Assembly (NCBI RefSeq): GCF_001422285.1
Contig: NZ_LMMO01000003.1
Coordinates: forward strand, 1,007,135 to 1,071,134
Length of the DNA: 64,000 nt
Direction: 5' to 3'
Source: Frigoribacterium sp. Leaf263
GTDB lineage: Bacteria; Actinomycetota; Actinomycetes; Actinomycetales; Microbacteriaceae
Below the pieces are notes generated by a model. That model did no database searches, was not told the DNA's origin, and worked only from the letters and a program-made list of their open reading frames with translations. Both the position numbers and the translations under genes were made by a program. Positions 1 through 64,000 of this stretch are shown here, in pieces; the first letter of the stretch is position 1, and each line of letters starts with the position of its first letter.

Positions 1-36
1 CGCGGTCTCGGGGCGCGTCTCCATCCCGGCGCTCAT
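1..36 (-). CDS. start of an ABC sugar permease (partial)
   Basis: Only the first 12 codons are in the window, reading M-S-A-G-M-E-T-R-P-E-T-A. The ATG overlaps the TGA of the upstream solute-binding protein gene as ATGA, so translation is probably coupled. In CUT1 sugar importers the gene after the binding protein is normally an inner-membrane permease, and a short polar N-terminus before the first membrane helix fits. The identity is inferred from position alone. A second in-frame ATG at 24 is possible. Confidence 0.45.
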   Translation of the reverse strand, partial: MSAGMETRPETA

Positions 37-1370
37 GCGTCGGCCTTGCGGATCGAGAGGCCCTTGTTCTTCATGACCGTGATGATGTCCTTCTCGGCCT
101 GCACCACCGCGTCGACGAGGGTTCCGCCCGAGGCCTTGCCGCGGAATCCGTCGCTGAGGATGTTGAACGACTGCTGCGTGACGGGCCACCAGCTCCAGTC
201 CTGGTTCTGGCTGGACTCCTTCGTGGCGGGCACGAACACCTCCTGGTTGTAGTTCTGGCCGCTGAAGAACTCGCTGGGCTTCTCGCGGAGGTCGCCCACG
301 ACGTCGCGCGCCGGCGACCAGCCGATGCCGCAGTACTCGATCAGCGCGTTGACGCCCTCGGGGGTCGTCGTCATCCAGACGGCGAAGTCGAGGGCCTCCT
401 TCGGGTGCTGGCTGTTGGCCAGGATCGCCGCCGTCGACCCGCCGAGGAACGACGACGCGTAGCCGCCCTCCCAGGTCGGCAGGGGCGCGGCACGCCACTT
501 GCCCGAGGCGCCGCTGACGCCCTCGATGAGGGCGTCGCCCCACGAGCCCGTCGCGACCGACGCGATCTTCCCGTCGGCCGCGGCCGAGAACCAGGCGGGC
601 GTGTACGCGCCGTAGGCGGTCGTGACGATCCCGTCGTCGATCGCCTCGTCGAAGAACGCCGCGACCTTCATCGTCGCCTCGTCGGTCATGTCGATGACCC
701 AGCCGTCGTCCTCCGCGCGGAACCACGAGGCCCCGGCCTGGGTGGCGTACGCGGCGAACGGCGACGCGTCGGCGAGCGGGAACGAGTCCATCAGCACGCC
801 CGCGCCCTTCAGCTCGGCCCCGACGGCGGCCCAGTCGTCCCAGGTGGCGGGAACGGAGGCGCCGACCCGGTCGAAGACGGCCGGCTGGTAGAACATGCCC
901 ATGGGGCCGCTGTCCTGCGGGACGGCGTAGACGCCGCCCGTGTAGCTGACCTGGTTCCAGAGGGTGGGGTCGTAGAGCTCGCGGTACCGGTCGATCCCGT
1001 AGCGCGAGAGGTCGACGACGCCGTTCGCCAGCAGGAACTCGGGCAGCGACCGCAGCTCGACCTGCGCGATGTCGGGTCCGGCGCCCGCCGCCAGCGCCGA
1101 GTACAGCTTCTGATAGCCGCCGGCGTTGCCACCCGGGATGAAGACCGTGTCGACCTGGACGCGGTCCTGGCTGCGGTTGTACAGGTCGGTCACCTGGTCG
1201 AGGCCCTTGAGCCAGGCCCAGTACTCGAGGCGGACGCGGCCGGTGGCCGGCGGGATGGTCGGCAGCGTGTTGACCGAGGTCGTGCCGGGCGTGGCGCACC
1301 CCGCGAGCAGCGCGGCGGCGCCGGCGCTCAGGCCGAAGCCGAGCAGTTGACGTCGACTGAGAGGGCTCAT
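33..1370 (-). CDS. sugar ABC transporter solute-binding lipoprotein
   Basis: Extracellular solute-binding protein family 1 (CUT1 sugar importers), 445 residues, the usual length. It should capture a sugar or oligosaccharide outside the membrane and hand it to the ABC permeases. The N-terminus has a twin-arginine pair (R6-R7), a hydrophobic stretch and a lipobox L-A-G-C with the lipidated cysteine at about 25, so it is exported, possibly by Tat, and anchored as a lipoprotein. The body has the periplasmic-binding fold pattern, including an N-terminal E-Y-W-A-W strand and a Trp-rich C-terminal lobe. It is the first visible gene of a leftward operon and overlaps the next gene by ATGA. It is divergent from a TetR gene with a palindrome between them, so TetR control is likely. 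The substrate cannot be read from sequence. Confidence 0.88.
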   Translation of the reverse strand: MSPLSRRQLLGFGLSAGAAALLAGCATPGTTSVNTLPTIPPATGRVRLEYWAWLKGLDQVTDLYNRSQDRVQVDTVFIPGGNAGGYQKLYSALAAGAGPDIAQVELRSLPEFLLANGVVDLSRYGIDRYRELYDPTLWNQVSYTGGVYAVPQDSGPMGMFYQPAVFDRVGASVPATWDDWAAVGAELKGAGVLMDSFPLADASPFAAYATQAGASWFRAEDDGWVIDMTDEATMKVAAFFDEAIDDGIVTTAYGAYTPAWFSAAADGKIASVATGSWGDALIEGVSGASGKWRAAPLPTWEGGYASSFLGGSTAAILANSQHPKEALDFAVWMTTTPEGVNALIEYCGIGWSPARDVVGDLREKPSEFFSGQNYNQEVFVPATKESSQNQDWSWWPVTQQSFNILSDGFRGKASGGTLVDAVVQAEKDIITVMKNKGLSIRKADA

Positions 1371-1417
1371 CGTGACTCACTTCATCGTGGACGGGACCCG
1401 CCGAACCTAACACAATT

Positions 1418-1433
1418 CCGAGTGCTCACTCGG
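1418..1433. promoter_or_regulatory. palindromic operator, probable TetR site
   Basis: The bases read CCGAGTG-CT-CACTCGG, two perfect 7-base arms around a 2-base centre. With flanking A/T bases the dyad extends to about 1414-1436 with one mismatch. It lies between the divergent binding-protein gene and the TetR gene, 43 bases from the TetR start. This size and symmetry suit a TetR dimer. Binding is inferred. Confidence 0.6.
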
Positions 1434-1442
1434 ATTTGACCC

Positions 1443-1457
1443 GAGGAGGTGCGGGTC
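1443..1457 (+). repeat. interspersed 15-mer, 14/15 match, intergenic
   Basis: GAGGAGGTGCGGGTC, one base (T at position 8) different from the window-wide consensus GAGGAGGCGCGGGTC. It lies between the palindromic operator and the TetR start codon. Confidence 0.6.
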
Positions 1458-1475
1458 GGCCGTAGAGTTCCCGTC

Positions 1476-2120
1476 ATGACCGCAGATCCCGCCCCCGCCG
1501 AGACCGACGCGCCCGCCGCCCCGCGCAGCGCCCGGGGACCTCGCGGCCCGTACGCGAAGTCGACGGAGCGGCGTGCGGCGATCGTCGACGCCGCCTTCGA
1601 GGTGTTCTCGACGCGGGGCTACCGCGGCGGCTCGCTCCAGGAGGTCGCCGACCGGGTCGGCGTCAGCCAGACCGGACTGCTGCACTACTTCCCGTCGAAG
1701 CGCGCCCTGCTGCGCGCCGTCCTCGAGCGCCGTGACGCGATGACGAGCGGCATCCCGCTCGACGCCGCCCCCGATCAGGACTTCCGGGAGGGGGTGCTCC
1801 GCCAGGCGCGCTACAACGAGACCGTGCCCGGGCTGATCGCCCTGTACGCCGTGCTCGCCGGCGAGGCCGCGACGGAGGACGCACCCGTGCGCGGCTATGT
1901 GGCGGCCCGGTTCGAGGGCCTCCGGGCCGAGTACGCGGAGGGGTTCCGCGATCTCGAGTCGAGAGGCCGCCTCCGGCCCGGTGTCGACCCGGCCCGGGCC
2001 GCCGCCGGTCTCGTCGCCCTGTGGGACGGCATCCAGCTGCAGTGGCTGATCGACCCGAGCAGCGTCGACGTCGAGCAGCAGCTGCGCGACCACTTCGATT
2101 CGCTGGTGCTGCCCGACTGA
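1476..2120 (+). CDS. TetR/AcrR family transcriptional regulator
   Basis: 214 residues. The N-terminal helix-turn-helix (about residues 25-70) shows the TetR pattern: R-R-A-A-I-V-D-A-A-F, then F-S-T-R-G-Y, then V-G-V-S-Q-T-G-L-L-H-Y-F. The C-terminal half is helical ligand-binding sequence typical of the family. The ATG at 1476 was chosen because the upstream GTG at 1449 has a Shine-Dalgarno only one base away. It is divergent from the sugar-binding protein gene, with a 16-base palindrome between them, so it likely represses the importer and itself. The ligand is unknown. Confidence 0.88.
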   Translation: MTADPAPAETDAPAAPRSARGPRGPYAKSTERRAAIVDAAFEVFSTRGYRGGSLQEVADRVGVSQTGLLHYFPSKRALLRAVLERRDAMTSGIPLDAAPDQDFREGVLRQARYNETVPGLIALYAVLAGEAATEDAPVRGYVAARFEGLRAEYAEGFRDLESRGRLRPGVDPARAAAGLVALWDGIQLQWLIDPSSVDVEQQLRDHFDSLVLPD

Positions 2121-2125
2121 GCCGT

Positions 2126-2140
2126 GCCGCGCCTCCTCGG
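2126..2140 (-). repeat. interspersed 15-mer, GC-ended variant
   Basis: The complement reads CCGAGGAGGCGCGGC. It matches the first 12 bases of the consensus and the usual CC flank, but ends GC instead of GGTC. It sits in the 39-base gap between the convergent TetR and DoxX genes. Confidence 0.45.
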
Positions 2141-2159
2141 CCGTCGCCGCCGGAGGCGA

Positions 2160-2612
2160 CTACTTCGAGCGCGTCAGCTGCGAGCGGAGCGCCGCGCGGT
2201 CGCGCCAGGCGCCGGTCGACCAGAGCGCGAGGAGGACGAGGAGGGGCTGGCCGATCAGGCGGACGGCCCGCTTCGTGTCGGTGTCGAGACCGAACGCGTC
2301 GGTGTGCGTGACGAGCTGCGAGATGTTGCCGGGGAAGATCGCGACGAAGAACGCGGCGACGACCCAGCCCACCGCCACGCGCTTCTTTCCGAGCACGAGG
2401 AGCGCCCCGCCGAGCGTGATCTCGACGACCCCGGACGCGAGCACGACCGCGTCGTCGTCGAAGGGCAGCCACTCGGGCACCTGCGCCTGGAAGTCGTCGC
2501 GGGCGAAGCTCAGGTGGCTGACGCCCGCGAGCACGAGGACGGCTCCGAGGGCGAGACGGCCGATCAGGCGCGGGACGGACGTGGGGCGGGGGCGCGGGGC
2601 TCGACGGGACAT
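2160..2612 (-). CDS. DoxX family membrane protein
   Basis: 150 residues with four hydrophobic segments, at about 18-32, 55-72, 75-95 and 118-135. This is the four-helix DoxX/SURF4-like layout. The L-A-L-G-A-V-L-V-L-A-G-V-S-H-L start and central G-G-A-L-L-V-L-G are typical. DoxX proteins are small inner-membrane proteins linked to redox homeostasis in mycobacteria; the precise role here is unknown. It follows the APC permease by 71 bases on the same strand and may be the last gene of that transcript. Confidence 0.75.
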   Translation of the reverse strand: MSRRAPRPRPTSVPRLIGRLALGAVLVLAGVSHLSFARDDFQAQVPEWLPFDDDAVVLASGVVEITLGGALLVLGKKRVAVGWVVAAFFVAIFPGNISQLVTHTDAFGLDTDTKRAVRLIGQPLLVLLALWSTGAWRDRAALRSQLTRSK

Positions 2613-2683
2613 CCCGTCAGTCTGCTCCTCCCCCGGCCCCCGGCCGCCCCGTGTCGCTGCACGTCCGTGCAGCGCGGCGACCG

Positions 2684-4237
2684 TCACTCGGGCAGCGCGG
2701 CCTGCCCTTCGCGCTCGTCGCCCGCGACGCCGGCCCGCAGCCCCTCGCCGCGGAAGAACGCCGGCCGCAGTCGCGCGTTGACGAGCATCACCACGACGCC
2801 GGCCACGAGGATCAGCACGCCCAGCACGAAGACCAGGCCGACGCCGCCGATCTGCGAGCCGCTGCCGTACTCCGGATCCATGCTGTCGATCAGCGTGGTG
2901 ACGAAGAGGACGGCGAGGATGATCCCGCCGACGCCCGGCGCGACGATCTGGAAGAACAGGTTGCGCGCGCCCGTCCGCCACTGGCGACGGAAGTACCAGA
3001 CGCAGGCGAAGGCCGTGAGCCCGTAGTAGAAGCAGATCATCATGCCGAGGGTCGTGATGGTGTCCCAGAGCACGTCCTCGCTGATGAACCGCATCACGGC
3101 GTAGAACACGCTCGCGACGACCGCCGAGGCGAGGGTGGCGTAGCCGGGCGTGAAGAACCGGGGCGAGACGCGGGCGAACTTCGGCGAGAGGGCTCCGTAG
3201 TGCCCCATCGCCAGCAGGGTGCGGGCGGGCGAGACGAAGGTCGACTGCAGCGAGGCCGCGGAGCTGCTGAGCACGGCGAGCGACATGAGGATCGCCAGCG
3301 GACCGAGCACGGGGCCGGCCAGGGCCGAGAAGGCGTTGCCCTGGATGTCCGGATTGCCGAGACCGACGCCGTCGGCCCCGAGACCGGCGAACGACATGGA
3401 GGCGAGCGACACGAGCAGGTAGACGAGCACGATGATGACGACCGTCAGCGTCGCTGCACGGCCCGGGGTGGTGCGCGAGCCGCTGGTCTCCTCCGACATC
3501 GTCAGCGTGACGTCCCAGCCCCAGAAGATGAAGATCGACAGCGACAGTCCCGCGGCGAAGGCCGAGAAGGTCGGCACGCTGAACGGGTTGAACCAGTCGA
3601 GGGAGATCCCCGTCGCGTCGAACGCCGATCCGCCGCCCACCCGGACGAACGCGACGACGGCGAAGCCGATCAGCACGATCAGCTGGAAGCCGACGAGCCA
3701 GTACTGGACCTTCTGCGTCGTCTGCATGTCGCGGTACGAGATGATCGTGGCCCCCGCCATGAACGCCAGACAGGTCACGACGTTGACGACCGGATCGGCG
3801 GCCAGGTCGGCCAGCGCGGGGTTGCCGAAGAGCTGACCGAGCAGCAGGTAGAAGAAGTCGACGGCGATGCCGGCCAGATTGCTCAGCACCACGATCGTGG
3901 CGACGACGAGCCCCCAGCCGGCCATCCAGCCGATCCACGGCCCGAAGGCGCGGACGCCCCAGGTGAACGACGTGCCGCTGTCGGGCATGGCGCTGTTGAG
4001 CTCGCGATAGCCGAACGCCACGAGGAGCATCGGGATGAAGCCGACGAGGAAGATCGCGGGCAGGTGCGTGCCGACCTGCGCGATGGTGGGCCCGAGGGCC
4101 CCGGTCAGCGTGTAGGCGGGCGCGATGCACGAGATGCCGATGACGACCGCGCCGATCAGGCCGACGCTGCCGGCGCTCAGACCCTTCGAGGAGATCGCCC
4201 CGTCGGCGGTCACTCCGGACTTCTTGAGGATGCTCAT
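2684..4237 (-). CDS. APC superfamily permease, probable putrescine/amine importer
   Basis: 517 residues and about twelve hydrophobic segments. The first carries G-A-V-V-I-G-I-S and is followed by P-A-Y-T-L-T-G, the amino acid-polyamine-organocation signature region. APC proteins are cation-coupled importers of amino acids or polyamines in the cytoplasmic membrane. Its ATG overlaps the TGA of the universal stress gene (ATGA). Both lie downstream of putrescine oxidase and three GABA-route enzymes on the same strand, so putrescine or GABA is the likely cargo (inference from neighbours). Amino acids remain possible. Confidence 0.8.
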   Translation of the reverse strand: MSILKKSGVTADGAISSKGLSAGSVGLIGAVVIGISCIAPAYTLTGALGPTIAQVGTHLPAIFLVGFIPMLLVAFGYRELNSAMPDSGTSFTWGVRAFGPWIGWMAGWGLVVATIVVLSNLAGIAVDFFYLLLGQLFGNPALADLAADPVVNVVTCLAFMAGATIISYRDMQTTQKVQYWLVGFQLIVLIGFAVVAFVRVGGGSAFDATGISLDWFNPFSVPTFSAFAAGLSLSIFIFWGWDVTLTMSEETSGSRTTPGRAATLTVVIIVLVYLLVSLASMSFAGLGADGVGLGNPDIQGNAFSALAGPVLGPLAILMSLAVLSSSAASLQSTFVSPARTLLAMGHYGALSPKFARVSPRFFTPGYATLASAVVASVFYAVMRFISEDVLWDTITTLGMMICFYYGLTAFACVWYFRRQWRTGARNLFFQIVAPGVGGIILAVLFVTTLIDSMDPEYGSGSQIGGVGLVFVLGVLILVAGVVVMLVNARLRPAFFRGEGLRAGVAGDEREGQAALPE

Positions 4238-5178
4238 GGGGTGGTCCCTTCGTGCACGACCCCGTCGGATCCGGGGTCGGGTCGGGTGCTGCGGGGATCG
4301 TGGTCACGAGGAACCACCACGAGGGGGACGGGCACGCCGCGCACGATCTTCGCGGCGACGCTCCCGAGGAACAGCCGGTGGGGCTGCGCCAGACGACTCG
4401 ACCCGACGAAGACGAGCTCGTCGGCGGTCCAGGTCAGATCGCGGATCGCGTCGCCGATGCGCGGGCCCGCGGCGATCTCGACGGTGACGTCGACGCGATC
4501 GGGCACGGTGCGGAGTGCCACGTCGCGGAGCCCCTCGGCGTGCTCGCGGGCGACGGCGTGCCGGTCGTCGGCGCGATCACGGGTGTCGACCGAACCGGTG
4601 CCGTCGGCGACGTCGAGGGGGACGAGCGACACGAGTCGGAGCGGGAGCCGCGCGGCCGAGGCCACGGCGATGGCCGAGTCGACGACCGCCCGGGCGCCGG
4701 CGCGCGTGCCGACGGCGGCCGTGATCGTCCCGAAGCGGTGCACCCCGCGGCCGGCGAGACCCGCCGGGGCGATGGCCACGGGCACCGGCGCCGAGTGCAC
4801 GAGCACCCCGCCGACGCTGCCGAGGTGCAGACGGCCGAAGGCGCCCTCCTTGCCGGCGCCGATGACGATGGCGTCGGCGCCGAGATCCCCGGCAGCCGTC
4901 ACGAGACCCTCGGCGAAGGTCTCGGCCCGGACGACGTGCGCGGTCGACGCGACGGACTCCGGGAGCCCGGCCCGCGCCTCCTTCAGCCACCCCTCGGCGA
5001 GATCGTCGAGATGTCGCTCGTACGACGGACCGACGGGCACGAGGGAGGCGCGCCCCTCGTCGTGCAGGACGAGCACGAGATCGAGACGCAGACCGAGCGT
5101 CGCCGCGAGGGCGGCGCCGAGGGCCAGGGCGTCTCGCCCGGCGGGGGTGTCGAGGTAGCCGACGATGACGGATCTCAC
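4234..5178 (-). CDS. tandem-domain universal stress protein (UspA family)
   Basis: 314 residues with two Usp domains, about 1-140 and 155-290. Each begins with a hydrophobic beta strand; the first is S-V-I-V-G-Y-L-D-T-P. Each ends with a G-x2-G-x9-G(S/T)-type nucleotide loop: V-I-G-A-G-K-E-G-A-F-G-R-L-H-L-G-S-V in domain 1, V-G-S-S-R-L-A-Q-P-H-R-L-F-L-G-S-V-A in domain 2. The family binds ATP and modulates stress survival. The start is GTG at 5178, 106 bases after the putrescine oxidase stop. The ATGA overlap with the amine permease suggests that it regulates or accompanies the transporter. Confidence 0.85.
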   Translation of the reverse strand: MRSVIVGYLDTPAGRDALALGAALAATLGLRLDLVLVLHDEGRASLVPVGPSYERHLDDLAEGWLKEARAGLPESVASTAHVVRAETFAEGLVTAAGDLGADAIVIGAGKEGAFGRLHLGSVGGVLVHSAPVPVAIAPAGLAGRGVHRFGTITAAVGTRAGARAVVDSAIAVASAARLPLRLVSLVPLDVADGTGSVDTRDRADDRHAVAREHAEGLRDVALRTVPDRVDVTVEIAAGPRIGDAIRDLTWTADELVFVGSSRLAQPHRLFLGSVAAKIVRGVPVPLVVVPRDHDPRSTRPDPGSDGVVHEGTTP

Positions 5179-5223
5179 GGGGTGGCGCCTTCCGGATCGG
5201 GTGGGACGGGGCGGTGCGCGAGC

Positions 5224-5256
5224 GGGTGCGGGCGGGGTGCGGGCGGGGTGCGGGGC
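5224..5256 (+). repeat. G-rich 11-base tandem repeat in the usp leader
   Basis: Three consecutive copies of GGGTGCGGGCG, the last slightly degenerate, lie in the 106-base gap between putrescine oxidase and the universal stress gene. The G-runs are on the plus strand, which is the template here, so the leader RNA would be C-rich. Function unknown. Confidence 0.5.
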
Positions 5257-5284
5257 GGAGCGGGTGGTGCGGACCGCGGCGCGG

Positions 5285-6646
5285 TCAGGCCCGGTGGTCG
5301 GCGACGATCTCGGCCGCGACGTCGTGGCCGACGCGGATGGCCCCGTCGACGTGCTGGAACCCCTCCGCCGCGATGTCGCTCGACGAGAAGCGGATCGGGC
5401 CGACGGGCACGCGCTGGTCGTGCCCCCAGCGCGAGAGCCCGCCGAGGTCGAAGCTCGTGGCGTAGGCGCCGCCGGTCCACTCCTCGGAGACCCAGTCGCT
5501 CTCGTAGTAGACGGCCGGAGAGAGGGCCTCCTCGCCGTAGTACGACGCCAGCGACCCGAGGATCTCGTGGCGTCGCTCGTCGGCCGGCAGGGCCAGCAGA
5601 CGGTCGGCCTTCTCGTCGCTGACGAACCCCACGAGGGTGCCGCGCGGGTCGTCGTGGTTCGAGTTGTCGTACGCCTCGTGCACCACCTGATAGGGGCTGA
5701 ACGCGGTGCCCGACAGACCCGACTCGCGCCAGAACGGCGTCTCGTAGACCGCGTGCACCTTGATGACGAGACCGAGCGAGACGTGCTGGTGCCACTGCAG
5801 TCGCTTCGCCGGCAGGGCGGGGACGTAGTCGATCCGCGAGTACAGGTTCGGCGGCACCGCGACGACGGCGTAGCGGGCCTCGACGCGCAGCGAGGGGGTG
5901 GTGGCGACGACGCCGGCGTCGGACCACTCGAGCCGGTCGACGGGCTGCCCGAGACGGACGTCGCCTCCGAGGGACGCGGCCAGCGCGAGGGGCACGCCCT
6001 GGAGCCCGCCGACGACCCGCTTGTCGAGGATGAAGTCGGCGTCGACGAGGTTGCTGAAGCTTCCGGCGCTCGAGGCCATCTGGAGGGCCTGCAGCAGGGA
6101 GAACGCGTGGGCGGGCTTCGTGAGCATCGCGTCGGCGATGAACAGCGCGATGTTGTCGCGCGCCTCGACGTCGTCGGTCTGCTGCTCGAGCCAGCCGGCG
6201 AACGACACGTGGTCGTACTCGTGGGCCCGGGGATGCGACCACGGCGCCGCGACGTCGATCTCGGCGACGAGGGCGTCCATCACCTCGATGAGGCGCTCGA
6301 TCTCGGACTGCGTGACGTCGGAGGCTGGGAAGATGTCGCCCGTGAAGCGCGAGGCCGTCCCGTCGGGTGAGACGTAGACGCTATCGCCGTCGCGCCAGCG
6401 CGAGTAGGTGGGGAGCCCGAGGTCGTCGAGGGTGGCGATGAGCGCCGTCTGGTCGGGAGAGACCCACTGCCCGCCGAGCTCGAGCATCGCCCCGTCGATC
6501 GTCTCCGTCCGGAGGCGTCCGCCGACGCGATCGCGGGCCTCGAGCACCGTGACGGTCAGGCCGGCGGCGCGGAGGTCGGTGGCGGCGGTGAGCCCGGAGG
6601 CTCCGGCGCCGATGACGACGACGTCGCTGATGAGGGTCTCGGTCAT
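5285..6646 (-). CDS. puo: putrescine oxidase (flavin amine oxidase)
   Basis: 453 residues. It oxidises putrescine with O2 to 4-aminobutanal (1-pyrroline), NH3 and H2O2. The N-terminal FAD motif reads V-V-V-I-G-A-G-A-S-G-L-T-A-A, followed by E-A-R-D-R-V-G-G-R. The stretches M-L-E-L-G-G-Q-W-V-S-P-D-Q-T, L-T-K-P-A-H-A-F-S, L-G-L-V-I-K-V-H-A-V-Y and F-V-S-D-E-K-A-D closely resemble the Kocuria/Rhodococcus putrescine oxidases as I remember them. The C-terminal E-G-F-Q-H-V-D-G-A-I-R-V-G closes the FAD site. It sits between two aldehyde dehydrogenases and an amine permease, which supports this substrate over tyramine or other monoamines. Confidence 0.88.
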   Translation of the reverse strand: MTETLISDVVVIGAGASGLTAATDLRAAGLTVTVLEARDRVGGRLRTETIDGAMLELGGQWVSPDQTALIATLDDLGLPTYSRWRDGDSVYVSPDGTASRFTGDIFPASDVTQSEIERLIEVMDALVAEIDVAAPWSHPRAHEYDHVSFAGWLEQQTDDVEARDNIALFIADAMLTKPAHAFSLLQALQMASSAGSFSNLVDADFILDKRVVGGLQGVPLALAASLGGDVRLGQPVDRLEWSDAGVVATTPSLRVEARYAVVAVPPNLYSRIDYVPALPAKRLQWHQHVSLGLVIKVHAVYETPFWRESGLSGTAFSPYQVVHEAYDNSNHDDPRGTLVGFVSDEKADRLLALPADERRHEILGSLASYYGEEALSPAVYYESDWVSEEWTGGAYATSFDLGGLSRWGHDQRVPVGPIRFSSSDIAAEGFQHVDGAIRVGHDVAAEIVADHRA

Positions 6647-6725
6647 GATGCGTGCTCCGTCGGTGGTGGTGTGGTCGGTGGGCGTGGTCGGGGAACGGGC
6701 GGCGGGTGGGGCGCGTCGGTGCGCG

Positions 6726-8165
6726 TCAGACCCGGCGGGGCGAGGCGTGCGCGCTCATCACGTGCTTCACCCGCGTGTAGTCGTCGACGCCGTGGGCGCT
6801 GAGGTCCTTCCCGTAGCCCGAGCGCTTGAACCCGCCGTGGGGCATCTCGGCCGCCAGCGGGATGTGCGTGTTGATCCAGACGCAGCCGAAGTCGAGGTCG
6901 CGGGCGAAGCGCTCGGCCGTGGTGTGGCTGTCGGTCCACACGCTCGAGGCGAGAGCGTAGGGCACGCCGTTGGCGAGCTCGAGCGCCTCGTCGGCGGTGC
7001 GGAACGACTGCACCGTGACGACGGGGCCGAAGACCTCGCTCTGCACGACGTCGTCGTCCTGGCGGACCCCGGTCACGACGGTCGGCGCGAAGAAGAGACC
7101 GGCGTCGCCCACGCGGACGCCGCCCGTCGCGACGGTGGCGTGAGCGGGCAGCGCGTCGATGACGCCGCTGACCGCGGCGAAGTGCCGCGCGTTGTTCAGC
7201 GGCCCGTACGAGGCGTCGTCGCCCGCGTCGGGGCCCGTCGTCGTCGCCTCGGCGGCGCGGACGAGCGCCTCGACGAGGGCGTCGTGCAGGGATTCGTGGA
7301 CGATGACCCGGGTGACGGCCGTGCAGTCCTGACCCGCGTTGAAGAACGCCGCCTCGGCGAGCGCCGGGCCGACGACGTCGACGTCCACGTCGTCGAAGAC
7401 GACCGCCGGGGCCTTGCCGCCGAGCTCGAGGTGCACGCGGGCGACCCGGTTCGCGGCCGAGGACGCCACGGCGACGCCGGCCCGGACCGAACCGGTGATC
7501 GCGACGAGACCCGGGACGGGGTGCTCCACGAGGGTGCGGCCGGTCGACGCGTCGCCCAGGACGACGTTGAGGACGCCGTCGGGCAGGATCCCCCGGGTCA
7601 GGCGAGCGAGCACGAGGGTCGACTCGGGTGTCGTGTCGCTCGGCTTCAGCACGATGGTGTTCCCGGCAGCGAGCGCCGGGCCGATCTTCCAGAGGGCCAT
7701 CATCAGCGGGTAGTTCCAGGGCGTGACCTGGGCGACGACGCCGATGGGCTCCCGTCGCACGGTCGAGGTCAGACCGTCGAGGTACTCCCCCGACGCGATC
7801 CCGTCGAGCCGGCGGGCCGCGCCGGCGAAGAACCGGAGCTGGTCGGCCCCGACGGCGACCTCCTCGGCGGCGATGATCGCCTTGGGCTGGCCCGTGTTGC
7901 GGTGCTGGGCGTCGACGAGCTCGTCGCTGTGCTGCTCGAGCGCGTCGGCCAGGGCGAGCAGAGCCGCCTGGCGGACGGACGGCGTGCTGCGCCCCCAGCC
8001 CGCGAAGGCCCGTCGGGCCGCGTCGACGGCCCGGTCGACGTCGACGCCGTCGGAGATCGGCGAGACGGCGACGATCTCGTCGGTGACGGGTGAGACGAGA
8101 TCGAGGGTCTCGACGCCGTGGGCGTCGACGAGCTCTCCGTCGATGAAGTTCTGCAGCGTCGGCAT
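6726..8165 (-). CDS. gamma-aminobutyraldehyde dehydrogenase
   Basis: NAD-dependent aldehyde dehydrogenase of 479 residues, full length. The P-W-N-Y-P-L nucleotide-binding stretch, the general base in H-L-E-L-G-G-K-A-P and the catalytic cysteine in N-A-G-Q-D-C-T-A are all present. The D-C variant of the cysteine loop is common in aminobutyraldehyde and betaine aldehyde dehydrogenases (PatD/Prr type). Located 79 bases upstream of putrescine oxidase on the same strand, it would convert the oxidase product 4-aminobutanal to GABA. The substrate is assigned from context and the cysteine loop. Confidence 0.82.
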   Translation of the reverse strand: MPTLQNFIDGELVDAHGVETLDLVSPVTDEIVAVSPISDGVDVDRAVDAARRAFAGWGRSTPSVRQAALLALADALEQHSDELVDAQHRNTGQPKAIIAAEEVAVGADQLRFFAGAARRLDGIASGEYLDGLTSTVRREPIGVVAQVTPWNYPLMMALWKIGPALAAGNTIVLKPSDTTPESTLVLARLTRGILPDGVLNVVLGDASTGRTLVEHPVPGLVAITGSVRAGVAVASSAANRVARVHLELGGKAPAVVFDDVDVDVVGPALAEAAFFNAGQDCTAVTRVIVHESLHDALVEALVRAAEATTTGPDAGDDASYGPLNNARHFAAVSGVIDALPAHATVATGGVRVGDAGLFFAPTVVTGVRQDDDVVQSEVFGPVVTVQSFRTADEALELANGVPYALASSVWTDSHTTAERFARDLDFGCVWINTHIPLAAEMPHGGFKRSGYGKDLSAHGVDDYTRVKHVMSAHASPRRV

Positions 8166-8238
8166 GGTGTCCTCTCGGGGTGGAGCGGCGGGCGGGTCGG
8201 CGGGGCGGGTCGGGTTCGCGGGCGTGCGCAGCCCGCTC

Positions 8239-9642
8239 TCAGCCGGTCGGCACGAGCGCGTACGTGGTGTCGAGGTACTCGTGGATGCCCTCGCGTCCGC
8301 CCTCGCGGCCGACCCCGGACTGCTTGACGCCGCCGAAGGGCGCCGCGGCGTTCGAGACGAGGCCGGTGTTGACGCCCAGCATGCCGGTCCGCAGGCGCCC
8401 GAGCAGGCGGTGCGCCGAGGCGAGGTCGGTCGTGAACAGGTAGGCGACGAGACCGTACGGGGTGTCGTTGGCGAGGGCGACCGCGTCGTCCTCGTCCGAG
8501 AAGGTCGTGATCGGGGCGACGGGGCCGAAGACCTCGTCGTGCAGGACGGCGGCGTCGCGGGGGACGTCTGCGAGCACGGTCGGGGCGAAGAACGATCCGG
8601 GGCCGTCGAGGGCAGTCCCCCCGACGACGACGCGGGCTCCGCGTCGGACCGCGTCGTCGACGAAGGCCGCGCACGATGCCACGGCGCGGTCGTGGATGAG
8701 CGGGCCGATGTCGACGCCGTCGTCGGTGCCCCGCCCGACGACGAGCGCCGAGACCCGCTCGGCGAGACGCCGGGTGAACTCGTCGGCGATCGACTCGTGC
8801 ACGAGCAGCCGGTTGGCGGCCGTGCAGGCCTGCCCCGTGTTGCGGAACTTCGCGAGCATCGCGCCGTCGACCGCGGCGTCGAGGTCGGCGTCGGCCAGGA
8901 CGATGAAGGGGGCGTTGCCGCCGAGCTCCATCGAGGTGCGCAGCACGTTCTCGGCGGCCTGGGCGAGCAGGACGCGGCCGACCGCGGTCGACCCGGTGAA
9001 CGAGAGCTTCCGGAGGCGCGGGTCGGCCAGCAGCGGAGCGGTGACGCCCTTCGAGTCGGTCGTCGTCAGGACGGTCAGCACGCCGTCGGGCAGACCCGCC
9101 TCGGCGAGCAGCTCGGCGAACCGGATCGTCGTCAGCGGGGTCAGGTCGGCGGGCTTGATCACGACCGTGCAGCCCGCGGCGAGCGCCGGGGCGATCTTGC
9201 GGGTCGCCATGGCGAGCGGGAAGTTCCACGGCGTGATGAGGTAGCTGGGGCCCACGGGGCGGTGGGTGACGACCATGGTGCCCGTGCCCTCGGGGTTGGG
9301 GCCGAAGCGTCCGTCGATGCGGACCGCCTCCTCGGAGAACCAGCGGAGGAACTCGCCGCCGTAGGTCACCTCTCCCCGGGCCTCCGCGAGCGGCTTGCCC
9401 ATCTCCTGCGACATCAGGAGGGCGAACTCGTCGCGGCGCTCCATGAGCAGGTCGAAGGCTCGGCGGAGGATCTCGCCGCGCGCTCGTGGAGGGGTCGCGG
9501 CCCAGGCGTCCGCGGCGGCGACGGCCCGGTCGAGGGCGCGGACGGCGTCGGCCGGCGTCTGGTCGGGGACCCGGGCGAGTTCGTCTCCCGTGGCGGGGTC
9601 GTGGACGGCGAAGGTCGCCGCGCCTCCTGCGAGGGTGCTCAT
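8239..9642 (-). CDS. gabD: succinate-semialdehyde dehydrogenase
   Basis: 467-residue aldehyde dehydrogenase. The active-site cysteine lies in F-R-N-T-G-Q-A-C-T-A-A-N-R and the general base in M-E-L-G-G-N-A-P-F, both hallmarks of the SSADH branch. L-S-F-T-G-S-T-A-V-G-R is the NAD-binding turn. It oxidises succinic semialdehyde to succinate, the last step from GABA to the TCA cycle. Its ATG overlaps the TGA of gabT by four bases. The N-terminus (residues 5-9, A-G-G-A-A) overlaps a weak 10-base core of the interspersed repeat. Confidence 0.88.
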   Translation of the reverse strand: MSTLAGGAATFAVHDPATGDELARVPDQTPADAVRALDRAVAAADAWAATPPRARGEILRRAFDLLMERRDEFALLMSQEMGKPLAEARGEVTYGGEFLRWFSEEAVRIDGRFGPNPEGTGTMVVTHRPVGPSYLITPWNFPLAMATRKIAPALAAGCTVVIKPADLTPLTTIRFAELLAEAGLPDGVLTVLTTTDSKGVTAPLLADPRLRKLSFTGSTAVGRVLLAQAAENVLRTSMELGGNAPFIVLADADLDAAVDGAMLAKFRNTGQACTAANRLLVHESIADEFTRRLAERVSALVVGRGTDDGVDIGPLIHDRAVASCAAFVDDAVRRGARVVVGGTALDGPGSFFAPTVLADVPRDAAVLHDEVFGPVAPITTFSDEDDAVALANDTPYGLVAYLFTTDLASAHRLLGRLRTGMLGVNTGLVSNAAAPFGGVKQSGVGREGGREGIHEYLDTTYALVPTG

Positions 9643-10997
9643 CGGTTCGCCGCCAGTGCCTCGGCGACGACGTCGAGGCCGTCCTGGAGCAGGTCGTCGC
9701 CGATGGTGAGCGGCGGGAGGAACCGGATGACGTTGCCGTGGGTGCCGCAGGTGAGCACGATGACGCCGTTGGCGTGGCAGTGGGCGACGACGCGGCCGGT
9801 GAGCCCCGGGTCGGGTTCGCCGCTGAGGGGGTCGACGAGCTCGACGGCGATCATGGCGCCTCGGCCGCGGACGTCGCCGAGGCGCGGGTCGGAGGCCTGC
9901 AGGCGGTGCAGTCGGTCGAGCAGCAGCTCGCCGATGCGCTCGGCCCGCTCGACGAGGCCGTCGTTCTCGAACGAGTCGATGGCGGCGAGGGCGGCGGCGC
10001 AGGCGAGGGGGTTGCCGCCGTAGGTGCCGCCGAGGCCGCCGACGTGCGGGGCGTCCATCATCTCGGCGCGGCCGGTGACGGCCGACAGCGGGAGACCGCC
10101 CGCGATGCCCTTGGCGGTGACGACCAGGTCGGGGACGATCCCCTCGTGCTCGCTGGCGAACATCCGGCCCGTGCGGGCGAAGCCGGTCTGGACCTCGTCG
10201 GCGATGAAGACGACGTCGTTCGCGCGGCACCAGTCGACGAGGGCGGGGAGGAACCCCTCGGCGGGGACGATGAAGCCGCCCTCGCCCTGGATGGGCTCGA
10301 TGACGACCGCGGCGAGCGAGCCGGCGCCGATCTGCTTCTCGATCTGCGAGATGGCCCGGGCCGCCGCCTCGGGGCCGCTCAGCCCGCCGTCGCGATACGG
10401 GTACGACAGGGGCGCCCGGTAGATCTCGGGGGCGAAGGGGCCGAAGCCGGTCTTGTAGGGCATCGCCTTGGCGGTGAGCGCCATCGTGAGGTTGGTGCGG
10501 CCGTGGTAGGCGTGGTCGAAGGCGACGACGGCGGTCTTCCCGGTGTACGAGCGGGCGATCTTGATCGCGTTCTCGACGGCCTCGGCGCCGGTGTTGAACA
10601 GGGCGGTGCGCTTGTCGTGATCGCCGGGGGTGATGCGGTTCAGGGCCTCGCAGACCGCGACGTAGCCGTCGTACGCGGTGATCATGAAGCACGAGTGGGT
10701 GAAGCGCTGCACCTGCTCGACGACGGCGTCGACCACGGCGGGGGCGGAGTTGCCGACGCCGGTGACGGCGATGCCCGAGCCGAGGTCGATGAGGGTGTTG
10801 CCGTCGACGTCGGTGAGGACTCCCCCGCCGGCCGCCTCGGTGAAGACCGGGAGGCTGACGCCGACGCCGGCGGCCACGGCCTGCCGTTTGCGCTCCATGA
10901 GCTCGCGGCTGCGCGGGCCGGGGATCTCGGTGACGAGGCGCCGGCGCTGCTCGAGGCCGGGCCCGCCGCGCGGCGTGGTGACGGTGGTGGTGCTCAT
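9639..10997 (-). CDS. gabT: 4-aminobutyrate transaminase
   Basis: Class III PLP aminotransferase of 452 residues. It moves the amino group of GABA to 2-oxoglutarate, giving succinic semialdehyde. Seen in sequence: D-L-G-S-G-I-A-V-T-G-V-G near the start, F-N-T-G-A-E-A-V-E-N-A-I-K-I-A-R, the cofactor aspartate in F-I-A-D-E-V-Q-T-G-F-A-R-T-G and the Schiff-base lysine in V-V-T-A-K-G-I-A-G-G. The ATG at 10997 has GGAGC five bases upstream; in-frame starts further up lack this. It is first in the leftward operon, overlaps gabD by ATGA, and is divergent from the PucR regulator. Confidence 0.92.
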   Translation of the reverse strand: MSTTTVTTPRGGPGLEQRRRLVTEIPGPRSRELMERKRQAVAAGVGVSLPVFTEAAGGGVLTDVDGNTLIDLGSGIAVTGVGNSAPAVVDAVVEQVQRFTHSCFMITAYDGYVAVCEALNRITPGDHDKRTALFNTGAEAVENAIKIARSYTGKTAVVAFDHAYHGRTNLTMALTAKAMPYKTGFGPFAPEIYRAPLSYPYRDGGLSGPEAAARAISQIEKQIGAGSLAAVVIEPIQGEGGFIVPAEGFLPALVDWCRANDVVFIADEVQTGFARTGRMFASEHEGIVPDLVVTAKGIAGGLPLSAVTGRAEMMDAPHVGGLGGTYGGNPLACAAALAAIDSFENDGLVERAERIGELLLDRLHRLQASDPRLGDVRGRGAMIAVELVDPLSGEPDPGLTGRVVAHCHANGVIVLTCGTHGNVIRFLPPLTIGDDLLQDGLDVVAEALAANR

Positions 10998-11053
10998 GCG
11001 GTGCTCCATTCGACTTGCGGCGACTCTAGGGAGGCGGGGCGCGCCTCCTGAAC

Positions 11054-11096
11054 TGCCGATCCGTCGCAATTCGCCGTCCGAGCTGCCGGATCGGCA
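11054..11096. promoter_or_regulatory. inverted repeat between gabT and the PucR gene
   Basis: TGCCGATCCG at 11054-11063 is mirrored exactly by CGGATCGGCA at 11087-11096. The right copy is itself part of a smaller dyad, TGCCG-GAT-CGGCA, at 11084. The pair lies in the 122-base divergent promoter region and is a good candidate operator for the PucR-family regulator (inference). Confidence 0.5.
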
Positions 11097-11119
11097 CACC
11101 GGAGCGCTAACGTCGGGGC

Positions 11120-12676
11120 ATGCGACCGACCGTGCGGGCCCTCGTCCGCGAGCAGGCCCTCGGGCTGCGACTGCTGGACCCGACCACCCGTCTCGACCTG
11201 CCCCTCTCGTGGGTGCACAGCTCGGACCTGCTCGACCCGTCGCCGTTCGTCGCCGAGTCGACGATGCTGCTGACCACCGGCACCCAGTTCGACGACGCCG
11301 CCGGGCCGCCCGACTACGACGCGTACGTCGAGCGCCTCGTCGTCGCGGGCGTGGTGGCCCTCGGCTTCGGCACCGAGGTGCGGCACCGCGGCACGCCCGT
11401 CGAGCTCGTCGTGGCCGCCTCGGCCCGTGGGGTGCCCGTCGTCGAGGTGCCGTACCGCACCCCGTTCATCGCCGTCGTCCGCTGGGCCGCCGACCTCATC
11501 GCCCAGGAGGCGCGGGCCAGGGATCTCTGGACGCTGCGGGCCCAGCGCGCCGTCTCGGTCGCGGCGATCGGCGAGGGCGGGCTCGAGGCGGTGCTGCGGG
11601 TGCTCGCCGAGCAGCTCTCGGGCGCGGTGCTGCTCTTCGGGTCGGACGGCGCTCGCCGGCACGCGGCGGCGCCCGACCGGAGCGGCCCCGCGCCGGAGGG
11701 GCCGCCCGCCGGAGCGATCGCGCCCGACGACCCGCGACGGGTCGACGACGAGGCCGTGCGCCTCCTGCGCCGGGGGGCGCGCGCGAGCAGCACGGTCGTG
11801 GGGCCCACCTCGGTGACGACGCTGCAGACGCTCGGCCGCCGCGACGAGCTGCGCGGCGTGCTCGCCGTCGTCACGAGCCGTGATCTCGACCTCGCGGCCC
11901 GGGCCGTCGTGACGAGCGTCGTGGCCCTCGCCGAGACCACCCTCGACCGCGACGCCGCCCGACTGCGCGGTCAGCGCGAGCTGTGGGCGCAGGTGTGGGC
12001 GCTGCTCGTGTCGGGACGCGTCGACGTCGCTCGGGCCATCACCCGCTCCGTGGGCGTCGGACTCGCGGACGGCCCCTCCGTCGTGGCCCTGATCGCGCCT
12101 CCCGAGCGCTCTGCCGCCCTCGCGATCGACGCCGTCGAGCGCGTCGCCGCCGGGCGCTCCGACGTCTTCGTCGCACCGCTCGGCGATCAGCTCGTCGTGC
12201 TGGCGACCCCCGGGGCCATCGACCTCGTCGCCCTGGCCGCGGCGCACGGCCTCCGGGTGGGCGTCTCGGACGTGGTCGGACACGACCGGCTGGCCGGGGC
12301 GCTCGGTCAGGCGCGACGGGCCCTCGCCCTCGCGCAGGCCGGGGCCGGCGCCTCCGGGGACGAGGAGGCGGTGGTCCCCTGGTCGCGCGTCGCCGCAGGC
12401 GGTCTCGTGGCCGCCCTCTGGACGGACGAGGCCGCGCGACTGGCGGACACGCGCCTGGCCCCCGTGCGCGCCCTCGACGACGGCGACGAGCTGCTCGCGT
12501 GCAGCCGCGTCTGGCTCGAGCACAACGGCGCCTGGGAGCCCGCCGCGCGGCAGCTCGGCCTGCACCGCCACAGCCTCCGCGCGAGGGTCGCGAAGGTCGA
12601 GCGCACGCTCGGCCTGTCGCTCGACGGATTCGCCGATCGGGCGGAACTCTGGGCGCTGCTGCAGGCGACCGGGTAG
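11120..12676 (+). CDS. PucR family regulator of the putrescine/GABA cassette
   Basis: 518 residues. The N-terminal PucR ligand domain (about 1-130) includes W-V-H-S-S-D-L-L-D-P and T-G-T-Q-F. It is followed by a GGDEF-like linker domain and a C-terminal PucR helix-turn-helix, H-R-H-S-L-R-A-R-V-A-K-V-E-R-T-L-G, near residue 475. This order is typical of actinobacterial activators of nitrogen-compound catabolism (PucR, GabR-like). It is divergent from gabT and shares a promoter region with an inverted repeat, so it most likely senses GABA or a putrescine product. The ligand is inferred. Confidence 0.85.
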   Translation: MRPTVRALVREQALGLRLLDPTTRLDLPLSWVHSSDLLDPSPFVAESTMLLTTGTQFDDAAGPPDYDAYVERLVVAGVVALGFGTEVRHRGTPVELVVAASARGVPVVEVPYRTPFIAVVRWAADLIAQEARARDLWTLRAQRAVSVAAIGEGGLEAVLRVLAEQLSGAVLLFGSDGARRHAAAPDRSGPAPEGPPAGAIAPDDPRRVDDEAVRLLRRGARASSTVVGPTSVTTLQTLGRRDELRGVLAVVTSRDLDLAARAVVTSVVALAETTLDRDAARLRGQRELWAQVWALLVSGRVDVARAITRSVGVGLADGPSVVALIAPPERSAALAIDAVERVAAGRSDVFVAPLGDQLVVLATPGAIDLVALAAAHGLRVGVSDVVGHDRLAGALGQARRALALAQAGAGASGDEEAVVPWSRVAAGGLVAALWTDEAARLADTRLAPVRALDDGDELLACSRVWLEHNGAWEPAARQLGLHRHSLRARVAKVERTLGLSLDGFADRAELWALLQATG

Positions 12677-12685
12677 GAAAGTCTG

Positions 12686-13180
12686 ATGAGCCTTGCATCG
12701 ACACTCCTCCGCGTGACCATCGGCGGCCTCTTCGTGGGCCACGGCCTGCAGAAGCTGACGGGCGCCTTCGACGGCCCCGGGCTGGAGGGCACCGAGCAGA
12801 TGATGGCCGGGACGGGCATGCACCCCGCCGCCCGCAACGCGCGTCTCGTCGCGATCTCCGAGACGGCCGGCGGAGCGGCTCTCGCGCTCGGCGCCGCGAC
12901 CCCGCTCGCCGCGGCCAGCGTCGTCGCTACGATGGTCACGGCCGTCCGCAAGGTGCACGGCTCCAAGGGCCCCTGGAACACCTCCGGCGGTTTCGAGTAC
13001 AACGCCGTGCTGATCGCCGCGGCCGCCGCCGTCGCCGCGGGCCCCGGCGGCCCCTCCGTCGACCAGGCCTTCGGCAGGAAGACCTGGGGCACGCCGGGTG
13101 CGCTGTTCGCCCTCGTCGCCGGGACGATCGGATCGTTCGTCGTGGTCGAGCTCGGCCGACGCGCCGCGCCCGACGCCTGA
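12686..13180 (+). CDS. DoxX family membrane protein
   Basis: 164 residues beginning T-L-L-R-V-T-I-G-G-L-F-V-G-H-G-L-Q-K-L, the DoxX signature. Further hydrophobic segments lie at about 55-75, 80-92, 108-122 and 138-155. There is a good AGGAAAG ribosome site, and the start is nine bases after the PucR stop. It is a small inner-membrane protein possibly linked to redox balance; function unproven. It may be cotranscribed with the regulator. Confidence 0.8.
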   Translation: MSLASTLLRVTIGGLFVGHGLQKLTGAFDGPGLEGTEQMMAGTGMHPAARNARLVAISETAGGAALALGAATPLAAASVVATMVTAVRKVHGSKGPWNTSGGFEYNAVLIAAAAAVAAGPGGPSVDQAFGRKTWGTPGALFALVAGTIGSFVVVELGRRAAPDA

Positions 13181-13200
13181 CCCCGCCCCGCGGGACCGCC

Positions 13201-13215
13201 GAGGAGGCGCGGCGC
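13201..13215 (+). repeat. interspersed 15-mer, GC-ended variant
   Basis: CCGAGGAGGCGCGGCGC begins at 13199. It is exact over the 12-base core plus the CC flank, but ends CGC rather than GTC. Intergenic, between the DoxX and RecQ genes. Confidence 0.45.
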
Positions 13216-13266
13216 GGCCCCCGACGGCGCCGCGGCTCTGTCGGTGGCGTCTGACAGCATGACGGC

Positions 13267-15390
13267 ATGACCTCGACGAGCACCACGACCGACATCGACG
13301 CCGAAGCCCTCGAACTTCTCCGGGCGCTGACGGGTCGCGACGACGCGGTGTTCCACGACGGTCAGCTCGAGGCCATCAGGGCCCTCGTGGCCGACCGTCG
13401 CCGGGCCCTGGTCGTCCAGCGCACCGGATGGGGCAAGTCGGCGGTCTACTTCATCGCGACCCTGCTGCTGCGCCGTCGGGGCACGGGCCCGACGCTGCTC
13501 GTCTCTCCCCTGCTCGCGCTCATGCGCGATCAGGTCGCCGCCGCCGCGCGAGCCGGGGTCCGGGCCGTGGCGGTCAACTCCGCGAACGCGCACGAGTGGT
13601 CCGACGTGCAGCAGCAGCTCGTCGACGACGAGATCGACGTGCTGCTCGTCTCGCCCGAGCGACTCAACAACCCGCGCTTCCGCGACGAGCAGCTGCCGGT
13701 GCTCATCGCCCGCCTCGGCATGCTCGTCGTCGACGAGGCCCACTGCATCTCCGACTGGGGCCACGACTTCCGCCCCGACTACCGGCGACTCGCCGATCTC
13801 ATCCGCACCCTGCCCGCGGGGGTGCCCGTCCTCGCGACGACCGCGACGGCCAACGCCCGCGTCGTCGCCGACGTCGCCGAGCAGCTCGCGGTGGGGCCGG
13901 GCGACGACGTCCTGACCATCCGCGGCTCGCTGGCCCGCGCCTCCCTCCGGCTCGGCGTGCTGCAGCTGCCGACGTCGCGCGACCGGCTCGGCTGGCTCCT
14001 CAGCCACCTGGCCGACCTTCCGGGCAGCGGCATCATCTACACGCTCACCATCTCGGCGGCCGACGACACCGCCCGCCTGCTGCGCGAGGCCGGCCACGAC
14101 GTCCGCTCGTACTCGGGCCGCACCGACCCCGAAGAGCGCGAGCAGCTCGAGCAGCGGCTGAAAGACAACGATCTCAAGGCGCTCGTCGCGACGAGTGCCC
14201 TCGGCATGGGGTTCGACAAGCCGGATCTCGGCTTCGTCATCCACCTCGGCGCCCCCTCGTCGCCCGTGGCGTACTACCAGCAGATCGGTCGCGCCGGTCG
14301 CGCGACCGACAACGCCGACGTGCTCCTGCTGCCCGGCACGGAGGACGCCGAGATCTGGCAGTACTTCGCCACGGCCTCGATGCCGTCCGAGGCACGGGCC
14401 TCGGCCGTGCTCGCCGAGCTGAGCGAGACGCCGCTGTCGACACCGGCCCTCGAGGCCCGGGTCGACGTCAAGCGCACCCCGCTCGAGCTGATGCTCAAGG
14501 TGCTCGACGTCGACGGGGCCGTGCGGCGCGTGCAGGGCGGCTGGGTGAGCACGGGGCGACCCTGGGTCTACGACGCCGAGCGCTACGACCGCATCGCCAC
14601 CGCTCGGGTGGCCGAGCAGCAGTCGATGCTCGACTACCAGCACGCCACCACCTGCCGCATGCAGATGCTCCAGGTCGACCTCGACGATCCCGACGCGAAG
14701 CCGTGCGGTCGGTGCGACGTCTGCGCCGGCGCCTGGTACCCCACCGGCGTCGACGGCGCCGCCGCGTCGTCCGCCTCGACCTCGCTCGACCGCGTCGGGG
14801 TCGAGATCGACCCTCGCGCGCAGTGGCCGACCGGCGCCGATCGCGCCGGCGTGCCCGTCAAGGGGAAGATCGCCGACGGCGAGCGCCTCGAGCAGGGTCG
14901 CGCTCTCGCCCGCCTGACCGACCTCGGCTGGGGCACGACGCTCCGCGAGGTGTTCGCCGTGTCGGCACCCGACGCTCCCCTCTCGAAGAACCTGCTCGAC
15001 GGGGTGGTCCGCGTGCTCCGCGACTGGCCCTGGGCCGAACGCCCCGTCGGCGTGGTCGCCCTGCCGTCGACGTCGAGGCCCCTGCTGGTCGGATCGCTCG
15101 CCGAGGCGATCAGCACGGTCGGGCGGCTCCCCCTGCTCGGAACGCTGACGGCGACCCGGCCCTCGACCGGTCGGGGCCAGGGCGGCAACAGCGTCTACCG
15201 CCTGGCCGACGTGTGGCAGTCGTTCGAGGTCGGACCCGAGCTCGCCGCGGCGCTCGCCACGGTCGAGGGGCCCGTGCTGCTCGTCGACGACCTCGTCGAC
15301 AGCCGCTGGACGATCACCGTCGCCGGTCGTGAGCTGCGGCGGGCCGGCGCCTCGGCGGTGCTGCCGTTCGCCCTGGCCGTCGTCGGCTAG
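13267..15390 (+). CDS. recQ: RecQ-family helicase fused to a phosphoribosyltransferase-like domain
   Basis: 707 residues. Superfamily 2 helicase domains occupy about 20-360. The Walker A is R-T-G-W-G-K-S (about 53-58), the DEAH box is V-V-D-E-A-H-C-I-S-D-W-G-H (about 154-166), and the last motif is Q-I-G-R-A-G-R. A cysteine set follows (C near 461, then C-G-R-C-D-V-C near 479-485), the RecQ zinc site. The C-terminal 100 residues hold L-L-V-D-D-L-V-D-S-R-W-T (about 672-683), a PRPP-loop-like phosphoribosyltransferase motif. The fusion occurs in other actinobacteria; its role is unclear. It probably unwinds DNA during repair. A 75-base spacer follows a DoxX gene; no operon partner. Confidence 0.85.
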   Translation: MTSTSTTTDIDAEALELLRALTGRDDAVFHDGQLEAIRALVADRRRALVVQRTGWGKSAVYFIATLLLRRRGTGPTLLVSPLLALMRDQVAAAARAGVRAVAVNSANAHEWSDVQQQLVDDEIDVLLVSPERLNNPRFRDEQLPVLIARLGMLVVDEAHCISDWGHDFRPDYRRLADLIRTLPAGVPVLATTATANARVVADVAEQLAVGPGDDVLTIRGSLARASLRLGVLQLPTSRDRLGWLLSHLADLPGSGIIYTLTISAADDTARLLREAGHDVRSYSGRTDPEEREQLEQRLKDNDLKALVATSALGMGFDKPDLGFVIHLGAPSSPVAYYQQIGRAGRATDNADVLLLPGTEDAEIWQYFATASMPSEARASAVLAELSETPLSTPALEARVDVKRTPLELMLKVLDVDGAVRRVQGGWVSTGRPWVYDAERYDRIATARVAEQQSMLDYQHATTCRMQMLQVDLDDPDAKPCGRCDVCAGAWYPTGVDGAAASSASTSLDRVGVEIDPRAQWPTGADRAGVPVKGKIADGERLEQGRALARLTDLGWGTTLREVFAVSAPDAPLSKNLLDGVVRVLRDWPWAERPVGVVALPSTSRPLLVGSLAEAISTVGRLPLLGTLTATRPSTGRGQGGNSVYRLADVWQSFEVGPELAAALATVEGPVLLVDDLVDSRWTITVAGRELRRAGASAVLPFALAVVG

Positions 15391-15461
15391 CCGCGACTCG
15401 CGACTCGCGACGCCCGACGCCCGGCTTCCAACACCCGGTTCCCGGCTCCCGGCGCCCCGAT
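15391..15461. repeat. short heptamer repeats in a convergent gap
   Basis: The 71 bases between recQ and the monooxygenase contain CGCGACT twice from 15392, then CGCGACG, followed by several near-copies of GCCCGG. No clear hairpin terminator is visible. The low-complexity repeats may mark slippage. Confidence 0.35.
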
Positions 15462-17075
15462 TCAGCGGCCGAAGCGCATGCCGTCGCGGGTGAGGCTGCT
15501 GAAGCGCATCGACAGCACGTCGCGCGGGTAGTTCTGGTGCATCCGCCACGGTGCCCGGACCCCCTGACGGGGCAGGAGGTGCCGACCCCGGGCGACGTAG
15601 CCGCTCGAGAGGTCGATGAGCGGCATCGTCCGCCCCTCCCGGGTCGGCGACGACGGCGCGGCCCACCGCCACCCCCGCCGGTCCATGTGCCGGAGCAGCC
15701 GCGAGAGGTACCGCCCGACGAGATCGATCTTCAGGGTCCACGAGGCGTTCGTGTACCCGATCGCGAACGCGAAGTTCGGCACGTCGGCCAGCATGAACCC
15801 CTTGTACGTCAGCTTCGTCGCCGGGTCGACCGGCGCCCCGTCGACCGACAGCCGCATGCCGCCGAACAGCAGCAGGTTGAGCCCCGTCGCCGTGACGACG
15901 ACGTCGGCGGGCACGACCCGCGCCTCCTGCCCGTCCCGCCCCTCGACCCTCACGCCCTCCGGCACGAAACGCTCGACGCCGTCGGTGACGATCGACGCCG
16001 TTCCGGCCCGCAGCGCCGCGAACAGGGCTCCGTCGGGGGTGACGCACAGGCGCTGATCCCAGGGGTCGTACGACGGTTGGAAGTGCCGGTCGACGTCGAA
16101 CCCCTCGGGCAGCCGCCGTTCGACGCCCGATCGGAGGAACGCCTTCATGCGGGCGGGCGATCGCCGACTCGCCTGATAGCTGAGCAGGGCCATGCCGATG
16201 CTCCGCCACCGGGTCAGCGCGTCGTCGATCCCCACCGGGAGCAGCCGCCGCCAGAGACGGGGCCGACGACGGCGGGACGGCAGCGACAGCACGTACGTCA
16301 GCGAGCGCTGCAGCATCGTGACGTGCTCGGCCCGCTCGGCGAGGGCCGGGACGAGCGTGATCGCGGTCGCGCCCGAGCCGATGACGACGACGCGTCGTCC
16401 GGTCACGTCGAGGTCGTCGGGCCAGTGCTGAGGGTGGACCACCCGGCCGGTGAAGTCGTCCTGCCCGGTGAAGACGGGGGTGTAGCCCTCGTCGTAGCGG
16501 TAGTAGCCCGAGCACGCGACGAGGACGCCGCAGGTCACGGTGACCCGGCGGGGCGCGGCCGGGCCGGGACGGTCGGTGGCGTCGACGGTCGCCGCGCGGT
16601 CGTCGACGCGCGCCTCCGCTTCCGCCCGGTCGGCGGCCTCGACGTCGACGGTGACCGTCCAGAGCGCCTCGGCGCTCGACCAGTCGGCCGACACCACCCG
16701 GTGCCCGTAGCGGACGACGTCGGCGACGCCGGACTCGTCGGCCGTGTCGCGCACGTAGTCGCGGATCGCCTCGCCCGGGGCGATCGAGCGGCGATCGCGC
16801 CAGGGCCGGTCGGCGTAGCCCAGGGTGAACATGTCGCTGTCGGAGCGGACGCCCGGGTAGCGGAAGAGGTCCCAGGTGCCGCCCATCGCGTGACGCGCCT
16901 CGACGACGGCGAGGGTCCGCCCGGGGAAGTCGCGCAGCAGTCGCGCCGCCATGCCGACCCCCGACAGGCCCGCGCCGACCACGAGCACGTCGACGTGCTC
17001 GGGCAGCGGGTCGCCCGCCGCGGTAGCGCGGGCCGAGGAGGCGGGTGTCGAGGAGGCGCGGGTCGTCCCGGTCAC
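15462..17075 (-). CDS. EthA-type Baeyer-Villiger flavin monooxygenase
   Basis: 537 residues. It uses FAD, NADPH and O2 to insert oxygen next to a ketone, giving an ester; EthA relatives also oxidise thioamides. Motifs: FAD loop V-G-A-G-L-S-G near 33, G-G-T-W-D-L-F-R-Y-P-G, the family fingerprint F-T-G-R-V-V-H-P-Q-H-W-P (about 207-218) and a second Rossmann loop I-G-S-G-A-T-A. The match to Mycobacterium EthA (recalled) is strong throughout. The GTG start overlaps the TGA of the alcohol dehydrogenase gene (GTGA). The N-terminus T-R-A-S-S-T-P-A-S-S is encoded by two copies of the interspersed repeat. A roughly 30-residue Ala/Asp-rich insertion near 165-195 is absent from EthA and contains E-A-R-V, a degenerate repeat copy at 16605-16619. 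Confidence 0.88.
   Translation of the reverse strand: MTGTTRASSTPASSARATAAGDPLPEHVDVLVVGAGLSGVGMAARLLRDFPGRTLAVVEARHAMGGTWDLFRYPGVRSDSDMFTLGYADRPWRDRRSIAPGEAIRDYVRDTADESGVADVVRYGHRVVSADWSSAEALWTVTVDVEAADRAEAEARVDDRAATVDATDRPGPAAPRRVTVTCGVLVACSGYYRYDEGYTPVFTGQDDFTGRVVHPQHWPDDLDVTGRRVVVIGSGATAITLVPALAERAEHVTMLQRSLTYVLSLPSRRRRPRLWRRLLPVGIDDALTRWRSIGMALLSYQASRRSPARMKAFLRSGVERRLPEGFDVDRHFQPSYDPWDQRLCVTPDGALFAALRAGTASIVTDGVERFVPEGVRVEGRDGQEARVVPADVVVTATGLNLLLFGGMRLSVDGAPVDPATKLTYKGFMLADVPNFAFAIGYTNASWTLKIDLVGRYLSRLLRHMDRRGWRWAAPSSPTREGRTMPLIDLSSGYVARGRHLLPRQGVRAPWRMHQNYPRDVLSMRFSSLTRDGMRFGR
17035..17064 (+). repeat. two tandem copies of the interspersed 15-mer inside a gene
   Basis: 17035-17049 is a 13/15 match and 17050-17064 is an exact GAGGAGGCGCGGGTC. 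They are head to tail with no spacer. On the coding strand they give T-R-A-S-S-T-P-A-S-S at residues 4-14 of the monooxygenase, ahead of its FAD domain. Confidence 0.8.
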
Positions 17076-18073
17076 GGCACCAGCACGATCCGGATCGGGT
17101 CGCCCTCCTTGCGCTCGAGCATCTCGACCGCCCGGGCCGCGTCGGCCAGGGGGACGGTGGCGCTGACGGATCGCGAGAAGTCGAGTCGGCCCTGACCGGC
17201 GAGCGCCACGAGCGTGGTCACGTCGGCGGGCTCCGAGCCGTAGTGTCCGAGCACCTGCTGCTGCAGATAGCTGAAGCGCGTACCGTCGGCGACGGTGAGG
17301 GGCGCGTCGGTGAGGCCGACGAGCGTGAGTCGTCCGCGGTATCCGAGGCAGGCGATGGCCTGCTCGCGGACGGCGGGCACCCCGGCGAAGTCGAAGGCGC
17401 GGGCGAGCCCCGCACCTTGGGTGGCCCGGCCCAGCTGCTCGGCGAAGGTCGGGTCGGCCGGGTCGAGGACGAGGTCGGCGCCGAAGGCGAGTGCTCGTTC
17501 GCGGGCCCGGGGCAGCGGGTCGACGGCGATGATCGGGGCCGCCCCGACGAGCGAGAGCAGCTGCACGGCGTGGGCGCCGAGTCCGCCGACGCCCCAGACG
17601 CCGACGGCGGTGCCGGGGCGGGTGCCGGCCGTGGTGGTGATCGCCGCCCATGGCGTCGAGACGGCGTCGGGGATGAAGCAGGCCTGCTCGAACGGCAGGT
17701 CGGCCGGCAGGGGGACGACGGTGTCGGCTCGCGCGACGGCGTGCTCGGCCCACCCCCCGTCGTAGTCGACGCCGCGGGTGAGCACGCGGCCGTCGTCCTC
17801 CTGACCGGCCTGCAGCAGCACGCGGTCGCCGACCGCGAGGTGGGCGACCCCGTCGCCGACCTGGTCGATGGTGCCCGCGACCTCATGGCCGAGGGTGACG
17901 GTGTCGCCCGGCAGGTGCAGCGGGGTCAGCGACCCCTGGATGAGATGGACGTCCGACAGGCAGACTCCGGCGGCGGCCACAGCGATGCGGACCTCTCCCG
18001 GTCCGGCGTCGGGGGTGGGGACCTCGACGACCTCGAAGCGGCGGGTGGTGACGGTCAGACGTCCGGCGAGCAT
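17072..18073 (-). CDS. zinc-type alcohol dehydrogenase without the structural-zinc lobe
   Basis: Medium-chain dehydrogenase of 333 residues. Catalytic-zinc positions are visible as G-V-C-L-S-D-V-H and G-H-E-V-A-G. The NAD(P) loop is W-G-V-G-G-L-G. The usual four-cysteine structural-zinc segment is absent; instead the region reads L-L-Q-A-G-Q-E-D-D-G-R, so it belongs to the shorter subgroup. It would interconvert an alcohol and a ketone or aldehyde. The stop overlaps the monooxygenase start, so the pair probably oxidises an alcohol to a ketone and then to an ester. Substrate unknown. Confidence 0.82.
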   Translation of the reverse strand: MLAGRLTVTTRRFEVVEVPTPDAGPGEVRIAVAAAGVCLSDVHLIQGSLTPLHLPGDTVTLGHEVAGTIDQVGDGVAHLAVGDRVLLQAGQEDDGRVLTRGVDYDGGWAEHAVARADTVVPLPADLPFEQACFIPDAVSTPWAAITTTAGTRPGTAVGVWGVGGLGAHAVQLLSLVGAAPIIAVDPLPRARERALAFGADLVLDPADPTFAEQLGRATQGAGLARAFDFAGVPAVREQAIACLGYRGRLTLVGLTDAPLTVADGTRFSYLQQQVLGHYGSEPADVTTLVALAGQGRLDFSRSVSATVPLADAARAVEMLERKEGDPIRIVLVP

Positions 18074-18196
18074 GGTGGATCCGTTCTGCGGGCGGCGCTC
18101 TCGCGATCGTCGGTGATCCGAGGGCCCGCACCGCGCCTCCGGGGCGACGGTACGCCCGGTCCCCTGGCCGTGCCCCACGCACGGCCAGGGGACGTC

Positions 18197-19648
18197 TCAG
18201 CGTCGGGCGTCGGCCTCGACGGCGGCGGCGGAGGGCGCCTCGCCCGCCGCGGCGGCGTCAGCGACCGCGGGCCGGGAGGCGCCGTGCCCGTCGGCGCCGT
18301 GCCCGTCGGCGTTCATCGTCGCCTCGTCGAACGGCGCCCCGCCCGAGAGGACGGTCTCGACGCGGTCCTTATCGATCTGCTTCGTCCAGGTGCCGACGAG
18401 CACGGTGGCGACGGCGTTGCCGGTGAAGTTCGTGAGCGCGCGGGCCTCGGACATGAACCGGTCGATGCCCACTATGACGCCGACGCCGTCGACGAGGTCG
18501 GGACGATGAGCCTGGAGCCCGCCGGCGAGGGTCGCGATGCCGGCGCCGGTGACCCCGGCGGCGCCCTTCGACGCGATCATCATGAACAGCAGCAGCGAGA
18601 TCTGCTCGCCGACGCTGAGGGGCGTGCCCATCGCGTTGGCGATGAACAGCGACGCCATCGTCAGGTAGATCGCCGTGCCGTCGAGGTTGAACGAGTAGCC
18701 CGTGGGCACGGTGATGCCGACGACCGGCTTCGAGACGCCCAGGTGCTCCATCTTGGCGATGAGGCGGGGCAGCGCGACCTCGCTCGACGACGTCGAGACG
18801 ATCAGCAGGTACTCGCGTCCGAGGTACTTCATCAGACGGAAGATGTTCACGCCGGTGACGAGCTTCAGGAGCGTGCCGAGCACGACCGCGACGAACAGGA
18901 TGCAGGTGATGTAGAAGGCGATCATCAGGGTGCCGAGGGCGACGATGGCGGCGACGCCGGTCTCGCCCACCACGGCGGCGATGGCCCCGAAGGCGCCGAT
19001 CGGCGCGACCCACATGATCATGGCGAGGATGCGGAAGACCAGCACCTGCAGATTGCGGACCCCCTCGAGGATCGTCGCGCCGCGCGAGCCCATCCGCTGC
19101 AGGGCGAATCCGACGAGCAGGGCGACGAACAGCGTCTGGAGGATCGACCCCGACGTCAGCGACGAGACGAGCGTCTCGGGGATGATCCCGAGCAGGAATC
19201 CGGCCGTGCCGCCGGCCTCCTCCGACGCGGGGGCCTCGTACCCGGTCGAGCCGACCATGAGCCCCTCGCCCGGGTGCACCAGGTTGCCGACGACGAGGCC
19301 GATCGCCAGGGCGAAGGTCGACATCGCGATGAAGTAGCCGAGCGCCAGCCCGCCGACCTTGCCGACGGTCGCCGCCTTGGCGATCGAGCCGACGCCGAGC
19401 ACGATCGTGCAGAAGATGACGGGGGCGATCATCATCGAGATGAGCGACACGAAGGCCGTGCCGATCGGCTTGAGCTGCACGGCGACGTCGGGGGCCACGA
19501 GGCCGACGAGGATGCCGGCCGCGACGGCGACGATCACCGCGATGTAGAGCCAGTGCGACCGGTCGATGCGGCGCCTGGTGCGGACGCCGCCCGTCGTCGT
19601 CGTGTCACCGGCGGCGGGCGTGCTGCCGCCCTTGTGCGTCCTAGCCAT
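18197..19648 (-). CDS. dctA: C4-dicarboxylate:cation symporter
   Basis: 483 residues of the DAACS family, imports succinate, fumarate or malate. Features: about eight membrane segments, the serine-rich re-entrant loop with S-T-S-S-S-E-V-A-L-P, and the substrate/cation motif G-Y-S-F-N-L-D-G-T-A-I-Y. A tail of about 45 Ala/Gly-rich residues contains a short H-G-A-D-G-H-G repeat. The ATG at 19648 follows GAGGAAG with suitable spacing. It is divergent from a CitA/CitB-like two-component pair, the usual arrangement for regulated dicarboxylate uptake. Confidence 0.88.
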   Translation of the reverse strand: MARTHKGGSTPAAGDTTTTGGVRTRRRIDRSHWLYIAVIVAVAAGILVGLVAPDVAVQLKPIGTAFVSLISMMIAPVIFCTIVLGVGSIAKAATVGKVGGLALGYFIAMSTFALAIGLVVGNLVHPGEGLMVGSTGYEAPASEEAGGTAGFLLGIIPETLVSSLTSGSILQTLFVALLVGFALQRMGSRGATILEGVRNLQVLVFRILAMIMWVAPIGAFGAIAAVVGETGVAAIVALGTLMIAFYITCILFVAVVLGTLLKLVTGVNIFRLMKYLGREYLLIVSTSSSEVALPRLIAKMEHLGVSKPVVGITVPTGYSFNLDGTAIYLTMASLFIANAMGTPLSVGEQISLLLFMMIASKGAAGVTGAGIATLAGGLQAHRPDLVDGVGVIVGIDRFMSEARALTNFTGNAVATVLVGTWTKQIDKDRVETVLSGGAPFDEATMNADGHGADGHGASRPAVADAAAAGEAPSAAAVEADARR

Positions 19649-19745
19649 GGGGACTTCCTCGTTCTCATGTCCGGCGACGTCGTCGTCGACGGTCTGCGGA
19701 GTGCGTCCGGCGAGCATCGCCTGCGGCGGCGCGACCGTCGAGGTT

Positions 19746-19762
19746 CTGGTCATACTGGTCAT
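19746..19762 (+). promoter_or_regulatory. direct repeat in the dctA/two-component promoter region
   Basis: CTGGTCAT occurs at 19746-19753 and again at 19755-19762, a 9-base period, in the 139-base divergent gap. Direct repeats of this spacing are typical response-regulator sites; binding is inferred. Confidence 0.3.
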
Positions 19763-19787
19763 GCGCAGCGCAGCGAGGAGCGACCCG

Positions 19788-21431
19788 ATGACCCGACGCC
19801 ACCCCCGGTGGAGCATCGCCGCGCGCCTCTTCGCGCTGCAGGTGGTCGTGATCGTGCTGATCGCGGCCCTCGCCGCCGTCTGGACGATCCGCACCGCGCG
19901 CACCGACGCGGACTCCTCGGCGGCCCGCGCGTGCCTCGCCCTCGCCACCGGCGTCGCCGACAACCCGTTCGTGCGGGACGCCCTGACGACGACCGACCCG
20001 AGCGCGCTGCTGCAGCCCTATGCCCTCGACCTGATGCGCGACACCTCGACCGACTTCGTCACCATCATGACGACCGACCGCACCCGCCTCACCCACCCCG
20101 ACCCGGCCGAGATCGGCCGCCCCTTCGTCGGCACGATCGACCCCGCGCTCGAGGGCCGGTCGTTCACCGAGACCTACACGGGGACGCTCGGCCCCTCGGT
20201 GCGCGCCGTCGTGCCGGTCCGCTCGGCGGACGGCGAGATCGTGGCCCTCGTCTCCGCGGGCGTGACCGTCTCGGCCATCGCCGACACGCTCGAGGAGCGT
20301 CTGGCCCTCGTGCTCGTCGCGGCCGCGACCACCGTGCTGCTCGGCGCCGTCGCCTCATGGCTGCTCAGCCGCTACCTCCGGCGCGTCACCCGCGGCCGCG
20401 GCCCCGAGGAGCTGGGGCGCCTCTTCGACTACTACGAGGGGGTCCTGCACTCGGTGCGCGAGGGGCTCCTGCTCGTCGACGACCGCGGGCGCCTGACGCT
20501 CTACAACGACCAGGCCGCCGAACTCCTCGGGCTGCCGCCGGGCGGGGTCGACCGGCCGATGCCCCTCGACGGGCTGGAGCTGCCGGACTCCCTCGCGCGC
20601 CTCCTCGTGGAGGGTCGACGGGCGGACGACGAGGTGCACGTCACCGACGACCGCGTGCTGGTCGTCAACCAGCAGCCCACCGGAGCAGAGAGCCCGGGAG
20701 GCGCGGGTCGCCCGGGCCCCGACCGCACGCTCGGGACGGTCACCACCCTCCGCGACCGCACCGAGCTGACCCACCTCGCCGGCGAGGTGGAGAGCATGCG
20801 GACCCTCGCCGACGCCCTGCGGTCGCAGACCCACGAATTCTCGAACCGGCTGCACACGATCGTGTCGCTGATCGAGCTCGGACGCACCGACGAGGCGATG
20901 GCCTTCGCCGCCACCGGGCTCGACGTCGACCAGCGTCTCGCGGACAGCCTGATCCACTCCGTCGAGGAGCCGGCCCTCGCCGCGCTGCTGCTCGGCAAGA
21001 CGGCCCAGTCGCGGGAACGCGGCGTCGACCTCGTGATCGACGTCGACCCGGGGCTCGGCGGCCTCGAGGTCGAGCCGCGCGACCTCGTCACCGTGCTGGG
21101 CAACCTCCTCGACAACGCCCTCGACGCCGCGGAGGCCACCGTGCGGGTGACCGCCTGGCGGGACGCGGATGGCGTCGTCTTCGAGGTCGCCGACGACGGA
21201 CCGGGGCTCGGCGACGTCGAGCAGGCCTTCCGCCGCGGCTTCAGCACCAAGGAGGCCGGAAGCACCGGTCGCGGGGTCGGCCTCGCCCTCGTCCGCCAGG
21301 CGGTGTCGCGCGCCGGCGGAGGCATCACGGTGACCACGGGCGACGACGGGACCGTCTTCTCGGTGCGCTTCGCCGGCGCGGTGGACGCGGCCCCGCAGCC
21401 CCGGGCGGACCTCGGCGGGGGGCGGCGATGA
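19788..21431 (+). CDS. CitA/DcuS-family sensor histidine kinase
   Basis: 547 residues. One transmembrane segment (about 14-34), an extracytoplasmic PAS-like sensor (about 40-170), a second membrane segment (about 178-200), a cytoplasmic PAS domain and a kinase core. The phosphoacceptor region Q-T-H-E-F-S-N-R-L-H-T-I-V-S-L is characteristic of citrate/C4-dicarboxylate sensors. The ATP-binding N-box N-L-L-D-N-A-L-D-A and the D-D-G-P-G-L-G and G-V-G-L-A-L-V loops are intact. GAGGAG lies seven bases before the ATG at 19788. The PAS-to-kinase linker carries a 13/15 copy of the interspersed repeat (20695-20709). It probably senses succinate or related acids for dctA. Confidence 0.88.
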   Translation: MTRRHPRWSIAARLFALQVVVIVLIAALAAVWTIRTARTDADSSAARACLALATGVADNPFVRDALTTTDPSALLQPYALDLMRDTSTDFVTIMTTDRTRLTHPDPAEIGRPFVGTIDPALEGRSFTETYTGTLGPSVRAVVPVRSADGEIVALVSAGVTVSAIADTLEERLALVLVAAATTVLLGAVASWLLSRYLRRVTRGRGPEELGRLFDYYEGVLHSVREGLLLVDDRGRLTLYNDQAAELLGLPPGGVDRPMPLDGLELPDSLARLLVEGRRADDEVHVTDDRVLVVNQQPTGAESPGGAGRPGPDRTLGTVTTLRDRTELTHLAGEVESMRTLADALRSQTHEFSNRLHTIVSLIELGRTDEAMAFAATGLDVDQRLADSLIHSVEEPALAALLLGKTAQSRERGVDLVIDVDPGLGGLEVEPRDLVTVLGNLLDNALDAAEATVRVTAWRDADGVVFEVADDGPGLGDVEQAFRRGFSTKEAGSTGRGVGLALVRQAVSRAGGGITVTTGDDGTVFSVRFAGAVDAAPQPRADLGGGRR

Positions 21432-22210
21432 CCCGCGCCTCCTCGGGTCCGCCTCCGTCCGACGACGGCTCCGGCGACGGTCCCGGCTCCCGCGACCGCT
21501 TCGGCGACGGGGCGCCCGGCGCCGACGTCGTGCGGGTGCTCGTGGTCGACGACGAACCGCTGACCGCCGAGGCGCACGCCGCCTACGTCGCCCGGGTCGA
21601 CGGCTTCGCGCTGGCAGGCGTCGCGCACGACGGCCGGGCGGCGCTCGCCCGCCTCCGCGACGACCCGTCGATCGACCTCGTGCTGCTCGACATGAACCTG
21701 CCCGACACCCACGGGATCGCGCTCTGCCGCGCCCTGCGAACCGCGGGGTCGACCGTCGACGTGATCGCCGTGACGGCCGTCCGCGACGTGCAGGTCGTGC
21801 GGGCGGCCGTCTCGCTCGGCATCGTGCAGTACCTGATCAAGCCGTTCACGTACGCCGCCTTCGCCGACCGTCTCGGGGCGTACCGCACGTTCCGCGCGTC
21901 GCTGACCGTCGGCGACGGTCTCGTGACCCAGGGCGACGTCGACGCCGGGCTGGCGACCCTCCGGACGGCGACCCCGCCGACCCTCGGGAAGGGCCTCTCG
22001 CCCGCCACGCTCGATCGGGTCGTCGCGGTGGTGCGCGGTCGGCCCGACCCGTGGACGGCGGAGGCGCTGGCCGGGTCGGCGGGGGTCTCCCGCGTGACGG
22101 CGCGCCGCTACCTCGAGCACCTCGAGTCGGCGGGACTCGTGCGGCGGGAGCAGCTCTACGGCTCCCCCGGGCGGCCCGAGAGCACCTACCGGTGGCTCAG
22201 CGCACGGTGA
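21428..22210 (+). CDS. CitB/DcuR-family response regulator
   Basis: 260 residues. The receiver domain (about 36-155) has acidic D-D-E, the phosphorylated aspartate in L-V-L-L-D-M-N-L-P and the lysine in Y-L-I-K-P-F. A C-terminal DNA-binding region holds A-G-S-A-G-V-S-R-V-T-A-R-R-Y-L-E-H-L, typical of CitB regulators. The ATG overlaps the kinase stop (ATGA). The first residues M-T-R-A-S-S-G are specified by an exact interspersed repeat, and about 30 low-complexity residues precede the receiver. The 3' end overlaps the convergent molybdoenzyme gene by 14 bases. Confidence 0.88.
   Translation: MTRASSGPPPSDDGSGDGPGSRDRFGDGAPGADVVRVLVVDDEPLTAEAHAAYVARVDGFALAGVAHDGRAALARLRDDPSIDLVLLDMNLPDTHGIALCRALRTAGSTVDVIAVTAVRDVQVVRAAVSLGIVQYLIKPFTYAAFADRLGAYRTFRASLTVGDGLVTQGDVDAGLATLRTATPPTLGKGLSPATLDRVVAVVRGRPDPWTAEALAGSAGVSRVTARRYLEHLESAGLVRREQLYGSPGRPESTYRWLSAR
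21430..21444 (-). repeat. interspersed 15-mer, exact, at a start codon
   Basis: GACCCGCGCCTCCTC on the plus strand, the exact complement of the consensus. Its first base is the G of the response-regulator ATG, so the motif encodes residues 2-6, T-R-A-S-S. Confidence 0.85.
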
Positions 22211-23816
22211 ACGAGTGCTCGTCCCAGCCCTCGGCGCCGTTCGGGGCGGGCGGCAGCTCGCGGTCGGACTGGGTGACGCCGTCGGCGCCGGTCGCGCGCA
22301 CCCGCACGGTGTGATCACCCGAGGTGGCGTCCCACCGGTGCACCCACTGCACCCAGGTGTCGGCAGAGACGGACTCGGCCAGCTCGGCCGCGACCCAGTC
22401 GCCGTCGTCGATGCGCACCTCGACGCCCTGGACGCCCGTGTGGGGGTGCCAGGCCACCCCGGCGATCGGCACCCGACCCGGGTCGACCGTGGCGCCCGCC
22501 TTCGGGGTGTCGATGCGCGACTCGAGCTTCACCGGCCCGAGGGCGTCCCAGCCGCGGGGGGTCCAGTAGCCCTCGGTCACGGCGAAGCGGGTGACCTCGA
22601 GGTCGACGACCCACTTCGTGGCCGAGACGTAGCCGAACAGTCCGGGGACGACCATGCGGACCGGGAACCCGTGCTGCTGCGGCAGCGGCTCGCCGTTCAT
22701 GCCCACGGCCAGCAGGGCGTCGGTGCCGTCGTCGACCAGCACGGAGAGCGGCGTGCCGGCGGTGAACCCGTCGCTGCTCGTCGACAGCACCATGTCGGCG
22801 CCGCTCTGCGGGCCGGCCCGTCGCAGCAGTTCGCGGATCGGGTACCCGAGCCAGAGGGCGGTGCCGATCAGGTCGCCGCCGACCTCGTTCGAGACGCAGC
22901 TGAGGGTCGCGTGGTGCTCTTCGAGGGGCAGGGCGAGCAGCTCGTCGAACGTGATGACGACCTCGCGGTCGACGAGACCGTGGATGCGCAGACTCCACTC
23001 GGCCGGGTCGATCGAGGGGACCTGCAGGGCGGTGTCGATGCGGTAGAAGTCGGCGTTCGGCGTCACGTACGGCGTGATGCCGTCGATGTCGAGGGAGGCG
23101 CCGGCGGGCACCGCGGGCGCGGCCTGGGCCGGGGCGGGCAGGGTCAGGGCGTCGCGGAGGGCCCCGACGTTCGCCCGCGTGGCGTTGACGATGCGGGTGC
23201 CCGTGCCGACGACCACCGACGCCGCGCCCACGGCGATCGCCATGATCAGGAAGCCCCGGCGCTCGAGACCCGGGGTGCGCAGCGGCGGGGCCGGCACGGC
23301 GGCCGAGGCCCGCTGCGGCTCGGTGGACGCGACCCAGCGACGCAGCCGGGCCTGCAGGGCGGTCAGGACGACCAGTGCCACGACGGTCCCGACGGCCGTC
23401 GGAGCCCCGTCGAGCGACGAGCTGTCGGCCCGCGTCAGCACGGCCACGAGGGCGACGACCCCGCCGATGCCGAAGACGACCTTGCCGCCGGGCGGCCTGC
23501 GCCATTCGAGGAGGCCGGCACCCGCCGTGATGACGACGAGCAGCACGCCCATCAGCACGAAGAGCGCGACCTTGTCGCCCGTGCCGAACACCGACACCAT
23601 GAGGTTCTTGACCGCCGCGGGGGCGAGGTCGATGGCCGCCGAGCCGACGCCGAACAGGGGGCTGCCGCCGGCGCCCGTCACCCAGGCGGCCGCCTCGGCG
23701 GACGCGAGGAACGCGGCGACCGCGACGACTCCCGAGAGGGCCGCCCACGCCGAGGAGGCGCGGGTCGTCATGCCGTCGTCGACCGGGCGGGGCGGGGACT
23801 CCAGGCGTACGGACAT
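22197..23816 (-). CDS. membrane-anchored molybdopterin oxidoreductase (sulfite oxidase fold)
   Basis: 539 residues. Five or so membrane segments fill the first 190 residues. A sulfite-oxidase-type molybdopterin domain follows, with the molybdenum-ligand cysteine in T-L-S-C-V-S-N-E-V-G-G near 305. A C-terminal Mo-co dimerisation/Ig-like domain ends in H-S-F-T-V-R. Proteins of this layout are extracytoplasmic oxidoreductases with unsettled substrates. Two in-frame starts are possible (23816 or the ATG near 23771); the second would begin directly with repeat-encoded T-T-R-A-S-S. It overlaps the response-regulator gene tail to tail. Confidence 0.8.
   Translation of the reverse strand: MSVRLESPPRPVDDGMTTRASSAWAALSGVVAVAAFLASAEAAAWVTGAGGSPLFGVGSAAIDLAPAAVKNLMVSVFGTGDKVALFVLMGVLLVVITAGAGLLEWRRPPGGKVVFGIGGVVALVAVLTRADSSSLDGAPTAVGTVVALVVLTALQARLRRWVASTEPQRASAAVPAPPLRTPGLERRGFLIMAIAVGAASVVVGTGTRIVNATRANVGALRDALTLPAPAQAAPAVPAGASLDIDGITPYVTPNADFYRIDTALQVPSIDPAEWSLRIHGLVDREVVITFDELLALPLEEHHATLSCVSNEVGGDLIGTALWLGYPIRELLRRAGPQSGADMVLSTSSDGFTAGTPLSVLVDDGTDALLAVGMNGEPLPQQHGFPVRMVVPGLFGYVSATKWVVDLEVTRFAVTEGYWTPRGWDALGPVKLESRIDTPKAGATVDPGRVPIAGVAWHPHTGVQGVEVRIDDGDWVAAELAESVSADTWVQWVHRWDATSGDHTVRVRATGADGVTQSDRELPPAPNGAEGWDEHSFTVR
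23752..23766 (+). repeat. interspersed 15-mer, exact, near an N-terminus
   Basis: Exact GAGGAGGCGCGGGTC with the CC flank. It encodes T-R-A-S-S at about residues 18-22 of the molybdoenzyme, just before its first membrane segment. Confidence 0.85.
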
Positions 23817-23864
23817 GCGCCCAGGGTAGGCCGCGCCTCCCGTGAGCCCGCCCGGCCGGGCCCG

Positions 23865-24155
23865 TCAGTCGTCGTCGTCGCCGACGAGGCTCTCCATGAG
23901 CTCGCTGATCAGCGCGACCGACGACTCCGACCCGGGCGGGTCGCCGGCGTCGGCGTCGGGGGCGTCGACGACGAGCAGCGGGATGCCGGGGCCGAGCAGC
24001 AGCTGGGCCATCTCGGCGCGCCCCTCGAGTCGGCAGGCGACGGGCACGCGGAACGTGCGGTCGTCGTCGGCGAACTCCATCGACGCGGCGAGCAGCACCT
24101 CGGCCAGCTCGTCGCTCACGGTCAGGCGGGATCCGGCGTAGTGCAGCGTCTTCAT
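23865..24155 (-). CDS. small acidic hypothetical protein
   Basis: 96 residues, M-K-T-L-H-Y-A-G at the start and an acidic D-D-D-D end. It has a short beta/alpha pattern, a conserved-looking R-T-F-R-V-P-V-A segment and no membrane helix. The ATG at 24155 was chosen over a GTG two codons upstream. It is divergent from the ligase gene across a 39-base gap and is not recognised as a named family. Neighbours give no clear function. Confidence 0.6.
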   Translation of the reverse strand: MKTLHYAGSRLTVSDELAEVLLAASMEFADDDRTFRVPVACRLEGRAEMAQLLLGPGIPLLVVDAPDADAGDPPGSESSVALISELMESLVGDDDD

Positions 24156-24194
24156 CCCCACACCCTAGGCGGCGCGGCGGAGCACACTCGGGTG

Positions 24195-25277
24195 ATGACC
24201 TACGACGCCGAGAACCCCGTCGTCCCCATGCTCGCCAAGGCCGTCGCGGAGGTGCCCGGACCCGACTCGGTGCCGGGCGGTCTGTCGTACGAGCCGAAGT
24301 GGGACGGCTTCCGCGGCATCGTCTACGCGCGACGGCGTGAGGCCGGGGCGGACGGCGGTCCGGCTCTCGAGATCGAGATCGGCAGCCGCGGGTCGAAGAC
24401 GCTGACGCGGTACTTCCCCGAGCTCGTGGCCGCTCTCGCGGAGCTGCTGCCGGGTCCGTGCGTGCTCGACGGCGAGATCGTCGTGCGCTCGGGCGAGCCC
24501 GGGCGCGAACGGCTCGACTGGGAGGCGCTGGGCCAGCGGATCCACCCCGCCGCCTCGCGGATCGCCACGCTGTCCGTCGAGACCCCCGCGCAGTTCGTCG
24601 CCTTCGACCTGATCTCCCTCGGCGACCGGGACCTCGTCGACGCTCCCTTCGCCGAGCGTCGCGCCCTCCTCGTCGAGACCCTCGAGGGTCGGGGTGCGCC
24701 GCTGCATGTCAGCCGAGCCACCGACGACGTCGACCTGGCCCGCCGGTGGCTGGCCGAGTTCGAGGGCGCGGGGCTCGACGGCGTCGTCGCGAAGCCCCTC
24801 GCCGCGCCGTACTCCCCCGGCAAGCGGACCATGCTGAAGATCAAGCACCATCGCACGGCCGACGTCGTCGTGCTCGGCTACCGCGTGCACAGGAGCGGCG
24901 CGGGCGTCGGCTCGCTGCTGCTCGGCCTCTACGACGACGACGGCGAGCTGAGGACCGTGGGAGGCGCGTCCGCCTTCTCGGACGCCCGTCGCCTCGAGCT
25001 CGTCGACGAGCTCGAACCGCTGGTCGCCCGGGGCGACGACGGCGACGTGCTGCACGCCGAGACCGAGCGCAGCCGCTTCTCGTCGGGCAAGGACGTCTCG
25101 TACGTTCCGCTCCGACCCGAACGGGTCGTCGAGGTGCGATACGACCAGATGGAGGGGACGCGGTTCCGCCACACGGTGCAGTTCGCCCGGTGGCGACCGG
25201 ATCGCGACGCGCGGTCGTGCGGCTTCGACCAGCTCGAGGTGCCGGCGGCGTACGACCTCGGCGAGGTGCTCGGGTAG
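24195..25277 (+). CDS. ligC: ATP-dependent DNA ligase (LigC type)
   Basis: 360 residues, short for the family: nucleotidyltransferase plus OB-fold domains without accessory domains. The AMP-accepting lysine is in Y-E-P-K-W-D-G-F-R-G (K about 35). Further ligase motifs are D-G-E-I-V, E-G-A-G-L-D-G-V-V-A-K and L-K-I-K-H. Mycobacterial LigC is a back-up single-strand ligase in repair. A LigD-type polymerase gene lies convergently downstream, so the pair resembles a split end-joining or repair module. No Ku gene is in the window. Confidence 0.85.
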   Translation: MTYDAENPVVPMLAKAVAEVPGPDSVPGGLSYEPKWDGFRGIVYARRREAGADGGPALEIEIGSRGSKTLTRYFPELVAALAELLPGPCVLDGEIVVRSGEPGRERLDWEALGQRIHPAASRIATLSVETPAQFVAFDLISLGDRDLVDAPFAERRALLVETLEGRGAPLHVSRATDDVDLARRWLAEFEGAGLDGVVAKPLAAPYSPGKRTMLKIKHHRTADVVVLGYRVHRSGAGVGSLLLGLYDDDGELRTVGGASAFSDARRLELVDELEPLVARGDDGDVLHAETERSRFSSGKDVSYVPLRPERVVEVRYDQMEGTRFRHTVQFARWRPDRDARSCGFDQLEVPAAYDLGEVLG

Positions 25278-25279
25278 TC

Positions 25280-25294
25280 GGCCCGCACCTCCTC
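25280..25294 (-). repeat. interspersed 15-mer, degenerate, intergenic
   Basis: The complement reads GAGGAGGTGCGGGCC, 13 of 15. It lies two bases after the ligase stop, between convergent genes. Individually weak, but placed like the better copies. Confidence 0.35.
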
Positions 25295-25311
25295 GGCTCC
25301 TCGTCCGCGCG

Positions 25312-26328
25312 TCAGTCGGTCGCCGCGGCGCGAGCCCGGCTCGGCTGCACGCGGGACGGCTCGCCCGGCATCTTCGGGAAGTCGGGCGGGAACGGCAGCT
25401 CGCCGAGCCCCTCGGCGACGTCGCGCTCCCACCAGCCGAGCAGCGTGTCGATCCGGCCGGGGCTCTCGTGCATCCCCGCCCAGGGGTCGCCGAGCCGCTG
25501 CAGACGGTCGGGCACCGTGAGGACCGTGTGCTCGGCGGGGTCGATCGACGGCAGGTCGTCCCACGAGACCGGCAGCGACACGGAGGCGCGGGGCAGCGCC
25601 CGGGGCGACCAGGCACCCGCCATGGTGCGGTCGCGGTTCGCCTGGTTGTAGTCGACGAAGACGCGCTCGCCCCGCTGCTCCTTCCACCAGGCGGTCGTGA
25701 TGCGGTCGGGGGCGCGGCGCTCGAGCTCGCGGGCCGCTGCGATGACGGCGTGACGCACGTCCAGGAACTCGTGCTCGGGCTCGATGGGCGCGAACACGTG
25801 CACGCCGCGGTTGCCGCTCGTCTTGACGTAGGCGGTCAGGCCGGCCTCGTCGAGCACGGCGCGGAGGTCGAGCGCCGCGGCGACCGCGTCGGCGAAGGTC
25901 GTGCCCGGCTGCGGATCGAGGTCGATGCGCAGCTGATCGGGCAGATCGGGCTGCTCGGCGCGCGACGCCCACGGATGGAACACGAGCGTGTTCATCTGCG
26001 CCGCCCAGACCGCGGCGGCCGGCTCGTCGATCACGAGCTGCGGGTGCGTCCGACCGCTCGGATAGGTGACGTCGACGGCACGCACGTGGTCGGGGGTGCC
26101 GCGCGGCGGGTTCTTCGAGAAGTACTGCTCGCCGTCGACGTCACCGCCGAACCGCTGCAGCGAGATCGGGCGGTCGCCGTTCGCCGCCACGAAGGGTGCG
26201 CCGACCTCGACGAGGTGGCGGGCGAGATCGAGCTTGGTCACCCCGAGCTCGGGCCAGAGCACGCGAGAGGGGCTGCTCACGCGGACGTCGCGGTCGCCCA
26301 CGCGGAGGGTCGTCGATTCGGAGGCCAT
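25312..26328 (-). CDS. LigD-type primase-polymerase domain protein
   Basis: 338 residues, a stand-alone LigD polymerase (PolDom/PrimPol) module. Features: F-S-K-N-P-P-R-G-T-P-D-H-V, the catalytic D-x-D in R-I-D-L-D-P-Q-P-G (about 134), Y-V-K-T-S-G-N-R-G-V-H-V-F and F-V-D-Y-N-Q-A-N. Such proteins fill gaps with ribonucleotides or deoxynucleotides during end joining or base excision repair. The ATG at 26328 was preferred over an upstream start. It converges on the LigC gene with a 34-base gap. Confidence 0.88.
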   Translation of the reverse strand: MASESTTLRVGDRDVRVSSPSRVLWPELGVTKLDLARHLVEVGAPFVAANGDRPISLQRFGGDVDGEQYFSKNPPRGTPDHVRAVDVTYPSGRTHPQLVIDEPAAAVWAAQMNTLVFHPWASRAEQPDLPDQLRIDLDPQPGTTFADAVAAALDLRAVLDEAGLTAYVKTSGNRGVHVFAPIEPEHEFLDVRHAVIAAARELERRAPDRITTAWWKEQRGERVFVDYNQANRDRTMAGAWSPRALPRASVSLPVSWDDLPSIDPAEHTVLTVPDRLQRLGDPWAGMHESPGRIDTLLGWWERDVAEGLGELPFPPDFPKMPGEPSRVQPSRARAAATD

Positions 26329-26388
26329 GCGCGCGACGCTAGTCCGCGGCACGGGCGGCTGGCCGACCGCTCGCGCTAGCCTGTGCGC

Positions 26389-26754
26389 ATGAGCAGCTCC
26401 CGCGAACCCAGAGGTCCCCGGATCGAGCGGGGAGACGCCGAGCTGACCCGCGCCTCCCTGGTGCTCGGTCTCCCGCCCGCCATGCTGCCCGCGCTCGTGC
26501 GCCGCGCCGTGCAGACCAGCCCGTCGTTCACCGTCACGAGCGTCGACGACGACGGCGCCGTCCTCTCGCGCCGATCGGCGACGGCCACCGGCGACGTCGC
26601 GTTCCGGCTGACCTTCACGCCCGTCGACGGCGGCACCCGCGTCGACGGCGAGCTGCGCCCCCCGTCGGGCACGATCGGCGCGTCGGTCAAGCGGCGCGAC
26701 GACGATGCGACGGCGTTCTTCGAGGCGCTGGCCGCGGCCGCCGGCCCGTTCTGA
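26389..26754 (+). CDS. conserved-looking hypothetical protein
   Basis: 121 residues. After a polar start (with T-R-A-S-L from a 13/15 repeat copy at 26445) it reads as an alternating beta pattern: F-T-V-T-S-V-D, then F-R-L-T-F-T-P-V-D-G-G-T-R-V-D-G-E-L, then a C-terminal helix. This resembles a START/SRPBCC-like shape but falls short of a family call. It is divergent from the LigD-type polymerase gene by 60 bases. Confidence 0.55.
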   Translation: MSSSREPRGPRIERGDAELTRASLVLGLPPAMLPALVRRAVQTSPSFTVTSVDDDGAVLSRRSATATGDVAFRLTFTPVDGGTRVDGELRPPSGTIGASVKRRDDDATAFFEALAAAAGPF

Positions 26755-26789
26755 CCTGACGGGCGGCGCCGCCCGCGCACCCGAAACGC

Positions 26790-26852
26790 CCCACGGTGGT
26801 CGGAGAGCGCCCCTCCGCCACCTCGCGGAGGACCGCTTCCGACCACCGTGGG
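26790..26852. repeat. long hairpin element between convergent genes (second repeat family)
   Basis: CCCACGGTGGTCGGA at 26790-26804 pairs perfectly with TCCGACCACCGTGGG at 26838-26852. The 33-base loop can form its own stem. It lies between two convergent genes and could end transcription from both sides. Its ends match the elements at 46119-46247. Confidence 0.7.
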
Positions 26853-26871
26853 CGGGTCCCGGTGCGCGACC

Positions 26872-29373
26872 CTACGCGCCGGCCTCGTCGTCGCGATCGA
26901 TGCTGATCGTCGGGATCGACGCCGTGATGACCGATCCGTCGGCGCGCATGAGACCCCGCAGGTCGTTGGTCGTCGGCACCTTGGTCGTGATGCGCGGCCC
27001 CTGGTCGGAGAGGGCGACCCGCGAGGGCGCCTCGGCGGTGACCGTGACGGCCTGGTCGCGCACCCACACCTCGACGGCGTCGCCGGTCTCGAGCGTGAAG
27101 ACGATCTCGTGCTGCGCGAGGTCGACGCGCACGCGGCTGCCGCGGATCTGCACCCGGAAGGCGAGCTCCGTCCAGTCGCCGGGGAGGCGCGGGTCGAAGC
27201 TGAAGCGCCCGAGCCAGTCGCGCATGCCGCCGTACCCGTTGACCAGGGCGCTCCAGATGCCGCCGGTCGACGCCACGTGCACGCCGTCCGAGGTGTTGTT
27301 GTGCAGGTCGGCGAGGTCGACGAACAGCGACGACAGGAAGTACTGCTGCGACAGCTGGTGGTGCCCGACCTCGGCGGCGACGATCGACTGCACGACGCCC
27401 GACAGGGTCGAGTCGCCGGTCGTCAGCGCGTCGTAGTACTCGAAGTCGCGGAGCTTCTGCTCCGGGGTGAACTCGTCGCCCTGGAGGTAGAGGGCCAGCA
27501 CGACGTCGGCCTGCTTCAGCACCTGGAAGCGGTAGATGACCAGGGGGTGGTAGTGCAGCAGGAGGGGTCGCTTGTTCGCCGGCGTGGCGTCGAGGTCCCA
27601 GAGCTCCTTGTCGAGGAACTGCGCGTCCTGGGGGTGGATGCCGCGGTGCTCGTCGTAGGGGATGTGCATCGCCTCGGCGGCGAGGCTCCAGCCGTCGACC
27701 TCGTGATCCTCGAGGGCGAGACGCGCCACCAGGCGGTCGTAGGCGGCCGGCGACTCCTCGGCGAGCCACGTGACCGTCCGGACGGCGGCACGGAGGTTCG
27801 CTCGGGCCATGACGTTCGTGTACAGGTTGTCGTCGACGACGGTCGTGTACTCGTCGGGGCCGGTGACGCCGTCGATGTGGAACCGCTGATCGCCGTTCGA
27901 CCGCCAGAACCCGAGGTCGGCCCAGAGCCGGGCGGTCTCGACGAGGATGTCGACGGCTCCCCGCTCGAGGAAGTCCTGGTCGCCCGTGGCCTGCACGTAC
28001 TGGCTCAGCGCATGCGAGATGTCGGCGTCGATGTGGTACTGGGCCGTGCCGGCCGCGTAGTAGGCCGACGACTCGAGCCCGTTGATGGTGCGCCACGGGA
28101 ACAGGGCACCGCGCTGGTTCAGCTCGACGGCGCGGTCGCGCGCCGCGTCGAGCATGCCGAGGCGGAACCGCAGCGCGTTGCGGGCGACGTTCGGCGCCGT
28201 GTACGTCAGGAACGGGAGCACGTAGATCTCGGTGTCCCAGAAGTAGTGACCGCCGTAGCCCGATCCCGTGACGCCCTTCGCGGCGACGCCCTGGCCGTCG
28301 GTGCGGGCCGTCGCCTGGGCCAGCTGGAAGAGGTTCCAGCGGACGGCCTGCTGGATCTCGGGCTGGTCGGCGATCTGGACGTCGCTGCGGGCCCAGTAGT
28401 CGTCGAGCCAGGCGCGCTGCGCGGCGAAGACGTCGTCGATGGGCTTGTCGGCGATGCGGTCGAGGGTGCGGTCGCAGCGGTCGGCCAGCTCGCGCGGAGG
28501 GACGCCGCGCGACGTGTGGTAGGTGATCGTCTTGGTCAGCGTGACCTTCTTGCCGGCCTTCGCCCGCACGCGGTAGACGTGCTTGGCGATGTCGGCGTCG
28601 ATCTGCGACGACTCGTCCCACTCGTTCTCGGTGTCGAGGTCGTGGTCCGCGCCGACGGCGATGGTCATGCCCGAATTGGTCGTGCGGTAGCCGAGGATGG
28701 CCCGCGAGCCGCCGTTGCGGCGCAGCTCCGGCTGCAGCACGCGGTCGTCGAACGACTCGGCGCGGCGCGGGTCGAAGGCGTCGGCCGCCGCGCGCATGCC
28801 GGCGTGGTACTCGTCGCCCATGTCCTGACGGTTGAGGATCTGGCTCGAGATCAGCAGGGACGCGTCGGCGTCGAGCACCGTGACCTCGTACTCGATGACC
28901 GCGAGATGACGCTCTTCGAACGAGACCAGGCGGCGGCTCGTCACGAGGACGCGCTTGCCCGACGGGGTGCGCCATTCGATCTCGCGGCGGAGCACGCCGT
29001 CGCGGAAGTCGAGCCGGCGGCAGTGCCGCAGGATGTCGGCCTCGAAGAGCACGAACGGCTCGTCGTCGACGTAGAGCCGGATGACCTTGGCGTCGGGCAC
29101 GTTGACGATGGTCTGACCGACCCGCGCGAATCCGAAGGCCTCCTCCGCGTGGCGGATGGGCCACGTCTCGTGGAACCCGTTGATGAACGTGCCGAACGAG
29201 TGCCCGCCGCGCCCCTCGTCCGGATTGCCGCGGAGACCGAGGTAGCCGTTGCCGACCGCGAAGACGGTCTCGGTGCGACCCTCGTCACCCTGGTGGTACT
29301 CGTCCTCGATCAGGGCCCACTCGTCGACGGGGAACCGGCGGCGGTCGAGGGGGTCCGACGTGATGTGGTTCAC
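26872..29373 (-). CDS. GH65 disaccharide phosphorylase (maltose/trehalose/kojibiose type)
   Basis: 833 residues, full length. An N-terminal beta-sandwich with N-G-Y-L-G-L-R-G-N is followed by an (alpha/alpha)6 barrel. The barrel has H-Y-F-W-D-T-E-I-Y-V-L-P-F, the catalytic acid in V-T-G-P-D-E-Y-T (E about 503) and the phosphate-binding segment near H-H-Q-L-S-Q. It phosphorolyses an alpha-glucosyl disaccharide to glucose and beta-glucose 1-phosphate in the cytoplasm. The next gene, overlapping by four bases, is beta-phosphoglucomutase, which uses that product. Which disaccharide is cleaved cannot be told from sequence. Confidence 0.88.
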   Translation of the reverse strand: MNHITSDPLDRRRFPVDEWALIEDEYHQGDEGRTETVFAVGNGYLGLRGNPDEGRGGHSFGTFINGFHETWPIRHAEEAFGFARVGQTIVNVPDAKVIRLYVDDEPFVLFEADILRHCRRLDFRDGVLRREIEWRTPSGKRVLVTSRRLVSFEERHLAVIEYEVTVLDADASLLISSQILNRQDMGDEYHAGMRAAADAFDPRRAESFDDRVLQPELRRNGGSRAILGYRTTNSGMTIAVGADHDLDTENEWDESSQIDADIAKHVYRVRAKAGKKVTLTKTITYHTSRGVPPRELADRCDRTLDRIADKPIDDVFAAQRAWLDDYWARSDVQIADQPEIQQAVRWNLFQLAQATARTDGQGVAAKGVTGSGYGGHYFWDTEIYVLPFLTYTAPNVARNALRFRLGMLDAARDRAVELNQRGALFPWRTINGLESSAYYAAGTAQYHIDADISHALSQYVQATGDQDFLERGAVDILVETARLWADLGFWRSNGDQRFHIDGVTGPDEYTTVVDDNLYTNVMARANLRAAVRTVTWLAEESPAAYDRLVARLALEDHEVDGWSLAAEAMHIPYDEHRGIHPQDAQFLDKELWDLDATPANKRPLLLHYHPLVIYRFQVLKQADVVLALYLQGDEFTPEQKLRDFEYYDALTTGDSTLSGVVQSIVAAEVGHHQLSQQYFLSSLFVDLADLHNNTSDGVHVASTGGIWSALVNGYGGMRDWLGRFSFDPRLPGDWTELAFRVQIRGSRVRVDLAQHEIVFTLETGDAVEVWVRDQAVTVTAEAPSRVALSDQGPRITTKVPTTNDLRGLMRADGSVITASIPTISIDRDDEAGA

Positions 29374-30230
29374 GGCTGGTCCTCTCGCGGGCTGGTGCTG
29401 ATGTCGTGGTCGGTGTTCGGAGCGATCCGAGGAGGCGGTGGGTCCGTGGGTCCGTCGTCCCGCGTCCGCGACGAGCCGAGGCTCCCGACGACCTCCCCGA
29501 GGTCGTCGACGACGACGTCGGCCCCGAAGTCGATGAGGGTCTGGGCGCCGGTTCCGCGGTCGACGCCGAGCACCAGGCCGAAGGCCCCGCGTCGCCCGGC
29601 CTCCACGCCCGACTGGGCGTCCTCGACGACGACGCAGTCGGCGGCGGTGAGCCCGAGCCGACGGGCGCCCTCGAGGTACGTGTCGGGCGCCGGCTTGCCG
29701 CTGATGCCCTCGGCCGCGGCGACGACGCCGTCGACGATCACGTCGAAGCGGTCGCGCAGTCCCGCCGCCTCGAGCACGGGCACGGCGTTGCGCGAGCTCG
29801 ACACGACGGCCACCCGGATCCCGAGCGCGATCGCCCGATCGAGGAACTCCACCGACCCCGGGTACGGGGCGACGCCGTTCTCGGCGAGCTCGGCCGCGAA
29901 GGCCGCGTTCTTCCGGTTGCCGAGACCGCGGACGGTCTCCGCGTCGGGCGCGTCGTCGTCGGACCCCTCGGGCAGCGTCACGCCTCGGGCGGCGAGCATC
30001 GCGCGCACCCCGTCGTAGCGCGGACGGCCGTCGACGTGCTCGAAGTAGTCGGCCTCGGTGTACGGCTCGAGTCCGCGGGGTTCGAAGTACTCGGTGAACA
30101 GGCGCGACCAGGCGCGCATGTGCACCTCGGCCGTCGGCGTCAGCACGCCGTCGAGGTCGAAGAGCAGGGCGTCGAGCGACCCGAGACGGGAGACGTCGCG
30201 CGGGCTCTCGGAAGAAGAGGAAACGGTCAC
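29370..30230 (-). CDS. beta-phosphoglucomutase (HAD family)
   Basis: 286 residues. HAD motif I is F-D-L-D-G-V-L-T-P-T with nucleophile D25 and acid D27. The cap-region H-M-R-A-W-S and motifs V-V-S-S-S-R-N, G-K-P-A-P-D-T-Y and V-V-E-D-A-Q-S-G-V-E-A match beta-phosphoglucomutases. It converts beta-glucose 1-phosphate to glucose 6-phosphate. Its stop overlaps the GH65 ATG (ATGA), so the two make one catabolic unit. The C-terminal 35 residues are Pro/Asp-rich and include a degenerate repeat copy near 29429. Confidence 0.88.
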   Translation of the reverse strand: MTVSSSSESPRDVSRLGSLDALLFDLDGVLTPTAEVHMRAWSRLFTEYFEPRGLEPYTEADYFEHVDGRPRYDGVRAMLAARGVTLPEGSDDDAPDAETVRGLGNRKNAAFAAELAENGVAPYPGSVEFLDRAIALGIRVAVVSSSRNAVPVLEAAGLRDRFDVIVDGVVAAAEGISGKPAPDTYLEGARRLGLTAADCVVVEDAQSGVEAGRRGAFGLVLGVDRGTGAQTLIDFGADVVVDDLGEVVGSLGSSRTRDDGPTDPPPPRIAPNTDHDISTSPREDQP

Positions 30231-30458
30231 AGGCCGATCACTTTCGAGGCGATGTCGAGTGGGGAGGTCGTCATCGGAGCGGCGGCGGTCCGGTGAGGCG
30301 CGCCGCTCCGCGGGGAGAGCGCGCCTCAGTCTGCCAGGTCCGGGGCGCCCGGCGGGACCGCGTGTCGGCGAGGGACCGATGGCGGCCAGGACGGGGCCGG
30401 CCGTCTCGGGCCCGCAGGCCGGGAGGCCCGCCGGGCGCGCCTCCTCGGGGCGGCGGTG

Positions 30459-31079
30459 TCAGGCGTCCGTGCTCTGCCGCACCCCTGCGGCCGGCAGCAG
30501 GACGCCGTCGATCAGCGAGACGAGGAACTCGCGGTCGACGGGCTTCCGCAGCACGAGCACGCGGTACGAGACCATCGACGGCGTGACGAGGGCCAGAGCC
30601 TCGATGTCGGTGGCCGGGTCGATCTCGCCGCGGTCGAGGGCGCGACGCATGAGCAGCCGGTTGGCCTGAGCGCGCGGCTGCACGAGGGCGCTGTCGACGG
30701 CCTCGGCGAGCTCGGGCGTGGTGGAGAGCATCGTGACGACACCGGCCATCACCCGCATCTTCTTCTCGGCCTCCTCGATGCTCTGGGGCTTGATCATCGC
30801 GATCAGGTCGCCCCGCAGGCTGCCGGTGTCGGGCAGGTCGTCGAGGTCGACGGCACCCTGCTTCAGGCAGGCGACGGCGTCGACCACCAGCTCGCCCTTG
30901 GACGCCCAGCGCCGGTACAGGGTCGCCTTGCCGGCCTTCGCGCGGGCGGCGACCATCTCGATGGTCATGCCCTCGAAGCCGGTCTCGGCGAGCACGTCGA
31001 TGGTGCAGCGGAGGATCTCCGGGTCGCGGCTGTGATCGCGCTTCCGCCCCGGACGTCCGGGAGTCGGTGCGTCGGTCAT
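30459..31079 (-). CDS. TetR family repressor of the adjacent exporter
   Basis: 206 residues. The N-terminal helix-turn-helix shows L-A-E-T-G-F-E-G-M-T-I, then A-A-R-A-K-A-G-K-A-T-L-Y-R-R-W, then K-G-E-L-V, the TetR/AcrR C-terminal-domain-16 type. It is divergent from a DHA2 drug exporter across 75 bases holding a dyad. Local repression of the exporter is the standard arrangement. The ligand is unknown. Confidence 0.87.
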   Translation of the reverse strand: MTDAPTPGRPGRKRDHSRDPEILRCTIDVLAETGFEGMTIEMVAARAKAGKATLYRRWASKGELVVDAVACLKQGAVDLDDLPDTGSLRGDLIAMIKPQSIEEAEKKMRVMAGVVTMLSTTPELAEAVDSALVQPRAQANRLLMRRALDRGEIDPATDIEALALVTPSMVSYRVLVLRKPVDREFLVSLIDGVLLPAAGVRQSTDA

Positions 31080-31103
31080 GGCCGCGACTCTACCCCGCCG
31101 AGT

Positions 31104-31141
31104 TACGAGACCGGGCATATCCGAAACCGGCCCGACTCGTA
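31104..31141. promoter_or_regulatory. interrupted dyad between TetR and exporter genes
   Basis: TACGAG at 31104-31109 mirrors CTCGTA at 31136-31141. Inside, CGGGC and GCCCG repeat the symmetry around an A/T-richer centre. The dyad overlaps the only promoter space for both genes and is a likely TetR operator (inferred). Confidence 0.5.
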
Positions 31142-31154
31142 TATGCTCGCGCTC

Positions 31155-32690
31155 ATGTCTCGGACCCCCTCCCTCGCGGACGACGCGACCCGCGCCTCCT
31201 CGTCCCGCCGCTGGTGGACGCTCACCACCGTCGCCCTGGCCCAGCTGATGGTCGTGCTCGACTCCACGGTCGTCAACATCGCCCTGCCCGCCGCGCAGAG
31301 CGACCTCGGATTCTCGGACGGCGACCGGCAGTGGATCATCACCGCGTACTCGCTCGCCTTCGGCAGCCTGCTGCTGCTCGGCGGGCGGGTCTCGGACCTG
31401 ATCGGCCGCAAGCGCACCTTCATCATCGGTCTGATCGGCTTCGCCCTCGCCTCCGCCCTCGGCGGGGCCGCCGACAGCTTCGGTCTGCTCGTCTCCGCCC
31501 GCGCACTGCAGGGCGCGTTCGGCGCCCTGCTCGCCCCGACGGCCCTCGCCGTGCTGACGACCACCTTCACCGTGCCCAAGGAGCGCGCTCGCGCCTTCGG
31601 CGTGTTCGGCGCGATCGCGGGCGCCGGCGGAGCCATCGGCCTGCTGCTCGGCGGGTTCCTGACGCAGTACGCCTCGTGGCGCTGGAACCTCTACATCAAC
31701 GTCGTCATCGCCGCCGTCGCCATCGCCGGTGCGGCCGTCTTCGTCTCGCACGTCACCCGCAGCGGGCCGCGACCGAAGCTCGACGTCCCCGGCACCGTCA
31801 TGGTGTCCGCCGCCCTGTTCTCGCTCGTCTACGGCTTCTCGAACGCCGAGGACGAGGGCTGGGGCTCACCGCTGACCTGGGGGTTCCTCGTCGCCGCCGG
31901 GGTCCTGCTGAGCGCCTTCGTGCTCTGGCAGCGCCGTGCCGCGCACCCGCTGCTGCCCCTGTCGATCGTGCTCGACCGCAATCGCGGGGCCGCCTACAGC
32001 TCGGTCACCATCGCCGGAGCGGGCATGTTCGGCATCTTCCTCTTCGTGACCTACTACCTGCAGACCTCGCTCGGCTACACGCCGACCAGGACGGGGCTCG
32101 CGTTCCTGCCGATGATCGGCATGCTCGTGCTCGCGGCCCAGCTGTCGACGAACATCCTCGTGCCGCGCTTCGGGCCGAAGATCATGGTGCCGTTCGGCAT
32201 GACCCTCGGCATGATCGGCATGCTGCTGCTCACGAGGCTCGACCTCGACAGCGGCTACGCCGGCCATGTGCTGCCCGCCCTGATGGTGCTCGGCTTCGGC
32301 ATGGGCTCGATCATGCCCGCGTCGATCCAGACCGCGACCCTGGGCGTCGACCGCGAGCACGCGGGCGTCGCCTCGGCGATGGTCAACACGAGCCAGCAGG
32401 TCGGCGGCTCGATCGGGACGGCGCTGCTCAACACGCTGGCGGCCACGGCGACGGCTGACTACCTGGCCGATCACCTGCCGACCACGGGCGCCGTGGCCGC
32501 CGAGGCCGCGGTCACCGGCTACGCCGCGGCGTACTGGTGGGGTGCGGGCCTGTTCGCCGTCGGCGCCGTCATCGCCGCGCTGCTGTTCCGTCGCCGGGTG
32601 CCGCAGGGCCCGGACGAGGAGGCGCGGGGCGGGACCCCGACGGAGCCCGCCACCGCCGGGTCGACCGGCCCGGTCGGCGTCCCCGCCTGA
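31155..32690 (+). CDS. DHA2-family multidrug efflux transporter (MFS)
   Basis: 511 residues and 14 hydrophobic segments, the EmrB/QacA pattern. Motif D1 is L-D-S-T-V-V-N-I-A-L-P, motif A is G-R-V-S-D-L-I-G-R-K-R, and motif C-like G-A-G-G-A-I-G-L-L-L-G-G lies in helix 5. It is a proton-driven drug exporter in the cytoplasmic membrane. The N-terminal tail includes T-R-A-S-S and the C-terminal tail D-E-E-A-R-G-G, each from a copy of the interspersed repeat in opposite orientation, outside the membrane core. It is divergent from its presumed TetR repressor. Confidence 0.88.
   Translation: MSRTPSLADDATRASSSRRWWTLTTVALAQLMVVLDSTVVNIALPAAQSDLGFSDGDRQWIITAYSLAFGSLLLLGGRVSDLIGRKRTFIIGLIGFALASALGGAADSFGLLVSARALQGAFGALLAPTALAVLTTTFTVPKERARAFGVFGAIAGAGGAIGLLLGGFLTQYASWRWNLYINVVIAAVAIAGAAVFVSHVTRSGPRPKLDVPGTVMVSAALFSLVYGFSNAEDEGWGSPLTWGFLVAAGVLLSAFVLWQRRAAHPLLPLSIVLDRNRGAAYSSVTIAGAGMFGIFLFVTYYLQTSLGYTPTRTGLAFLPMIGMLVLAAQLSTNILVPRFGPKIMVPFGMTLGMIGMLLLTRLDLDSGYAGHVLPALMVLGFGMGSIMPASIQTATLGVDREHAGVASAMVNTSQQVGGSIGTALLNTLAATATADYLADHLPTTGAVAAEAAVTGYAAAYWWGAGLFAVGAVIAALLFRRRVPQGPDEEARGGTPTEPATAGSTGPVGVPA
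31187..31201 (-). repeat. interspersed 15-mer, exact, near an N-terminus
   Basis: GACCCGCGCCTCCTC on the plus strand. It encodes residues 12-16 (T-R-A-S-S) of the exporter, before its first helix. Confidence 0.85.
32616..32630 (+). repeat. interspersed 15-mer, 14/15, near a C-terminus
   Basis: GAGGAGGCGCGGGGC, with G for T at position 14. It is read as E-E-A-R-G in the exporter's C-terminal tail. Confidence 0.65.
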
Positions 32691-32730
32691 CCCGCACCCG
32701 GCGGCCTCGACGTCGGGGGCGGCTGACATC

Positions 32731-35700
32731 ATGGACGCCATGATCGACGACGGGCCCGCGGGCGAGTTCTCCCCCCTCGCGCCGCTGATCGACGCCGTCG
32801 ACGTCATCCGTCTCGTCGGGCCCCGCGCCTTCAACCGCGCGAAGGAGTACGCCGCCTCCGGTGCGGTCACCGAGACCGCCTGGCATGCGGCCGACGAACG
32901 CATCACCGGCACGGTCCAGGGCACCGAGGCCACTCCGTACCTCAGCGAGATCGTCGTGCGGGCGGGGCGCGGCGACTACAGCCGTCCGGTCCGCAGCACG
33001 TGCAGCTGCCCCATCGGCGGCGACTGCAAGCACGTCGCCGCCGTTCTGCTGCAGAGCAACACCGCGGCCCTGCTGCAGCGCCGTGGCACGACGGCCGGCG
33101 GGTTGCGGAACGCCGCGGCCACAGCCGCCCCGGGCGGCGGGGCGGGCCTGCCGTCGGCGAGCGCGGATCCGCTCGGGGGCGACGCGGGCGACTGGCGGTC
33201 CGTCGTGGGCTCCCTCGGGCGGCCGACCCGCGCCTCCTCGGCTCGGACGACCGGCATGGGTCTGCTCTTCGAGCTGCGCGACCGGGCGGGAGCATCGCGA
33301 TCGGGGTCCCGACGGCCGCAGGGCGGGCGGGTGGCCCGGCGGCTCGGCGTCCGACCGGTCACGCTCAGCGGCACGGGCAACTGGGTGCGCGGATCCCTCA
33401 CCTGGTCGTCGCTGCCGTACCAGCTCAACCGCCTCGCGGTCGATCCGGATCAGCACGCGTGGTTCGGGCAGTTCTCGGCCCTCCATAGATCCGTCGTCGC
33501 GACGTACGTGCCGGGCGACTCCGAGTGGCTGCATCTCGACGACTTCGCCAGCCCCCTGCTGTGGCCGCTGCTCGCCGAGGCCCGGCGACTCGGCGTGGCC
33601 TTCGTGACGGGCAAGCGCGCCACCGACGTGACGATCGCCGACGGGGCGCGGGTGACCCTCGACGTGACGCGCGATGACGACGGCTCGCTCCGACTCGTCG
33701 CGGGCGTCGCCGTCGACGGCGGCGAGGGGCCGGCCGCCGTCACGGGCGTCGTCGGCGACCACGGCGTCTGGACGGCCGAGACCTCTCCGGCGCTGCGCGT
33801 GACCCTGGCGCCGACGGCGAGCCCCCTCGGGGTCGACGAGCGACGACTGCTGACCGTCACCCCCGAGATCGTCGTCCCGGCCGACGAGACCGACGAGTTC
33901 CTCACCGACTTCTCACCGGCCCTCCGCCGGTCGGTCGACGTCGTCAGCTCAGACGCGTCGGTCGAGCTGCCCGCGCTAATGCCGCCGGCGCTGCACGTCA
34001 CGGTCGGCTTCGAGGCCTCGCACACGATCCGGCTCGGCTGGGGCTGGTCGATCGACGGGCGACGGCTCCCCCTCGACGGGCACGGCCCCGTGCCGGTGCT
34101 CGACGAGCTCGGAGGGCCGCCGCGCGACACCGTGCTCACCGGGCTCGCCGCCGCCGAGTTCGCCGCCGAGGTCCTGCCGGGGCTCGAGGCGCGCGACGAC
34201 GTCGTCGTCGAGCTCGTCGGCGCCCGCCCGGACTACCGCCGGCTGACCGACGAGCCCCACCTCACCGTGACGACGATCGAGACCGACAAGCGCGACTGGT
34301 TCGATCTCGGCGTGCTCGTCACCGTCGAGGGGCGGACCGTGCCGCTCGTGCCGCTGCTGACGGCGATCGCCAAGCGACAGCGCAGGATGCTGCTCGTCGA
34401 CGGGTCGTACCTGTCGCTCGGGTCGCCGGTGTTCGACGAGCTCAAGAGACTCCTCGACGAGGCGACCTCCCTCGACGAATGGGAGACCGGTCCCCGCATC
34501 AACCGCCATCAGGCGGGGCTCTGGGCCGAGATCGACGCCCTCGCCGACGAGACCGTCGAGGCGGAGCGGTGGCAGGCGGCCGTCGGCGGGCTGCTCGCCC
34601 TGGCCCGTCGCGACGACGGGGGCGCCGGCGACGCCCTCGCAAATCCCCCGCCCGTGCCGCGCTCGATCGAGGCCACGCTGCGCCCCTACCAGCGTGAGGG
34701 CTTCGAGTGGCTCGCATTCCTCCACCGGCACGGCCTCGGCGGCGTCCTCGCCGACGACATGGGTCTCGGCAAGACGCTGCAGACGCTCACCCTCATGGCT
34801 CACGTCCGCGAGACCGAGGACCCCGCCGACCGGCTCCCGTTCCTCGTCGTCGCCCCGACCTCGGTGGTGTCGAACTGGGCGCTCGAGGCCGCCCGCTTCG
34901 CCCCGGGGCTCGTCGTGCACGCGGTCACCGAGACCGAGAGGAAGAGTCGCGGCAGGCTCGCCTCCGCGTTGGCCGGCGAGGCGGGCCCCCTGCCCGACGT
35001 GATCGTCACGTCGTACGCCCTCTTCCGACTCGACGCGGCCGTCTACCGGGCGCACGAGTGGGCCGTGCTCGTGCTCGACGAGGCGCAGTTCGTCAAGAAC
35101 CGCGGGTCGCAGGCCCATCGAGCCGCGGTCGAGCTCGACGCGCGCGTCACGATCGCCATCACGGGCACGCCGCTCGAGAACAGCCTGATGGACCTCTGGT
35201 CCCTCTTCCGCATCGTGGCGCCGGGTCTCCTCGCGAGCGCGAGCACGTTCACCGAGAGCTACGTCAAGCCCATCGAGTCCGGGGCCGGGGCCGAGCACCT
35301 CGAACGGCTGCGGCGCCGCATCCGGCCGCTCCTCCTGCGGCGCACGAAGGAGCTCGTCGCGGCGGATCTGCCCGCGAAGCAGGAGCAGGTGCTGCGCGTC
35401 GACCTCGCGCCCGCCCACCGCGAGCTCTACGACGCGTTCCTCCAGCGCGAGCGGCTCAAGCTGCTCGATCTCATCGACGACCTCGACCGCAACCGCTTTA
35501 TCGTGTTCCGCTCGCTGACCCTGCTGCGGATGCTCTCGCTCAACGCCGCGCTGCTCGACGACGGCTACGCCGACATCCCGTCCGCGAAGCTCGATCAGCT
35601 GATCGACGAGCTCGACGACGTCGTCGCCGGCGGGCACCGGGCGCTGGTCTTCAGCCAGTTCACGTCGTTCCTCGGGCGGGTGGCCGCCCGGCTCGACGAA

Positions 35701-36087
35701 CGCGGCATCGCGCACGAGTACCTCGACGGCTCGACCCGACGTCGAGCCGAGGTCATCCGCCGCTTCCGGACGGGCGACGCCCCGGCGTTCCTCATCAGCC
35801 TCAAGGCCGGTGGCTTCGGGCTGACCCTGACCGAGGCCGACTACGTGTTCATGCTCGACCCGTGGTGGAACCCCGCGGCCGAGGCGCAGGCCGTCGACCG
35901 GACGCACCGCATCGGCCAGACGAAGAACGTCATGGTCTACCGCATGATCGCGAACGGCACCATCGAGGAGAAGGTGCTCGCGCTGCAGCAGAAGAAGGCG
36001 CAGCTGTTCGACGCCGTCATGGACGACGACGCCGTCTTCAGCTCGGCGCTGACCGCCGACGACATCCGCGGTCTGCTCGACGACTGA
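32731..36087 (+). CDS. SWIM-domain SNF2/RapA-like helicase
   Basis: 1118 residues. An N-terminal SWIM zinc finger, C-S-C-P-I-G-G-D-C-K-H near 91-102. A long beta-rich middle region. Then a SNF2 ATPase: Walker A D-D-M-G-L-G-K-T near 675-682, D-E-A-Q near 783, and the C-terminal G-G-F-G-L-T-L-T and Q-A-V-D-R-T-H-R-I-G-Q motifs. Such proteins are DNA translocases that remodel protein-DNA complexes or free stalled RNA polymerase. A linker near 160-175 contains T-R-A-S-S from an exact repeat. The ATG at 32731 precedes the conserved part closely. Confidence 0.88.
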   Translation: MDAMIDDGPAGEFSPLAPLIDAVDVIRLVGPRAFNRAKEYAASGAVTETAWHAADERITGTVQGTEATPYLSEIVVRAGRGDYSRPVRSTCSCPIGGDCKHVAAVLLQSNTAALLQRRGTTAGGLRNAAATAAPGGGAGLPSASADPLGGDAGDWRSVVGSLGRPTRASSARTTGMGLLFELRDRAGASRSGSRRPQGGRVARRLGVRPVTLSGTGNWVRGSLTWSSLPYQLNRLAVDPDQHAWFGQFSALHRSVVATYVPGDSEWLHLDDFASPLLWPLLAEARRLGVAFVTGKRATDVTIADGARVTLDVTRDDDGSLRLVAGVAVDGGEGPAAVTGVVGDHGVWTAETSPALRVTLAPTASPLGVDERRLLTVTPEIVVPADETDEFLTDFSPALRRSVDVVSSDASVELPALMPPALHVTVGFEASHTIRLGWGWSIDGRRLPLDGHGPVPVLDELGGPPRDTVLTGLAAAEFAAEVLPGLEARDDVVVELVGARPDYRRLTDEPHLTVTTIETDKRDWFDLGVLVTVEGRTVPLVPLLTAIAKRQRRMLLVDGSYLSLGSPVFDELKRLLDEATSLDEWETGPRINRHQAGLWAEIDALADETVEAERWQAAVGGLLALARRDDGGAGDALANPPPVPRSIEATLRPYQREGFEWLAFLHRHGLGGVLADDMGLGKTLQTLTLMAHVRETEDPADRLPFLVVAPTSVVSNWALEAARFAPGLVVHAVTETERKSRGRLASALAGEAGPLPDVIVTSYALFRLDAAVYRAHEWAVLVLDEAQFVKNRGSQAHRAAVELDARVTIAITGTPLENSLMDLWSLFRIVAPGLLASASTFTESYVKPIESGAGAEHLERLRRRIRPLLLRRTKELVAADLPAKQEQVLRVDLAPAHRELYDAFLQRERLKLLDLIDDLDRNRFIVFRSLTLLRMLSLNAALLDDGYADIPSAKLDQLIDELDDVVAGGHRALVFSQFTSFLGRVAARLDERGIAHEYLDGSTRRRAEVIRRFRTGDAPAFLISLKAGGFGLTLTEADYVFMLDPWWNPAAEAQAVDRTHRIGQTKNVMVYRMIANGTIEEKVLALQQKKAQLFDAVMDDDAVFSSALTADDIRGLLDD
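33225..33239 (-). repeat. interspersed 15-mer, exact, in a linker
   Basis: GACCCGCGCCTCCTC on the plus strand, flanked by GGCC and GGCTC. It encodes T-R-A-S-S in the Gly/Ser-rich linker after the SWIM finger of the SNF2 protein. Confidence 0.85.
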
Positions 36088-36126
36088 GCCGCGCCCCGCG
36101 GCCGCCCGGGAGGACCGCCGGTCGCC

Positions 36127-36206
36127 GCGAGACCCGCTGGGCGCCCGCGAGATCCGCTGGGCGCCCGCGAGCTCCGCTGGGCGCCCGCGAGCTCCGCTAG
36201 GCGCCC
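36127..36206. repeat. four-unit 20-base tandem array overlapping a gene end
   Basis: Four head-to-tail units of GCGAGMYCCGCTGGGCGCCC at 36127, 36147, 36167 and 36187, differing only at the two variable bases and, in unit 4, CTGG to CTAG. Unit 4 contains the stop codon and last two codons of the minus-strand ABM-domain gene. CCGCT/AGCGG around 36194-36211 can form a hairpin. Confidence 0.85.
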
Positions 36207-36499
36207 AGCGGGATCGTCGTCGAGAACGAACGCGTGACGGGCGGCTCGACGAGCACCTCGGGCAGGCGGTTCGCGCCCTCGGGCGTCGCGCGCCAGGCGA
36301 CGTACGCCTCGTGGTCGGCCGCCGTCGCCCACGTCTCGACGACGATCGCGCGCGAGGGGTCGTCGTCGTCCACGATGACCTCGAGCCCCTCGCAGCCGGG
36401 CCAGGCGCGGGTGGCGACCAGCGTCTCGCGGACGATGTCGCGGGCCAGGTCGAGCTTGTCGCCGTCGACGTGGATCTCGAGGTGGACGGTCGTGGTCAT
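36197..36499 (-). CDS. ABM-domain (antibiotic biosynthesis monooxygenase-like) protein
   Basis: 100 residues with the ferredoxin-like ABM pattern: H-L-E-I-H-V-D-G, then a helix D-L-A-R-D-I-V-R-E-T, then G-C-E-G-L-E-V-I-V-D-D-D-D-P-S, then E-T-W-A-T-A-A-D-H-E-A-Y. Members are small oxygenases or quinol-metabolising enzymes, often dimers; activity here is unproven. The stop codon lies in the last unit of a 20-base tandem array. It converges on the SNF2 gene. Confidence 0.75.
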   Translation of the reverse strand: MTTTVHLEIHVDGDKLDLARDIVRETLVATRAWPGCEGLEVIVDDDDPSRAIVVETWATAADHEAYVAWRATPEGANRLPEVLVEPPVTRSFSTTIPLGA

Positions 36500-36564
36500 G
36501 GGGCCTCCTGTGGTCGGACACCCGACGTTACGCGTGCCGCGGCCTCGGGCGGCCGACCGGACAC

Positions 36565-36579
36565 GACCCGCGCCTCCTC
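36565..36579 (-). repeat. interspersed 15-mer, exact, intergenic
   Basis: GACCCGCGCCTCCTC with GGGGCC following. It lies in the 162-base divergent gap between the ABM-domain gene and the amino-acid permease gene. Confidence 0.85.
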
Positions 36580-36661
36580 GGGGCCGCTCTCGACAGGGGC
36601 ACCGCGACGGGGGCAGGATGTCGCAGACATCCGTGCTCCATCGACGCACCCGGAGGTCACC

Positions 36662-38104
36662 ATGACCGCGACGAGCAACACGAAACCGCCGACCACCGAC
36701 ACGGGCGAGACGCCCACCGAGCTGAAGCGGGCCATCGGCCCGAAGCTCCTGCTGCTGTTCATCATCGGCGACATCCTCGGCACGGGCGTCTACGCGCTGA
36801 CCGGTCAGGTCGCCGCCGAGGTGGGCGGTGCGGCCTGGCTGCCGTTCCTCATCGCGTTCGCCGTCGCCCTGGTCACGGCCTTCTCGTATCTCGAGCTCGT
36901 GACGAAGTACCCGCAGACGGCCGGGGCGGCGCTGTACGTGCACAAGGCGTTCGGCATCCACTTCGTCACCTTCATCGTGTGCTTCGTCGTCATGTGCTCG
37001 GGCATCACGAGCGCCTCGACCGCGGCGCGCGCCTTCGCCGCGAACCTCGCGGCCGGCATCGGCGTCGAGCTGTCGAACGGCGCCGTGATGGCGATCGCGA
37101 TGGGCTTCATGCTGCTGGTGATGGCCATCAACTTCCGCGGTGTGAGCGAGAGCGTCAAGGCCAACGTCGTGCTGACCCTCGTCGAGCTCTCCGGGCTGCT
37201 GATGGTGATCATGATCGGCTTCTGGTTCATCGCGGGCGGGAACGCGGACTGGGGTCGGGTCGTGCTGTTCGAGACGCCGGGCGACAAGTCGCTGCTGCTG
37301 AGCATCAGCACGGCCACGTCGCTGGCCTTCTTCGCCATGGTCGGATTCGAGGACAGCGTCAACATGGCGGAGGAGACCAAGGACCCGAGCCGGATCTTCC
37401 CGAAGGTCATGCTCACGGGTCTCGGCATCGCCGCCGTCATCTACGTGCTCGTCGCGATCTGCGCCGTCGCGGTCGTGCCGATCGGCGAACTGGCCGACAA
37501 CGAGACGCCCCTCGTGACGGTCGTCAACACGGCGGCGCCGGACTTCCCGATCGGGCAGCTGCTGCCCTTCATCTCCATGTTCGCCGTGGCCAACAGCGCG
37601 CTCATCAACATGATGATGGCGAGCCGTCTGCTCTACGGCATGAGCCGGCAGGGAGTCCTGCCCGGGTTCCTGTCGAAGGTGCACGCGAAGCGTCAGACCC
37701 CCTGGGCCTCGATCCTGTTCACCACGGCCCTCTCGCTCGCCCTGATCGGCTACGTGTCGCTCTCACCCGAATCGCCCATCGTCGCCGTGCTCGGCGGCAC
37801 CACCTCGCTGCTGCTCCTCGCGGTCTTCGCCGTCGTCAACGTCACGGTGCTCGTGCTGCGGCGTGACCGGGTGACCCAGAAGCACTTCCGGGCCGGCACC
37901 GTCCTGCCCGTGATCGGGGTCGTGGCCTGCCTGTGGCTCGTGCTGCCGGTCTCGTCGGGGCGCGGCGCCGAGCAGTACGAGATCGCCGGCGGTCTGCTCG
38001 TCATCGGCATCGTGCTGTGGGCGGCGACGTTCGTGTCGCGCCGCGGGAAGCCGGTGCCGAGCGAGGCGATCGCCGACGCCGAGCACGCCGACCCCCGCCC
38101 CTGA
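36662..38104 (+). CDS. APC family amino acid permease
   Basis: 480 residues and about 12-13 hydrophobic segments. It begins G-P-K-L-L-L-L-F-I-I-G-D-I-L-G-T-G-V-Y-A, the APC first-helix motif, with F-F-A-M-V-G-F-E-D in helix 6. It is a cytoplasmic-membrane amino acid transporter of unknown cargo. GGAGGT lies four bases before the ATG. It converges on the GH13 gene with only eight bases between stops. It is not closely similar in motif detail to the putrescine-cassette permease. Confidence 0.85.
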   Translation: MTATSNTKPPTTDTGETPTELKRAIGPKLLLLFIIGDILGTGVYALTGQVAAEVGGAAWLPFLIAFAVALVTAFSYLELVTKYPQTAGAALYVHKAFGIHFVTFIVCFVVMCSGITSASTAARAFAANLAAGIGVELSNGAVMAIAMGFMLLVMAINFRGVSESVKANVVLTLVELSGLLMVIMIGFWFIAGGNADWGRVVLFETPGDKSLLLSISTATSLAFFAMVGFEDSVNMAEETKDPSRIFPKVMLTGLGIAAVIYVLVAICAVAVVPIGELADNETPLVTVVNTAAPDFPIGQLLPFISMFAVANSALINMMMASRLLYGMSRQGVLPGFLSKVHAKRQTPWASILFTTALSLALIGYVSLSPESPIVAVLGGTTSLLLLAVFAVVNVTVLVLRRDRVTQKHFRAGTVLPVIGVVACLWLVLPVSSGRGAEQYEIAGGLLVIGIVLWAATFVSRRGKPVPSEAIADAEHADPRP

Positions 38105-38112
38105 TCGCCGGG

Positions 38113-39780
38113 TCAGACCAGCCGTTTCTCGTCCGGTCGCAGCACGCGCAGCCAGCGATGACCGTAGCCCTCGAGCTCGACGCGGTGCCGTCCCGCGGCG
38201 GACGCCTCGTCGGGGGTGGTGCGCTCGCCGAGCAGATCGGTCAACCGCACGCCATCGCCGAGGTCGAGCCCGAGCGGTGCCAGGTCGAGGTCGACCGAGC
38301 GGCCGTCCGGTGCGAAGTTGTGCACGGCGACGAGGGTGCCCGTGCTGCTCGACACGGCGTGGGCGAGCACGCAGTCGTGCCCGGACTCGAGCAGCGTCAG
38401 CTCGCCCCAGCCGATCTCGGGCGACGCGCGGTAGTGCCGCGCGAGCCCCTGCACGAAACGCAGCAGCGAGTCGGTCTCGTGTCGCTGCCGCGAGACGTTG
38501 ACGTGCTCCGGTGCCCAGCCCTCGACGGCGAGCGGCGCGGTGAGGTCGTCGGCGGGGGCCCGCGAGAAGCCTCCCCCGGCCTCGTCGGTCCACTGCATCG
38601 GCGTCCGGACGGCGCCCCGCCCGCGGACGGCGGGGTTCTCGCCCATGCCGATCTCCTCGCCGTAGAAGAGCACGGGGGCTCCCGGCGTCGAGAACATCAG
38701 GCTGTAGACCATGCGGATGCGCCGGGGGTCGCCGTCGAGCATCGGCGGGAGGCGCCGCACGATGCCCCGCCCGTGGATCCGCTGCGACTCGAGCGGAGCG
38801 AACGCCTCGAACACCTCGTCTCGCTCGTCGTCGCTCAGCTGGTCGAGCGTCAGCTCGTCGTGGTTGCGCACGAAGTTGCCCCACTGATTGCCGCGGGCGA
38901 GCGCGGGCCGCGCAGCGAGCGCCGCCCGAAGCGGGCCGGCGTCCTGGCGGGCGAGAGAGAGGTAGAGCGCCTGGTTGGCGACGAAGTCGAACTGCATGGT
39001 CAGCTCGTCGCCGTCGTCGGCGCCGAAGAACGGGACCATCTCGTCGTAGGGCAGGTTGACCTCGCCGAGCATCATGCCGCCGCCGCTCCGTCGCGAGACG
39101 TAGCCGCGCAGCGCCTGGAGGAACTCGTGCTCGGCCCCGTCGTCGGTGGCGATGAGGTGCGGCACCGCGTCGACGCGGAACCCGTCGATGCCGAGTTGCA
39201 GCCAGAAGCCGATGACCTTCGCGATCTCGTCGCGGACGGCCTGCCGGTCGGTCGCCAGGTCGGGCTGGTGCGAGTAGAACGAGTGCCGGTAGTACTGGCC
39301 GGCCTCGTCGTCGTACGACCAGACGCCGTCCTCGACGTCGGGGAACATGTTCGCCGGCTGGTCGGCCGGCACGTCGTCCCGCCACTGGTAGAACTCGCGG
39401 AACCGGCTGTCGGGGCTCGAGCGCGCGGCGCGGAACCAGGGATGCTGGTCGCTCGTGTGGTTGACCACGAGGTCGACGATCACGCGCATCCCGCGGTCCC
39501 TGGCCGTCCGCACGACCTCGACGAAGTCGCCCAGGTGCCCGTAGCGGGGGTCGACGCCGTAGTAGTCCGAGATGTCGTAGCCGTTGTCGCGCTGCGGCGA
39601 CGGGTAGAACGGGGCGAGCCAGAGGCAGGTGACGCCGAGCTCGGCGAGGTGGTCGAGGCGGTGGGCGAGCCCCTCGAGGTCGCCGACGCCGTCGTCGTTC
39701 CAGTCGAGGTAGGTCTCGACGTCGAGGTTGTAGAAGACGGCCGTCTTCCACCAGAGGTCGCTCGTGTCGGTGACTCTCAT
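38113..39780 (-). CDS. GH13 enzyme, trehalose synthase/alpha-amylase-like
   Basis: 555 residues. Its conserved regions: V-V-N-H-T-S-D-Q-H-P-W-F, the nucleophile in G-F-R-V-D-A-V-P-H (about 200), the acid in L-G-E-V-N (about 239) and N-H-D-E-L (about 305). The opening W-W-K-T-A-V-F-Y-N-L-D-V-E-T-Y and W-L-A-P-F-Y-P-S-P resemble the trehalose synthase branch, but no maltokinase domain or gene is next to it. Maltose-trehalose isomerase or alpha-glucosidase are both possible. ATG at 39780; upstream reading frame contains repeat-derived sequence and is not needed. Confidence 0.8.
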   Translation of the reverse strand: MRVTDTSDLWWKTAVFYNLDVETYLDWNDDGVGDLEGLAHRLDHLAELGVTCLWLAPFYPSPQRDNGYDISDYYGVDPRYGHLGDFVEVVRTARDRGMRVIVDLVVNHTSDQHPWFRAARSSPDSRFREFYQWRDDVPADQPANMFPDVEDGVWSYDDEAGQYYRHSFYSHQPDLATDRQAVRDEIAKVIGFWLQLGIDGFRVDAVPHLIATDDGAEHEFLQALRGYVSRRSGGGMMLGEVNLPYDEMVPFFGADDGDELTMQFDFVANQALYLSLARQDAGPLRAALAARPALARGNQWGNFVRNHDELTLDQLSDDERDEVFEAFAPLESQRIHGRGIVRRLPPMLDGDPRRIRMVYSLMFSTPGAPVLFYGEEIGMGENPAVRGRGAVRTPMQWTDEAGGGFSRAPADDLTAPLAVEGWAPEHVNVSRQRHETDSLLRFVQGLARHYRASPEIGWGELTLLESGHDCVLAHAVSSSTGTLVAVHNFAPDGRSVDLDLAPLGLDLGDGVRLTDLLGERTTPDEASAAGRHRVELEGYGHRWLRVLRPDEKRLV

Positions 39781-39819
39781 CGGGCGATGGCGCCGCGCCG
39801 GGCGCGAGCGGTGCGGGCG

Positions 39820-39902
39820 CGGGAGGCGCGGGTCGGGCGGGTCATGTCGGCTCCGTCTCGGGTGGGTCGCTTCCGCCGACCGTACCGACGCCGCGCCTCC
39901 TC
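39820..39902. repeat. two degenerate interspersed repeats upstream of the GH13 gene
   Basis: 39820-39834 is a 13/15 plus-orientation copy (CGGGAGGCGCGGGTC). 39888-39902 is a minus-orientation copy with a one-base insertion (GCCGCGCCTCCTCGG). They face each other about 50 bases apart in the 233-base gap upstream of the GH13 start. No other feature is seen in that gap. Confidence 0.4.
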
Positions 39903-40013
39903 GGCCCTGTCGAGTCGCTGTGAGGACACGCCGGGTCGCCATGAGGACGCGGCGGCCCGACCCGCCGGGGGTGACGGGCCGTCGTCACGGCCCCGGGCGG
40001 GTCGTCGCCGCGC

Positions 40014-41279
40014 CTACGGGATCAGGCGGGCGGCGCGGTAGCGCTCGAACAGGTCGGCGAAGGCCTGCTCCGTGCGGCGGTAGCGGGTGAAGCCGGCGTC
40101 ACGCGCCTTGCCCATGTCCGCGACGACCTCGATGTCGCGGCCGAGGTCGGCGTCGGTGTGCCACCACGATGCGACGCGGGCGAGCTCGGGCTCGACCAGG
40201 TCGTGCTCGGCGACGAGCTCGCGCCACTCGCCCTCGAGACCGGCCATCTGCTGCTCGAGGGGGCGCGGCTCCCCCTCGAAGCCCTCGACGAGAGGCGGGT
40301 CGATGCCGAGGTGCGCGGCGAGGCGGGGCCACATCCAGCGCCAGCGGAAGACGTCGCCGTTCACGATGTTGAACGCCTCGTCGGCGCCGCCCGGTTCGGT
40401 GGCGGCCCAGATCATCTGCTCGGCGAGCACGCCGGCGTCGGTCATGTCGACGAGCGAGTTCCACTGGGTCTCGCTGCCGGGGAACGTGAACGGCCGGCCG
40501 AGGCGCTTCGTGAGAGCCGCCTGCACGGCGATCGTCAGCCCCATGTTCATGGCGTTGCCGACGGCGAATCCGATCACCGTGTGCGAGCGGTGCACCGACC
40601 AGGTGAAGCCCTGACGCTCGGCGGCGGCGAAGAGCTCGTCCTCCTGCGCGTAGTAGAAGTTCGGGTATTCCAGGCGCTGCTCGTCCTCGTGGAACGGCGT
40701 GTCGGGCATGACGCCCTGGCCGTACGCCTCGAACGGGCCGAGGTAGTGCTTCAGCCCGGTGACGAGCGACACGTGCCGGACGGGCGCGTGATCGAGGGCG
40801 GCGAGCAGATCGCGGACCATCCCCCCGTTGACCTCGATGTTCTCGGCCTCGGTGTCGCGCTTCTGCCACGCCGCGAAGAACACGTGCGTCGGCTTCGCGT
40901 CGGCCAGCGCCTCGCTCAGGCTGTCGGCGCTGAGGAGGTCGGCGGCGATGCCCGTCACCCCGGGAGCCGAGGAGGCGCGGCGCGACAGCGCGAGGACGTC
41001 CCACCCGTCGCGGGTCAGCTGCTCGACGAGGGCCGTGCCGGTGATGCCGCTCGCGCCGACGACGAGCGCCGTGCCCGGGCGGGCGGCGGAGCTCGCGTCG
41101 CGGCCGGTCGTGTCGGGCGCCGGCGCCCCCTCGGGTGCGCCGGTCTCGGGGTCGACGATGTCGGGCTGCGCCAGGTCGGTCTGCTCGAGGTCGGTCGGGA
41201 CGACGTCGGTCTGCGGCACGTCGGTCTGCGTGCGGTCGTTCTGCGGGCGGTCGGTCTGCGGGGTGCGGTCGTCGCTCAT
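40014..41279 (-). CDS. PRISE-like short-chain reductase with an N-terminal repeat extension
   Basis: 421 residues. The NAD(P) loop V-V-G-A-S-G-I-T-G starts near 72. The N-F-Y-Y-A-Q-E-D and W-S-V-H-R-S-H-T-V-I-G-F stretches match the progesterone 5-beta-reductase/iridoid synthase-like (PRISE) family, which reduces activated C=C bonds. The first 65 residues are extra, with seven Q-T-D-type pentapeptides at 7-41. A copy of the interspersed repeat gives R-R-A-S-S-A-P-G near residue 100, where the Rossmann beta2 NADPH-specificity arginines are expected. Substrate unknown. It is followed downstream only by the GH13 promoter gap. Confidence 0.8.
   Translation of the reverse strand: MSDDRTPQTDRPQNDRTQTDVPQTDVVPTDLEQTDLAQPDIVDPETGAPEGAPAPDTTGRDASSAARPGTALVVGASGITGTALVEQLTRDGWDVLALSRRASSAPGVTGIAADLLSADSLSEALADAKPTHVFFAAWQKRDTEAENIEVNGGMVRDLLAALDHAPVRHVSLVTGLKHYLGPFEAYGQGVMPDTPFHEDEQRLEYPNFYYAQEDELFAAAERQGFTWSVHRSHTVIGFAVGNAMNMGLTIAVQAALTKRLGRPFTFPGSETQWNSLVDMTDAGVLAEQMIWAATEPGGADEAFNIVNGDVFRWRWMWPRLAAHLGIDPPLVEGFEGEPRPLEQQMAGLEGEWRELVAEHDLVEPELARVASWWHTDADLGRDIEVVADMGKARDAGFTRYRRTEQAFADLFERYRAARLIP
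40969..40983 (+). repeat. interspersed 15-mer, GC-ended variant, in a gene
   Basis: CCGAGGAGGCGCGGCGC begins at 40967: exact core and CC flank, GC-type end. On the coding strand it gives R-R-A-S-S in the PRISE-like reductase. Confidence 0.5.
41157..41261 (-). repeat. 15-base tandem repeat encoding Q-T-D pentapeptides
   Basis: Seven consecutive degenerate 15-base units encode P-Q-T-D-R, P-Q-N-D-R, T-Q-T-D-V, P-Q-T-D-V, V-P-T-D-L, E-Q-T-D-L and A-Q-P-D-I at the start of the PRISE-like reductase. This is a disordered acidic leader. Confidence 0.7.
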
Positions 41280-41397
41280 CCCTCCGACAAGTCGCGTCGG
41301 CCGCCGGGTATTCCGCGCCGGCGACGGCTGTCGCGCTCGGACGCTCCTGCGACCCCGTCTGTGAGCCCCTCGACCGCCCCTCGCGTACGGTCGAGCG

Positions 41398-41934
41398 ATG
41401 GATCAGTTCAGGGACGACGACCCCTCCGCCGGCACCGACGACACGACGGGTCGTGACGCGTCCGCCCCGGCGACGCCCGAGGAGGAGGCTGCGGCTCTGG
41501 CCCTCGCGATCGTGTCGCAGGCCTCCGCCATCACGCAGGGGGACGAGGAGGCGCTGGACGCCAGCGAGGACAACCTCCGCGACGTCGTCTCCGGACTCTC
41601 GGACGAACCCCTCACGCCCCGCCAGGAGGACGTCGTCGCGACGCTCGGCGCGGCGGGCGGCGGTCTCGCCGCCGGCCTGTCGGAGGCGCTCGCCCACACG
41701 AAGGGCGTCGACACCAGCACCGTCCTCGGATCGGCCGCCGAGGCCGTGCTCGCGCAGACCCAGCCCGGGACGCGCTTCGTCGCCGAGGAGGAGGCGGACG
41801 CGGATGCGCGTGCGGACCGGGACGCGGAGCCCGGTCGCCCCGCGACGGCCGACGACCGAGACGGGTTCGACGCCTTCGACGGGTTCGGCGAGCCCGCCGA
41901 GCGGCGGCGCGGCGACGACGACCGCTCGGCCTGA
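41398..41934 (+). CDS. acidic hypothetical protein
   Basis: 178 residues, strongly acidic and probably partly disordered: D-D-D-rich N-terminus, an Ala/Leu helical middle (E-E-E-A-A-A-L-A-L-A-I-V) and a charged C-terminal tail. No signal peptide, membrane helix or family motif is recognised. It is divergent from the PRISE-like reductase by 118 bases. Function unknown. Confidence 0.55.
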   Translation: MDQFRDDDPSAGTDDTTGRDASAPATPEEEAAALALAIVSQASAITQGDEEALDASEDNLRDVVSGLSDEPLTPRQEDVVATLGAAGGGLAAGLSEALAHTKGVDTSTVLGSAAEAVLAQTQPGTRFVAEEEADADARADRDAEPGRPATADDRDGFDAFDGFGEPAERRRGDDDRSA

Positions 41935-41998
41935 CCCGACGACGGCACGAGGCGGCCCGGTTCGCCCCGCCCTCGTCCGGCGTGCGTCCCGACGTGCC

Positions 41999-42013
41999 GA
42001 CCCGCGCCTCCTA
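41999..42013 (-). repeat. interspersed 15-mer, 14/15, intergenic
   Basis: GACCCGCGCCTCCTA on the plus strand, with A for the last C. It lies in the 203-base gap before the ThrE-like gene, where nothing else is evident. Confidence 0.65.
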
Positions 42014-42137
42014 GACTCGATCCAGCCGGTCCGATCGGCTCTCGACGCGGTGTGATCAGCCGGGACGTCGCCGCCGGTCGTCAGGCCGTTCCCCCGTTCC
42101 GCAGCACCACCCCGACGCGACCGATCGGAGCTCGACC

Positions 42138-43649
42138 GTGAGCGATCCCCAGCGACCCGGCCGACGCGACCGGCCCAAGCCTCCCCGCCCGCCCGCGCGG
42201 CCGCCCCGGGTCAGGGCCCGCAACGTCAACCCGCAGGAGATGCGCGACGTGCGCGCTCGCCTGCGGGGCACGATCTACGAGGGGACGACCCCCGAGCACG
42301 GCATCGGCGGAGACCTCTACTCGCCTCGGCAGATCGTCGACTTCTGCCTGGACCTCGGCGACGTCATGCTGGCGTCGGGCGCCGACGTCCGCAGCACCGA
42401 GGTCGCCATCGTCGCCGTCAGCACGAAGTGGAACCTCGCTCCGCTCGAGCTCGACATCAACGGAACGGCGATCACCATCCAGTACGCGCCCGTCGAGGGC
42501 CCGCCCCTGATCAAGACCCGCGTCATCTACGCCGAGGGGTCCAACCTGCACCGCCTGTCGCTGGTGTACCAGATCGTCGACGACCTGCTGCACGACGATC
42601 GCGACATGACGACGGCCGTCGCCGGGCTCGTCGACGTGCTCCGCTCTCCCCCGCGGTGGCCGTCGTGGATCACCGACCTCGCCATGGGCATGCTCGGCGT
42701 CTCGGTCACGCTGCAGGCCGGCGGCACCTGGCAGGCGGCCATCGGGGCGTTCGTCATCATGATCGGCGTCATGGCGACGGGGCGCGGACTCGCCGCCCGG
42801 GGCATCCCCCAGTTCTTCGTCGTCGGCCTGCAGGCCGGCGCCACGGCCGCCCTCGGCACGGTCGCGATCTCGCTCGATCTGCTCTCGGCCGGAGGCGCGG
42901 CGGCGATGGTCGCGGCCGTGGTCGTCCTGACGCTGCCGCACCCGACGATCGTGACCTGGGCGCAGGACGCCATCTCGGGGTTCCGCGCCATGGCGCTCGG
43001 ACGGGCCCTCGTGATCGGGCTGATCGTCGCCGGGATCGTCTGCGGCATCCCCGCCGGGATCGCCGTCACGGCCGGGTTCGTCGACATCGAGGTCGACCCG
43101 ACGAACATCACGCTGCAGGCGCTGCCCCTGTGGCTCTCGCTCTGCTCGAGCTTCGCGGCCGCGTCGGCGAACGCGGTCGCGCAGGGCTCGAGCGCCCGGA
43201 TGATCCCCATCACCATCGGCGTGGCCCTCGTCGGCAACCTGTCGCTCTTCACCCTGCGCCTCCTCGGAGTGCCGCTGATGGGCGCGACGTTCCTCGCGGC
43301 GACGCTGCTCGGCGCCCTGTCGACGGTCGCGGCCGCGCGGCTGCGCACCGCCGCGACCGTGATCGCGGTGCCGGCGTTCTGCGGATCGCTGCTGCCCTCG
43401 CTCGCTGTGGCGTCGGCCCTGCTGAACTTCATGTCGGGGACCGACGGCGCCGAGGTCGACTTCATCTTCTCGATGCTGACGACGCTCGCGATCGGCGCCG
43501 GTCTCGTGCTCGGCAGCCTGCTCGCCACCCCGGGGGCGCGCCGCTGGCTGCGCCGCCGCAAGAAGGTCTACGTGCAGTCGCTGCACAGCGACACGACGCC
43601 GATCAACATCATCGTCGCCCCCGAGCCGGAGGGTCCGCGGACCGACTGA
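42138..43649 (+). CDS. threonine/serine exporter (ThrE family)
   Basis: 503 residues. A Pro/Arg-rich cytoplasmic start is followed by the ThrE N-terminal domain: F-C-L-D-L-G-D-V-M-L-A-S-G-A-D-V-R-S-T-E, a family signature. About ten membrane helices span 165-480 and cover both ThrE parts, so it is a full-length single-chain form. It exports small hydroxy amino acids. GTG start at 42138. No partner gene; a hairpin containing an interspersed repeat follows the stop. Confidence 0.87.
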   Translation: MSDPQRPGRRDRPKPPRPPARPPRVRARNVNPQEMRDVRARLRGTIYEGTTPEHGIGGDLYSPRQIVDFCLDLGDVMLASGADVRSTEVAIVAVSTKWNLAPLELDINGTAITIQYAPVEGPPLIKTRVIYAEGSNLHRLSLVYQIVDDLLHDDRDMTTAVAGLVDVLRSPPRWPSWITDLAMGMLGVSVTLQAGGTWQAAIGAFVIMIGVMATGRGLAARGIPQFFVVGLQAGATAALGTVAISLDLLSAGGAAAMVAAVVVLTLPHPTIVTWAQDAISGFRAMALGRALVIGLIVAGIVCGIPAGIAVTAGFVDIEVDPTNITLQALPLWLSLCSSFAAASANAVAQGSSARMIPITIGVALVGNLSLFTLRLLGVPLMGATFLAATLLGALSTVAAARLRTAATVIAVPAFCGSLLPSLAVASALLNFMSGTDGAEVDFIFSMLTTLAIGAGLVLGSLLATPGARRWLRRRKKVYVQSLHSDTTPINIIVAPEPEGPRTD

Positions 43650-43650
43650 C

Positions 43651-43665
43651 GAGGAGGCGCGGGTC
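43651..43665 (+). repeat. interspersed 15-mer, exact, just after a stop codon
   Basis: Exact GAGGAGGCGCGGGTC, one base after the ThrE TGA. Its last seven bases are the left arm of the hairpin at 43659-43681. Confidence 0.85.
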
Positions 43666-43681
43666 GGCCGATCGGACCCGC
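43659..43681. terminator. hairpin after the ThrE gene, built on a repeat
   Basis: GCGGGTC at 43659-43665 pairs with GACCCGC at 43675-43681 around a nine-base loop. No T tract follows, as is common for actinobacterial terminators. The right arm resembles half of a second repeat copy. Confidence 0.45.
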
Positions 43682-43729
43682 CCGCCATGTCAGCACGGCA
43701 CCGGCCGCGATACCGGCTACCGTTGCACT

Positions 43730-45547
43730 ATGAGCCACACCACCGAACAAGCCCCGAGCGACGCCACAGAGCAAGCCGACACGACGCCGACGTTCGCCGA
43801 TCTGGGCTTGAGCGATCAGGTGCTCAAGGCGATCCGAGACATCGGCTACGAGACCCCTTCGGCCATCCAGGCCGCCACCATCCCCACCCTCCTCGACGGC
43901 CGCGACGTCGTCGGCCTCGCCCAGACCGGCACCGGCAAGACGGCCGCGTTCGCGCTGCCCATCCTGTCGCGCCTCGACGTCAGCGCGAAGAAGCCGCAGG
44001 CGCTCGTGCTCTCGCCCACCCGCGAGCTCGCCCTCCAGGTCTGCGAGGCGTTCGAGCAGTTCGCCTCCGGCATGCGCGGCGTCCACGTGCTCCCCGTCTA
44101 CGGCGGCCAGGCGTACGGCGTGCAGCTGAGCGCGCTGCGCCGCGGCGTGCACGTCGTCGTCGGCACGCCCGGTCGCATCATGGACCACCTCGCCAAGGGC
44201 ACCCTCGATCTCTCGGAGCTCAAGTACCTCGTGCTCGACGAGGCCGACGAGATGCTCAAGATGGGCTTCGCGGAAGACGTCGAGACGATCCTCGCCGACA
44301 CCCCCGACGACAAGCAGGTCGCGCTGTTCTCGGCCACCATGCCGCCGCAGATCCGCCGCATCTCGAAGCAGTACCTGAACGACGCCGAAGAGATCACGGT
44401 CAAGCAGAAGACCACGACCTCGGTCAACACGACGCAGCGCTACCTGATGGTGTCGTACCCCCAGAAGGTCGACGCCCTGACGCGCATCCTCGAGGTCGAG
44501 AACTTCGAGGGCATGATCATCTTCGTCCGCACGAAGAGCGAGACCGAGACGCTGGCCGAGAAGCTCCGCGCCCGCGGATACTCGGCGGCGGCCATCAGCG
44601 GCGACGTGGCGCAGGCTCAGCGCGAGCGCACCGTCAACCAGCTGAAGAGCGGCAAGCTCGACATCCTCGTCGCGACCGACGTCGCCGCCCGCGGTCTCGA
44701 CGTCGACCGCATCAGCCACGTCGTCAACTACGACATCCCGATCGACACCGAGTCGTACGTGCACCGCATCGGCCGCACCGGTCGTGCCGGTCGCAGCGGC
44801 GCGGCGATCAGCTTCGTCACCCCGCGCGAGCGCCGTCTGCTCGGCGCCATCGAGAAGGCGACGCGTCAGCCCCTCACGCAGATGCAGCTGCCGTCGGTCG
44901 ACGACGTCAACAGCACCCGCCTGACGCGGTTCGACGACGCCATCACCGAGGCTCTGTCGCAGGAGGCCCGCATCTCGGCGTTCCGCGACATCATCGCGCA
45001 CTACGTCGAGCACCACGACGTGCCCGAGGCCGACGTCGCGGCTGCTCTCGCCGTCGTGGCGCAGGGCGAGACGCCGCTGCTGCTCGACCCGCGCGACGAG
45101 CGCCCGCAGCGCGACGAGCGTCCGATCCGCGAGCGCGACGACCGCGCACCGCGCGGCGGCCAGGGCGACGATCGCGGCGAGCGTCGCGAACGCGGCCCGC
45201 GCACCTCGAAGCCGATGACGTCGTACCGCATCGAGGTCGGTCGTCGTCACCGCGTCGAGCCCCGCCAGATCGTGGGCGCCCTCGCCAACGAGGGCGGTCT
45301 CAGCCGCGACGACTTCGGTGCGATCGCCATCCGCCCGGACTTCTCGATCGTCGAGCTGGCGTCGGACGTCAGCAGCGACATGCTCGACCGTCTGAGCGAC
45401 ACCCGCATCAGCGGCAAGCTCATCGAGATCAAGCCCGACCGCCGTGGCGGCGGCGCCGGCGCCCGTCGCGACGACCGGGGCGACCGTCCCGAGCGCTCGT
45501 CGGGGTCGTACGGCTCCGACCGGCCGGCCCGCAAGCCGCGTCACTAG
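43730..45547 (+). CDS. DEAD-box ATP-dependent RNA helicase (DeaD/CsdA-like)
   Basis: 605 residues. Q-motif F-A-D-L-G-L and T-P-S-A-I-Q, Walker A A-Q-T-G-T-G-K-T near 64-71, V-L-D-E-A-D near 168-173, S-A-T, and H-R-I-G-R-T-G-R-A-G-R. The helicase core is followed by an Arg/Asp/Gly-rich linker, then a DbpA-type RNA-binding domain (about 490-565, S-Y-R-I-E-V-G-R-R-H-R-V). An R-G-G-like basic tail ends the protein. Members unwind RNA for ribosome assembly and mRNA decay, often in the cold. A strong terminator follows. Confidence 0.92.
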   Translation: MSHTTEQAPSDATEQADTTPTFADLGLSDQVLKAIRDIGYETPSAIQAATIPTLLDGRDVVGLAQTGTGKTAAFALPILSRLDVSAKKPQALVLSPTRELALQVCEAFEQFASGMRGVHVLPVYGGQAYGVQLSALRRGVHVVVGTPGRIMDHLAKGTLDLSELKYLVLDEADEMLKMGFAEDVETILADTPDDKQVALFSATMPPQIRRISKQYLNDAEEITVKQKTTTSVNTTQRYLMVSYPQKVDALTRILEVENFEGMIIFVRTKSETETLAEKLRARGYSAAAISGDVAQAQRERTVNQLKSGKLDILVATDVAARGLDVDRISHVVNYDIPIDTESYVHRIGRTGRAGRSGAAISFVTPRERRLLGAIEKATRQPLTQMQLPSVDDVNSTRLTRFDDAITEALSQEARISAFRDIIAHYVEHHDVPEADVAAALAVVAQGETPLLLDPRDERPQRDERPIRERDDRAPRGGQGDDRGERRERGPRTSKPMTSYRIEVGRRHRVEPRQIVGALANEGGLSRDDFGAIAIRPDFSIVELASDVSSDMLDRLSDTRISGKLIEIKPDRRGGGAGARRDDRGDRPERSSGSYGSDRPARKPRH

Positions 45548-45556
45548 CCGCATCCC

Positions 45557-45588
45557 CTGAGGGCGGACCCATCCGGGTCCGCCCTCAG
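45557..45588 (+). terminator. perfect 14-base stem hairpin after the RNA helicase gene
   Basis: CTGAGGGCGGACCC pairs exactly with GGGTCCGCCCTCAG around the loop ATCC, ten bases after the stop codon. There is no U tract, but the stem is very strong. Confidence 0.85.
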
Positions 45589-45611
45589 CACGTCCCCGCC
45601 GAGGAGCCCGC

Positions 45612-46085
45612 ATGAACCCCGCCACCGGTACCGACGCGTTGTTCGGGGTGGTGCAGGCCGCGCTCACCATCGGCAGCCTCATCCCGCTGCTGCTGGGGCT
45701 CGTGGCCCTCGTGCTCTTCCTCCGGACGCGGCGGGCTCTGCCGGGCGCGGGCGCGGGTGCTGGGGCGGGCCCTGTCGCGGGCACCGCTGCCGGTGCCGGT
45801 GCCGGTGCGCGTTCGCGTTCGCGTGCTGGTGCTGTCACGGGAGGCCGCGGCGCGGATGACGTCGCCGCCCGTCAGCGCGCCCACGACCTCGCACGGGTGG
45901 CGCTGCTCGGCTCCGCGTTCGGGCTCGCGCTGCTGCTCGTCGGGCAGCTCGTGCTCGGGCTCGGCACCTCGATCGGGTTGGTGAACGCCTTCGCGGGCCC
46001 CCTGGTGCCGCTGAACATCGCGGCGCTGACCCTGACGGTCGTGTCCGCCGTGGCCTACGCCGCGTCCCCTTCGCCCGGCCGCTGA
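45612..46085 (+). CDS. small membrane protein of unknown function
   Basis: 157 residues. Hydrophobic segments lie at about 12-38, 92-115 and 122-150. Between the first two is a low-complexity Ala/Gly linker, A-G-A-G-A-G-A-G, then R-S-R-S-R. The linker DNA is a slippage-prone run. The GAGGAG ribosome site is well placed. Not recognised as a known family. It lies downstream of a terminator, so it is probably transcribed on its own. Confidence 0.6.
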   Translation: MNPATGTDALFGVVQAALTIGSLIPLLLGLVALVLFLRTRRALPGAGAGAGAGPVAGTAAGAGAGARSRSRAGAVTGGRGADDVAARQRAHDLARVALLGSAFGLALLLVGQLVLGLGTSIGLVNAFAGPLVPLNIAALTLTVVSAVAYAASPSPGR

Positions 46086-46118
46086 CGCCCGGGCCACCCT
46101 CGCGTTCCCGGGGCTCAA

Positions 46119-46247
46119 CGGTGGGCCGAAGACGCCCTCCGCGCGGCGCCGAACGGCACCTTCCGACCACCCTCGCCAGCCCGCACCAGTCGGTGGGCCG
46201 AAGACGCCCTCCGCGCGGCGCCGAACGGCACCTTCCGACCACCGTGG
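46119..46247. repeat. duplicated 53-base hairpin element between convergent genes
   Basis: 46119-46171 and 46191-46243 are identical over 53 bases (period 72). Each begins CGGTGGGCC and ends CCTTCCGACCACC; the second continues GTGG. The ends are near-complementary (10 of 12). The element ends match the hairpin at 26790-26852. The duplication lies in the 261-base gap between two convergent genes. Confidence 0.85.
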
Positions 46248-46346
46248 CGGATCCACCGGGTGGGGCAGGGTTCCTGCGCCCGTGGCGCCGCGGCGCACCC
46301 GACCACCGGACGAGGTCCAGCCCGACCCGTCGCCCGGTGCGGGTCG

Positions 46347-47420
46347 TCAGGCGTCGCCGAGGAGGGCGCGCAGCTCGGCGGCCGTGATGGTCAGCATCGA
46401 GCCGGCGGGGTTCACGACGATGCCCGCGTGCCCCTGATCGAGCGCGACCTTCGCGACGGCGGCGAACCCCGTCGGGCTCGCGTCGGCCCCGGGGGCCCAG
46501 GCCCCGACCTCGGCCGGCGAGGTGAGCAGCACGGAGAGCGTGTCGCCCTCGTGCGTCGTCACCGTGGCGACGCCCATCGAGGTGATCTCGCCGGTCTCGT
46601 CGCGCTGGGCGACCGACGCGATGTAGAGCGACGGCGCGTCGCGGACCAGCCGGAGCATCTCGGGCCAAGCGATGCGCTTCTCGGCCATCGCCTGCTTCAC
46701 GGCGTGGTTCTCGGAGGGGTCGGAGGTGAGTCCTCGCACGAGCTCGTCGGTGTAGCCGATCCACTGCGTCTCGGGCGAGCCCGGGTCGAGCACGAGACCG
46801 TCGTACTTCGACACGGCCATCGCCACGACGTCGGGCGCCGACTCGACGAGCGACACGGGCTCGCTGGTCTTGCGGTAGAAGCCGAGGCGCTCTCCGCTGG
46901 TGAAGGCGAGCAGCACCTTCTTGCCGGCGTTGTCGACCTGGTGGGCGATCGAGATCGTGTCGCCCTTCTGAGGTCCGCGCTTCGGATCGGCCAGCGACGA
47001 CGAGCCGATGTCGAGCAGCAGACTGCCCGCGGCGAGCTCCTTGACGACGGAGTACATCGTCTGGACGTTCTTGGTGGTGCTCCAGCCGGTGAGCGCCTCC
47101 TGGAGCGCGGTGTGCACGACGGGTGCGGCCTTGCGGTGCGGCGGGACGGGGGCGGCGGACCGGGCCCCGGTCGGAACGGCCGCCGGGTCCGCGCTCGACG
47201 TGTTCGTCGGAGCGGCACGGGACACGGTGATGCGCGGCGCCTCGGTCGTCGAGGCTGCCGGACTCTCCGAGCCGGCGGAGGCCCCAGGGGTCGCGCGGGC
47301 CGCAGCCGCGTGCGTTCCGTCTACTGCGCCGTCCGGGTCGGCGCCTCCGGCGGCGGCCACCGTGGTGTCCGTCGCGGTCTCGTCGGTCGTCGTGTTCTTC
47401 TTGCGCGAGAAAAGCCCCAT
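46347..47420 (-). CDS. SseB-domain protein
   Basis: 357 residues. The first about 110 are Ala/Thr/Pro-rich and disordered. The rest contains an SseB-like region: V-L-L-A-F-T-S-G-E-R-L-G-F-Y and G-L-V-L-D-P-G-S-P, with a second similar half ending H-A-G-I-V-V-N-P-A-G. SseB-domain proteins are common, poorly characterised cytoplasmic proteins in actinobacteria. It follows the nuclease-helicase gene by nine bases on the same strand, so they may share a transcript. Confidence 0.65.
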   Translation of the reverse strand: MGLFSRKKNTTTDETATDTTVAAAGGADPDGAVDGTHAAAARATPGASAGSESPAASTTEAPRITVSRAAPTNTSSADPAAVPTGARSAAPVPPHRKAAPVVHTALQEALTGWSTTKNVQTMYSVVKELAAGSLLLDIGSSSLADPKRGPQKGDTISIAHQVDNAGKKVLLAFTSGERLGFYRKTSEPVSLVESAPDVVAMAVSKYDGLVLDPGSPETQWIGYTDELVRGLTSDPSENHAVKQAMAEKRIAWPEMLRLVRDAPSLYIASVAQRDETGEITSMGVATVTTHEGDTLSVLLTSPAEVGAWAPGADASPTGFAAVAKVALDQGHAGIVVNPAGSMLTITAAELRALLGDA

Positions 47421-47429
47421 GAGTCGAGC

Positions 47430-50400
47430 CTAGGGCGAAGCCGAGGAGGCGCGGCGCGGGTCGTGAGCCCCGCCCGCCGGAGCGACGAGGTCGATGAATC
47501 GCGACAGCAGCCCCAGCCCGGCGATCGACGTCGGCATCGAGGCGGCGAGCGCCGGCGAGTGCACGAGGTACGCCGCCCACTGCGCGCGGGAGATGCCCAC
47601 GTTGAGCCGGTTGGGCATGAGGAGGAAGTCGAGTCCGCGGGGGATGTCCATGGCCGAGGACGCGGCCAGCGACAGGATCGAGACCACCGCCTCGCGCCCC
47701 TGGAAGAGGTCGACGGTGCCGACGGTCGTCTCGGGGAGCCCGGCTCGGTCGAGCGCCTCGCGGATGAGGGCGCCCTGCGCGTTGTAGGGCGCGACGACGA
47801 TCACGTCGGCGGCGGTCAGGGCACGCGTGACGTCGCCATCGGTCCAGAGGCGACCGACGACGTCGGCCGCGAGGGCGACGACGCGCTCGGCCTCGTCCGC
47901 CGACGACGTCGTGTCGCCGTGGTGGACCACCGGCACGACGTGCAGCCCGGGCTCGATGCCCGCGAGGTGCCGGGCGGGGGCCCGCGACTCGAGGGCCCCG
48001 TCGTACGACAGCCGTGAGACGGGGGCGGTCAGGGCGGGGTGCATGCGGTAGGTGCGCGACAGGAAGTAACCGAGCTCGGCGGGCAGCACGTCGTGCCCGT
48101 CGGCCAGCCAGCCCAGAGCCGACTGGTCGACGGGCTCCGGGTGCGAGCCCTGACTCACCTGGGGCAGCTGCTGCGGATCGCCGAGCAGCAGCAGTCTCTG
48201 CGCCGCCACGGACGACGCGATGGTGGGTGCGAGCGAGAACTGTCCGGCCTCGTCGACGACGAGCAGGTCGAGCGAGCCCCGCGGCACGGTCTCGGCGTTC
48301 GCGAACGTCCAGGCCGTCCCGCCGACGACTCCCCCGGTCTCGCCCGGGCCGCTGAGGAATCCGCTCACCGCGCCGTTGTTCGCGAGCGGGGTCCAGGCGG
48401 CGGCCTCGAGCGCCTCGGGGCTCGTGCCCTTCTTGGGCACCTTGACGACCCGCTCGGGGTCGACGCCCTTGCCGACGACGGCCGCCAGGAAGTTCTCGAC
48501 CACGGCGTGCGACTGCCCGACGACGCCGACGCGCCAGCCGTGGTGCCGGACGAGTCGAGCGACGACGGTCGAGCCGACGTAGGTCTTGCCGGTGCCGGGC
48601 GGGCCCTGCACGGCGAGATACGACCGGTCGAGCCCGAGCAGCGTCTCGGTGACGGCGGTGACCGTGTCGTCGCCCGCGACGGGGTGCACGGGCCCACGGG
48701 GCGGTACTCGGCGGAGCAGGTCGAGAGCCGCGTCGGGTGCGAACTCCGGCAGCGAGTCGAGCACGCTGCGGCCCCACTCCGAGATCGCCTCGGGCTGCGG
48801 AGCGGCACGAGGAGGCGCGGCGGGGGTCAGCGCCACCGGGAACGCCTCGTGAGGCTCGGCCCCGGTCGGCACGGTCTCGGTCACGAGCAGCACCACGTCG
48901 TCGTCACCCGTGTCGGCGTCGACGACGGTGAGGCGCGCCGCCCAACCTCGCGAGCCGGGTCCGGCGCGGTTGACGGACGTCGGCAGCGGCGTGTCGTAGA
49001 CGGCCATGGGCGTGGAGCCCAGGGGCGGGCGGCTGCCGGGCGCCAGCGTGCCGACGAGGCGGAGGTCACGCGAGAGCGTGCGCTTGCGCGGCAGCTTCTC
49101 CCAGTCGCGGACGACGTCGGCGTGCTCGACGACGACGACGTCGCGGGTGCCCGCCCACTCGTCGATCGGACTCCGCAGTCGGTCGTAGTGCTCCTGCCAG
49201 AACGTCTTCGCCTCTCGACGGTGGTAGTCGATCGCCGCGGCCGCGAGGGCGAGGGCCGTCTGGTCGGGAGTGCGGTCGAGCGGGTCGACGTCGGCCAGCT
49301 GGGCACTGAGCTCGACGAAGACCGGGTCCGGCTCGGCGCGCACCCGCTCGTCGTCGACGAGGGCGATCGTGTCGTCGGTCGCGACGTCGTCGGGCAGCAT
49401 CGTCAGCAGCCAGTCGCGCAGACGCAGCGTCGACCGGCAGTCGTATTCGTTGTAGTCGGCCACCTGGTCGAGGCGCGCCTGACCGGCGGGATCGCCGGCG
49501 CGCATCGCGGCCGCCGCCTCGACGTAGGCGCTGATGCTGTCGACGGCCGAGACGACGCCGTCGCCGTCGCGGTAGTCGGCGCCCATGTAGAGCGGCTCGA
49601 GCTTCTTGATCGAGTAGCTGCGCGACCCGACCAGCAGCGCAGCGCGGACGATCGGGTAGAGGTCGACGAGCACGTTCGCCCGCAGCAGCTCGTCGACGTC
49701 GTCTTCGCCGACGCCGTGTCGCGCGGCGAGCGAGAGCAGGTGGGTGCGCTCGTAGGAGGCGTAGTGGTAGATGTGCATGCCCGGGTGGGCGGCCCGGCGC
49801 TCTCGGATGAAGGCGAGGAAGTCGATCAGCGCCCTGCGCTCCTGGCGGAGGTCGTGGGCCCAGAACGCCGTGAAGCGCGCCTCGGTGTCGACGAGTCCGA
49901 AGAGGTAGTCGAGCCCCCAGACGGAGCCGTCGCCCTCGGTGTGGAGCGGATCGCCCTCGAAGTCGAAGAACACGTCGCCCGCGTCGGGTGCCGGGATCGC
50001 CGACAGCGCCCCGGCGTCGACGACCCGGACCCGGGGCGCCGCCGCCCCGGCGCTGTCGAGCTGGAGGCGCGCCTGCCCTCTCAGTCGCTCGAGAGCCGCG
50101 CCACCCACTCCGGCGACCCCGCCCGTGCTGCCTGCCAGCTCGTCGATGGTGGTGATGCCGGCCGCCTGCAGGGCCGTCCTCTGACCGAGCGTCAGCCCGG
50201 CGACCAGCACGAGGTCGCGGTGCTCGTCGACCTGCGCGGAGCACTGGCTGCAGCGGCCGCAGGCGACCACCCCGGGGGCGCCCCAGGCCAGAGGGGCGTC
50301 GGCGTGCAGTCGGCTGTCGACGACCGACCTCAGCCGGTCGCGCTGGGCGCGGTGGACCGGGGCGATGTCGGCGAGAGCGTGACTCGAGGTCGTGCCGTCG

Positions 50401-51002
50401 CCCAGCACGAGGTGCACGCGCGGCCCGACGCGGATGCCGCGGGCGGTGATCTGCTCGGCGTAGGCGGCGAGCTGCAGCAGCGCGGGGATCTTGGCGTGAC
50501 GGGCGAGCTTGGTGTCGTAGACCTCGTAGGCGCCGTCGTCGGTGCGGAGGAGGAAGTCGGAGAAGCCGATGAACGACCCGTCGAAGAACGTCGCCTGATA
50601 GAGCACCGGCACGCCGTCGCGCATGGCCTGCTCGGCGGCCGCCGCGGCGGCCGGGTAGTCGGCGCGGTCGGGCCGTTCGAACTCGACGACGTGGTGGCTG
50701 GCTCGCAGCTGCTCGAGGAAGCGGATCTCGTGCTCGTCGCCGAGCCGCGCCGTGCGCTCGAGCATGGCGTCGGCCACCTCGGGCACCGCCGGGATGCGCC
50801 CGAGCTTCGCGTCGAGGCGGCGGAGGAACGCCCACTCGCACGCTGCCCACGTGCTGAGGTCGGACGGGCTCGTGACCACGGTGTCGTCGTCGAGGTAGAT
50901 GGCGTCGCCTTTCGCTTCACGGTCCGCACGGACGTCGGCCCGTGCTCCACACGCTAACCCCGGCCCCCGACATCGATCAGCAGGGCGATCCGCCTCCCCC
51001 AC
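47430..51002 (-). CDS. RecB-like nuclease / DEDD exonuclease / UPF1-type helicase fusion (TM0106 family)
   Basis: 1190 residues, three parts. An N-terminal RecB/Cas4-like nuclease has Y-D-T-K-L-A-R-H-A-K and a cysteine cluster C-G-R-C-S-Q-C near 245-251. A RNase H-like exonuclease segment begins F-F-D-F-E-G-D-P near 345. A superfamily 1 helicase has Walker A G-P-P-G-T-G-K-T near 800 and V-V-D-E-A-G-Q near 914. It should degrade or process nucleic acids, perhaps in repair or defence. The start is uncertain: the only nearby in-frame codon is GTG at 51002, adding about 33 residues before Y-L-D-D-D. The C-terminus D-P-R-R-A-S-S-A-S-P comes from the interspersed repeat, and P-P-R-A-A near 735 from another. 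Confidence 0.82.
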   Translation of the reverse strand: MGEADRPADRCRGPGLACGARADVRADREAKGDAIYLDDDTVVTSPSDLSTWAACEWAFLRRLDAKLGRIPAVPEVADAMLERTARLGDEHEIRFLEQLRASHHVVEFERPDRADYPAAAAAAEQAMRDGVPVLYQATFFDGSFIGFSDFLLRTDDGAYEVYDTKLARHAKIPALLQLAAYAEQITARGIRVGPRVHLVLGDGTTSSHALADIAPVHRAQRDRLRSVVDSRLHADAPLAWGAPGVVACGRCSQCSAQVDEHRDLVLVAGLTLGQRTALQAAGITTIDELAGSTGGVAGVGGAALERLRGQARLQLDSAGAAAPRVRVVDAGALSAIPAPDAGDVFFDFEGDPLHTEGDGSVWGLDYLFGLVDTEARFTAFWAHDLRQERRALIDFLAFIRERRAAHPGMHIYHYASYERTHLLSLAARHGVGEDDVDELLRANVLVDLYPIVRAALLVGSRSYSIKKLEPLYMGADYRDGDGVVSAVDSISAYVEAAAAMRAGDPAGQARLDQVADYNEYDCRSTLRLRDWLLTMLPDDVATDDTIALVDDERVRAEPDPVFVELSAQLADVDPLDRTPDQTALALAAAAIDYHRREAKTFWQEHYDRLRSPIDEWAGTRDVVVVEHADVVRDWEKLPRKRTLSRDLRLVGTLAPGSRPPLGSTPMAVYDTPLPTSVNRAGPGSRGWAARLTVVDADTGDDDVVLLVTETVPTGAEPHEAFPVALTPAAPPRAAPQPEAISEWGRSVLDSLPEFAPDAALDLLRRVPPRGPVHPVAGDDTVTAVTETLLGLDRSYLAVQGPPGTGKTYVGSTVVARLVRHHGWRVGVVGQSHAVVENFLAAVVGKGVDPERVVKVPKKGTSPEALEAAAWTPLANNGAVSGFLSGPGETGGVVGGTAWTFANAETVPRGSLDLLVVDEAGQFSLAPTIASSVAAQRLLLLGDPQQLPQVSQGSHPEPVDQSALGWLADGHDVLPAELGYFLSRTYRMHPALTAPVSRLSYDGALESRAPARHLAGIEPGLHVVPVVHHGDTTSSADEAERVVALAADVVGRLWTDGDVTRALTAADVIVVAPYNAQGALIREALDRAGLPETTVGTVDLFQGREAVVSILSLAASSAMDIPRGLDFLLMPNRLNVGISRAQWAAYLVHSPALAASMPTSIAGLGLLSRFIDLVAPAGGAHDPRRASSASP
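47443..47462 (+). repeat. interspersed repeat with a 3-base insertion, at a C-terminus
   Basis: GAGGAGGCGCGG, then CGC, then GGGTC: the consensus split by three bases. It supplies the last residues of the nuclease-helicase. A related copy with a similar insertion is at 48809-48828 in the same gene. Confidence 0.5.
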
Positions 51003-51056
51003 CGGATCGGCACCCAGCGACGGCGACGCAGACGAGGGACCGAGCGGCCGGCCGCG

Positions 51057-52016
51057 CTACCCCTCGCTCGAGAGCACCCAGCCCAGCCACCCGGCGAGCG
51101 TCGCCGCGGCCGACACGCTCGACGACCGCTCGACGTCGGGGTTGTAGTTGGTGTTCGTGTTGACGTCGTACGGCACGACGCGTCCGTCGGCGGTCTCGAT
51201 GAACTCGATGCCCGCCACCTCGATGCCCTGCTGGGCGACGAAGGACTCGAGTCGCTGGACGAGCGGGTGCGACGCCGTCACCGACGACCGGATGGCGAAG
51301 GGGGCGAACGTGGCGGGGTCGGCGCCGTCGGGCACGACGCACGCGTCGGCGGGGCACAGCTCGAAGCTGCCCGCCGAGGTGTCGACCCGGACGGCGTAGA
51401 CGAAGCGCCCGCCGACGAACTCGACACGCGTGTTAAAGGGCTCCTCGGCCTGCAGGAACTCCTGCAGCAGCGTGATCCCGTCGACCGGCACCTCGAAGTC
51501 CGGTCCGTCGACGTAGGCGTCGAACGACTCGAGGTCGTCGAAGCGCCGCACGCCGAGACCCTTGCCGCCCTGATTGTGCTTGGTGATGAACGGCAGCTTC
51601 TGCTCGCGCGCCCGGGCCTTCAGGTCGGCGGTGCCGAACACGGCCGTCGTGGCGGGCACGTCGAAGCCGGCCTGAGCGAGCGCCAGGTACTGCGCGACCT
51701 TGCTCACCTCGAGCTCGACGACGCCGCTGCCGTTGATCGTGCGCCGCCCGTGGCGCTCGGCCCAGCGGAGCGTCGCGCGAGCGACCTCCTTGGCCGTCGC
51801 CCGACCTCGCGTGTGGGCGGACCCGCTGAGGCGCGACCAGAACACCCCGGCAGGAGGCTCGGCGGACAGATCGAACGAGCTCCCGTCGAGCAGGTGCTCG
51901 CGATGAGGCACACCCGCCGCGTCGAGGGCGGCGACGAGCGGAGGGAGCCACTCGGCGTTGTCGTGCAGGATGTGGACGACGGGCGTCGGGTCGGCGACGT
52001 CTGCGGGAGCGCTCAT
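51057..52016 (-). CDS. RimK-like ATP-grasp ligase
   Basis: 319 residues. The ATP-grasp pattern is visible: the lysine strand L-P-F-I-T-K-H-N-Q-G-G-K-G-L-G-V, the E-F hinge in L-L-Q-E-F-L, and metal-binding residues in E-F-I-E-T-A-D-G-R-V-V-P-Y-D-V-N-T-N-T-N-Y. RimK-type enzymes ligate amino acids or peptides through an acyl phosphate; the substrate here is unknown. It sits 54 bases upstream of the nuclease-helicase gene on the same strand. Confidence 0.8.
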   Translation of the reverse strand: MSAPADVADPTPVVHILHDNAEWLPPLVAALDAAGVPHREHLLDGSSFDLSAEPPAGVFWSRLSGSAHTRGRATAKEVARATLRWAERHGRRTINGSGVVELEVSKVAQYLALAQAGFDVPATTAVFGTADLKARAREQKLPFITKHNQGGKGLGVRRFDDLESFDAYVDGPDFEVPVDGITLLQEFLQAEEPFNTRVEFVGGRFVYAVRVDTSAGSFELCPADACVVPDGADPATFAPFAIRSSVTASHPLVQRLESFVAQQGIEVAGIEFIETADGRVVPYDVNTNTNYNPDVERSSSVSAAATLAGWLGWVLSSEG

Positions 52017-52152
52017 CCCCCGAGACTGCACCACGCGCCTCCGGCGATCCTGCAGATGTCGGCGCATGACGACGGGCACGCGCACCCGCCCGGCGAGCTG
52101 CCCGCGCGCGCTGCTTGCAGGGAGAGGCTCGACACGGACGACCCGACGCGGG

Positions 52153-53622
52153 CTACTCCGCCCAGGCCGCGCGCACCACCTCGCACAGGCGCTGATCGTC
52201 GGTCTCGAGCGCGGAGCAGTCGGCCACGGCCTCGTCGCCGACCGTCTCGACGGCGAGGTCGACCGGCTCCCGGACGTCGCGACGGAACGCCACGACGGTG
52301 CCGCGCGGCGCCGCCTGCACCGCGGCGACCACGTCGTCGAGCGACCCCTCGGTCACGGCGTCGCCCAGGGCGACGCTCAGCCCACCATCCGTGCTCGCGA
52401 CGGTCACGCCCTCGATCCCGGGCGAGGCGGTGATCGCGTCCGCGACGGAGACGAGCCCGTCGAGGGTCGCGGGATCGCTCGAGAACGCGAGGCCGCGGGG
52501 ATCCGACCGGTCGGCCGAGACGCGGACGACATCCAGACGCGACACGTCCGCCGACCCGCCGATGGCCCGCAGGGCGGGCACGACCTGATCGAGCCGCACC
52601 GTCCGCACCTCGACGGACCGGGCGCTGATGGCAGAGTAGGCCACCACGTCGGAGTCGACGGCGTCCACGACCGACTCGGCGCCGGACAGGTCGCCGTCCA
52701 CCTCGCGCGACTCGTCCGGCGACGAGACGGTGCCGATGGTCGTGCCCGAGACGCCGGACGTCGCCGCGAGGGCGCTCGCGATCCGCTCGGCACGGCCGGA
52801 CGCCTCGGCCACCTCGTCCGGGGGCTGCTGCCCCGTGACGGTCGGCTGCTTCAGGTCGACCCTGATGCCCTCCGGCAGCACGAGGACCCGCCCCGCACCG
52901 AGATCGTCGTCCCCGACCGCGGTGAGCAGCTCCGCCTGGTCGGCGGCGTCGAGGACGACGTCGGACGTCGCGGGGTCGTCGAGGGTCGAGGGGAACCCGC
53001 TGACGTTCTCGGTGATGAACCGTCGGGAGTCCGGGCTCCAGGCGGACACGTCGACCTCGGCCAGCTGCGGTTCCGCATTCCGGAGAGAGCGCGCCCGCTG
53101 CCACGCCGTGAGGACGTCCGACGACGCCGAAGGGACCACCGTGATCCCGAACCCCCGCCGGGGCGATTCCGAGTCGCTCGTCGTGGCACCGAACTCGTGC
53201 GTGCCGAGGGACGCCTCGGCGAAGACCGGGTCGTCGGCGACCCGGCCGGCGAGGTCGAGCTGCACCGCCGTGTCGGCCTCGTCGGCGAGCACCTCGAACG
53301 TGACGGCGCCCCGCCGCACGTCGACGTACTGCCAGCCGAAGGCGTCGCCGACCTCGCGGGCCACGAACGGCCTGATCCGCTCGGCCACCGCGGCGAGGTC
53401 GTCGTCGCCGAGATCGCCCTCGACCACGACCGTCGCCTCGGCCGTCGCGCTGCCCAAGGGGTAGTCGATGCCGCCGGTCTCGATCTCGACGACTCCGTCG
53501 ACACCCTCCATCAGGGTCTCGAAGCGCTGGGTCAGGTCCGTGGAGTCGGCGCACCCGGCCCCGGCGAGGACGACCGCCGCGACGACGGCCCCCGCGACGC
53601 ATCGTCTCAGACCGCTCCGCAT
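52153..53622 (-). CDS. hypothetical lipoprotein
   Basis: 489 residues. Signal peptide with lipobox A-G-A-G-C (C24), so it is exported and membrane-anchored. The mature protein is acidic, with repeated short alpha/beta patterns (V-V-V-E-G-D-L-G-D-D-D-L-A-A-V, T-F-E-V-L-A-D-E-A-D) and two C-terminal cysteines (D-C-S-A-L, L-C-E-V-V) that could pair. Family not recognised. The ATG at 53622 was chosen for the signal peptide. It is divergent from jetA across about 97 bases. Confidence 0.65.
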   Translation of the reverse strand: MRSGLRRCVAGAVVAAVVLAGAGCADSTDLTQRFETLMEGVDGVVEIETGGIDYPLGSATAEATVVVEGDLGDDDLAAVAERIRPFVAREVGDAFGWQYVDVRRGAVTFEVLADEADTAVQLDLAGRVADDPVFAEASLGTHEFGATTSDSESPRRGFGITVVPSASSDVLTAWQRARSLRNAEPQLAEVDVSAWSPDSRRFITENVSGFPSTLDDPATSDVVLDAADQAELLTAVGDDDLGAGRVLVLPEGIRVDLKQPTVTGQQPPDEVAEASGRAERIASALAATSGVSGTTIGTVSSPDESREVDGDLSGAESVVDAVDSDVVAYSAISARSVEVRTVRLDQVVPALRAIGGSADVSRLDVVRVSADRSDPRGLAFSSDPATLDGLVSVADAITASPGIEGVTVASTDGGLSVALGDAVTEGSLDDVVAAVQAAPRGTVVAFRRDVREPVDLAVETVGDEAVADCSALETDDQRLCEVVRAAWAE

Positions 53623-53719
53623 CCGCTCAGTCTGACCCCGGAGCACCGTCGGCGCTTCCGTCGCAGGGCGGAACGCGCCAGTTGGTATCCTCGTCCGACG
53701 ACTGCCGGAGGTCCGCTTG

Positions 53720-55519
53720 GTGAACGAATCGTCAGGGCCCGACGACGCCCTGAGCCGTGACGACGTGCGCGTCGCGCACGAGGACGACCCCACGTGGGCC
53801 CTGCTCCGCAGCTACAACAGCCGCTGGATGCTCCCGCTCTTCTCGCGCCATCTCGAGCACGCCGAGGGTCCCGTCTCGGCCGACTGGTTCCACCAGCAGG
53901 TCGCCCAGGCCCTCGAGCTGAACGCGCTCGATCAGACCGCGCCCGACCAGACCGCGCCAGTCCGGACCGCGCCAGTCCAGGCCGGAACCGAGGAGGCGCG
54001 GGTCGGCGGATCCGGGGCGACGGCCGCCCCCGAGACCCGCACCACCCCGGTCGACTACTGCCGGAGCTGGGTCGCCAGCCGGTGGCTGATCCGCACCCGC
54101 GCCTCCTCGACGGACGACGGCGGGGCACGCCACGGCGACGCCGGCCACGGCGGCTCGAGCAGCACGACGACCGGCACCTCCCCCGTGGCCGACGGCTGGG
54201 GCGCGTTCGGCGCCGCTCATCCGAGCGGCACGGCGGCGGGGTCGGCCCCGACGCGCGCCTCGAGCCCGCCCCCGCGCGGCGAGGCCCGCGCGCAGTACCG
54301 GCTCTCCCCCTCCGCGCTCAAGGCGCTGCGCATCGTCCGCGAGCTCGTGGAGCAGGACAACGCGGTGAGCGAGGCGCGACTCGGCAGCATCGCCCACGCC
54401 GTCGGGCAGCTCGCCGGTCTCGCGGACCCGAGCGTCGAGGCGCAGACGGCGCGGATCGACGAGCAGATCGCCGAGCTGCAGCGCCGCCGGGCCCGCATCG
54501 AGCAGCACGGCACCGAGCCGGTCGGCCCCGACGTGCTGAAGCGCCAGGTGCGCGAGGTGGTGCGGCTGACCGCGTCGCTCCCCGAGGACTTCCGTCAACT
54601 GAGCAGCATGGTCGAGCAGCGGCACCGCGAGGTGGCGCGCCGGGCGACCGTCGAGCACGTCGGCAAGGGCGCGCTCGTCGAGCAGTACCTGCGCGAGAAC
54701 GACCTGCTCGAGCAGACCCCCGAGGGGCGCGCGTACCGCGGTTTCGCGCAGATGCTGTCGTCGCGCGAGATCGACGTGATGCGGGCCGACATCGAGCTGA
54801 TCCTCGATCATCCGGCCGCCGGCGAGCATCTGACCGAGCGGCAGCGCACGCAGCTCGAGTCGCTGATCTCGTCGCTGCTGGCCGAGGAGCAGTCTGTGCA
54901 AGAGACGTACGGGCGCTGGACGTCGTCGCTCCGCCGGTTCCTCAGCCGGTCGTCGACCGAGCGGCACCAGAGACTGCTCACCCTCGCCGACCGGGCCCTG
55001 CACGCCGGCGGCGTCTGGGCCGAACGCCGACCCGGCCCGGCCGTGCTGCCCGTCGACGTGCTCGGCCTCGGTGCGCTCGACGTCGTCGACATCAGCCAGG
55101 CGCAGCTGCACAGCGACCGCGGGCGGCCGACGGTCGACGTGCAGGTGCCCGAGGGCGACGCCATGCTGCCGGCGGCCGACCGGGCCGCGCTCCGCCTCTC
55201 GTCCGGCACGAGCACCGCGGCGGTCGCGGCGACCCTCGAGCGTCTGCTCGAGGCCGACGAGACCGTCACGAGCGCCGATCTGCACGAGGCGACCGACCCC
55301 GAGTTCCGCCGGCTCGGGCTCGTGCTCAGCATGCTCGACCTCGCCATCGACCAGGGCCTCGTCGACGAGAGCACCGAGACCGTCACGCTGACGAGCGCCG
55401 ACGACGCAGGAGGCGCGGATCGCCGGGTCGTCCTCCCCCGCCTCGTCTTCCGGCGACCGCCCGCACGGGGCGACGACGCCCCCGACTCCGCCCCGCAGTC
55501 CGAGAGAGACCCCGCATGA
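53720..55519 (+). CDS. jetA: JetA (DUF3375), MksF-like subunit of Wadjet type I
   Basis: 599 residues, about 100 more than usual. JetA is the kleisin-like subunit of an SMC-type complex. The start region D-P-T-W-A-L-L-R-S-Y-N-S-R-W-M-L-P-L-F matches DUF3375. The predicted wing near 88-190 is expanded by low-complexity linkers that contain E-E-A-R-V and T-R-A-S-S from two repeat copies; the conserved chain resumes at Y-R-L-S-P-S-A-L-K-A-L. GGAGG lies eight bases before GTG 53720; TTG 53717 is the alternative. It overlaps jetB by ATGA. Confidence 0.85.
   Translation: MNESSGPDDALSRDDVRVAHEDDPTWALLRSYNSRWMLPLFSRHLEHAEGPVSADWFHQQVAQALELNALDQTAPDQTAPVRTAPVQAGTEEARVGGSGATAAPETRTTPVDYCRSWVASRWLIRTRASSTDDGGARHGDAGHGGSSSTTTGTSPVADGWGAFGAAHPSGTAAGSAPTRASSPPPRGEARAQYRLSPSALKALRIVRELVEQDNAVSEARLGSIAHAVGQLAGLADPSVEAQTARIDEQIAELQRRRARIEQHGTEPVGPDVLKRQVREVVRLTASLPEDFRQLSSMVEQRHREVARRATVEHVGKGALVEQYLRENDLLEQTPEGRAYRGFAQMLSSREIDVMRADIELILDHPAAGEHLTERQRTQLESLISSLLAEEQSVQETYGRWTSSLRRFLSRSSTERHQRLLTLADRALHAGGVWAERRPGPAVLPVDVLGLGALDVVDISQAQLHSDRGRPTVDVQVPEGDAMLPAADRAALRLSSGTSTAAVAATLERLLEADETVTSADLHEATDPEFRRLGLVLSMLDLAIDQGLVDESTETVTLTSADDAGGADRRVVLPRLVFRRPPARGDDAPDSAPQSERDPA
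53990..54004 (+). repeat. interspersed 15-mer, exact, in jetA
   Basis: Exact GAGGAGGCGCGGGTC read in frame as E-E-A-R-V, at about residues 91-95 of JetA. Confidence 0.85.
54094..54108 (-). repeat. interspersed 15-mer, 14/15, in jetA
   Basis: CACCCGCGCCTCCTC on the plus strand, C for G at the first base. It is read as T-R-A-S-S about 35 residues after the opposite-facing copy in the same gene. A third, weaker copy (55407-55421) lies near the JetA C-terminus. Confidence 0.7.
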
Positions 55520-56469
55520 GCCCCGACCAGTACGACGCGACCGACGCGGCCACGCCGACCCGCACCTCCTCGGGGGCGCAGGAGGTGACCGGGTCGGCGA
55601 CGGCGGACGGCGTCGACGCCGCCACCGCCGGAGCGGCCCTCGACCGGGGCGACGACGGGTCGCCGGATCGGCTGCGCGACGAGCTGCCCCTCGCCGGACG
55701 GAAGGCGCTCGTGACGCTGCTGACGCATCGCTTCGTGTCGCGGTCCCGGCAGGGCGAGGCCTGGGCCGCCCTCGTCGCCTACGAGCCCGAGATCCGCGCG
55801 CGACTGGACGAGATGTTCCTCGTGCTGATCGTCGATCACGAGTACGAGGTCGCCTTCAAGCGGCAGAGCGGACAGGACGACGTGCCGATCCTGCTGCGTC
55901 GCGAGAAGCCGATGTCGCGCGACGCCTCGCTGCTGCTGGTGTTCCTCCGCCGGGAGCACGCCTTCAGCGACGCCCACGACGAGTCCGTCGTGGTGTCGCG
56001 CCACCAGATCGCGGAGTTCCTCGACCGGTACCACGACGACGCCTCGCACGACGAGATCCGCTCGACGCGGCGGGTCGACGCGGCCATCGCGGCCATGGTG
56101 ACGCGCGACCTGCTCGAGCCGGAGCCCGACGACCCCGCGCTGTTCGTCGTCGCACCCGCGATCGTGCCTCTCGTGACGGCCGAGCAGCTCGCGCACCTCG
56201 AGAGGGTGTTCCTCGAGGCGGCCGGGGCCGATGCGCCCGTCGACGCCCCGCTCGGCGTCGAGGACGACGAGCCGTCGGACGACGAGGACTCCGACGACGG
56301 ACGCCCCGACGACGGGCCGCGTCTCGTCGCCGACCCCGCCGTCGGCGATTCCGGCGCCGACGAGGCGCCCGACGCCGCCGAGGCGCCCGACGCCGACGAG
56401 GCCCCGCGCCCCGACCCGACCGCCGTCGCGCTCGACATCCCCCTCGACCCGGAAGCAGACCAGGCATGA
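55516..56469 (+). CDS. jetB: JetB (DUF4194), MksE-like subunit of Wadjet type I
   Basis: 317 residues. The DUF4194 core spans about 55-235: L-P-L-A-G-R-K-A-L-V-T-L-L-T-H-R-F, then F-L-V-L-I-V-D-H-E-Y-E-V-A-F-K-R-Q, then winged-helix segments. JetB bridges the JetA-JetC complex. The N-terminal tail includes T-R-T-S-S-G from a repeat copy. The C-terminal 75 residues are a strongly acidic tail with E-A-P-D-A repeats, unusual for the family. It overlaps both neighbours by four bases. Confidence 0.87.
   Translation: MSPDQYDATDAATPTRTSSGAQEVTGSATADGVDAATAGAALDRGDDGSPDRLRDELPLAGRKALVTLLTHRFVSRSRQGEAWAALVAYEPEIRARLDEMFLVLIVDHEYEVAFKRQSGQDDVPILLRREKPMSRDASLLLVFLRREHAFSDAHDESVVVSRHQIAEFLDRYHDDASHDEIRSTRRVDAAIAAMVTRDLLEPEPDDPALFVVAPAIVPLVTAEQLAHLERVFLEAAGADAPVDAPLGVEDDEPSDDEDSDDGRPDDGPRLVADPAVGDSGADEAPDAAEAPDADEAPRPDPTAVALDIPLDPEADQA
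55557..55571 (-). repeat. interspersed 15-mer, 14/15, near the JetB N-terminus
   Basis: GACCCGCACCTCCTC, with A for G at position 8. It is read as T-R-T-S-S at residues 15-19. A 13/15 relative (56483-56497) gives T-R-T-S-P at residues 7-11 of JetC. Confidence 0.65.
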
Positions 56470-59400
56470 TCCCCGCCGACGCGACCCGCACCTCCCCGGC
56501 CTTCGGAACGGCCCCCGAGACGGCCCCCGAGTCGACCTCCGACGACGAGGCGACGCCCGATCTCGGCATGTTCCACTCGGGGCAGTACCGCATCCAGCAG
56601 GTGCAGCTGCTCAACTGGGGCAGCTACTCGGGGCTGCACCGCATGCCCGTCGGCCGCGGCGGCATCGCGATCCTCGGCCCCACCGGGCGCGGCAAGTCGA
56701 CCGTGCTCGACGCCATGGCGGCCGTCATCATGCCGAACCCGCAGGAGTTCAACCGCGCCGCCCGCGACGACAGCCGCCAGCGCTCCGAGCGCACCGTCTA
56801 CAGCTACGCGCGCGGCAAGACCGACGAGATCCGCGACGCCGCCTCCGACCGGACGACCACGCGGTTCCTCCGACCGCTCGGCGAGGCCTTCGCGAGCGGT
56901 GCCGCGATCACGTACGCGACCGAGCTCGGGCAGACCCTCACGGCCGTCCGCCTCGCCTGGATCGGCACCGACACCTCGAGTCAGGACGACGTGACGCAGG
57001 CCAGCGTCTACCTGCTCGTCCGCGGGCCCTTCGACCTCAGCCGACTGACCGAGGTCAAGCGCGACGCCAGCAGCTCGAGTCCGCTGACGAAGGGCTCCCT
57101 CGCGCGCCTCCTCGATCCCCTGCGCGACCTGGTCACCTCCTCGCAGCCCGAGTTCCGGGTGCGGCTCTGCGGCGAGCTCGGCATCGGCGGCAGCGACGAG
57201 TCGCAGCTGAAGGCGCTGACGCTGCTGCGTCGGGCGCAGGCCTCGAAGGGCGTCTTCTCGATCGACGAGCTGTTCAAGCAGTTCGTGCTGACGCAGCCGA
57301 AGGCCCTCTCCCGCTGGGAGACCACGCTCGGCACGTACCGCGAGGCCTCGGCTCTCTACGACGTCTTCGAGACGACGCGCAGGAAGCTCGCCGTGCTCGA
57401 GCCGGTGCCGGGCCTCGCCGACCGCTACGAGATCGCGGGCCACGATGCGACCGAGAAGCGCCGCCTGGTCGACGAGACCGACGGCCCGAGCCGGTTGCGC
57501 GTCTGGCTCGCCGAGAAGGTCGGGAGCTGGGTCAGCGGCGAGGTCGACCGGGTCACCGGCGACAAGCGCGCCCTGTCGGAGTCGAGGAGGCGCGCGGCCG
57601 CCGACGACACCGCCGCGTACCGTGCCCGTGAGCAGGCCCTGGCCCGCATCTCGGATCTCGGCGGCGACCCCTCCCAGTCGCTCCGCCAGCTCGTGGCCAC
57701 CGCCGAGCGCGACCTCGCCGTGATCGAACGCGAGCGTCGGCGCTTCGCGACGGCGCTCGACGGCACGGGCGAGTCCGTGCCGACCAGCGAGAAGCAGCTC
57801 GTGGCCCTGCGGCAGCGTGCCGGGGTGCTCGCGGCGGAGGACGCCGCGGCCCGCGCCGCGGCCGACGAGGTGCGCGGCGAGCTCGCCGCCCGCATCGGCG
57901 AGACGAAGCGCGCCCTGTCGGCCCGCGAGGCGCAGCGCCGCTCGTTCGAGCAGCGCGGTGGCAACGTCCCCGACGACGCGGCCGAGCGTCGACTGCGCAT
58001 CGCCGAGGGCACCGGCATCCCGGTCGCGGGTCTGCCCTACGCCGGCGAGCTGTTCGAGGTCGCCGCGGCGCACACCGACTGGAGCGTGGCGATCGAGCGG
58101 GTCGTCGGCGACCTGGCCACGCACCTCCTCGTCGACCGCTCGAGGTTCGACGCCGTCCGCCGCTTCGTCAACGACAACGACATGCGCGGCCGCATCACGC
58201 TCGTCCCCGCCTCGACCGGCGTCGAGCCCACGCGCGAGGCCGTCGCCCGGACCGTCCCCGCGATGCTGCAGTTCGACGAGCGGAGCCCGTTCGCCGGCTG
58301 GCTCGTCGACGAGATCGTGCGCGAGCGCAGCGTGCTGTGCGTCGAGGGTCCGGACGACCTCGACTCGCCCGTGCCCACCGGTGCCCGCGGCGCGGTCACG
58401 CGGGCCGGCCTCCGGACGGGGTCGGGGGGCCGGGTCGTGAAGGACGACCGGCGATCACGGTCGTGGATCGGACTCGACAACAGCGCCCGGATCGCCGAGC
58501 TGACCGACGAGATCGCATCGCTCGAGCGCGACCTGACCGTCGCCCGCGCCGCATGGGACTCCGCCGAGGCCGAGTCGTCGGCACGCCGCCGCATGCTCGA
58601 CGCCGTGGCCCGGTCGACCGAGTTCTCGTGGACCGACATCGACACCGCGCCCGCGCAGGCCCGCCTGGACGACCTGCAGGGTCAGCTCGACCGGTTGTCC
58701 GACGAGCGTCCCGAGCTCGCGACGCTGCAGGCCGACGCCCGCCGCCACGACGACGAGCGCTCGGCCGCGACCCGACGCCTCGCCGAGCTCGACCACGAGC
58801 TGGCCCGTCTCGACGCCGAGCACTCGACCCTCGTCGACATCGAGGACGCCTTCAGCGACGCCCTCGGCGGCGCCGACCCGCTCACCGACCACGAGCGCGC
58901 CCTGCTCGCGCCCCTGCCCTTCGCCGCTCCGCGCGAGGTGGCCGACGTCGAGCGGTCGTACCGCGAGGCGCTGGGTCTGCTGCGCGGTCAGATCGACGGC
59001 CACGACCGCGAGCGCACGCAGGCCGAGAACACCCTCGTGCTGATCTTCGAGCGGTACCTCGAGCTCGACCGGACGGCCGGCATCGACGCGTCGATCGACA
59101 GCCTCGGCGCCGTCAGGGCCATCCACCGCACCCTCGTCGACGACGCCCTGCCGAGCGCGAAGCAGGACTGGCTCGCGAAGGCCGGCGCCGACATGGGCGA
59201 CAGCCTCCGGGCCCTGCTCGTGCAGATCGAGGAGGACGGTCACGTCATCCGGCGCGGCGTCCGGCCCATCTCGCAGGCTCTGCGGTCGATCGAGTTCCGC
59301 GAGGGGTCGACGCTCGACATCGAGCCGCGGCCCGTGTCGAACGGCGACCTCGTCGAGTTCAAGCGGACCCTGCGCGAGCACATCGGCGACCGATCCGAGG

Positions 59401-59951
59401 CGCCGCGCGACCCCGCCGAGATCGAGCGTCGGTTCATCACCCTGCGGCGCGACCTGGCCCACCTCGAAGAGCGCTCGAAGATCGGCGACGCCTGGCGCCG
59501 CCGGGTGCTCGACGCGCGCGAGCACTACCAGTTCCGGGCGATCGAGACGCGGGTCGACGGCACGCAGATCGTTCACGAGGGGGTCGCCGGCAAGTCGGGC
59601 GGCGAGGGGCAGGAGCTCATCGCCTTCGTGCTCGGCGCGGCCCTGCGCTTCCGACTCGGCGACGGCACCGACCGGGTGCCGACCTACGCGCCGATCGTGC
59701 TCGACGAGGGCTTCGTGAAGGCCGACGACGAGTACACCGGGCGGTCGCTCGCGGCGCTGACGTCCCTGGGGTTCCAGCTCGTGGTCGGTGCGCCGCGCGA
59801 CAAGGTGAACGCGTTCGAGAGGCACGTCGACAGCGTCGCGTACATCTCGAGCGACCCCGCGCACCCCGAGCTCTCGCGCATCTACCCCCTGACCATCCGC
59901 CAGGCGATGGAGGTCGAGCGCCACGGGCTCGACCCCGCCGCCCTCAGCTGA
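56466..59951 (+). CDS. jetC: JetC, SMC/MukB-like ATPase of Wadjet type I
   Basis: 1161 residues, full length. Walker A G-P-T-G-R-G-K-S-T near 71-79. Long charged coiled-coil arms with a hinge-like middle near 510-600. C-terminal ABC signature K-S-G-G-E-G near 1043-1048 and Walker B P-I-V-L-D-E-G near 1075-1081. JetABC assembles into an SMC motor that extrudes DNA loops; in Wadjet, JetD then cleaves small circular plasmids. No jetD (DUF3322/DUF2220) follows within the 4 kb to the window end. It overlaps jetB by ATGA and is followed by a repeat-built hairpin. Confidence 0.9.
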   Translation: MIPADATRTSPAFGTAPETAPESTSDDEATPDLGMFHSGQYRIQQVQLLNWGSYSGLHRMPVGRGGIAILGPTGRGKSTVLDAMAAVIMPNPQEFNRAARDDSRQRSERTVYSYARGKTDEIRDAASDRTTTRFLRPLGEAFASGAAITYATELGQTLTAVRLAWIGTDTSSQDDVTQASVYLLVRGPFDLSRLTEVKRDASSSSPLTKGSLARLLDPLRDLVTSSQPEFRVRLCGELGIGGSDESQLKALTLLRRAQASKGVFSIDELFKQFVLTQPKALSRWETTLGTYREASALYDVFETTRRKLAVLEPVPGLADRYEIAGHDATEKRRLVDETDGPSRLRVWLAEKVGSWVSGEVDRVTGDKRALSESRRRAAADDTAAYRAREQALARISDLGGDPSQSLRQLVATAERDLAVIERERRRFATALDGTGESVPTSEKQLVALRQRAGVLAAEDAAARAAADEVRGELAARIGETKRALSAREAQRRSFEQRGGNVPDDAAERRLRIAEGTGIPVAGLPYAGELFEVAAAHTDWSVAIERVVGDLATHLLVDRSRFDAVRRFVNDNDMRGRITLVPASTGVEPTREAVARTVPAMLQFDERSPFAGWLVDEIVRERSVLCVEGPDDLDSPVPTGARGAVTRAGLRTGSGGRVVKDDRRSRSWIGLDNSARIAELTDEIASLERDLTVARAAWDSAEAESSARRRMLDAVARSTEFSWTDIDTAPAQARLDDLQGQLDRLSDERPELATLQADARRHDDERSAATRRLAELDHELARLDAEHSTLVDIEDAFSDALGGADPLTDHERALLAPLPFAAPREVADVERSYREALGLLRGQIDGHDRERTQAENTLVLIFERYLELDRTAGIDASIDSLGAVRAIHRTLVDDALPSAKQDWLAKAGADMGDSLRALLVQIEEDGHVIRRGVRPISQALRSIEFREGSTLDIEPRPVSNGDLVEFKRTLREHIGDRSEAPRDPAEIERRFITLRRDLAHLEERSKIGDAWRRRVLDAREHYQFRAIETRVDGTQIVHEGVAGKSGGEGQELIAFVLGAALRFRLGDGTDRVPTYAPIVLDEGFVKADDEYTGRSLAALTSLGFQLVVGAPRDKVNAFERHVDSVAYISSDPAHPELSRIYPLTIRQAMEVERHGLDPAALS

Positions 59952-59968
59952 TCGGAGAGTCCGACCGA

Positions 59969-60024
59969 GCCCGCGCCTCCTGCCCGGTGCCGCCGCCGAC
60001 GGCGGCCCCTCAGGAGGCGCGGGT
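59969..60024. terminator. cruciform of two opposed interspersed repeats after jetC
   Basis: CCCGCGCCTCCTG (59970-59982) pairs perfectly over 13 bases with CAGGAGGCGCGGG (60011-60023). The 28-base loop holds a second stem, CCGCCG/CGGCGG. It starts 18 bases after the jetC stop. The right arm is a 14/15 interspersed repeat (60011-60025) and the left a 12/15 copy in opposite orientation. Likely a transcription terminator. Confidence 0.7.
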
Positions 60025-60149
60025 CGACCCCACCTGCACCCCCGCCGTGCACGCGCTGGGAGAACACCCGGCCGCCGACCCCCCGGTGCGCTTCGGCCTA
60101 CCGTGCACCGCAGCCGGTGACGCGCTGGCATATGACCGAAGGGGACATC

Positions 60150-60323
60150 ATGTCCGTTGGAGACAAGGCAAAAGATTTCGTCCAGAAGGCCGCCGGACAC
60201 GTCGAGGAGGCCGTCGGCAAGAAGACCGACGACCCCGAGCTCACCGCGCAGGGCCAGAAGGACAAGGCCATGAGCGAAGACCGTCTGCAGACCGAGAAGG
60301 CCAAGGACGGCGACCTCAAGTAG
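60150..60323 (+). CDS. CsbD family stress protein
   Basis: 57 residues, hydrophilic and Lys/Asp-rich: M-S-V-G-D-K-A-K-D-F-V-Q-K-A-A-G-H-V-E-E-A-V-G-K, then E-L-T-A-Q-G-Q-K-D-K. This is the CsbD pattern. Members are abundant general-stress proteins of unknown mechanism, under SigB in Bacillus. The ATG at 60150 follows GAAGGGGACATC. It stands alone between the jetC hairpin and a terminator. Confidence 0.85.
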   Translation: MSVGDKAKDFVQKAAGHVEEAVGKKTDDPELTAQGQKDKAMSEDRLQTEKAKDGDLK

Positions 60324-60352
60324 TCAGCCTCCCCGCCGCATCGCGGCGATCC

Positions 60353-60392
60353 GCGAGAGCCCGGCCCCGTCACTCGGGGGTCGGGCTCTCGC
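60353..60392. terminator. bidirectional hairpin between csbD-like and TetR genes
   Basis: GCGAGAGCCCG (60353-60363) pairs with CGGGCTCTCGC (60382-60392), 11 bases perfect plus an inner CCCC/GGGG. It overlaps the last codons of the convergent TetR gene and could stop transcription from either side. Confidence 0.75.
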
Positions 60393-61110
60393 TCCGTCCG
60401 ACGCCCGTCCCGGTCCCGCCGAAGCGCGCCCCGGTCTCGTGCCCGGCGAACACCCACATCCACTCGAGTGCCAGCTCGGACGTCAGGCCGGGCGCCTTCT
60501 GCGCCAGCTGCGTCGCCACCCCGTCGCTGTAGGCGGCGAGCTTCAGCGCGACCTCCGACGCCCGACCGACGGTCAGCGCCGGGAACGCTCCGCCGGCCCC
60601 GCGGCGGAGCGTGCGGGTCAGGCACGCCTCCCACACGCGGATGCGCTCCACGTACTCGGCGGCGACGGCGGGCTTCCGCGCCACGGCCGTCCAGTAGTCC
60701 GACCACAGACGCCAGTGCTCGTCGCTGGCGTCCGTCGCGGCGAACAGCGGCTCGACGAGCATCCGCACACCGGCGACCGGGTCGGGCTCGGCGTCGACGG
60801 CGGCGATGATCGACGAGTAGAACCGCGCCGTCTCGAGCACCACGACCTCGTTGAGGATCTCGGCGACGCTCTCGAAGTGGTAGGTGACGGTGCCCACCGA
60901 GACCCCGGCCTCGGCCGCGATGTCACGCAGGCGCGTCGCGCCGAGCCCCTCGCGGAGGATCACCCCGCGGGCCGCCTCGACGATCTGCGCACGACGCTCG
61001 GCGGGCTTGCGCCGCAGACCGCCGCCGGGCGCGGCGCCCGCGGCAGCCGCGGCCCCCGCGGCGTCCGCGGCAGCCGCGGCGCCCGTGCCACCCGCAGCAC
61101 CCACGCTCAC
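60370..61110 (-). CDS. TetR family regulator ending the peptidase operon
   Basis: 246 residues. After an Ala/Gly-rich leader of about 35 residues comes the helix-turn-helix: R-R-A-Q-I-V-E-A-A-R-G-V-I-L-R-E-G-L-G, then A-A-E-A-G-V-S-V-G-T-V-T-Y-H-F. The C-terminal half is helical. The GTG overlaps the CocE stop (GTGA), so it is the last visible gene of the ABC-peptidase operon and probably autoregulates it. The leader DNA is a GC-only slippage-prone tract. Confidence 0.85.
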   Translation of the reverse strand: MSVGAAGGTGAAAAADAAGAAAAAGAAPGGGLRRKPAERRAQIVEAARGVILREGLGATRLRDIAAEAGVSVGTVTYHFESVAEILNEVVVLETARFYSSIIAAVDAEPDPVAGVRMLVEPLFAATDASDEHWRLWSDYWTAVARKPAVAAEYVERIRVWEACLTRTLRRGAGGAFPALTVGRASEVALKLAAYSDGVATQLAQKAPGLTSELALEWMWVFAGHETGARFGGTGTGVGRSESPTPE

Positions 61111-63158
61111 GCCGACGTCCGCGGCACGACGTCCTCGAAGCGCCGGTCGGCGACCAGCACCTCCGGCGCGTCCGGCCCGCCGTCGCGCGCCCAGGCCCGG
61201 ACCGTGTTGACGACCACGTAGTCGTCCGCCGTCGCCGTCACCCGCGAGGTCGTCTCGAGTCGGGCCCGCCAGTCGGGCTTCTCGAGGCCGATCGCCCAGC
61301 GCGACTCGGCCGACGCCGACAGCGGGTCGCCGTCGACGATGCGGTAGGTCTCGCGGCTCTCCTCGCTGAAGACGAGACCGTCGGGGTACTCGCGGCCGCC
61401 GCCGTAGCCCGGGTCGACGTCGAGCACCCACTCCCCCGTGCCGACGTCGTGCGTGACGCTGCGCTCCGGCAGATCGGACGTCGGCGGCAGGGCGCGGACG
61501 GCCAGCGGCGTCGCGCGCTCGGGCTCCTCGAAGCGCACGCCGTCGTCGCCGGTGCGCGTCCAGACCGGCAGGGTGACCGAGCTCCGCTGCGGGTCGATGG
61601 TCAGGGCCGCCTCGTCGGCGTGCGGCCAGATCCACGGCCAGTAGGCCGACGACACCGCGATGCGGAGGCGGTGGCCGGCCGGGAACGAGTGCCCGGTCGA
61701 GACCAGGGCGAGGCGCACGCTCTGCTCGACCCGCACCTCCATCGGGTCGTCGCGATCGCGGCCGTGCCGCTTGTTGAGGTTGAGCACGCCGCGGGTGACG
61801 AGCGTCGAGGCGCCGTCGGGCGCCACGTCGCAGAGCCGCACGATGACGGTCGCGTCGGGCCGGTCGCTCGTGACCGCGAGGTCGACGACGACGGAGCCGA
61901 GCACGTCGAGCGCGTCGTCCACGTCGAGGTCGAAGCACACCGACCGGCCGTCGTCGGCGCGCTGGTCGGGCGGCAGGTCCGTCGCGTTGCCGAACGGGAA
62001 GAACCGTCCGGCGTCGAGCCCGGTGCTCTGCGGCGAGCGCACCACGACCGGCCCGTGCTCGCCGCCGATCATCAGCTCGAGCGGCTCGACCCGCGACCGC
62101 GTCGCCGACGAGGGCCAGGCCTCGGCCGCGACCCAGCGCCCGGTGCGCTCGGCGTAGTACGTCGCGGGCGGCTCGGAGTCGTTGATCCAGGCCCGCAGCG
62201 CCGGCTCGTCGTCGACCCCGTTCGGCTCGTCGAGCAGCCAGCGGTCCAACCAGCGCAGGGTCTCCTGCAGGAATCCGATGCCCGGTCCGGGGGCGAGTCC
62301 GCGATCGGGGTACTGGTGCGACCAGGGCCCGATGATCCCCTTCACCGGTGCGTCGAGGTTCGCCACCAGCCGCAGCACGGCGTCGCGGTAGGGGTCGGCC
62401 CAGCCTCCGACGGCGAGGACGGCGGCGGTGATCGTCGTGTAGTCCTCGCAGACGCTGCCGTGGCGCCAGTAGTCGTCGCGCTCCTGGTGGGCCAGCCACG
62501 TCGGGGTCATCGGCCTGTTGTGCTCGAGGCGCTCGCGCCAGCGGGACACCCAGTCGGCGCCGACCACCTCGGGGCGCGGGGGGCGCGAGTTGAACGCGAG
62601 CATGGTGCCGCCCCAGGCGGCCATGTCGATGCCGAGCACGGCGCCGCCCATGTAGTGCACGTCGTTGTCGTAGCGGTCGTCGGTCGAGCAGACGGTGACG
62701 ATGGCCTTGAGCGCGGCGGGGGTCCGGCCCGCGAGCTGCAGGGCGTTGAACCCGCCCCACGAGATGCCGAACGCGCCCACCGCTCCGGTCGACCAGGGCT
62801 GCGCGGCGAGCCACTCGATCAGGGCGATGCCGTCGTCGAGCTCCTGCTCGGAGTACTCGTCGTCGAACAGGCCGTCGCTCGAGCCCGTGCCGCGGATGTC
62901 GACGCGCACCGAGGCGTACCCGCGGGCCGCGTACCAGGGGTGCCGCTCGCTGTCGCGCGGGGCCGTCCAGTCGTCGAGCCGGTATGGCAGGTACTCGAGC
63001 AGCACCGGCACCGGATGCTCGACCCGGGGAGCCCAGATGCGCGCGTGCAGACGCGTCCCGTCGGGCATCGGCACCCACTCGTCGCGCACGTCGACCGCGT
63101 GCACGGGGCGGGGATGACCCAGGAGGCGCGGGTCGGCCGAGCCGCCGCCCCCGGTCAC
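61107..63158 (-). CDS. CocE/NonD-family acyl hydrolase (X-Pro dipeptidyl-peptidase-like)
   Basis: 683 residues. Alpha/beta-hydrolase domain with the nucleophile serine in F-G-I-S-W-G-G-F-N near 131 and V-D-I-R-G-T-G-S-S-D-G before it. A C-terminal PepX_C beta-sandwich follows (about 400-660). Members cleave Xaa-Pro peptides, cocaine-like esters or amides. It is coupled through a tiny gene to a peptide-type ABC ATPase, so an imported peptide or amide is likely. The start region A-D-P-R-L-L-G-H-P comes from the repeat; the GTG at 63158 overlaps the upstream stop (GTGA). A later start before V-H-A-V-D-V is possible. Confidence 0.85.
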   Translation of the reverse strand: MTGGGGSADPRLLGHPRPVHAVDVRDEWVPMPDGTRLHARIWAPRVEHPVPVLLEYLPYRLDDWTAPRDSERHPWYAARGYASVRVDIRGTGSSDGLFDDEYSEQELDDGIALIEWLAAQPWSTGAVGAFGISWGGFNALQLAGRTPAALKAIVTVCSTDDRYDNDVHYMGGAVLGIDMAAWGGTMLAFNSRPPRPEVVGADWVSRWRERLEHNRPMTPTWLAHQERDDYWRHGSVCEDYTTITAAVLAVGGWADPYRDAVLRLVANLDAPVKGIIGPWSHQYPDRGLAPGPGIGFLQETLRWLDRWLLDEPNGVDDEPALRAWINDSEPPATYYAERTGRWVAAEAWPSSATRSRVEPLELMIGGEHGPVVVRSPQSTGLDAGRFFPFGNATDLPPDQRADDGRSVCFDLDVDDALDVLGSVVVDLAVTSDRPDATVIVRLCDVAPDGASTLVTRGVLNLNKRHGRDRDDPMEVRVEQSVRLALVSTGHSFPAGHRLRIAVSSAYWPWIWPHADEAALTIDPQRSSVTLPVWTRTGDDGVRFEEPERATPLAVRALPPTSDLPERSVTHDVGTGEWVLDVDPGYGGGREYPDGLVFSEESRETYRIVDGDPLSASAESRWAIGLEKPDWRARLETTSRVTATADDYVVVNTVRAWARDGGPDAPEVLVADRRFEDVVPRTSA
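63120..63134 (+). repeat. interspersed 15-mer, 14/15, near an N-terminus
   Basis: CAGGAGGCGCGGGTC. In the CocE gene it is read as D-P-R-L-L, a third reading frame of the motif. Confidence 0.7.
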
Positions 63159-63364
63159 GAGGCGGTCCCGTCGCGTCGGCCGCGGCCGTCCGTGGCGACG
63201 GCCCGCATCTCGACCCGGCGCTCGAGGTGGGCCTCGGCGCGGAGGCCGGCCTGCGCCTCCTCGTCCCGGGCGCGCTCGCGCAGCGTCGACCGCGAGGCGC
63301 CGGTCGTGCCCGTCGTCTCCGTCGTCTCGGTCGTCTCGGCCGTGGTCGTCTCGGTCGTGCTCAC
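63155..63364 (-). CDS. tiny Thr-rich protein coupled to the ABC ATPase and CocE
   Basis: 69 residues, GTG start. The first 22 are nearly only Thr and Glu (T-T-E-T-T repeats). The rest is a charged helical stretch, L-R-E-R-A-R-D-E-E-A-Q-A-G-L-R-A-E-A-H-L-E-R-R. The GTG overlaps the ATPase stop and its TGA overlaps the CocE GTG, four bases each. That tight fit is the main evidence that it is translated. A 13/15 repeat copy (63248-63262) lies within. No family recognised; it could be translational filler or an accessory peptide. Confidence 0.5.
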   Translation of the reverse strand: MSTTETTTAETTETTETTGTTGASRSTLRERARDEEAQAGLRAEAHLERRVEMRAVATDGRGRRDGTAS

Positions 63365-64000
63365 ATCGCCTCCCAGTGCTTGATGCGGTGTCCGTCGCCG
63401 AGGTCGTCCCAGCCGTCGGCGTCGCGCCACCGCGGCCGACCGTCGCCGACCCCGGGCAGCTCGGTGGTGCCGGGGTCGAGCGTCGCCTCGAGCAGCGTGC
63501 GCGTGTACGGGTGATTCGGACCGCCGAAGACGCGATCGGCGGGACCGACCTCGACCAGGCGGCCGCCGGTCATGACGGCCACCCGATCCGCGACCCCGCG
63601 GACGACGGCGAGGTCGTGACTGATGAAGAGGCAGCTGAGCCCCTTGTCGTCGCGCAGCCCCGCGAGGAGGTCGAGCACCCCGGCCTGCACGCGGACGTCG
63701 AGCGCGGTCGTGATCTCGTCGGCGATGATCAGCTCGGGGCCGGCGGCGAGCGCCCGGGCGATGCCGACGCGCTGACGCTGACCGCCCGAGAGCTGCGCGG
63801 GGAGGCGCGTGGCGAAGTCGGGCGTGAGACCCACCTCGACGAGCAGCTCGGCGACCCGGTCGAGCGACGTGCTGCCGGTGAAGAGCTTCAGCGGACGGGC
63901 CACGGCGGCGCCGACGGTCCGTCGCGGGTTGAGCGACGTGTCGGCGTTCTGGAAGATCAGCTGCACCGCGCGCCGCAGCTCGGCGCTGCGCCGGGCGACG
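63361..64000 (-). CDS. peptide/nickel ABC transporter ATPase (partial, DppF/OppF-like)
   Basis: The C-terminal 212 residues; the gene runs past the window end, since the frame stays open. Seen: Q-loop L-I-F-Q-N, the oligopeptide-specific S-L-N-P-R-R, signature L-S-G-G-Q-R-Q-R, Walker B L-I-I-A-D-E-I-T-T-A-L-D, and the switch H in F-I-S-H-D-L. The tail N-H-P-Y-T-R-T-L is typical of peptide-importer ATPases. It overlaps the tiny downstream gene by GTGA. Confidence 0.9.
   Translation of the reverse strand, partial: VARRSAELRRAVQLIFQNADTSLNPRRTVGAAVARPLKLFTGSTSLDRVAELLVEVGLTPDFATRLPAQLSGGQRQRVGIARALAAGPELIIADEITTALDVRVQAGVLDLLAGLRDDKGLSCLFISHDLAVVRGVADRVAVMTGGRLVEVGPADRVFGGPNHPYTRTLLEATLDPGTTELPGVGDGRPRWRDADGWDDLGDGHRIKHWEAM

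What the first reader, a model, noticed from the sequence alone, without database searches (positions are those of the whole stretch)
1443..63262. A 15-base word scattered through genes and gaps: GAGGAGGCGCGGGTC
Eight exact copies: 17050, 21430(-), 23752, 31187(-), 33225(-), 36565(-), 43651, 53990. About eight more with one mismatch: 1443, 27181, 32616, 41999(-), 54094(-), 55557(-), 60011, 63120. About a dozen have two mismatches. At this base composition I estimate well under one exact copy by chance (hand estimate). Orientation is balanced. The extended form is roughly CCGAGGAGGCGCGGGTCG. It is read in at least four reading frames and also occurs between genes, so codon preference cannot explain it. 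Possible roles: a DNA-uptake signal, a recombination or segregation signal, a nucleoid-protein site, or a spreading REP-like element. I know of no description.
Basis: seen in the sequence. Interest (0 to 1): 0.85.

Follow-up and report, generated by a model that had tools for sequence, protein, structure and literature searches.

The report
Genus-specific DNA tag, likely uptake signal
One bacterial genus carries a short DNA word scattered about a thousand times through each genome, which looks much like the self-recognition tags that a few other bacteria use when taking up DNA, but in a group for which I found no such tag described.

Summary
All 8 exact copies are where stated. The own genome holds 266 (128+/138-), the reversed word 0; synonymous-codon shuffling does not explain them (29 genic copies against a mean of 1.0). 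The unit is a 10-base core, GGAGGCGCGG (1421 copies), in a consensus of about 17 bases. It is enriched in all 16 genomes searched of one genus, inferred to be Frigoribacterium (Microbacteriaceae), and in 1 of 83 other relatives.

Copies use both orientations and all six frames, favour intergenic DNA 3.7-fold and form inverted pairs. They are retained at orthologous sites 3 times more often than comparable 10-mers, mostly without gaps, are depleted in a 459-kb, probably acquired region of one species, and show no replichore polarity. Y1_Tnp and RecC were not found. Variant words exist; many sister genera have another word, CGGATGC.

This matches Neisseria/Haemophilus uptake sequences. Best reading: an independent uptake-signal system in an actinobacterium with comEA-comEC and a Tad-type locus. 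Uptake itself is inferred, not shown.

The parts
17050..17064 (+). exact 15-mer GAGGAGGCGCGGGTC
21430..21444 (-). exact 15-mer
23752..23766 (+). exact 15-mer; antisense, inside the start of the gene called at 22197-23771 (minus strand, reads MTTRASS...); core kept in 2 of 9 aligned relatives
31187..31201 (-). exact 15-mer; core kept in 8 of 8 relatives that align here, 7 of them with flank identity 0.48-0.55
33225..33239 (-). exact 15-mer; core kept in 8 of 10 relatives that align here
36565..36579 (-). exact 15-mer, intergenic; core kept in the 1 relative that aligns here
43651..43665 (+). exact 15-mer, just after the end of gene 42240-43649 (ThrE-like); core kept in 0 of 4 aligned relatives
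53990..54004 (+). exact 15-mer, inside the JetA (DUF3375) gene
1443..1457 (+). 1-mismatch copy
15915..15929 (-).
27181..27195 (+). 1-mismatch copy; core kept in 0 of 15 relatives, 11 of which carry GCAGGCGCGG here (one substitution away)
32616..32630 (+). 1-mismatch copy; core kept in 0 of 1 aligned relative
41999..42013 (-). 1-mismatch copy
54094..54108 (-). 1-mismatch copy
55557..55571 (-). 1-mismatch copy
60011..60025 (+). 1-mismatch copy
63120..63134 (+). 1-mismatch copy
2124..2138 (-). 2-mismatch copy
4969..4983 (-). 2-mismatch copy
9010..9024 (+). 2-mismatch copy
9876..9890 (+). 2-mismatch copy
11504..11518 (+). 2-mismatch copy
12362..12376 (+). 2-mismatch copy (core broken; may be chance)
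13201..13215 (+). 2-mismatch copy, core intact
16605..16619 (-). 2-mismatch copy
17035..17049 (+). 2-mismatch copy, directly next to the exact copy at 17050 (core broken; may be chance)
20695..20709 (+). 2-mismatch copy, core intact
25280..25294 (-). 2-mismatch copy
26445..26459 (-). 2-mismatch copy; core kept in 6 of 8 aligned relatives
39820..39834 (+). 2-mismatch copy; core kept in 4 of 4 aligned relatives
40257..40271 (+). 2-mismatch copy
40969..40983 (+). 2-mismatch copy; core kept in 12 of 12 aligned relatives (flanks 0.83-0.92 identical)
41545..41559 (+). 2-mismatch copy
47443..47457 (+). 2-mismatch copy
55407..55421 (+). 2-mismatch copy
56483..56497 (-). 2-mismatch copy
57584..57598 (+). 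2-mismatch copy
63248..63262 (-). 2-mismatch copy

Best explanation
The word is a genus-specific DNA uptake signal: a self-DNA tag of the DUS/USS kind, evolved independently in an actinobacterium (inferred genus Frigoribacterium). Proposed mechanism. (1) A DNA-binding component of the uptake machine prefers DNA carrying roughly CGAGGAGGCGCGGGTCG (core GGAGGCGCGG); the receptor is unidentified, with a Tad-pilus minor pilin or ComEA as candidates. (2) Fragments with the word are taken up more often and recombined into the chromosome. (3) Chance point mutations that create the word are thereby spread (molecular drive), giving about 1 core per 2.3 kb, on both strands, preferentially where proteins and regulation tolerate it, and reused as inverted pairs, often behind genes. 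(4) When receptor specificity drifts, the word drifts, giving dialects. Shown here: abundance, genus restriction, symmetry, frame independence, intergenic preference, inverted pairs, retention at orthologous positions, one clear single-substitution difference, depletion in a probably acquired region, variant words, and the presence of comEA-comEC and a Tad-type locus. Inferred: that the word raises uptake, that the genus is competent, the receptor, and the drive.
For: Copy number (own core 1421; 842-1725 in 16 of 16 genus genomes) lies in the range of DUS/USS (1,892 DUS and 1,465 USS cores; PMC7811141, passages). Strand-symmetric (694/727). All six frames, sense 116 / antisense 131 (sense frame 1 has only 3 of 247). 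Not from codons. Intergenic density 3.7-fold (own, 864 kb) and 5.2-fold (G006, 400 kb); pairs within 60 bp 14 against 7.1 expected (12 inverted) and 20 against 3.9 expected (14 inverted, 12 of them convergent) (p-values). DUS sit in permissive regions and in inverted pairs at terminators (PMC3630211, passages). Retention 54 of 114 against 17.6 expected from 10-mers of equal flank identity; 104 of 114 without a gap; one site kept the core in 7 relatives whose flanks are 48-55% identical. Depletion in a 459-kb gap of G015: 6 cores in 100 kb sampled, about 43 expected from that genome's count. Variant words: GGAGTCGCGGGTC in G006 (28 against 0.07 expected) and about GGCCTGGAGGCGCG in sister genus G069 (few sites; whole-genome core 688 against 107 control). 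comEA-comEC operon; T2SSE ATPase, T2SSF protein and pilin-like genes; T2SSE in 60 of 60 genomes searched. Two other Microbacteriaceae are naturally transformable (PMC11577799, passages). Transformation by Tad/Flp pili in an actinobacterium with comEA/comEC is shown in Micrococcus luteus (PMC4322843, passages).
Against: No uptake or transformation experiment; I found no report of competence in Frigoribacterium (listing). No cognate receptor found. ComEC is about as common in genomes without this word (42 of 44) as in the genus (16 of 16), and T2SSE is in all 60 genomes searched, so neither discriminates. T4aP (PilM_2) was not found in the own genome, G002 and G005, which carry the most 15-mers, so a ComP-like T4aP minor pilin cannot be the general receptor. 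The CGGATGC word of sister genera lacks the intergenic enrichment and shows no clear pair excess in the two genera tested, so a family-wide dialect series is not established. Counts per 20 kb are Poisson-like (mean 8.1, variance 8.7): no even spacing. In the low-copy species retention is weaker (10 of 36 against 4.4 expected), several own sites are kept in none of the aligned relatives, and comparisons share sites, so they are not independent. Retention alone would also fit any maintained protein-binding site. The acquired nature of the G015 gap is inferred. The transformation constructs of PMC11577799 carried flanks of the recipient's own genome, so they do not bear on word dependence.
Confidence: 0.6

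Rival explanations
1. A Chi-like recombination hot-spot read by a helicase-nuclease (AdnAB, AddAB or another) that protects or promotes repair of self DNA.
For: Over-representation in shared DNA and depletion in a probably acquired region are also Chi properties (PMC8022716, passages). AdnAB and AddAB were not tested.
Against: Chi of E. coli is 8 nt and found almost only on the leading strand. Here strand use is balanced, and no choice of origin gives a leading fraction above 0.58 (permutation mean of the maximum 0.592, first 100 of 119 sites of G015 only). RecC: 0 of 37 family genomes, 7 of 23 same-order genomes over the cut-off. The word carries 10-17 informative bases and forms inverted pairs, for which a strand-specific signal has no obvious need.
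Confidence: 0.14
2. A chromosomal protein-binding site (nucleoid protein, segregation or condensin-loading factor) dispersed through the chromosome.
For: Dispersed, symmetric, intergenic preference, retention at orthologous sites.
Against: Genus-restricted with word variants; no polarity along the one replicon tested; inverted pairs often behind genes. These do not exclude it. No protein candidate was tested.
Confidence: 0.14
3. A REP-like or other short mobile element that inserts copies of itself.
For: High copy number, inverted pairs.
Against: Y1_Tnp in 0 of 16 genus genomes; no homology between copies beyond about 18 bases; own sites align with relatives without a gap in 104 of 114 comparisons, and at 27183 11 of 15 relatives are one base away; the relatives' own core sites align with the window without a gap in 64 of 73. 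Local alignments can break at an insertion, so this test is biased against finding one.
Confidence: 0.05
4. A sequence shaped by codon, amino-acid or restriction-avoidance bias, with no signalling role.
For: The word reads as plausible codons in several frames (for example EEARV, TRASS, DPRLL; from the sequence).
Against: Synonymous shuffles give 1.0 and codon-order shuffles 0.08 against 29 observed; 3.7-fold intergenic enrichment; reversed control 0.
Confidence: 0.05

Closest known systems
Neisseriaceae DNA uptake sequence (DUS) and its dialects (Frye et al. 2013, PMC3630211, passages seen)
   Same: 10-12-base non-palindromic word, of order 1-3 thousand copies, variants between related species, inverted pairs, permissive locations; atypical distribution in acquired elements (PMC7371117, abstract seen).
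   Different: Unrelated GC-rich sequence; Actinobacteria; three of 16 genus genomes lack PilM_2, a marker of the T4a pilus on which the DUS receptor ComP sits; uptake effect not shown.
Pasteurellaceae uptake signal sequence (USS) (PMC7811141, passages seen)
   Same: Copy number; under-representation in newly acquired and in constrained coding DNA; accumulation explicable by biased uptake plus mutation.
   Different: No AT-tract pattern beside the word in the base counts; sequence unrelated; host type different.
Chi sites (PMC8022716, passages seen)
   Same: Over-represented, commoner in shared than in acquired DNA.
   Different: Not polarised, longer, RecC not found in the 37 family genomes searched.
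Highly iterated palindrome HIP1 of cyanobacteria (PMC4390886, seen in a search listing only)
   Same: Dispersed genomic word of high copy number.
   Different: This word is not palindromic; a methyltransferase link was not tested.
REP elements with RAYT transposases (recalled)
   Same: Dispersed short repeats, sometimes in inverted pairs.
   Different: No Y1_Tnp protein found, no insertion footprint seen, most copies inside genes.

Membership tests
DUS/USS uptake signals | short non-palindromic word with of order a thousand copies per genome | tested here: met
   core 842-1725 copies in 16 of 16 genus genomes, own 1421
DUS/USS uptake signals | both orientations equally, no replication polarity | tested here: met
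   694/727; polarity tested on the first 100 of 119 sites of one genome, G015
DUS/USS uptake signals | located in permissive DNA, intergenic enrichment | tested here: met
   3.7-fold own, 5.2-fold G006
DUS/USS uptake signals | inverted pairs at gene ends | tested here: met
   own: 12 of 14 close pairs inverted, 7 of these 12 intergenic; G006: 12 of 20 convergent, 9 of these 10-58 bp behind the end of a gene; terminator activity not tested
DUS/USS uptake signals | under-represented in newly acquired segments | tested here: inconclusive
   one case: 459-kb gap in G015, 6 cores in 100 kb sampled; that the region is acquired is inferred from size, GC and gene content; prophages and other islands were not examined
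DUS/USS uptake signals | dialects sharing an invariant core that follow phylogeny | tested here: inconclusive
   G006 T-form and G069 form share GGAG.CGCG; the CGGATGC word of other genera may or may not be homologous; no tree built
DUS/USS uptake signals | naturally competent host with uptake machinery | tested here: inconclusive
   comEA-comEC and Tad-type genes present; competence shown in two family members (PMC11577799), not in this genus; DprA not tested
DUS/USS uptake signals | the word raises DNA uptake or transformation | not testable with these tools
   needs an experiment
DUS/USS uptake signals | cognate receptor identified | tested here: inconclusive
   only indirectly tested: PilM_2 not found in own, G002, G005, which argues against a T4aP minor pilin such as ComP; other receptors not tested
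Chi sites | polarised with replication | tested here: not met
   (G015, 100 of 119 sites)
Chi sites | read by RecBCD (RecC) | tested here: not met
   0 of 37 family genomes; AdnAB/AddAB not tested
REP/RAYT elements | Y1 tyrosine transposase in the genome | tested here: not met
   PF01797 in 0 of 16
REP/RAYT elements | copies arise by insertion | tested here: inconclusive
   104 of 114 and 64 of 73 aligned comparisons ungapped, but local alignments can break at insertions
HIP1 | palindromic word | tested here: not met
   the sequence itself

The most novel reading that the evidence does not exclude
Microbacteriaceae as a family use sequence-specific, probably Tad-pilus-dependent DNA uptake: many genera carry the tag CGGATGC, and Frigoribacterium switched to GGAGGCGCGG (with sub-dialects), making this the third and first monoderm DUS/USS system and an example of a self-recognition code replaced within one family.
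Probability: 0.35. Interest if true: 0.92.

Novelty: new variant of a known kind. Interest (0 to 1): 0.8.

Why it matters
Strong uptake preferences are stated for species in two families, Pasteurellaceae and Neisseriaceae, most other tested competent bacteria taking up DNA regardless of sequence (PMC7811141, passages seen). An independent case in an actinobacterium would show that the trait is not tied to an outer membrane or to the T4a pilus, give a natural replicate for the molecular-drive theory, help explain who recombines with whom in this genus, and give a practical handle (add the tag to donor DNA) for genetics in Actinobacteria. Variant words and a different word in sister genera make the question of how self-recognition codes change directly testable.

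Tried and rejected
Rejected: codon/peptide bias; REP/RAYT; polar signals of the Chi/KOPS kind. A ribosome-binding-site reading of GGAGG was not pursued because sense and antisense use in genes is balanced.

Tried without use: competence genes as a discriminator (ComEC 58 of 60 genomes; T2SSE 60 of 60). T4a pilus as the receptor carrier: PilM_2 in 13 of 16 genus genomes, not found in three word-rich ones. Alignment of 400 kb of G006 with 864 kb of the own genome gave only 15 kb of homologous DNA, because different chromosome parts had been taken. Even spacing: not supported. Reading the G015 island's own word CATGCGCGGC as a dialect: put aside, since 30 of 31 sampled copies are intergenic and no other of the 99 genomes reaches G015's 115 copies (control 27); some show a smaller excess over control (G032 46 against 9, G080 39 against 6). 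That CGGATGC in other genera is homologous to this word stays open: in the two genera tested its intergenic ratio is 1.27 (G023) and 0.86 (G016), and close pairs are 10 against 11.8 and 6 against 3.4 expected. Literature searches found no description in open-licence PMC text (0, 0, 1 and 1 papers, the one being PMC2734928, whose passages, treat Neisseria and Haemophilus; 9 and 5 papers; 75 papers, 10 listed). An AdnAB search gave a listing that I did not use; PMC12616744 was searched for actinobacterial terms with none found. One search was a script with a syntax error, rerun.
Full report
CHECK. All eight exact copies of GAGGAGGCGCGGGTC are at the stated places; 9 copies have one mismatch and 21 have two. 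The total of 38 compares with 2.14 expected from dinucleotide shuffles. The window is part of a 3.24-Mb genome (C3:1007135-1071134) holding 266 exact copies, 128 forward and 138 reverse, and none of the reversed control word.

WHAT THE UNIT IS. In 464 kb (window plus 400 kb of contig C1), pieces of this word head the lists of over-represented 9- to 13-mers; the 10-mer GGAGGCGCGG occurs 215 times against 8.0 expected from an order-3 model. From 190 sites with up to two mismatches, preferences run from about C before the 15-mer to G after it, roughly CGAGGAGGCGCGGGTCG, and then fade. So copies are not pieces of a longer repeat. Selecting sites at up to two mismatches inflates the apparent conservation of the inner positions.

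NOT CODONS. With genes called by a simple codon-usage caller I wrote, genic copies number 29 (15-mer) and 154 (core). Permuting synonymous codons within genes gives means of 1.03 (maximum 4 in 100 shuffles) and 16.0 (maximum 26); permuting codon order gives 0.08 and 9.9 (60 shuffles). The reversed core is near its null (15 against 20.4). Over 864 kb of the own genome the 351 cores comprise 247 genic, 101 intergenic and 3 edge sites, with coding fraction 0.901, so intergenic density is 3.7-fold higher. Genic sites use sense frames 0/1/2 51/3/62 times and antisense frames 28/30/73 times. In the 464-kb set 24 of 154 genic cores lie within 60 nt of a gene start, where about 9 would be expected from gene number and length (my arithmetic).

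PHYLOGENETIC RANGE. Exact 15-mer: the 15 same-genus relatives have 52-305 copies each; of 44 other genomes (21 same family, 23 same order) 4 have 1-2 copies and 40 none. Core: 842-1725 in 16 of 16 genus genomes (own 1421, reversed control 103). Of 83 other genomes, one (G069, same family) has 688 against 107 control; the rest have at most 157 (G082, control 262) and, where above 20, at most 1.7 times their control. Variants: in 400 kb of G006 the form GGAGTCGCGGGTC occurs 28 times against 0.07 expected, beside GGAGGCGCGGGTC 35 times. In G069 the sites read about GGCCTGGAGGCGCG.G.CGG, from about a dozen sites in 80 kb. Many other genera instead have CGGATGC[C/G]: at least 3-fold over the reversed control in 14 of 21 family genomes outside the genus (for example 3006 against 201 in G023), 0.9-1.6-fold in the 16 genus genomes, and below 3-fold in all 23 same-order genomes searched. 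The genus thus lacks the word of its sister genera and has its own. Whether the two are descendants of one signal is open: in the two genera tested CGGATGC is not enriched between genes (ratio 1.27 in G023, 0.86 in G016) nor clearly in close pairs (10 against 11.8; 6 against 3.4).

ANATOMY. Close pairs (within 60 bp): own genome 14 against 7.1 expected, 12 of them inverted (p 0.006), 7 of the 12 in intergenic DNA; G006 20 against 3.9 expected, 14 inverted (p 0.06), 12 convergent (p 0.0009), of which 11 are intergenic and 9 lie 10-58 bp behind the end of a gene. Counts per 20 kb are Poisson-like (mean 8.1, variance 8.7).

TURNOVER. Of 114 own-core x relative comparisons 54 are identical, against 17.6 expected from other 10-mers with the same flank identity. 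In high-copy relatives it is 44 of 78 against 13.2, in low-copy relatives 10 of 36 against 4.4. Ten have a gap, 104 do not. In the other direction, 64 of 73 core sites of the relatives at the SNF2 locus align with the window without a gap. The comparisons are not independent, because the same sites recur; sites whose surroundings no longer align are not counted; and local alignments can break at an insertion. Site 31190 is kept in 8 of 8 aligned relatives, 7 of them with flanks only 48-55% identical. Against that, several sites are kept in none of their aligned relatives (for example 27183, 0 of 15; comEC-locus site 8248, 0 of 6). At 27183, 11 of 15 relatives carry GCAGGCGCGG, one substitution away, so that copy most simply arose by a point mutation. 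The word is therefore maintained or re-made at the DNA level; I saw no sign of insertion.

ACQUIRED DNA. In G015 (a single contig of 3.71 Mb, the largest of the 16 genus genomes) the 17-mer is missing from 2,027,669 to 2,487,011. Such a gap is rare in 20,000 random placements (largest 476 kb, mean of the largest 167 kb). Five 20-kb samples there have 3, 0, 1, 0 and 2 cores and GC 0.675-0.705, against 13 cores and GC 0.722 in one 20-kb stretch of G015 syntenic to the window; the outer samples are less depleted of the shorter GGAGGCGC (10, 4, 3, 2, 10 against 17). Gene content (many short genes; an SMC-like protein and a P-type ATPase among seven proteins scanned) fits an integrated element, but acquisition is not proved.

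POLARITY AND PROTEINS. On the first 100 of 119 sites of G015 no placement of an origin gives a leading-strand fraction above 0.58 (permutation mean of the maximum 0.592, 95% 0.641). RecC: 0 of 37 family genomes, 7 of 23 same-order genomes over the cut-off. Y1_Tnp: 0 of 16. The own genome has a ComEA-like protein (SLBB and HHH_3) directly before ComEC (L356) and, in front of topA, a T2SSE ATPase, a T2SSF protein and two small pilin-like proteins with DUF4244 matches, the second below Pfam's cut-off (L384), which I read as a Tad/Flp locus. PilM_2 is found in 13 of 16 genus genomes but not in the own genome, G002 or G005, the three richest in the 15-mer. Of the 14 CGGATGC-rich family genomes 8 lack it. 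ComEC is in 16 of 16 genus genomes and 42 of 44 others.

INTERPRETATION. Copy number, symmetry, frame independence, permissive siting, inverted pairs, apparent birth by substitution, depletion in a probably acquired region and word variants are features reported for DUS/USS (PMC3630211, passages; PMC7811141, passages; for acquired elements PMC7371117, abstract). Strong uptake preferences are stated there for two families. Natural transformation is shown in two other Microbacteriaceae (PMC11577799, passages; the constructs carried flanks of the recipient's genome, so word dependence was not addressed) and needs tad genes in Micrococcus luteus, which has comEA/comEC (PMC4322843, passages). I therefore commit to an uptake signal read by a Tad-pilus- or ComEA-associated receptor, at 0.6. 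The uptake effect, the receptor and competence in this genus are inferred. The strongest counter-points are the lack of any experiment, the presence of ComEC in nearly all relatives without the word, and the fact that retention and intergenic preference would also fit a site for a chromosomal protein. A Chi-like signal for an untested nuclease (AdnAB/AddAB) also remains possible.

NOVELTY. Open-licence PMC searches for Microbacteriaceae or Actinobacteria together with uptake-sequence, competence or Chi terms gave no description in what I saw (the last with 10 of 75 papers listed; one search paired Frigoribacterium with competence, and none of its 9 papers looked relevant by title and abstract start). 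Subscription papers and preprints are not covered.

MENDED ON CHECKING. The odds of the REP-like rival went from 0.04 to 0.05 because its insertion test is now inconclusive; the others are unchanged.

Noticed in passing
G015 C1 about 2,027,669-2,487,011 (samples L349-L353): A 459-kb region poor in the word, with its own dispersed word CATGCGCGGC (31 copies in 100 kb against 0.9 expected), 30 of 31 intergenic, often with a second CATG upstream; it looks like a promoter- or operator-like element of a large integrated element.
   Followed up: partly
G016, G017, G018, G020-G024, G026, G030, G032, G034-G036: A different dispersed word, CGGATGC[C/G], 3- to 15-fold over its reversed control in these 14 of 21 family genomes; in the two examined closely (G016, G023) mostly inside genes.
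   Followed up: partly
G019 C2 (L357-L359): AGGATCCG over-represented (25 against 4.2 expected in 60 kb), perhaps another related word.
   Followed up: no
window 53720-59951 (+): A Wadjet/Mks-type operon: JetA (DUF3375), JetB (DUF4194) and JetC (MukB-like) by PADLOC; JetD was not identified among the seven proteins scanned. An exact copy of the word lies inside the JetA gene.
   Followed up: partly
own genome G000, G002, G005: PilM_2 was not found in these three genomes although 13 other genus members have it: apparent loss of the T4a pilus.
   Followed up: no
window 47430-50879 (-): 1149-aa protein with an RNase H-like domain and AAA_11/AAA_12 helicase domains, partial PADLOC matches to MkoA.
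   Followed up: no
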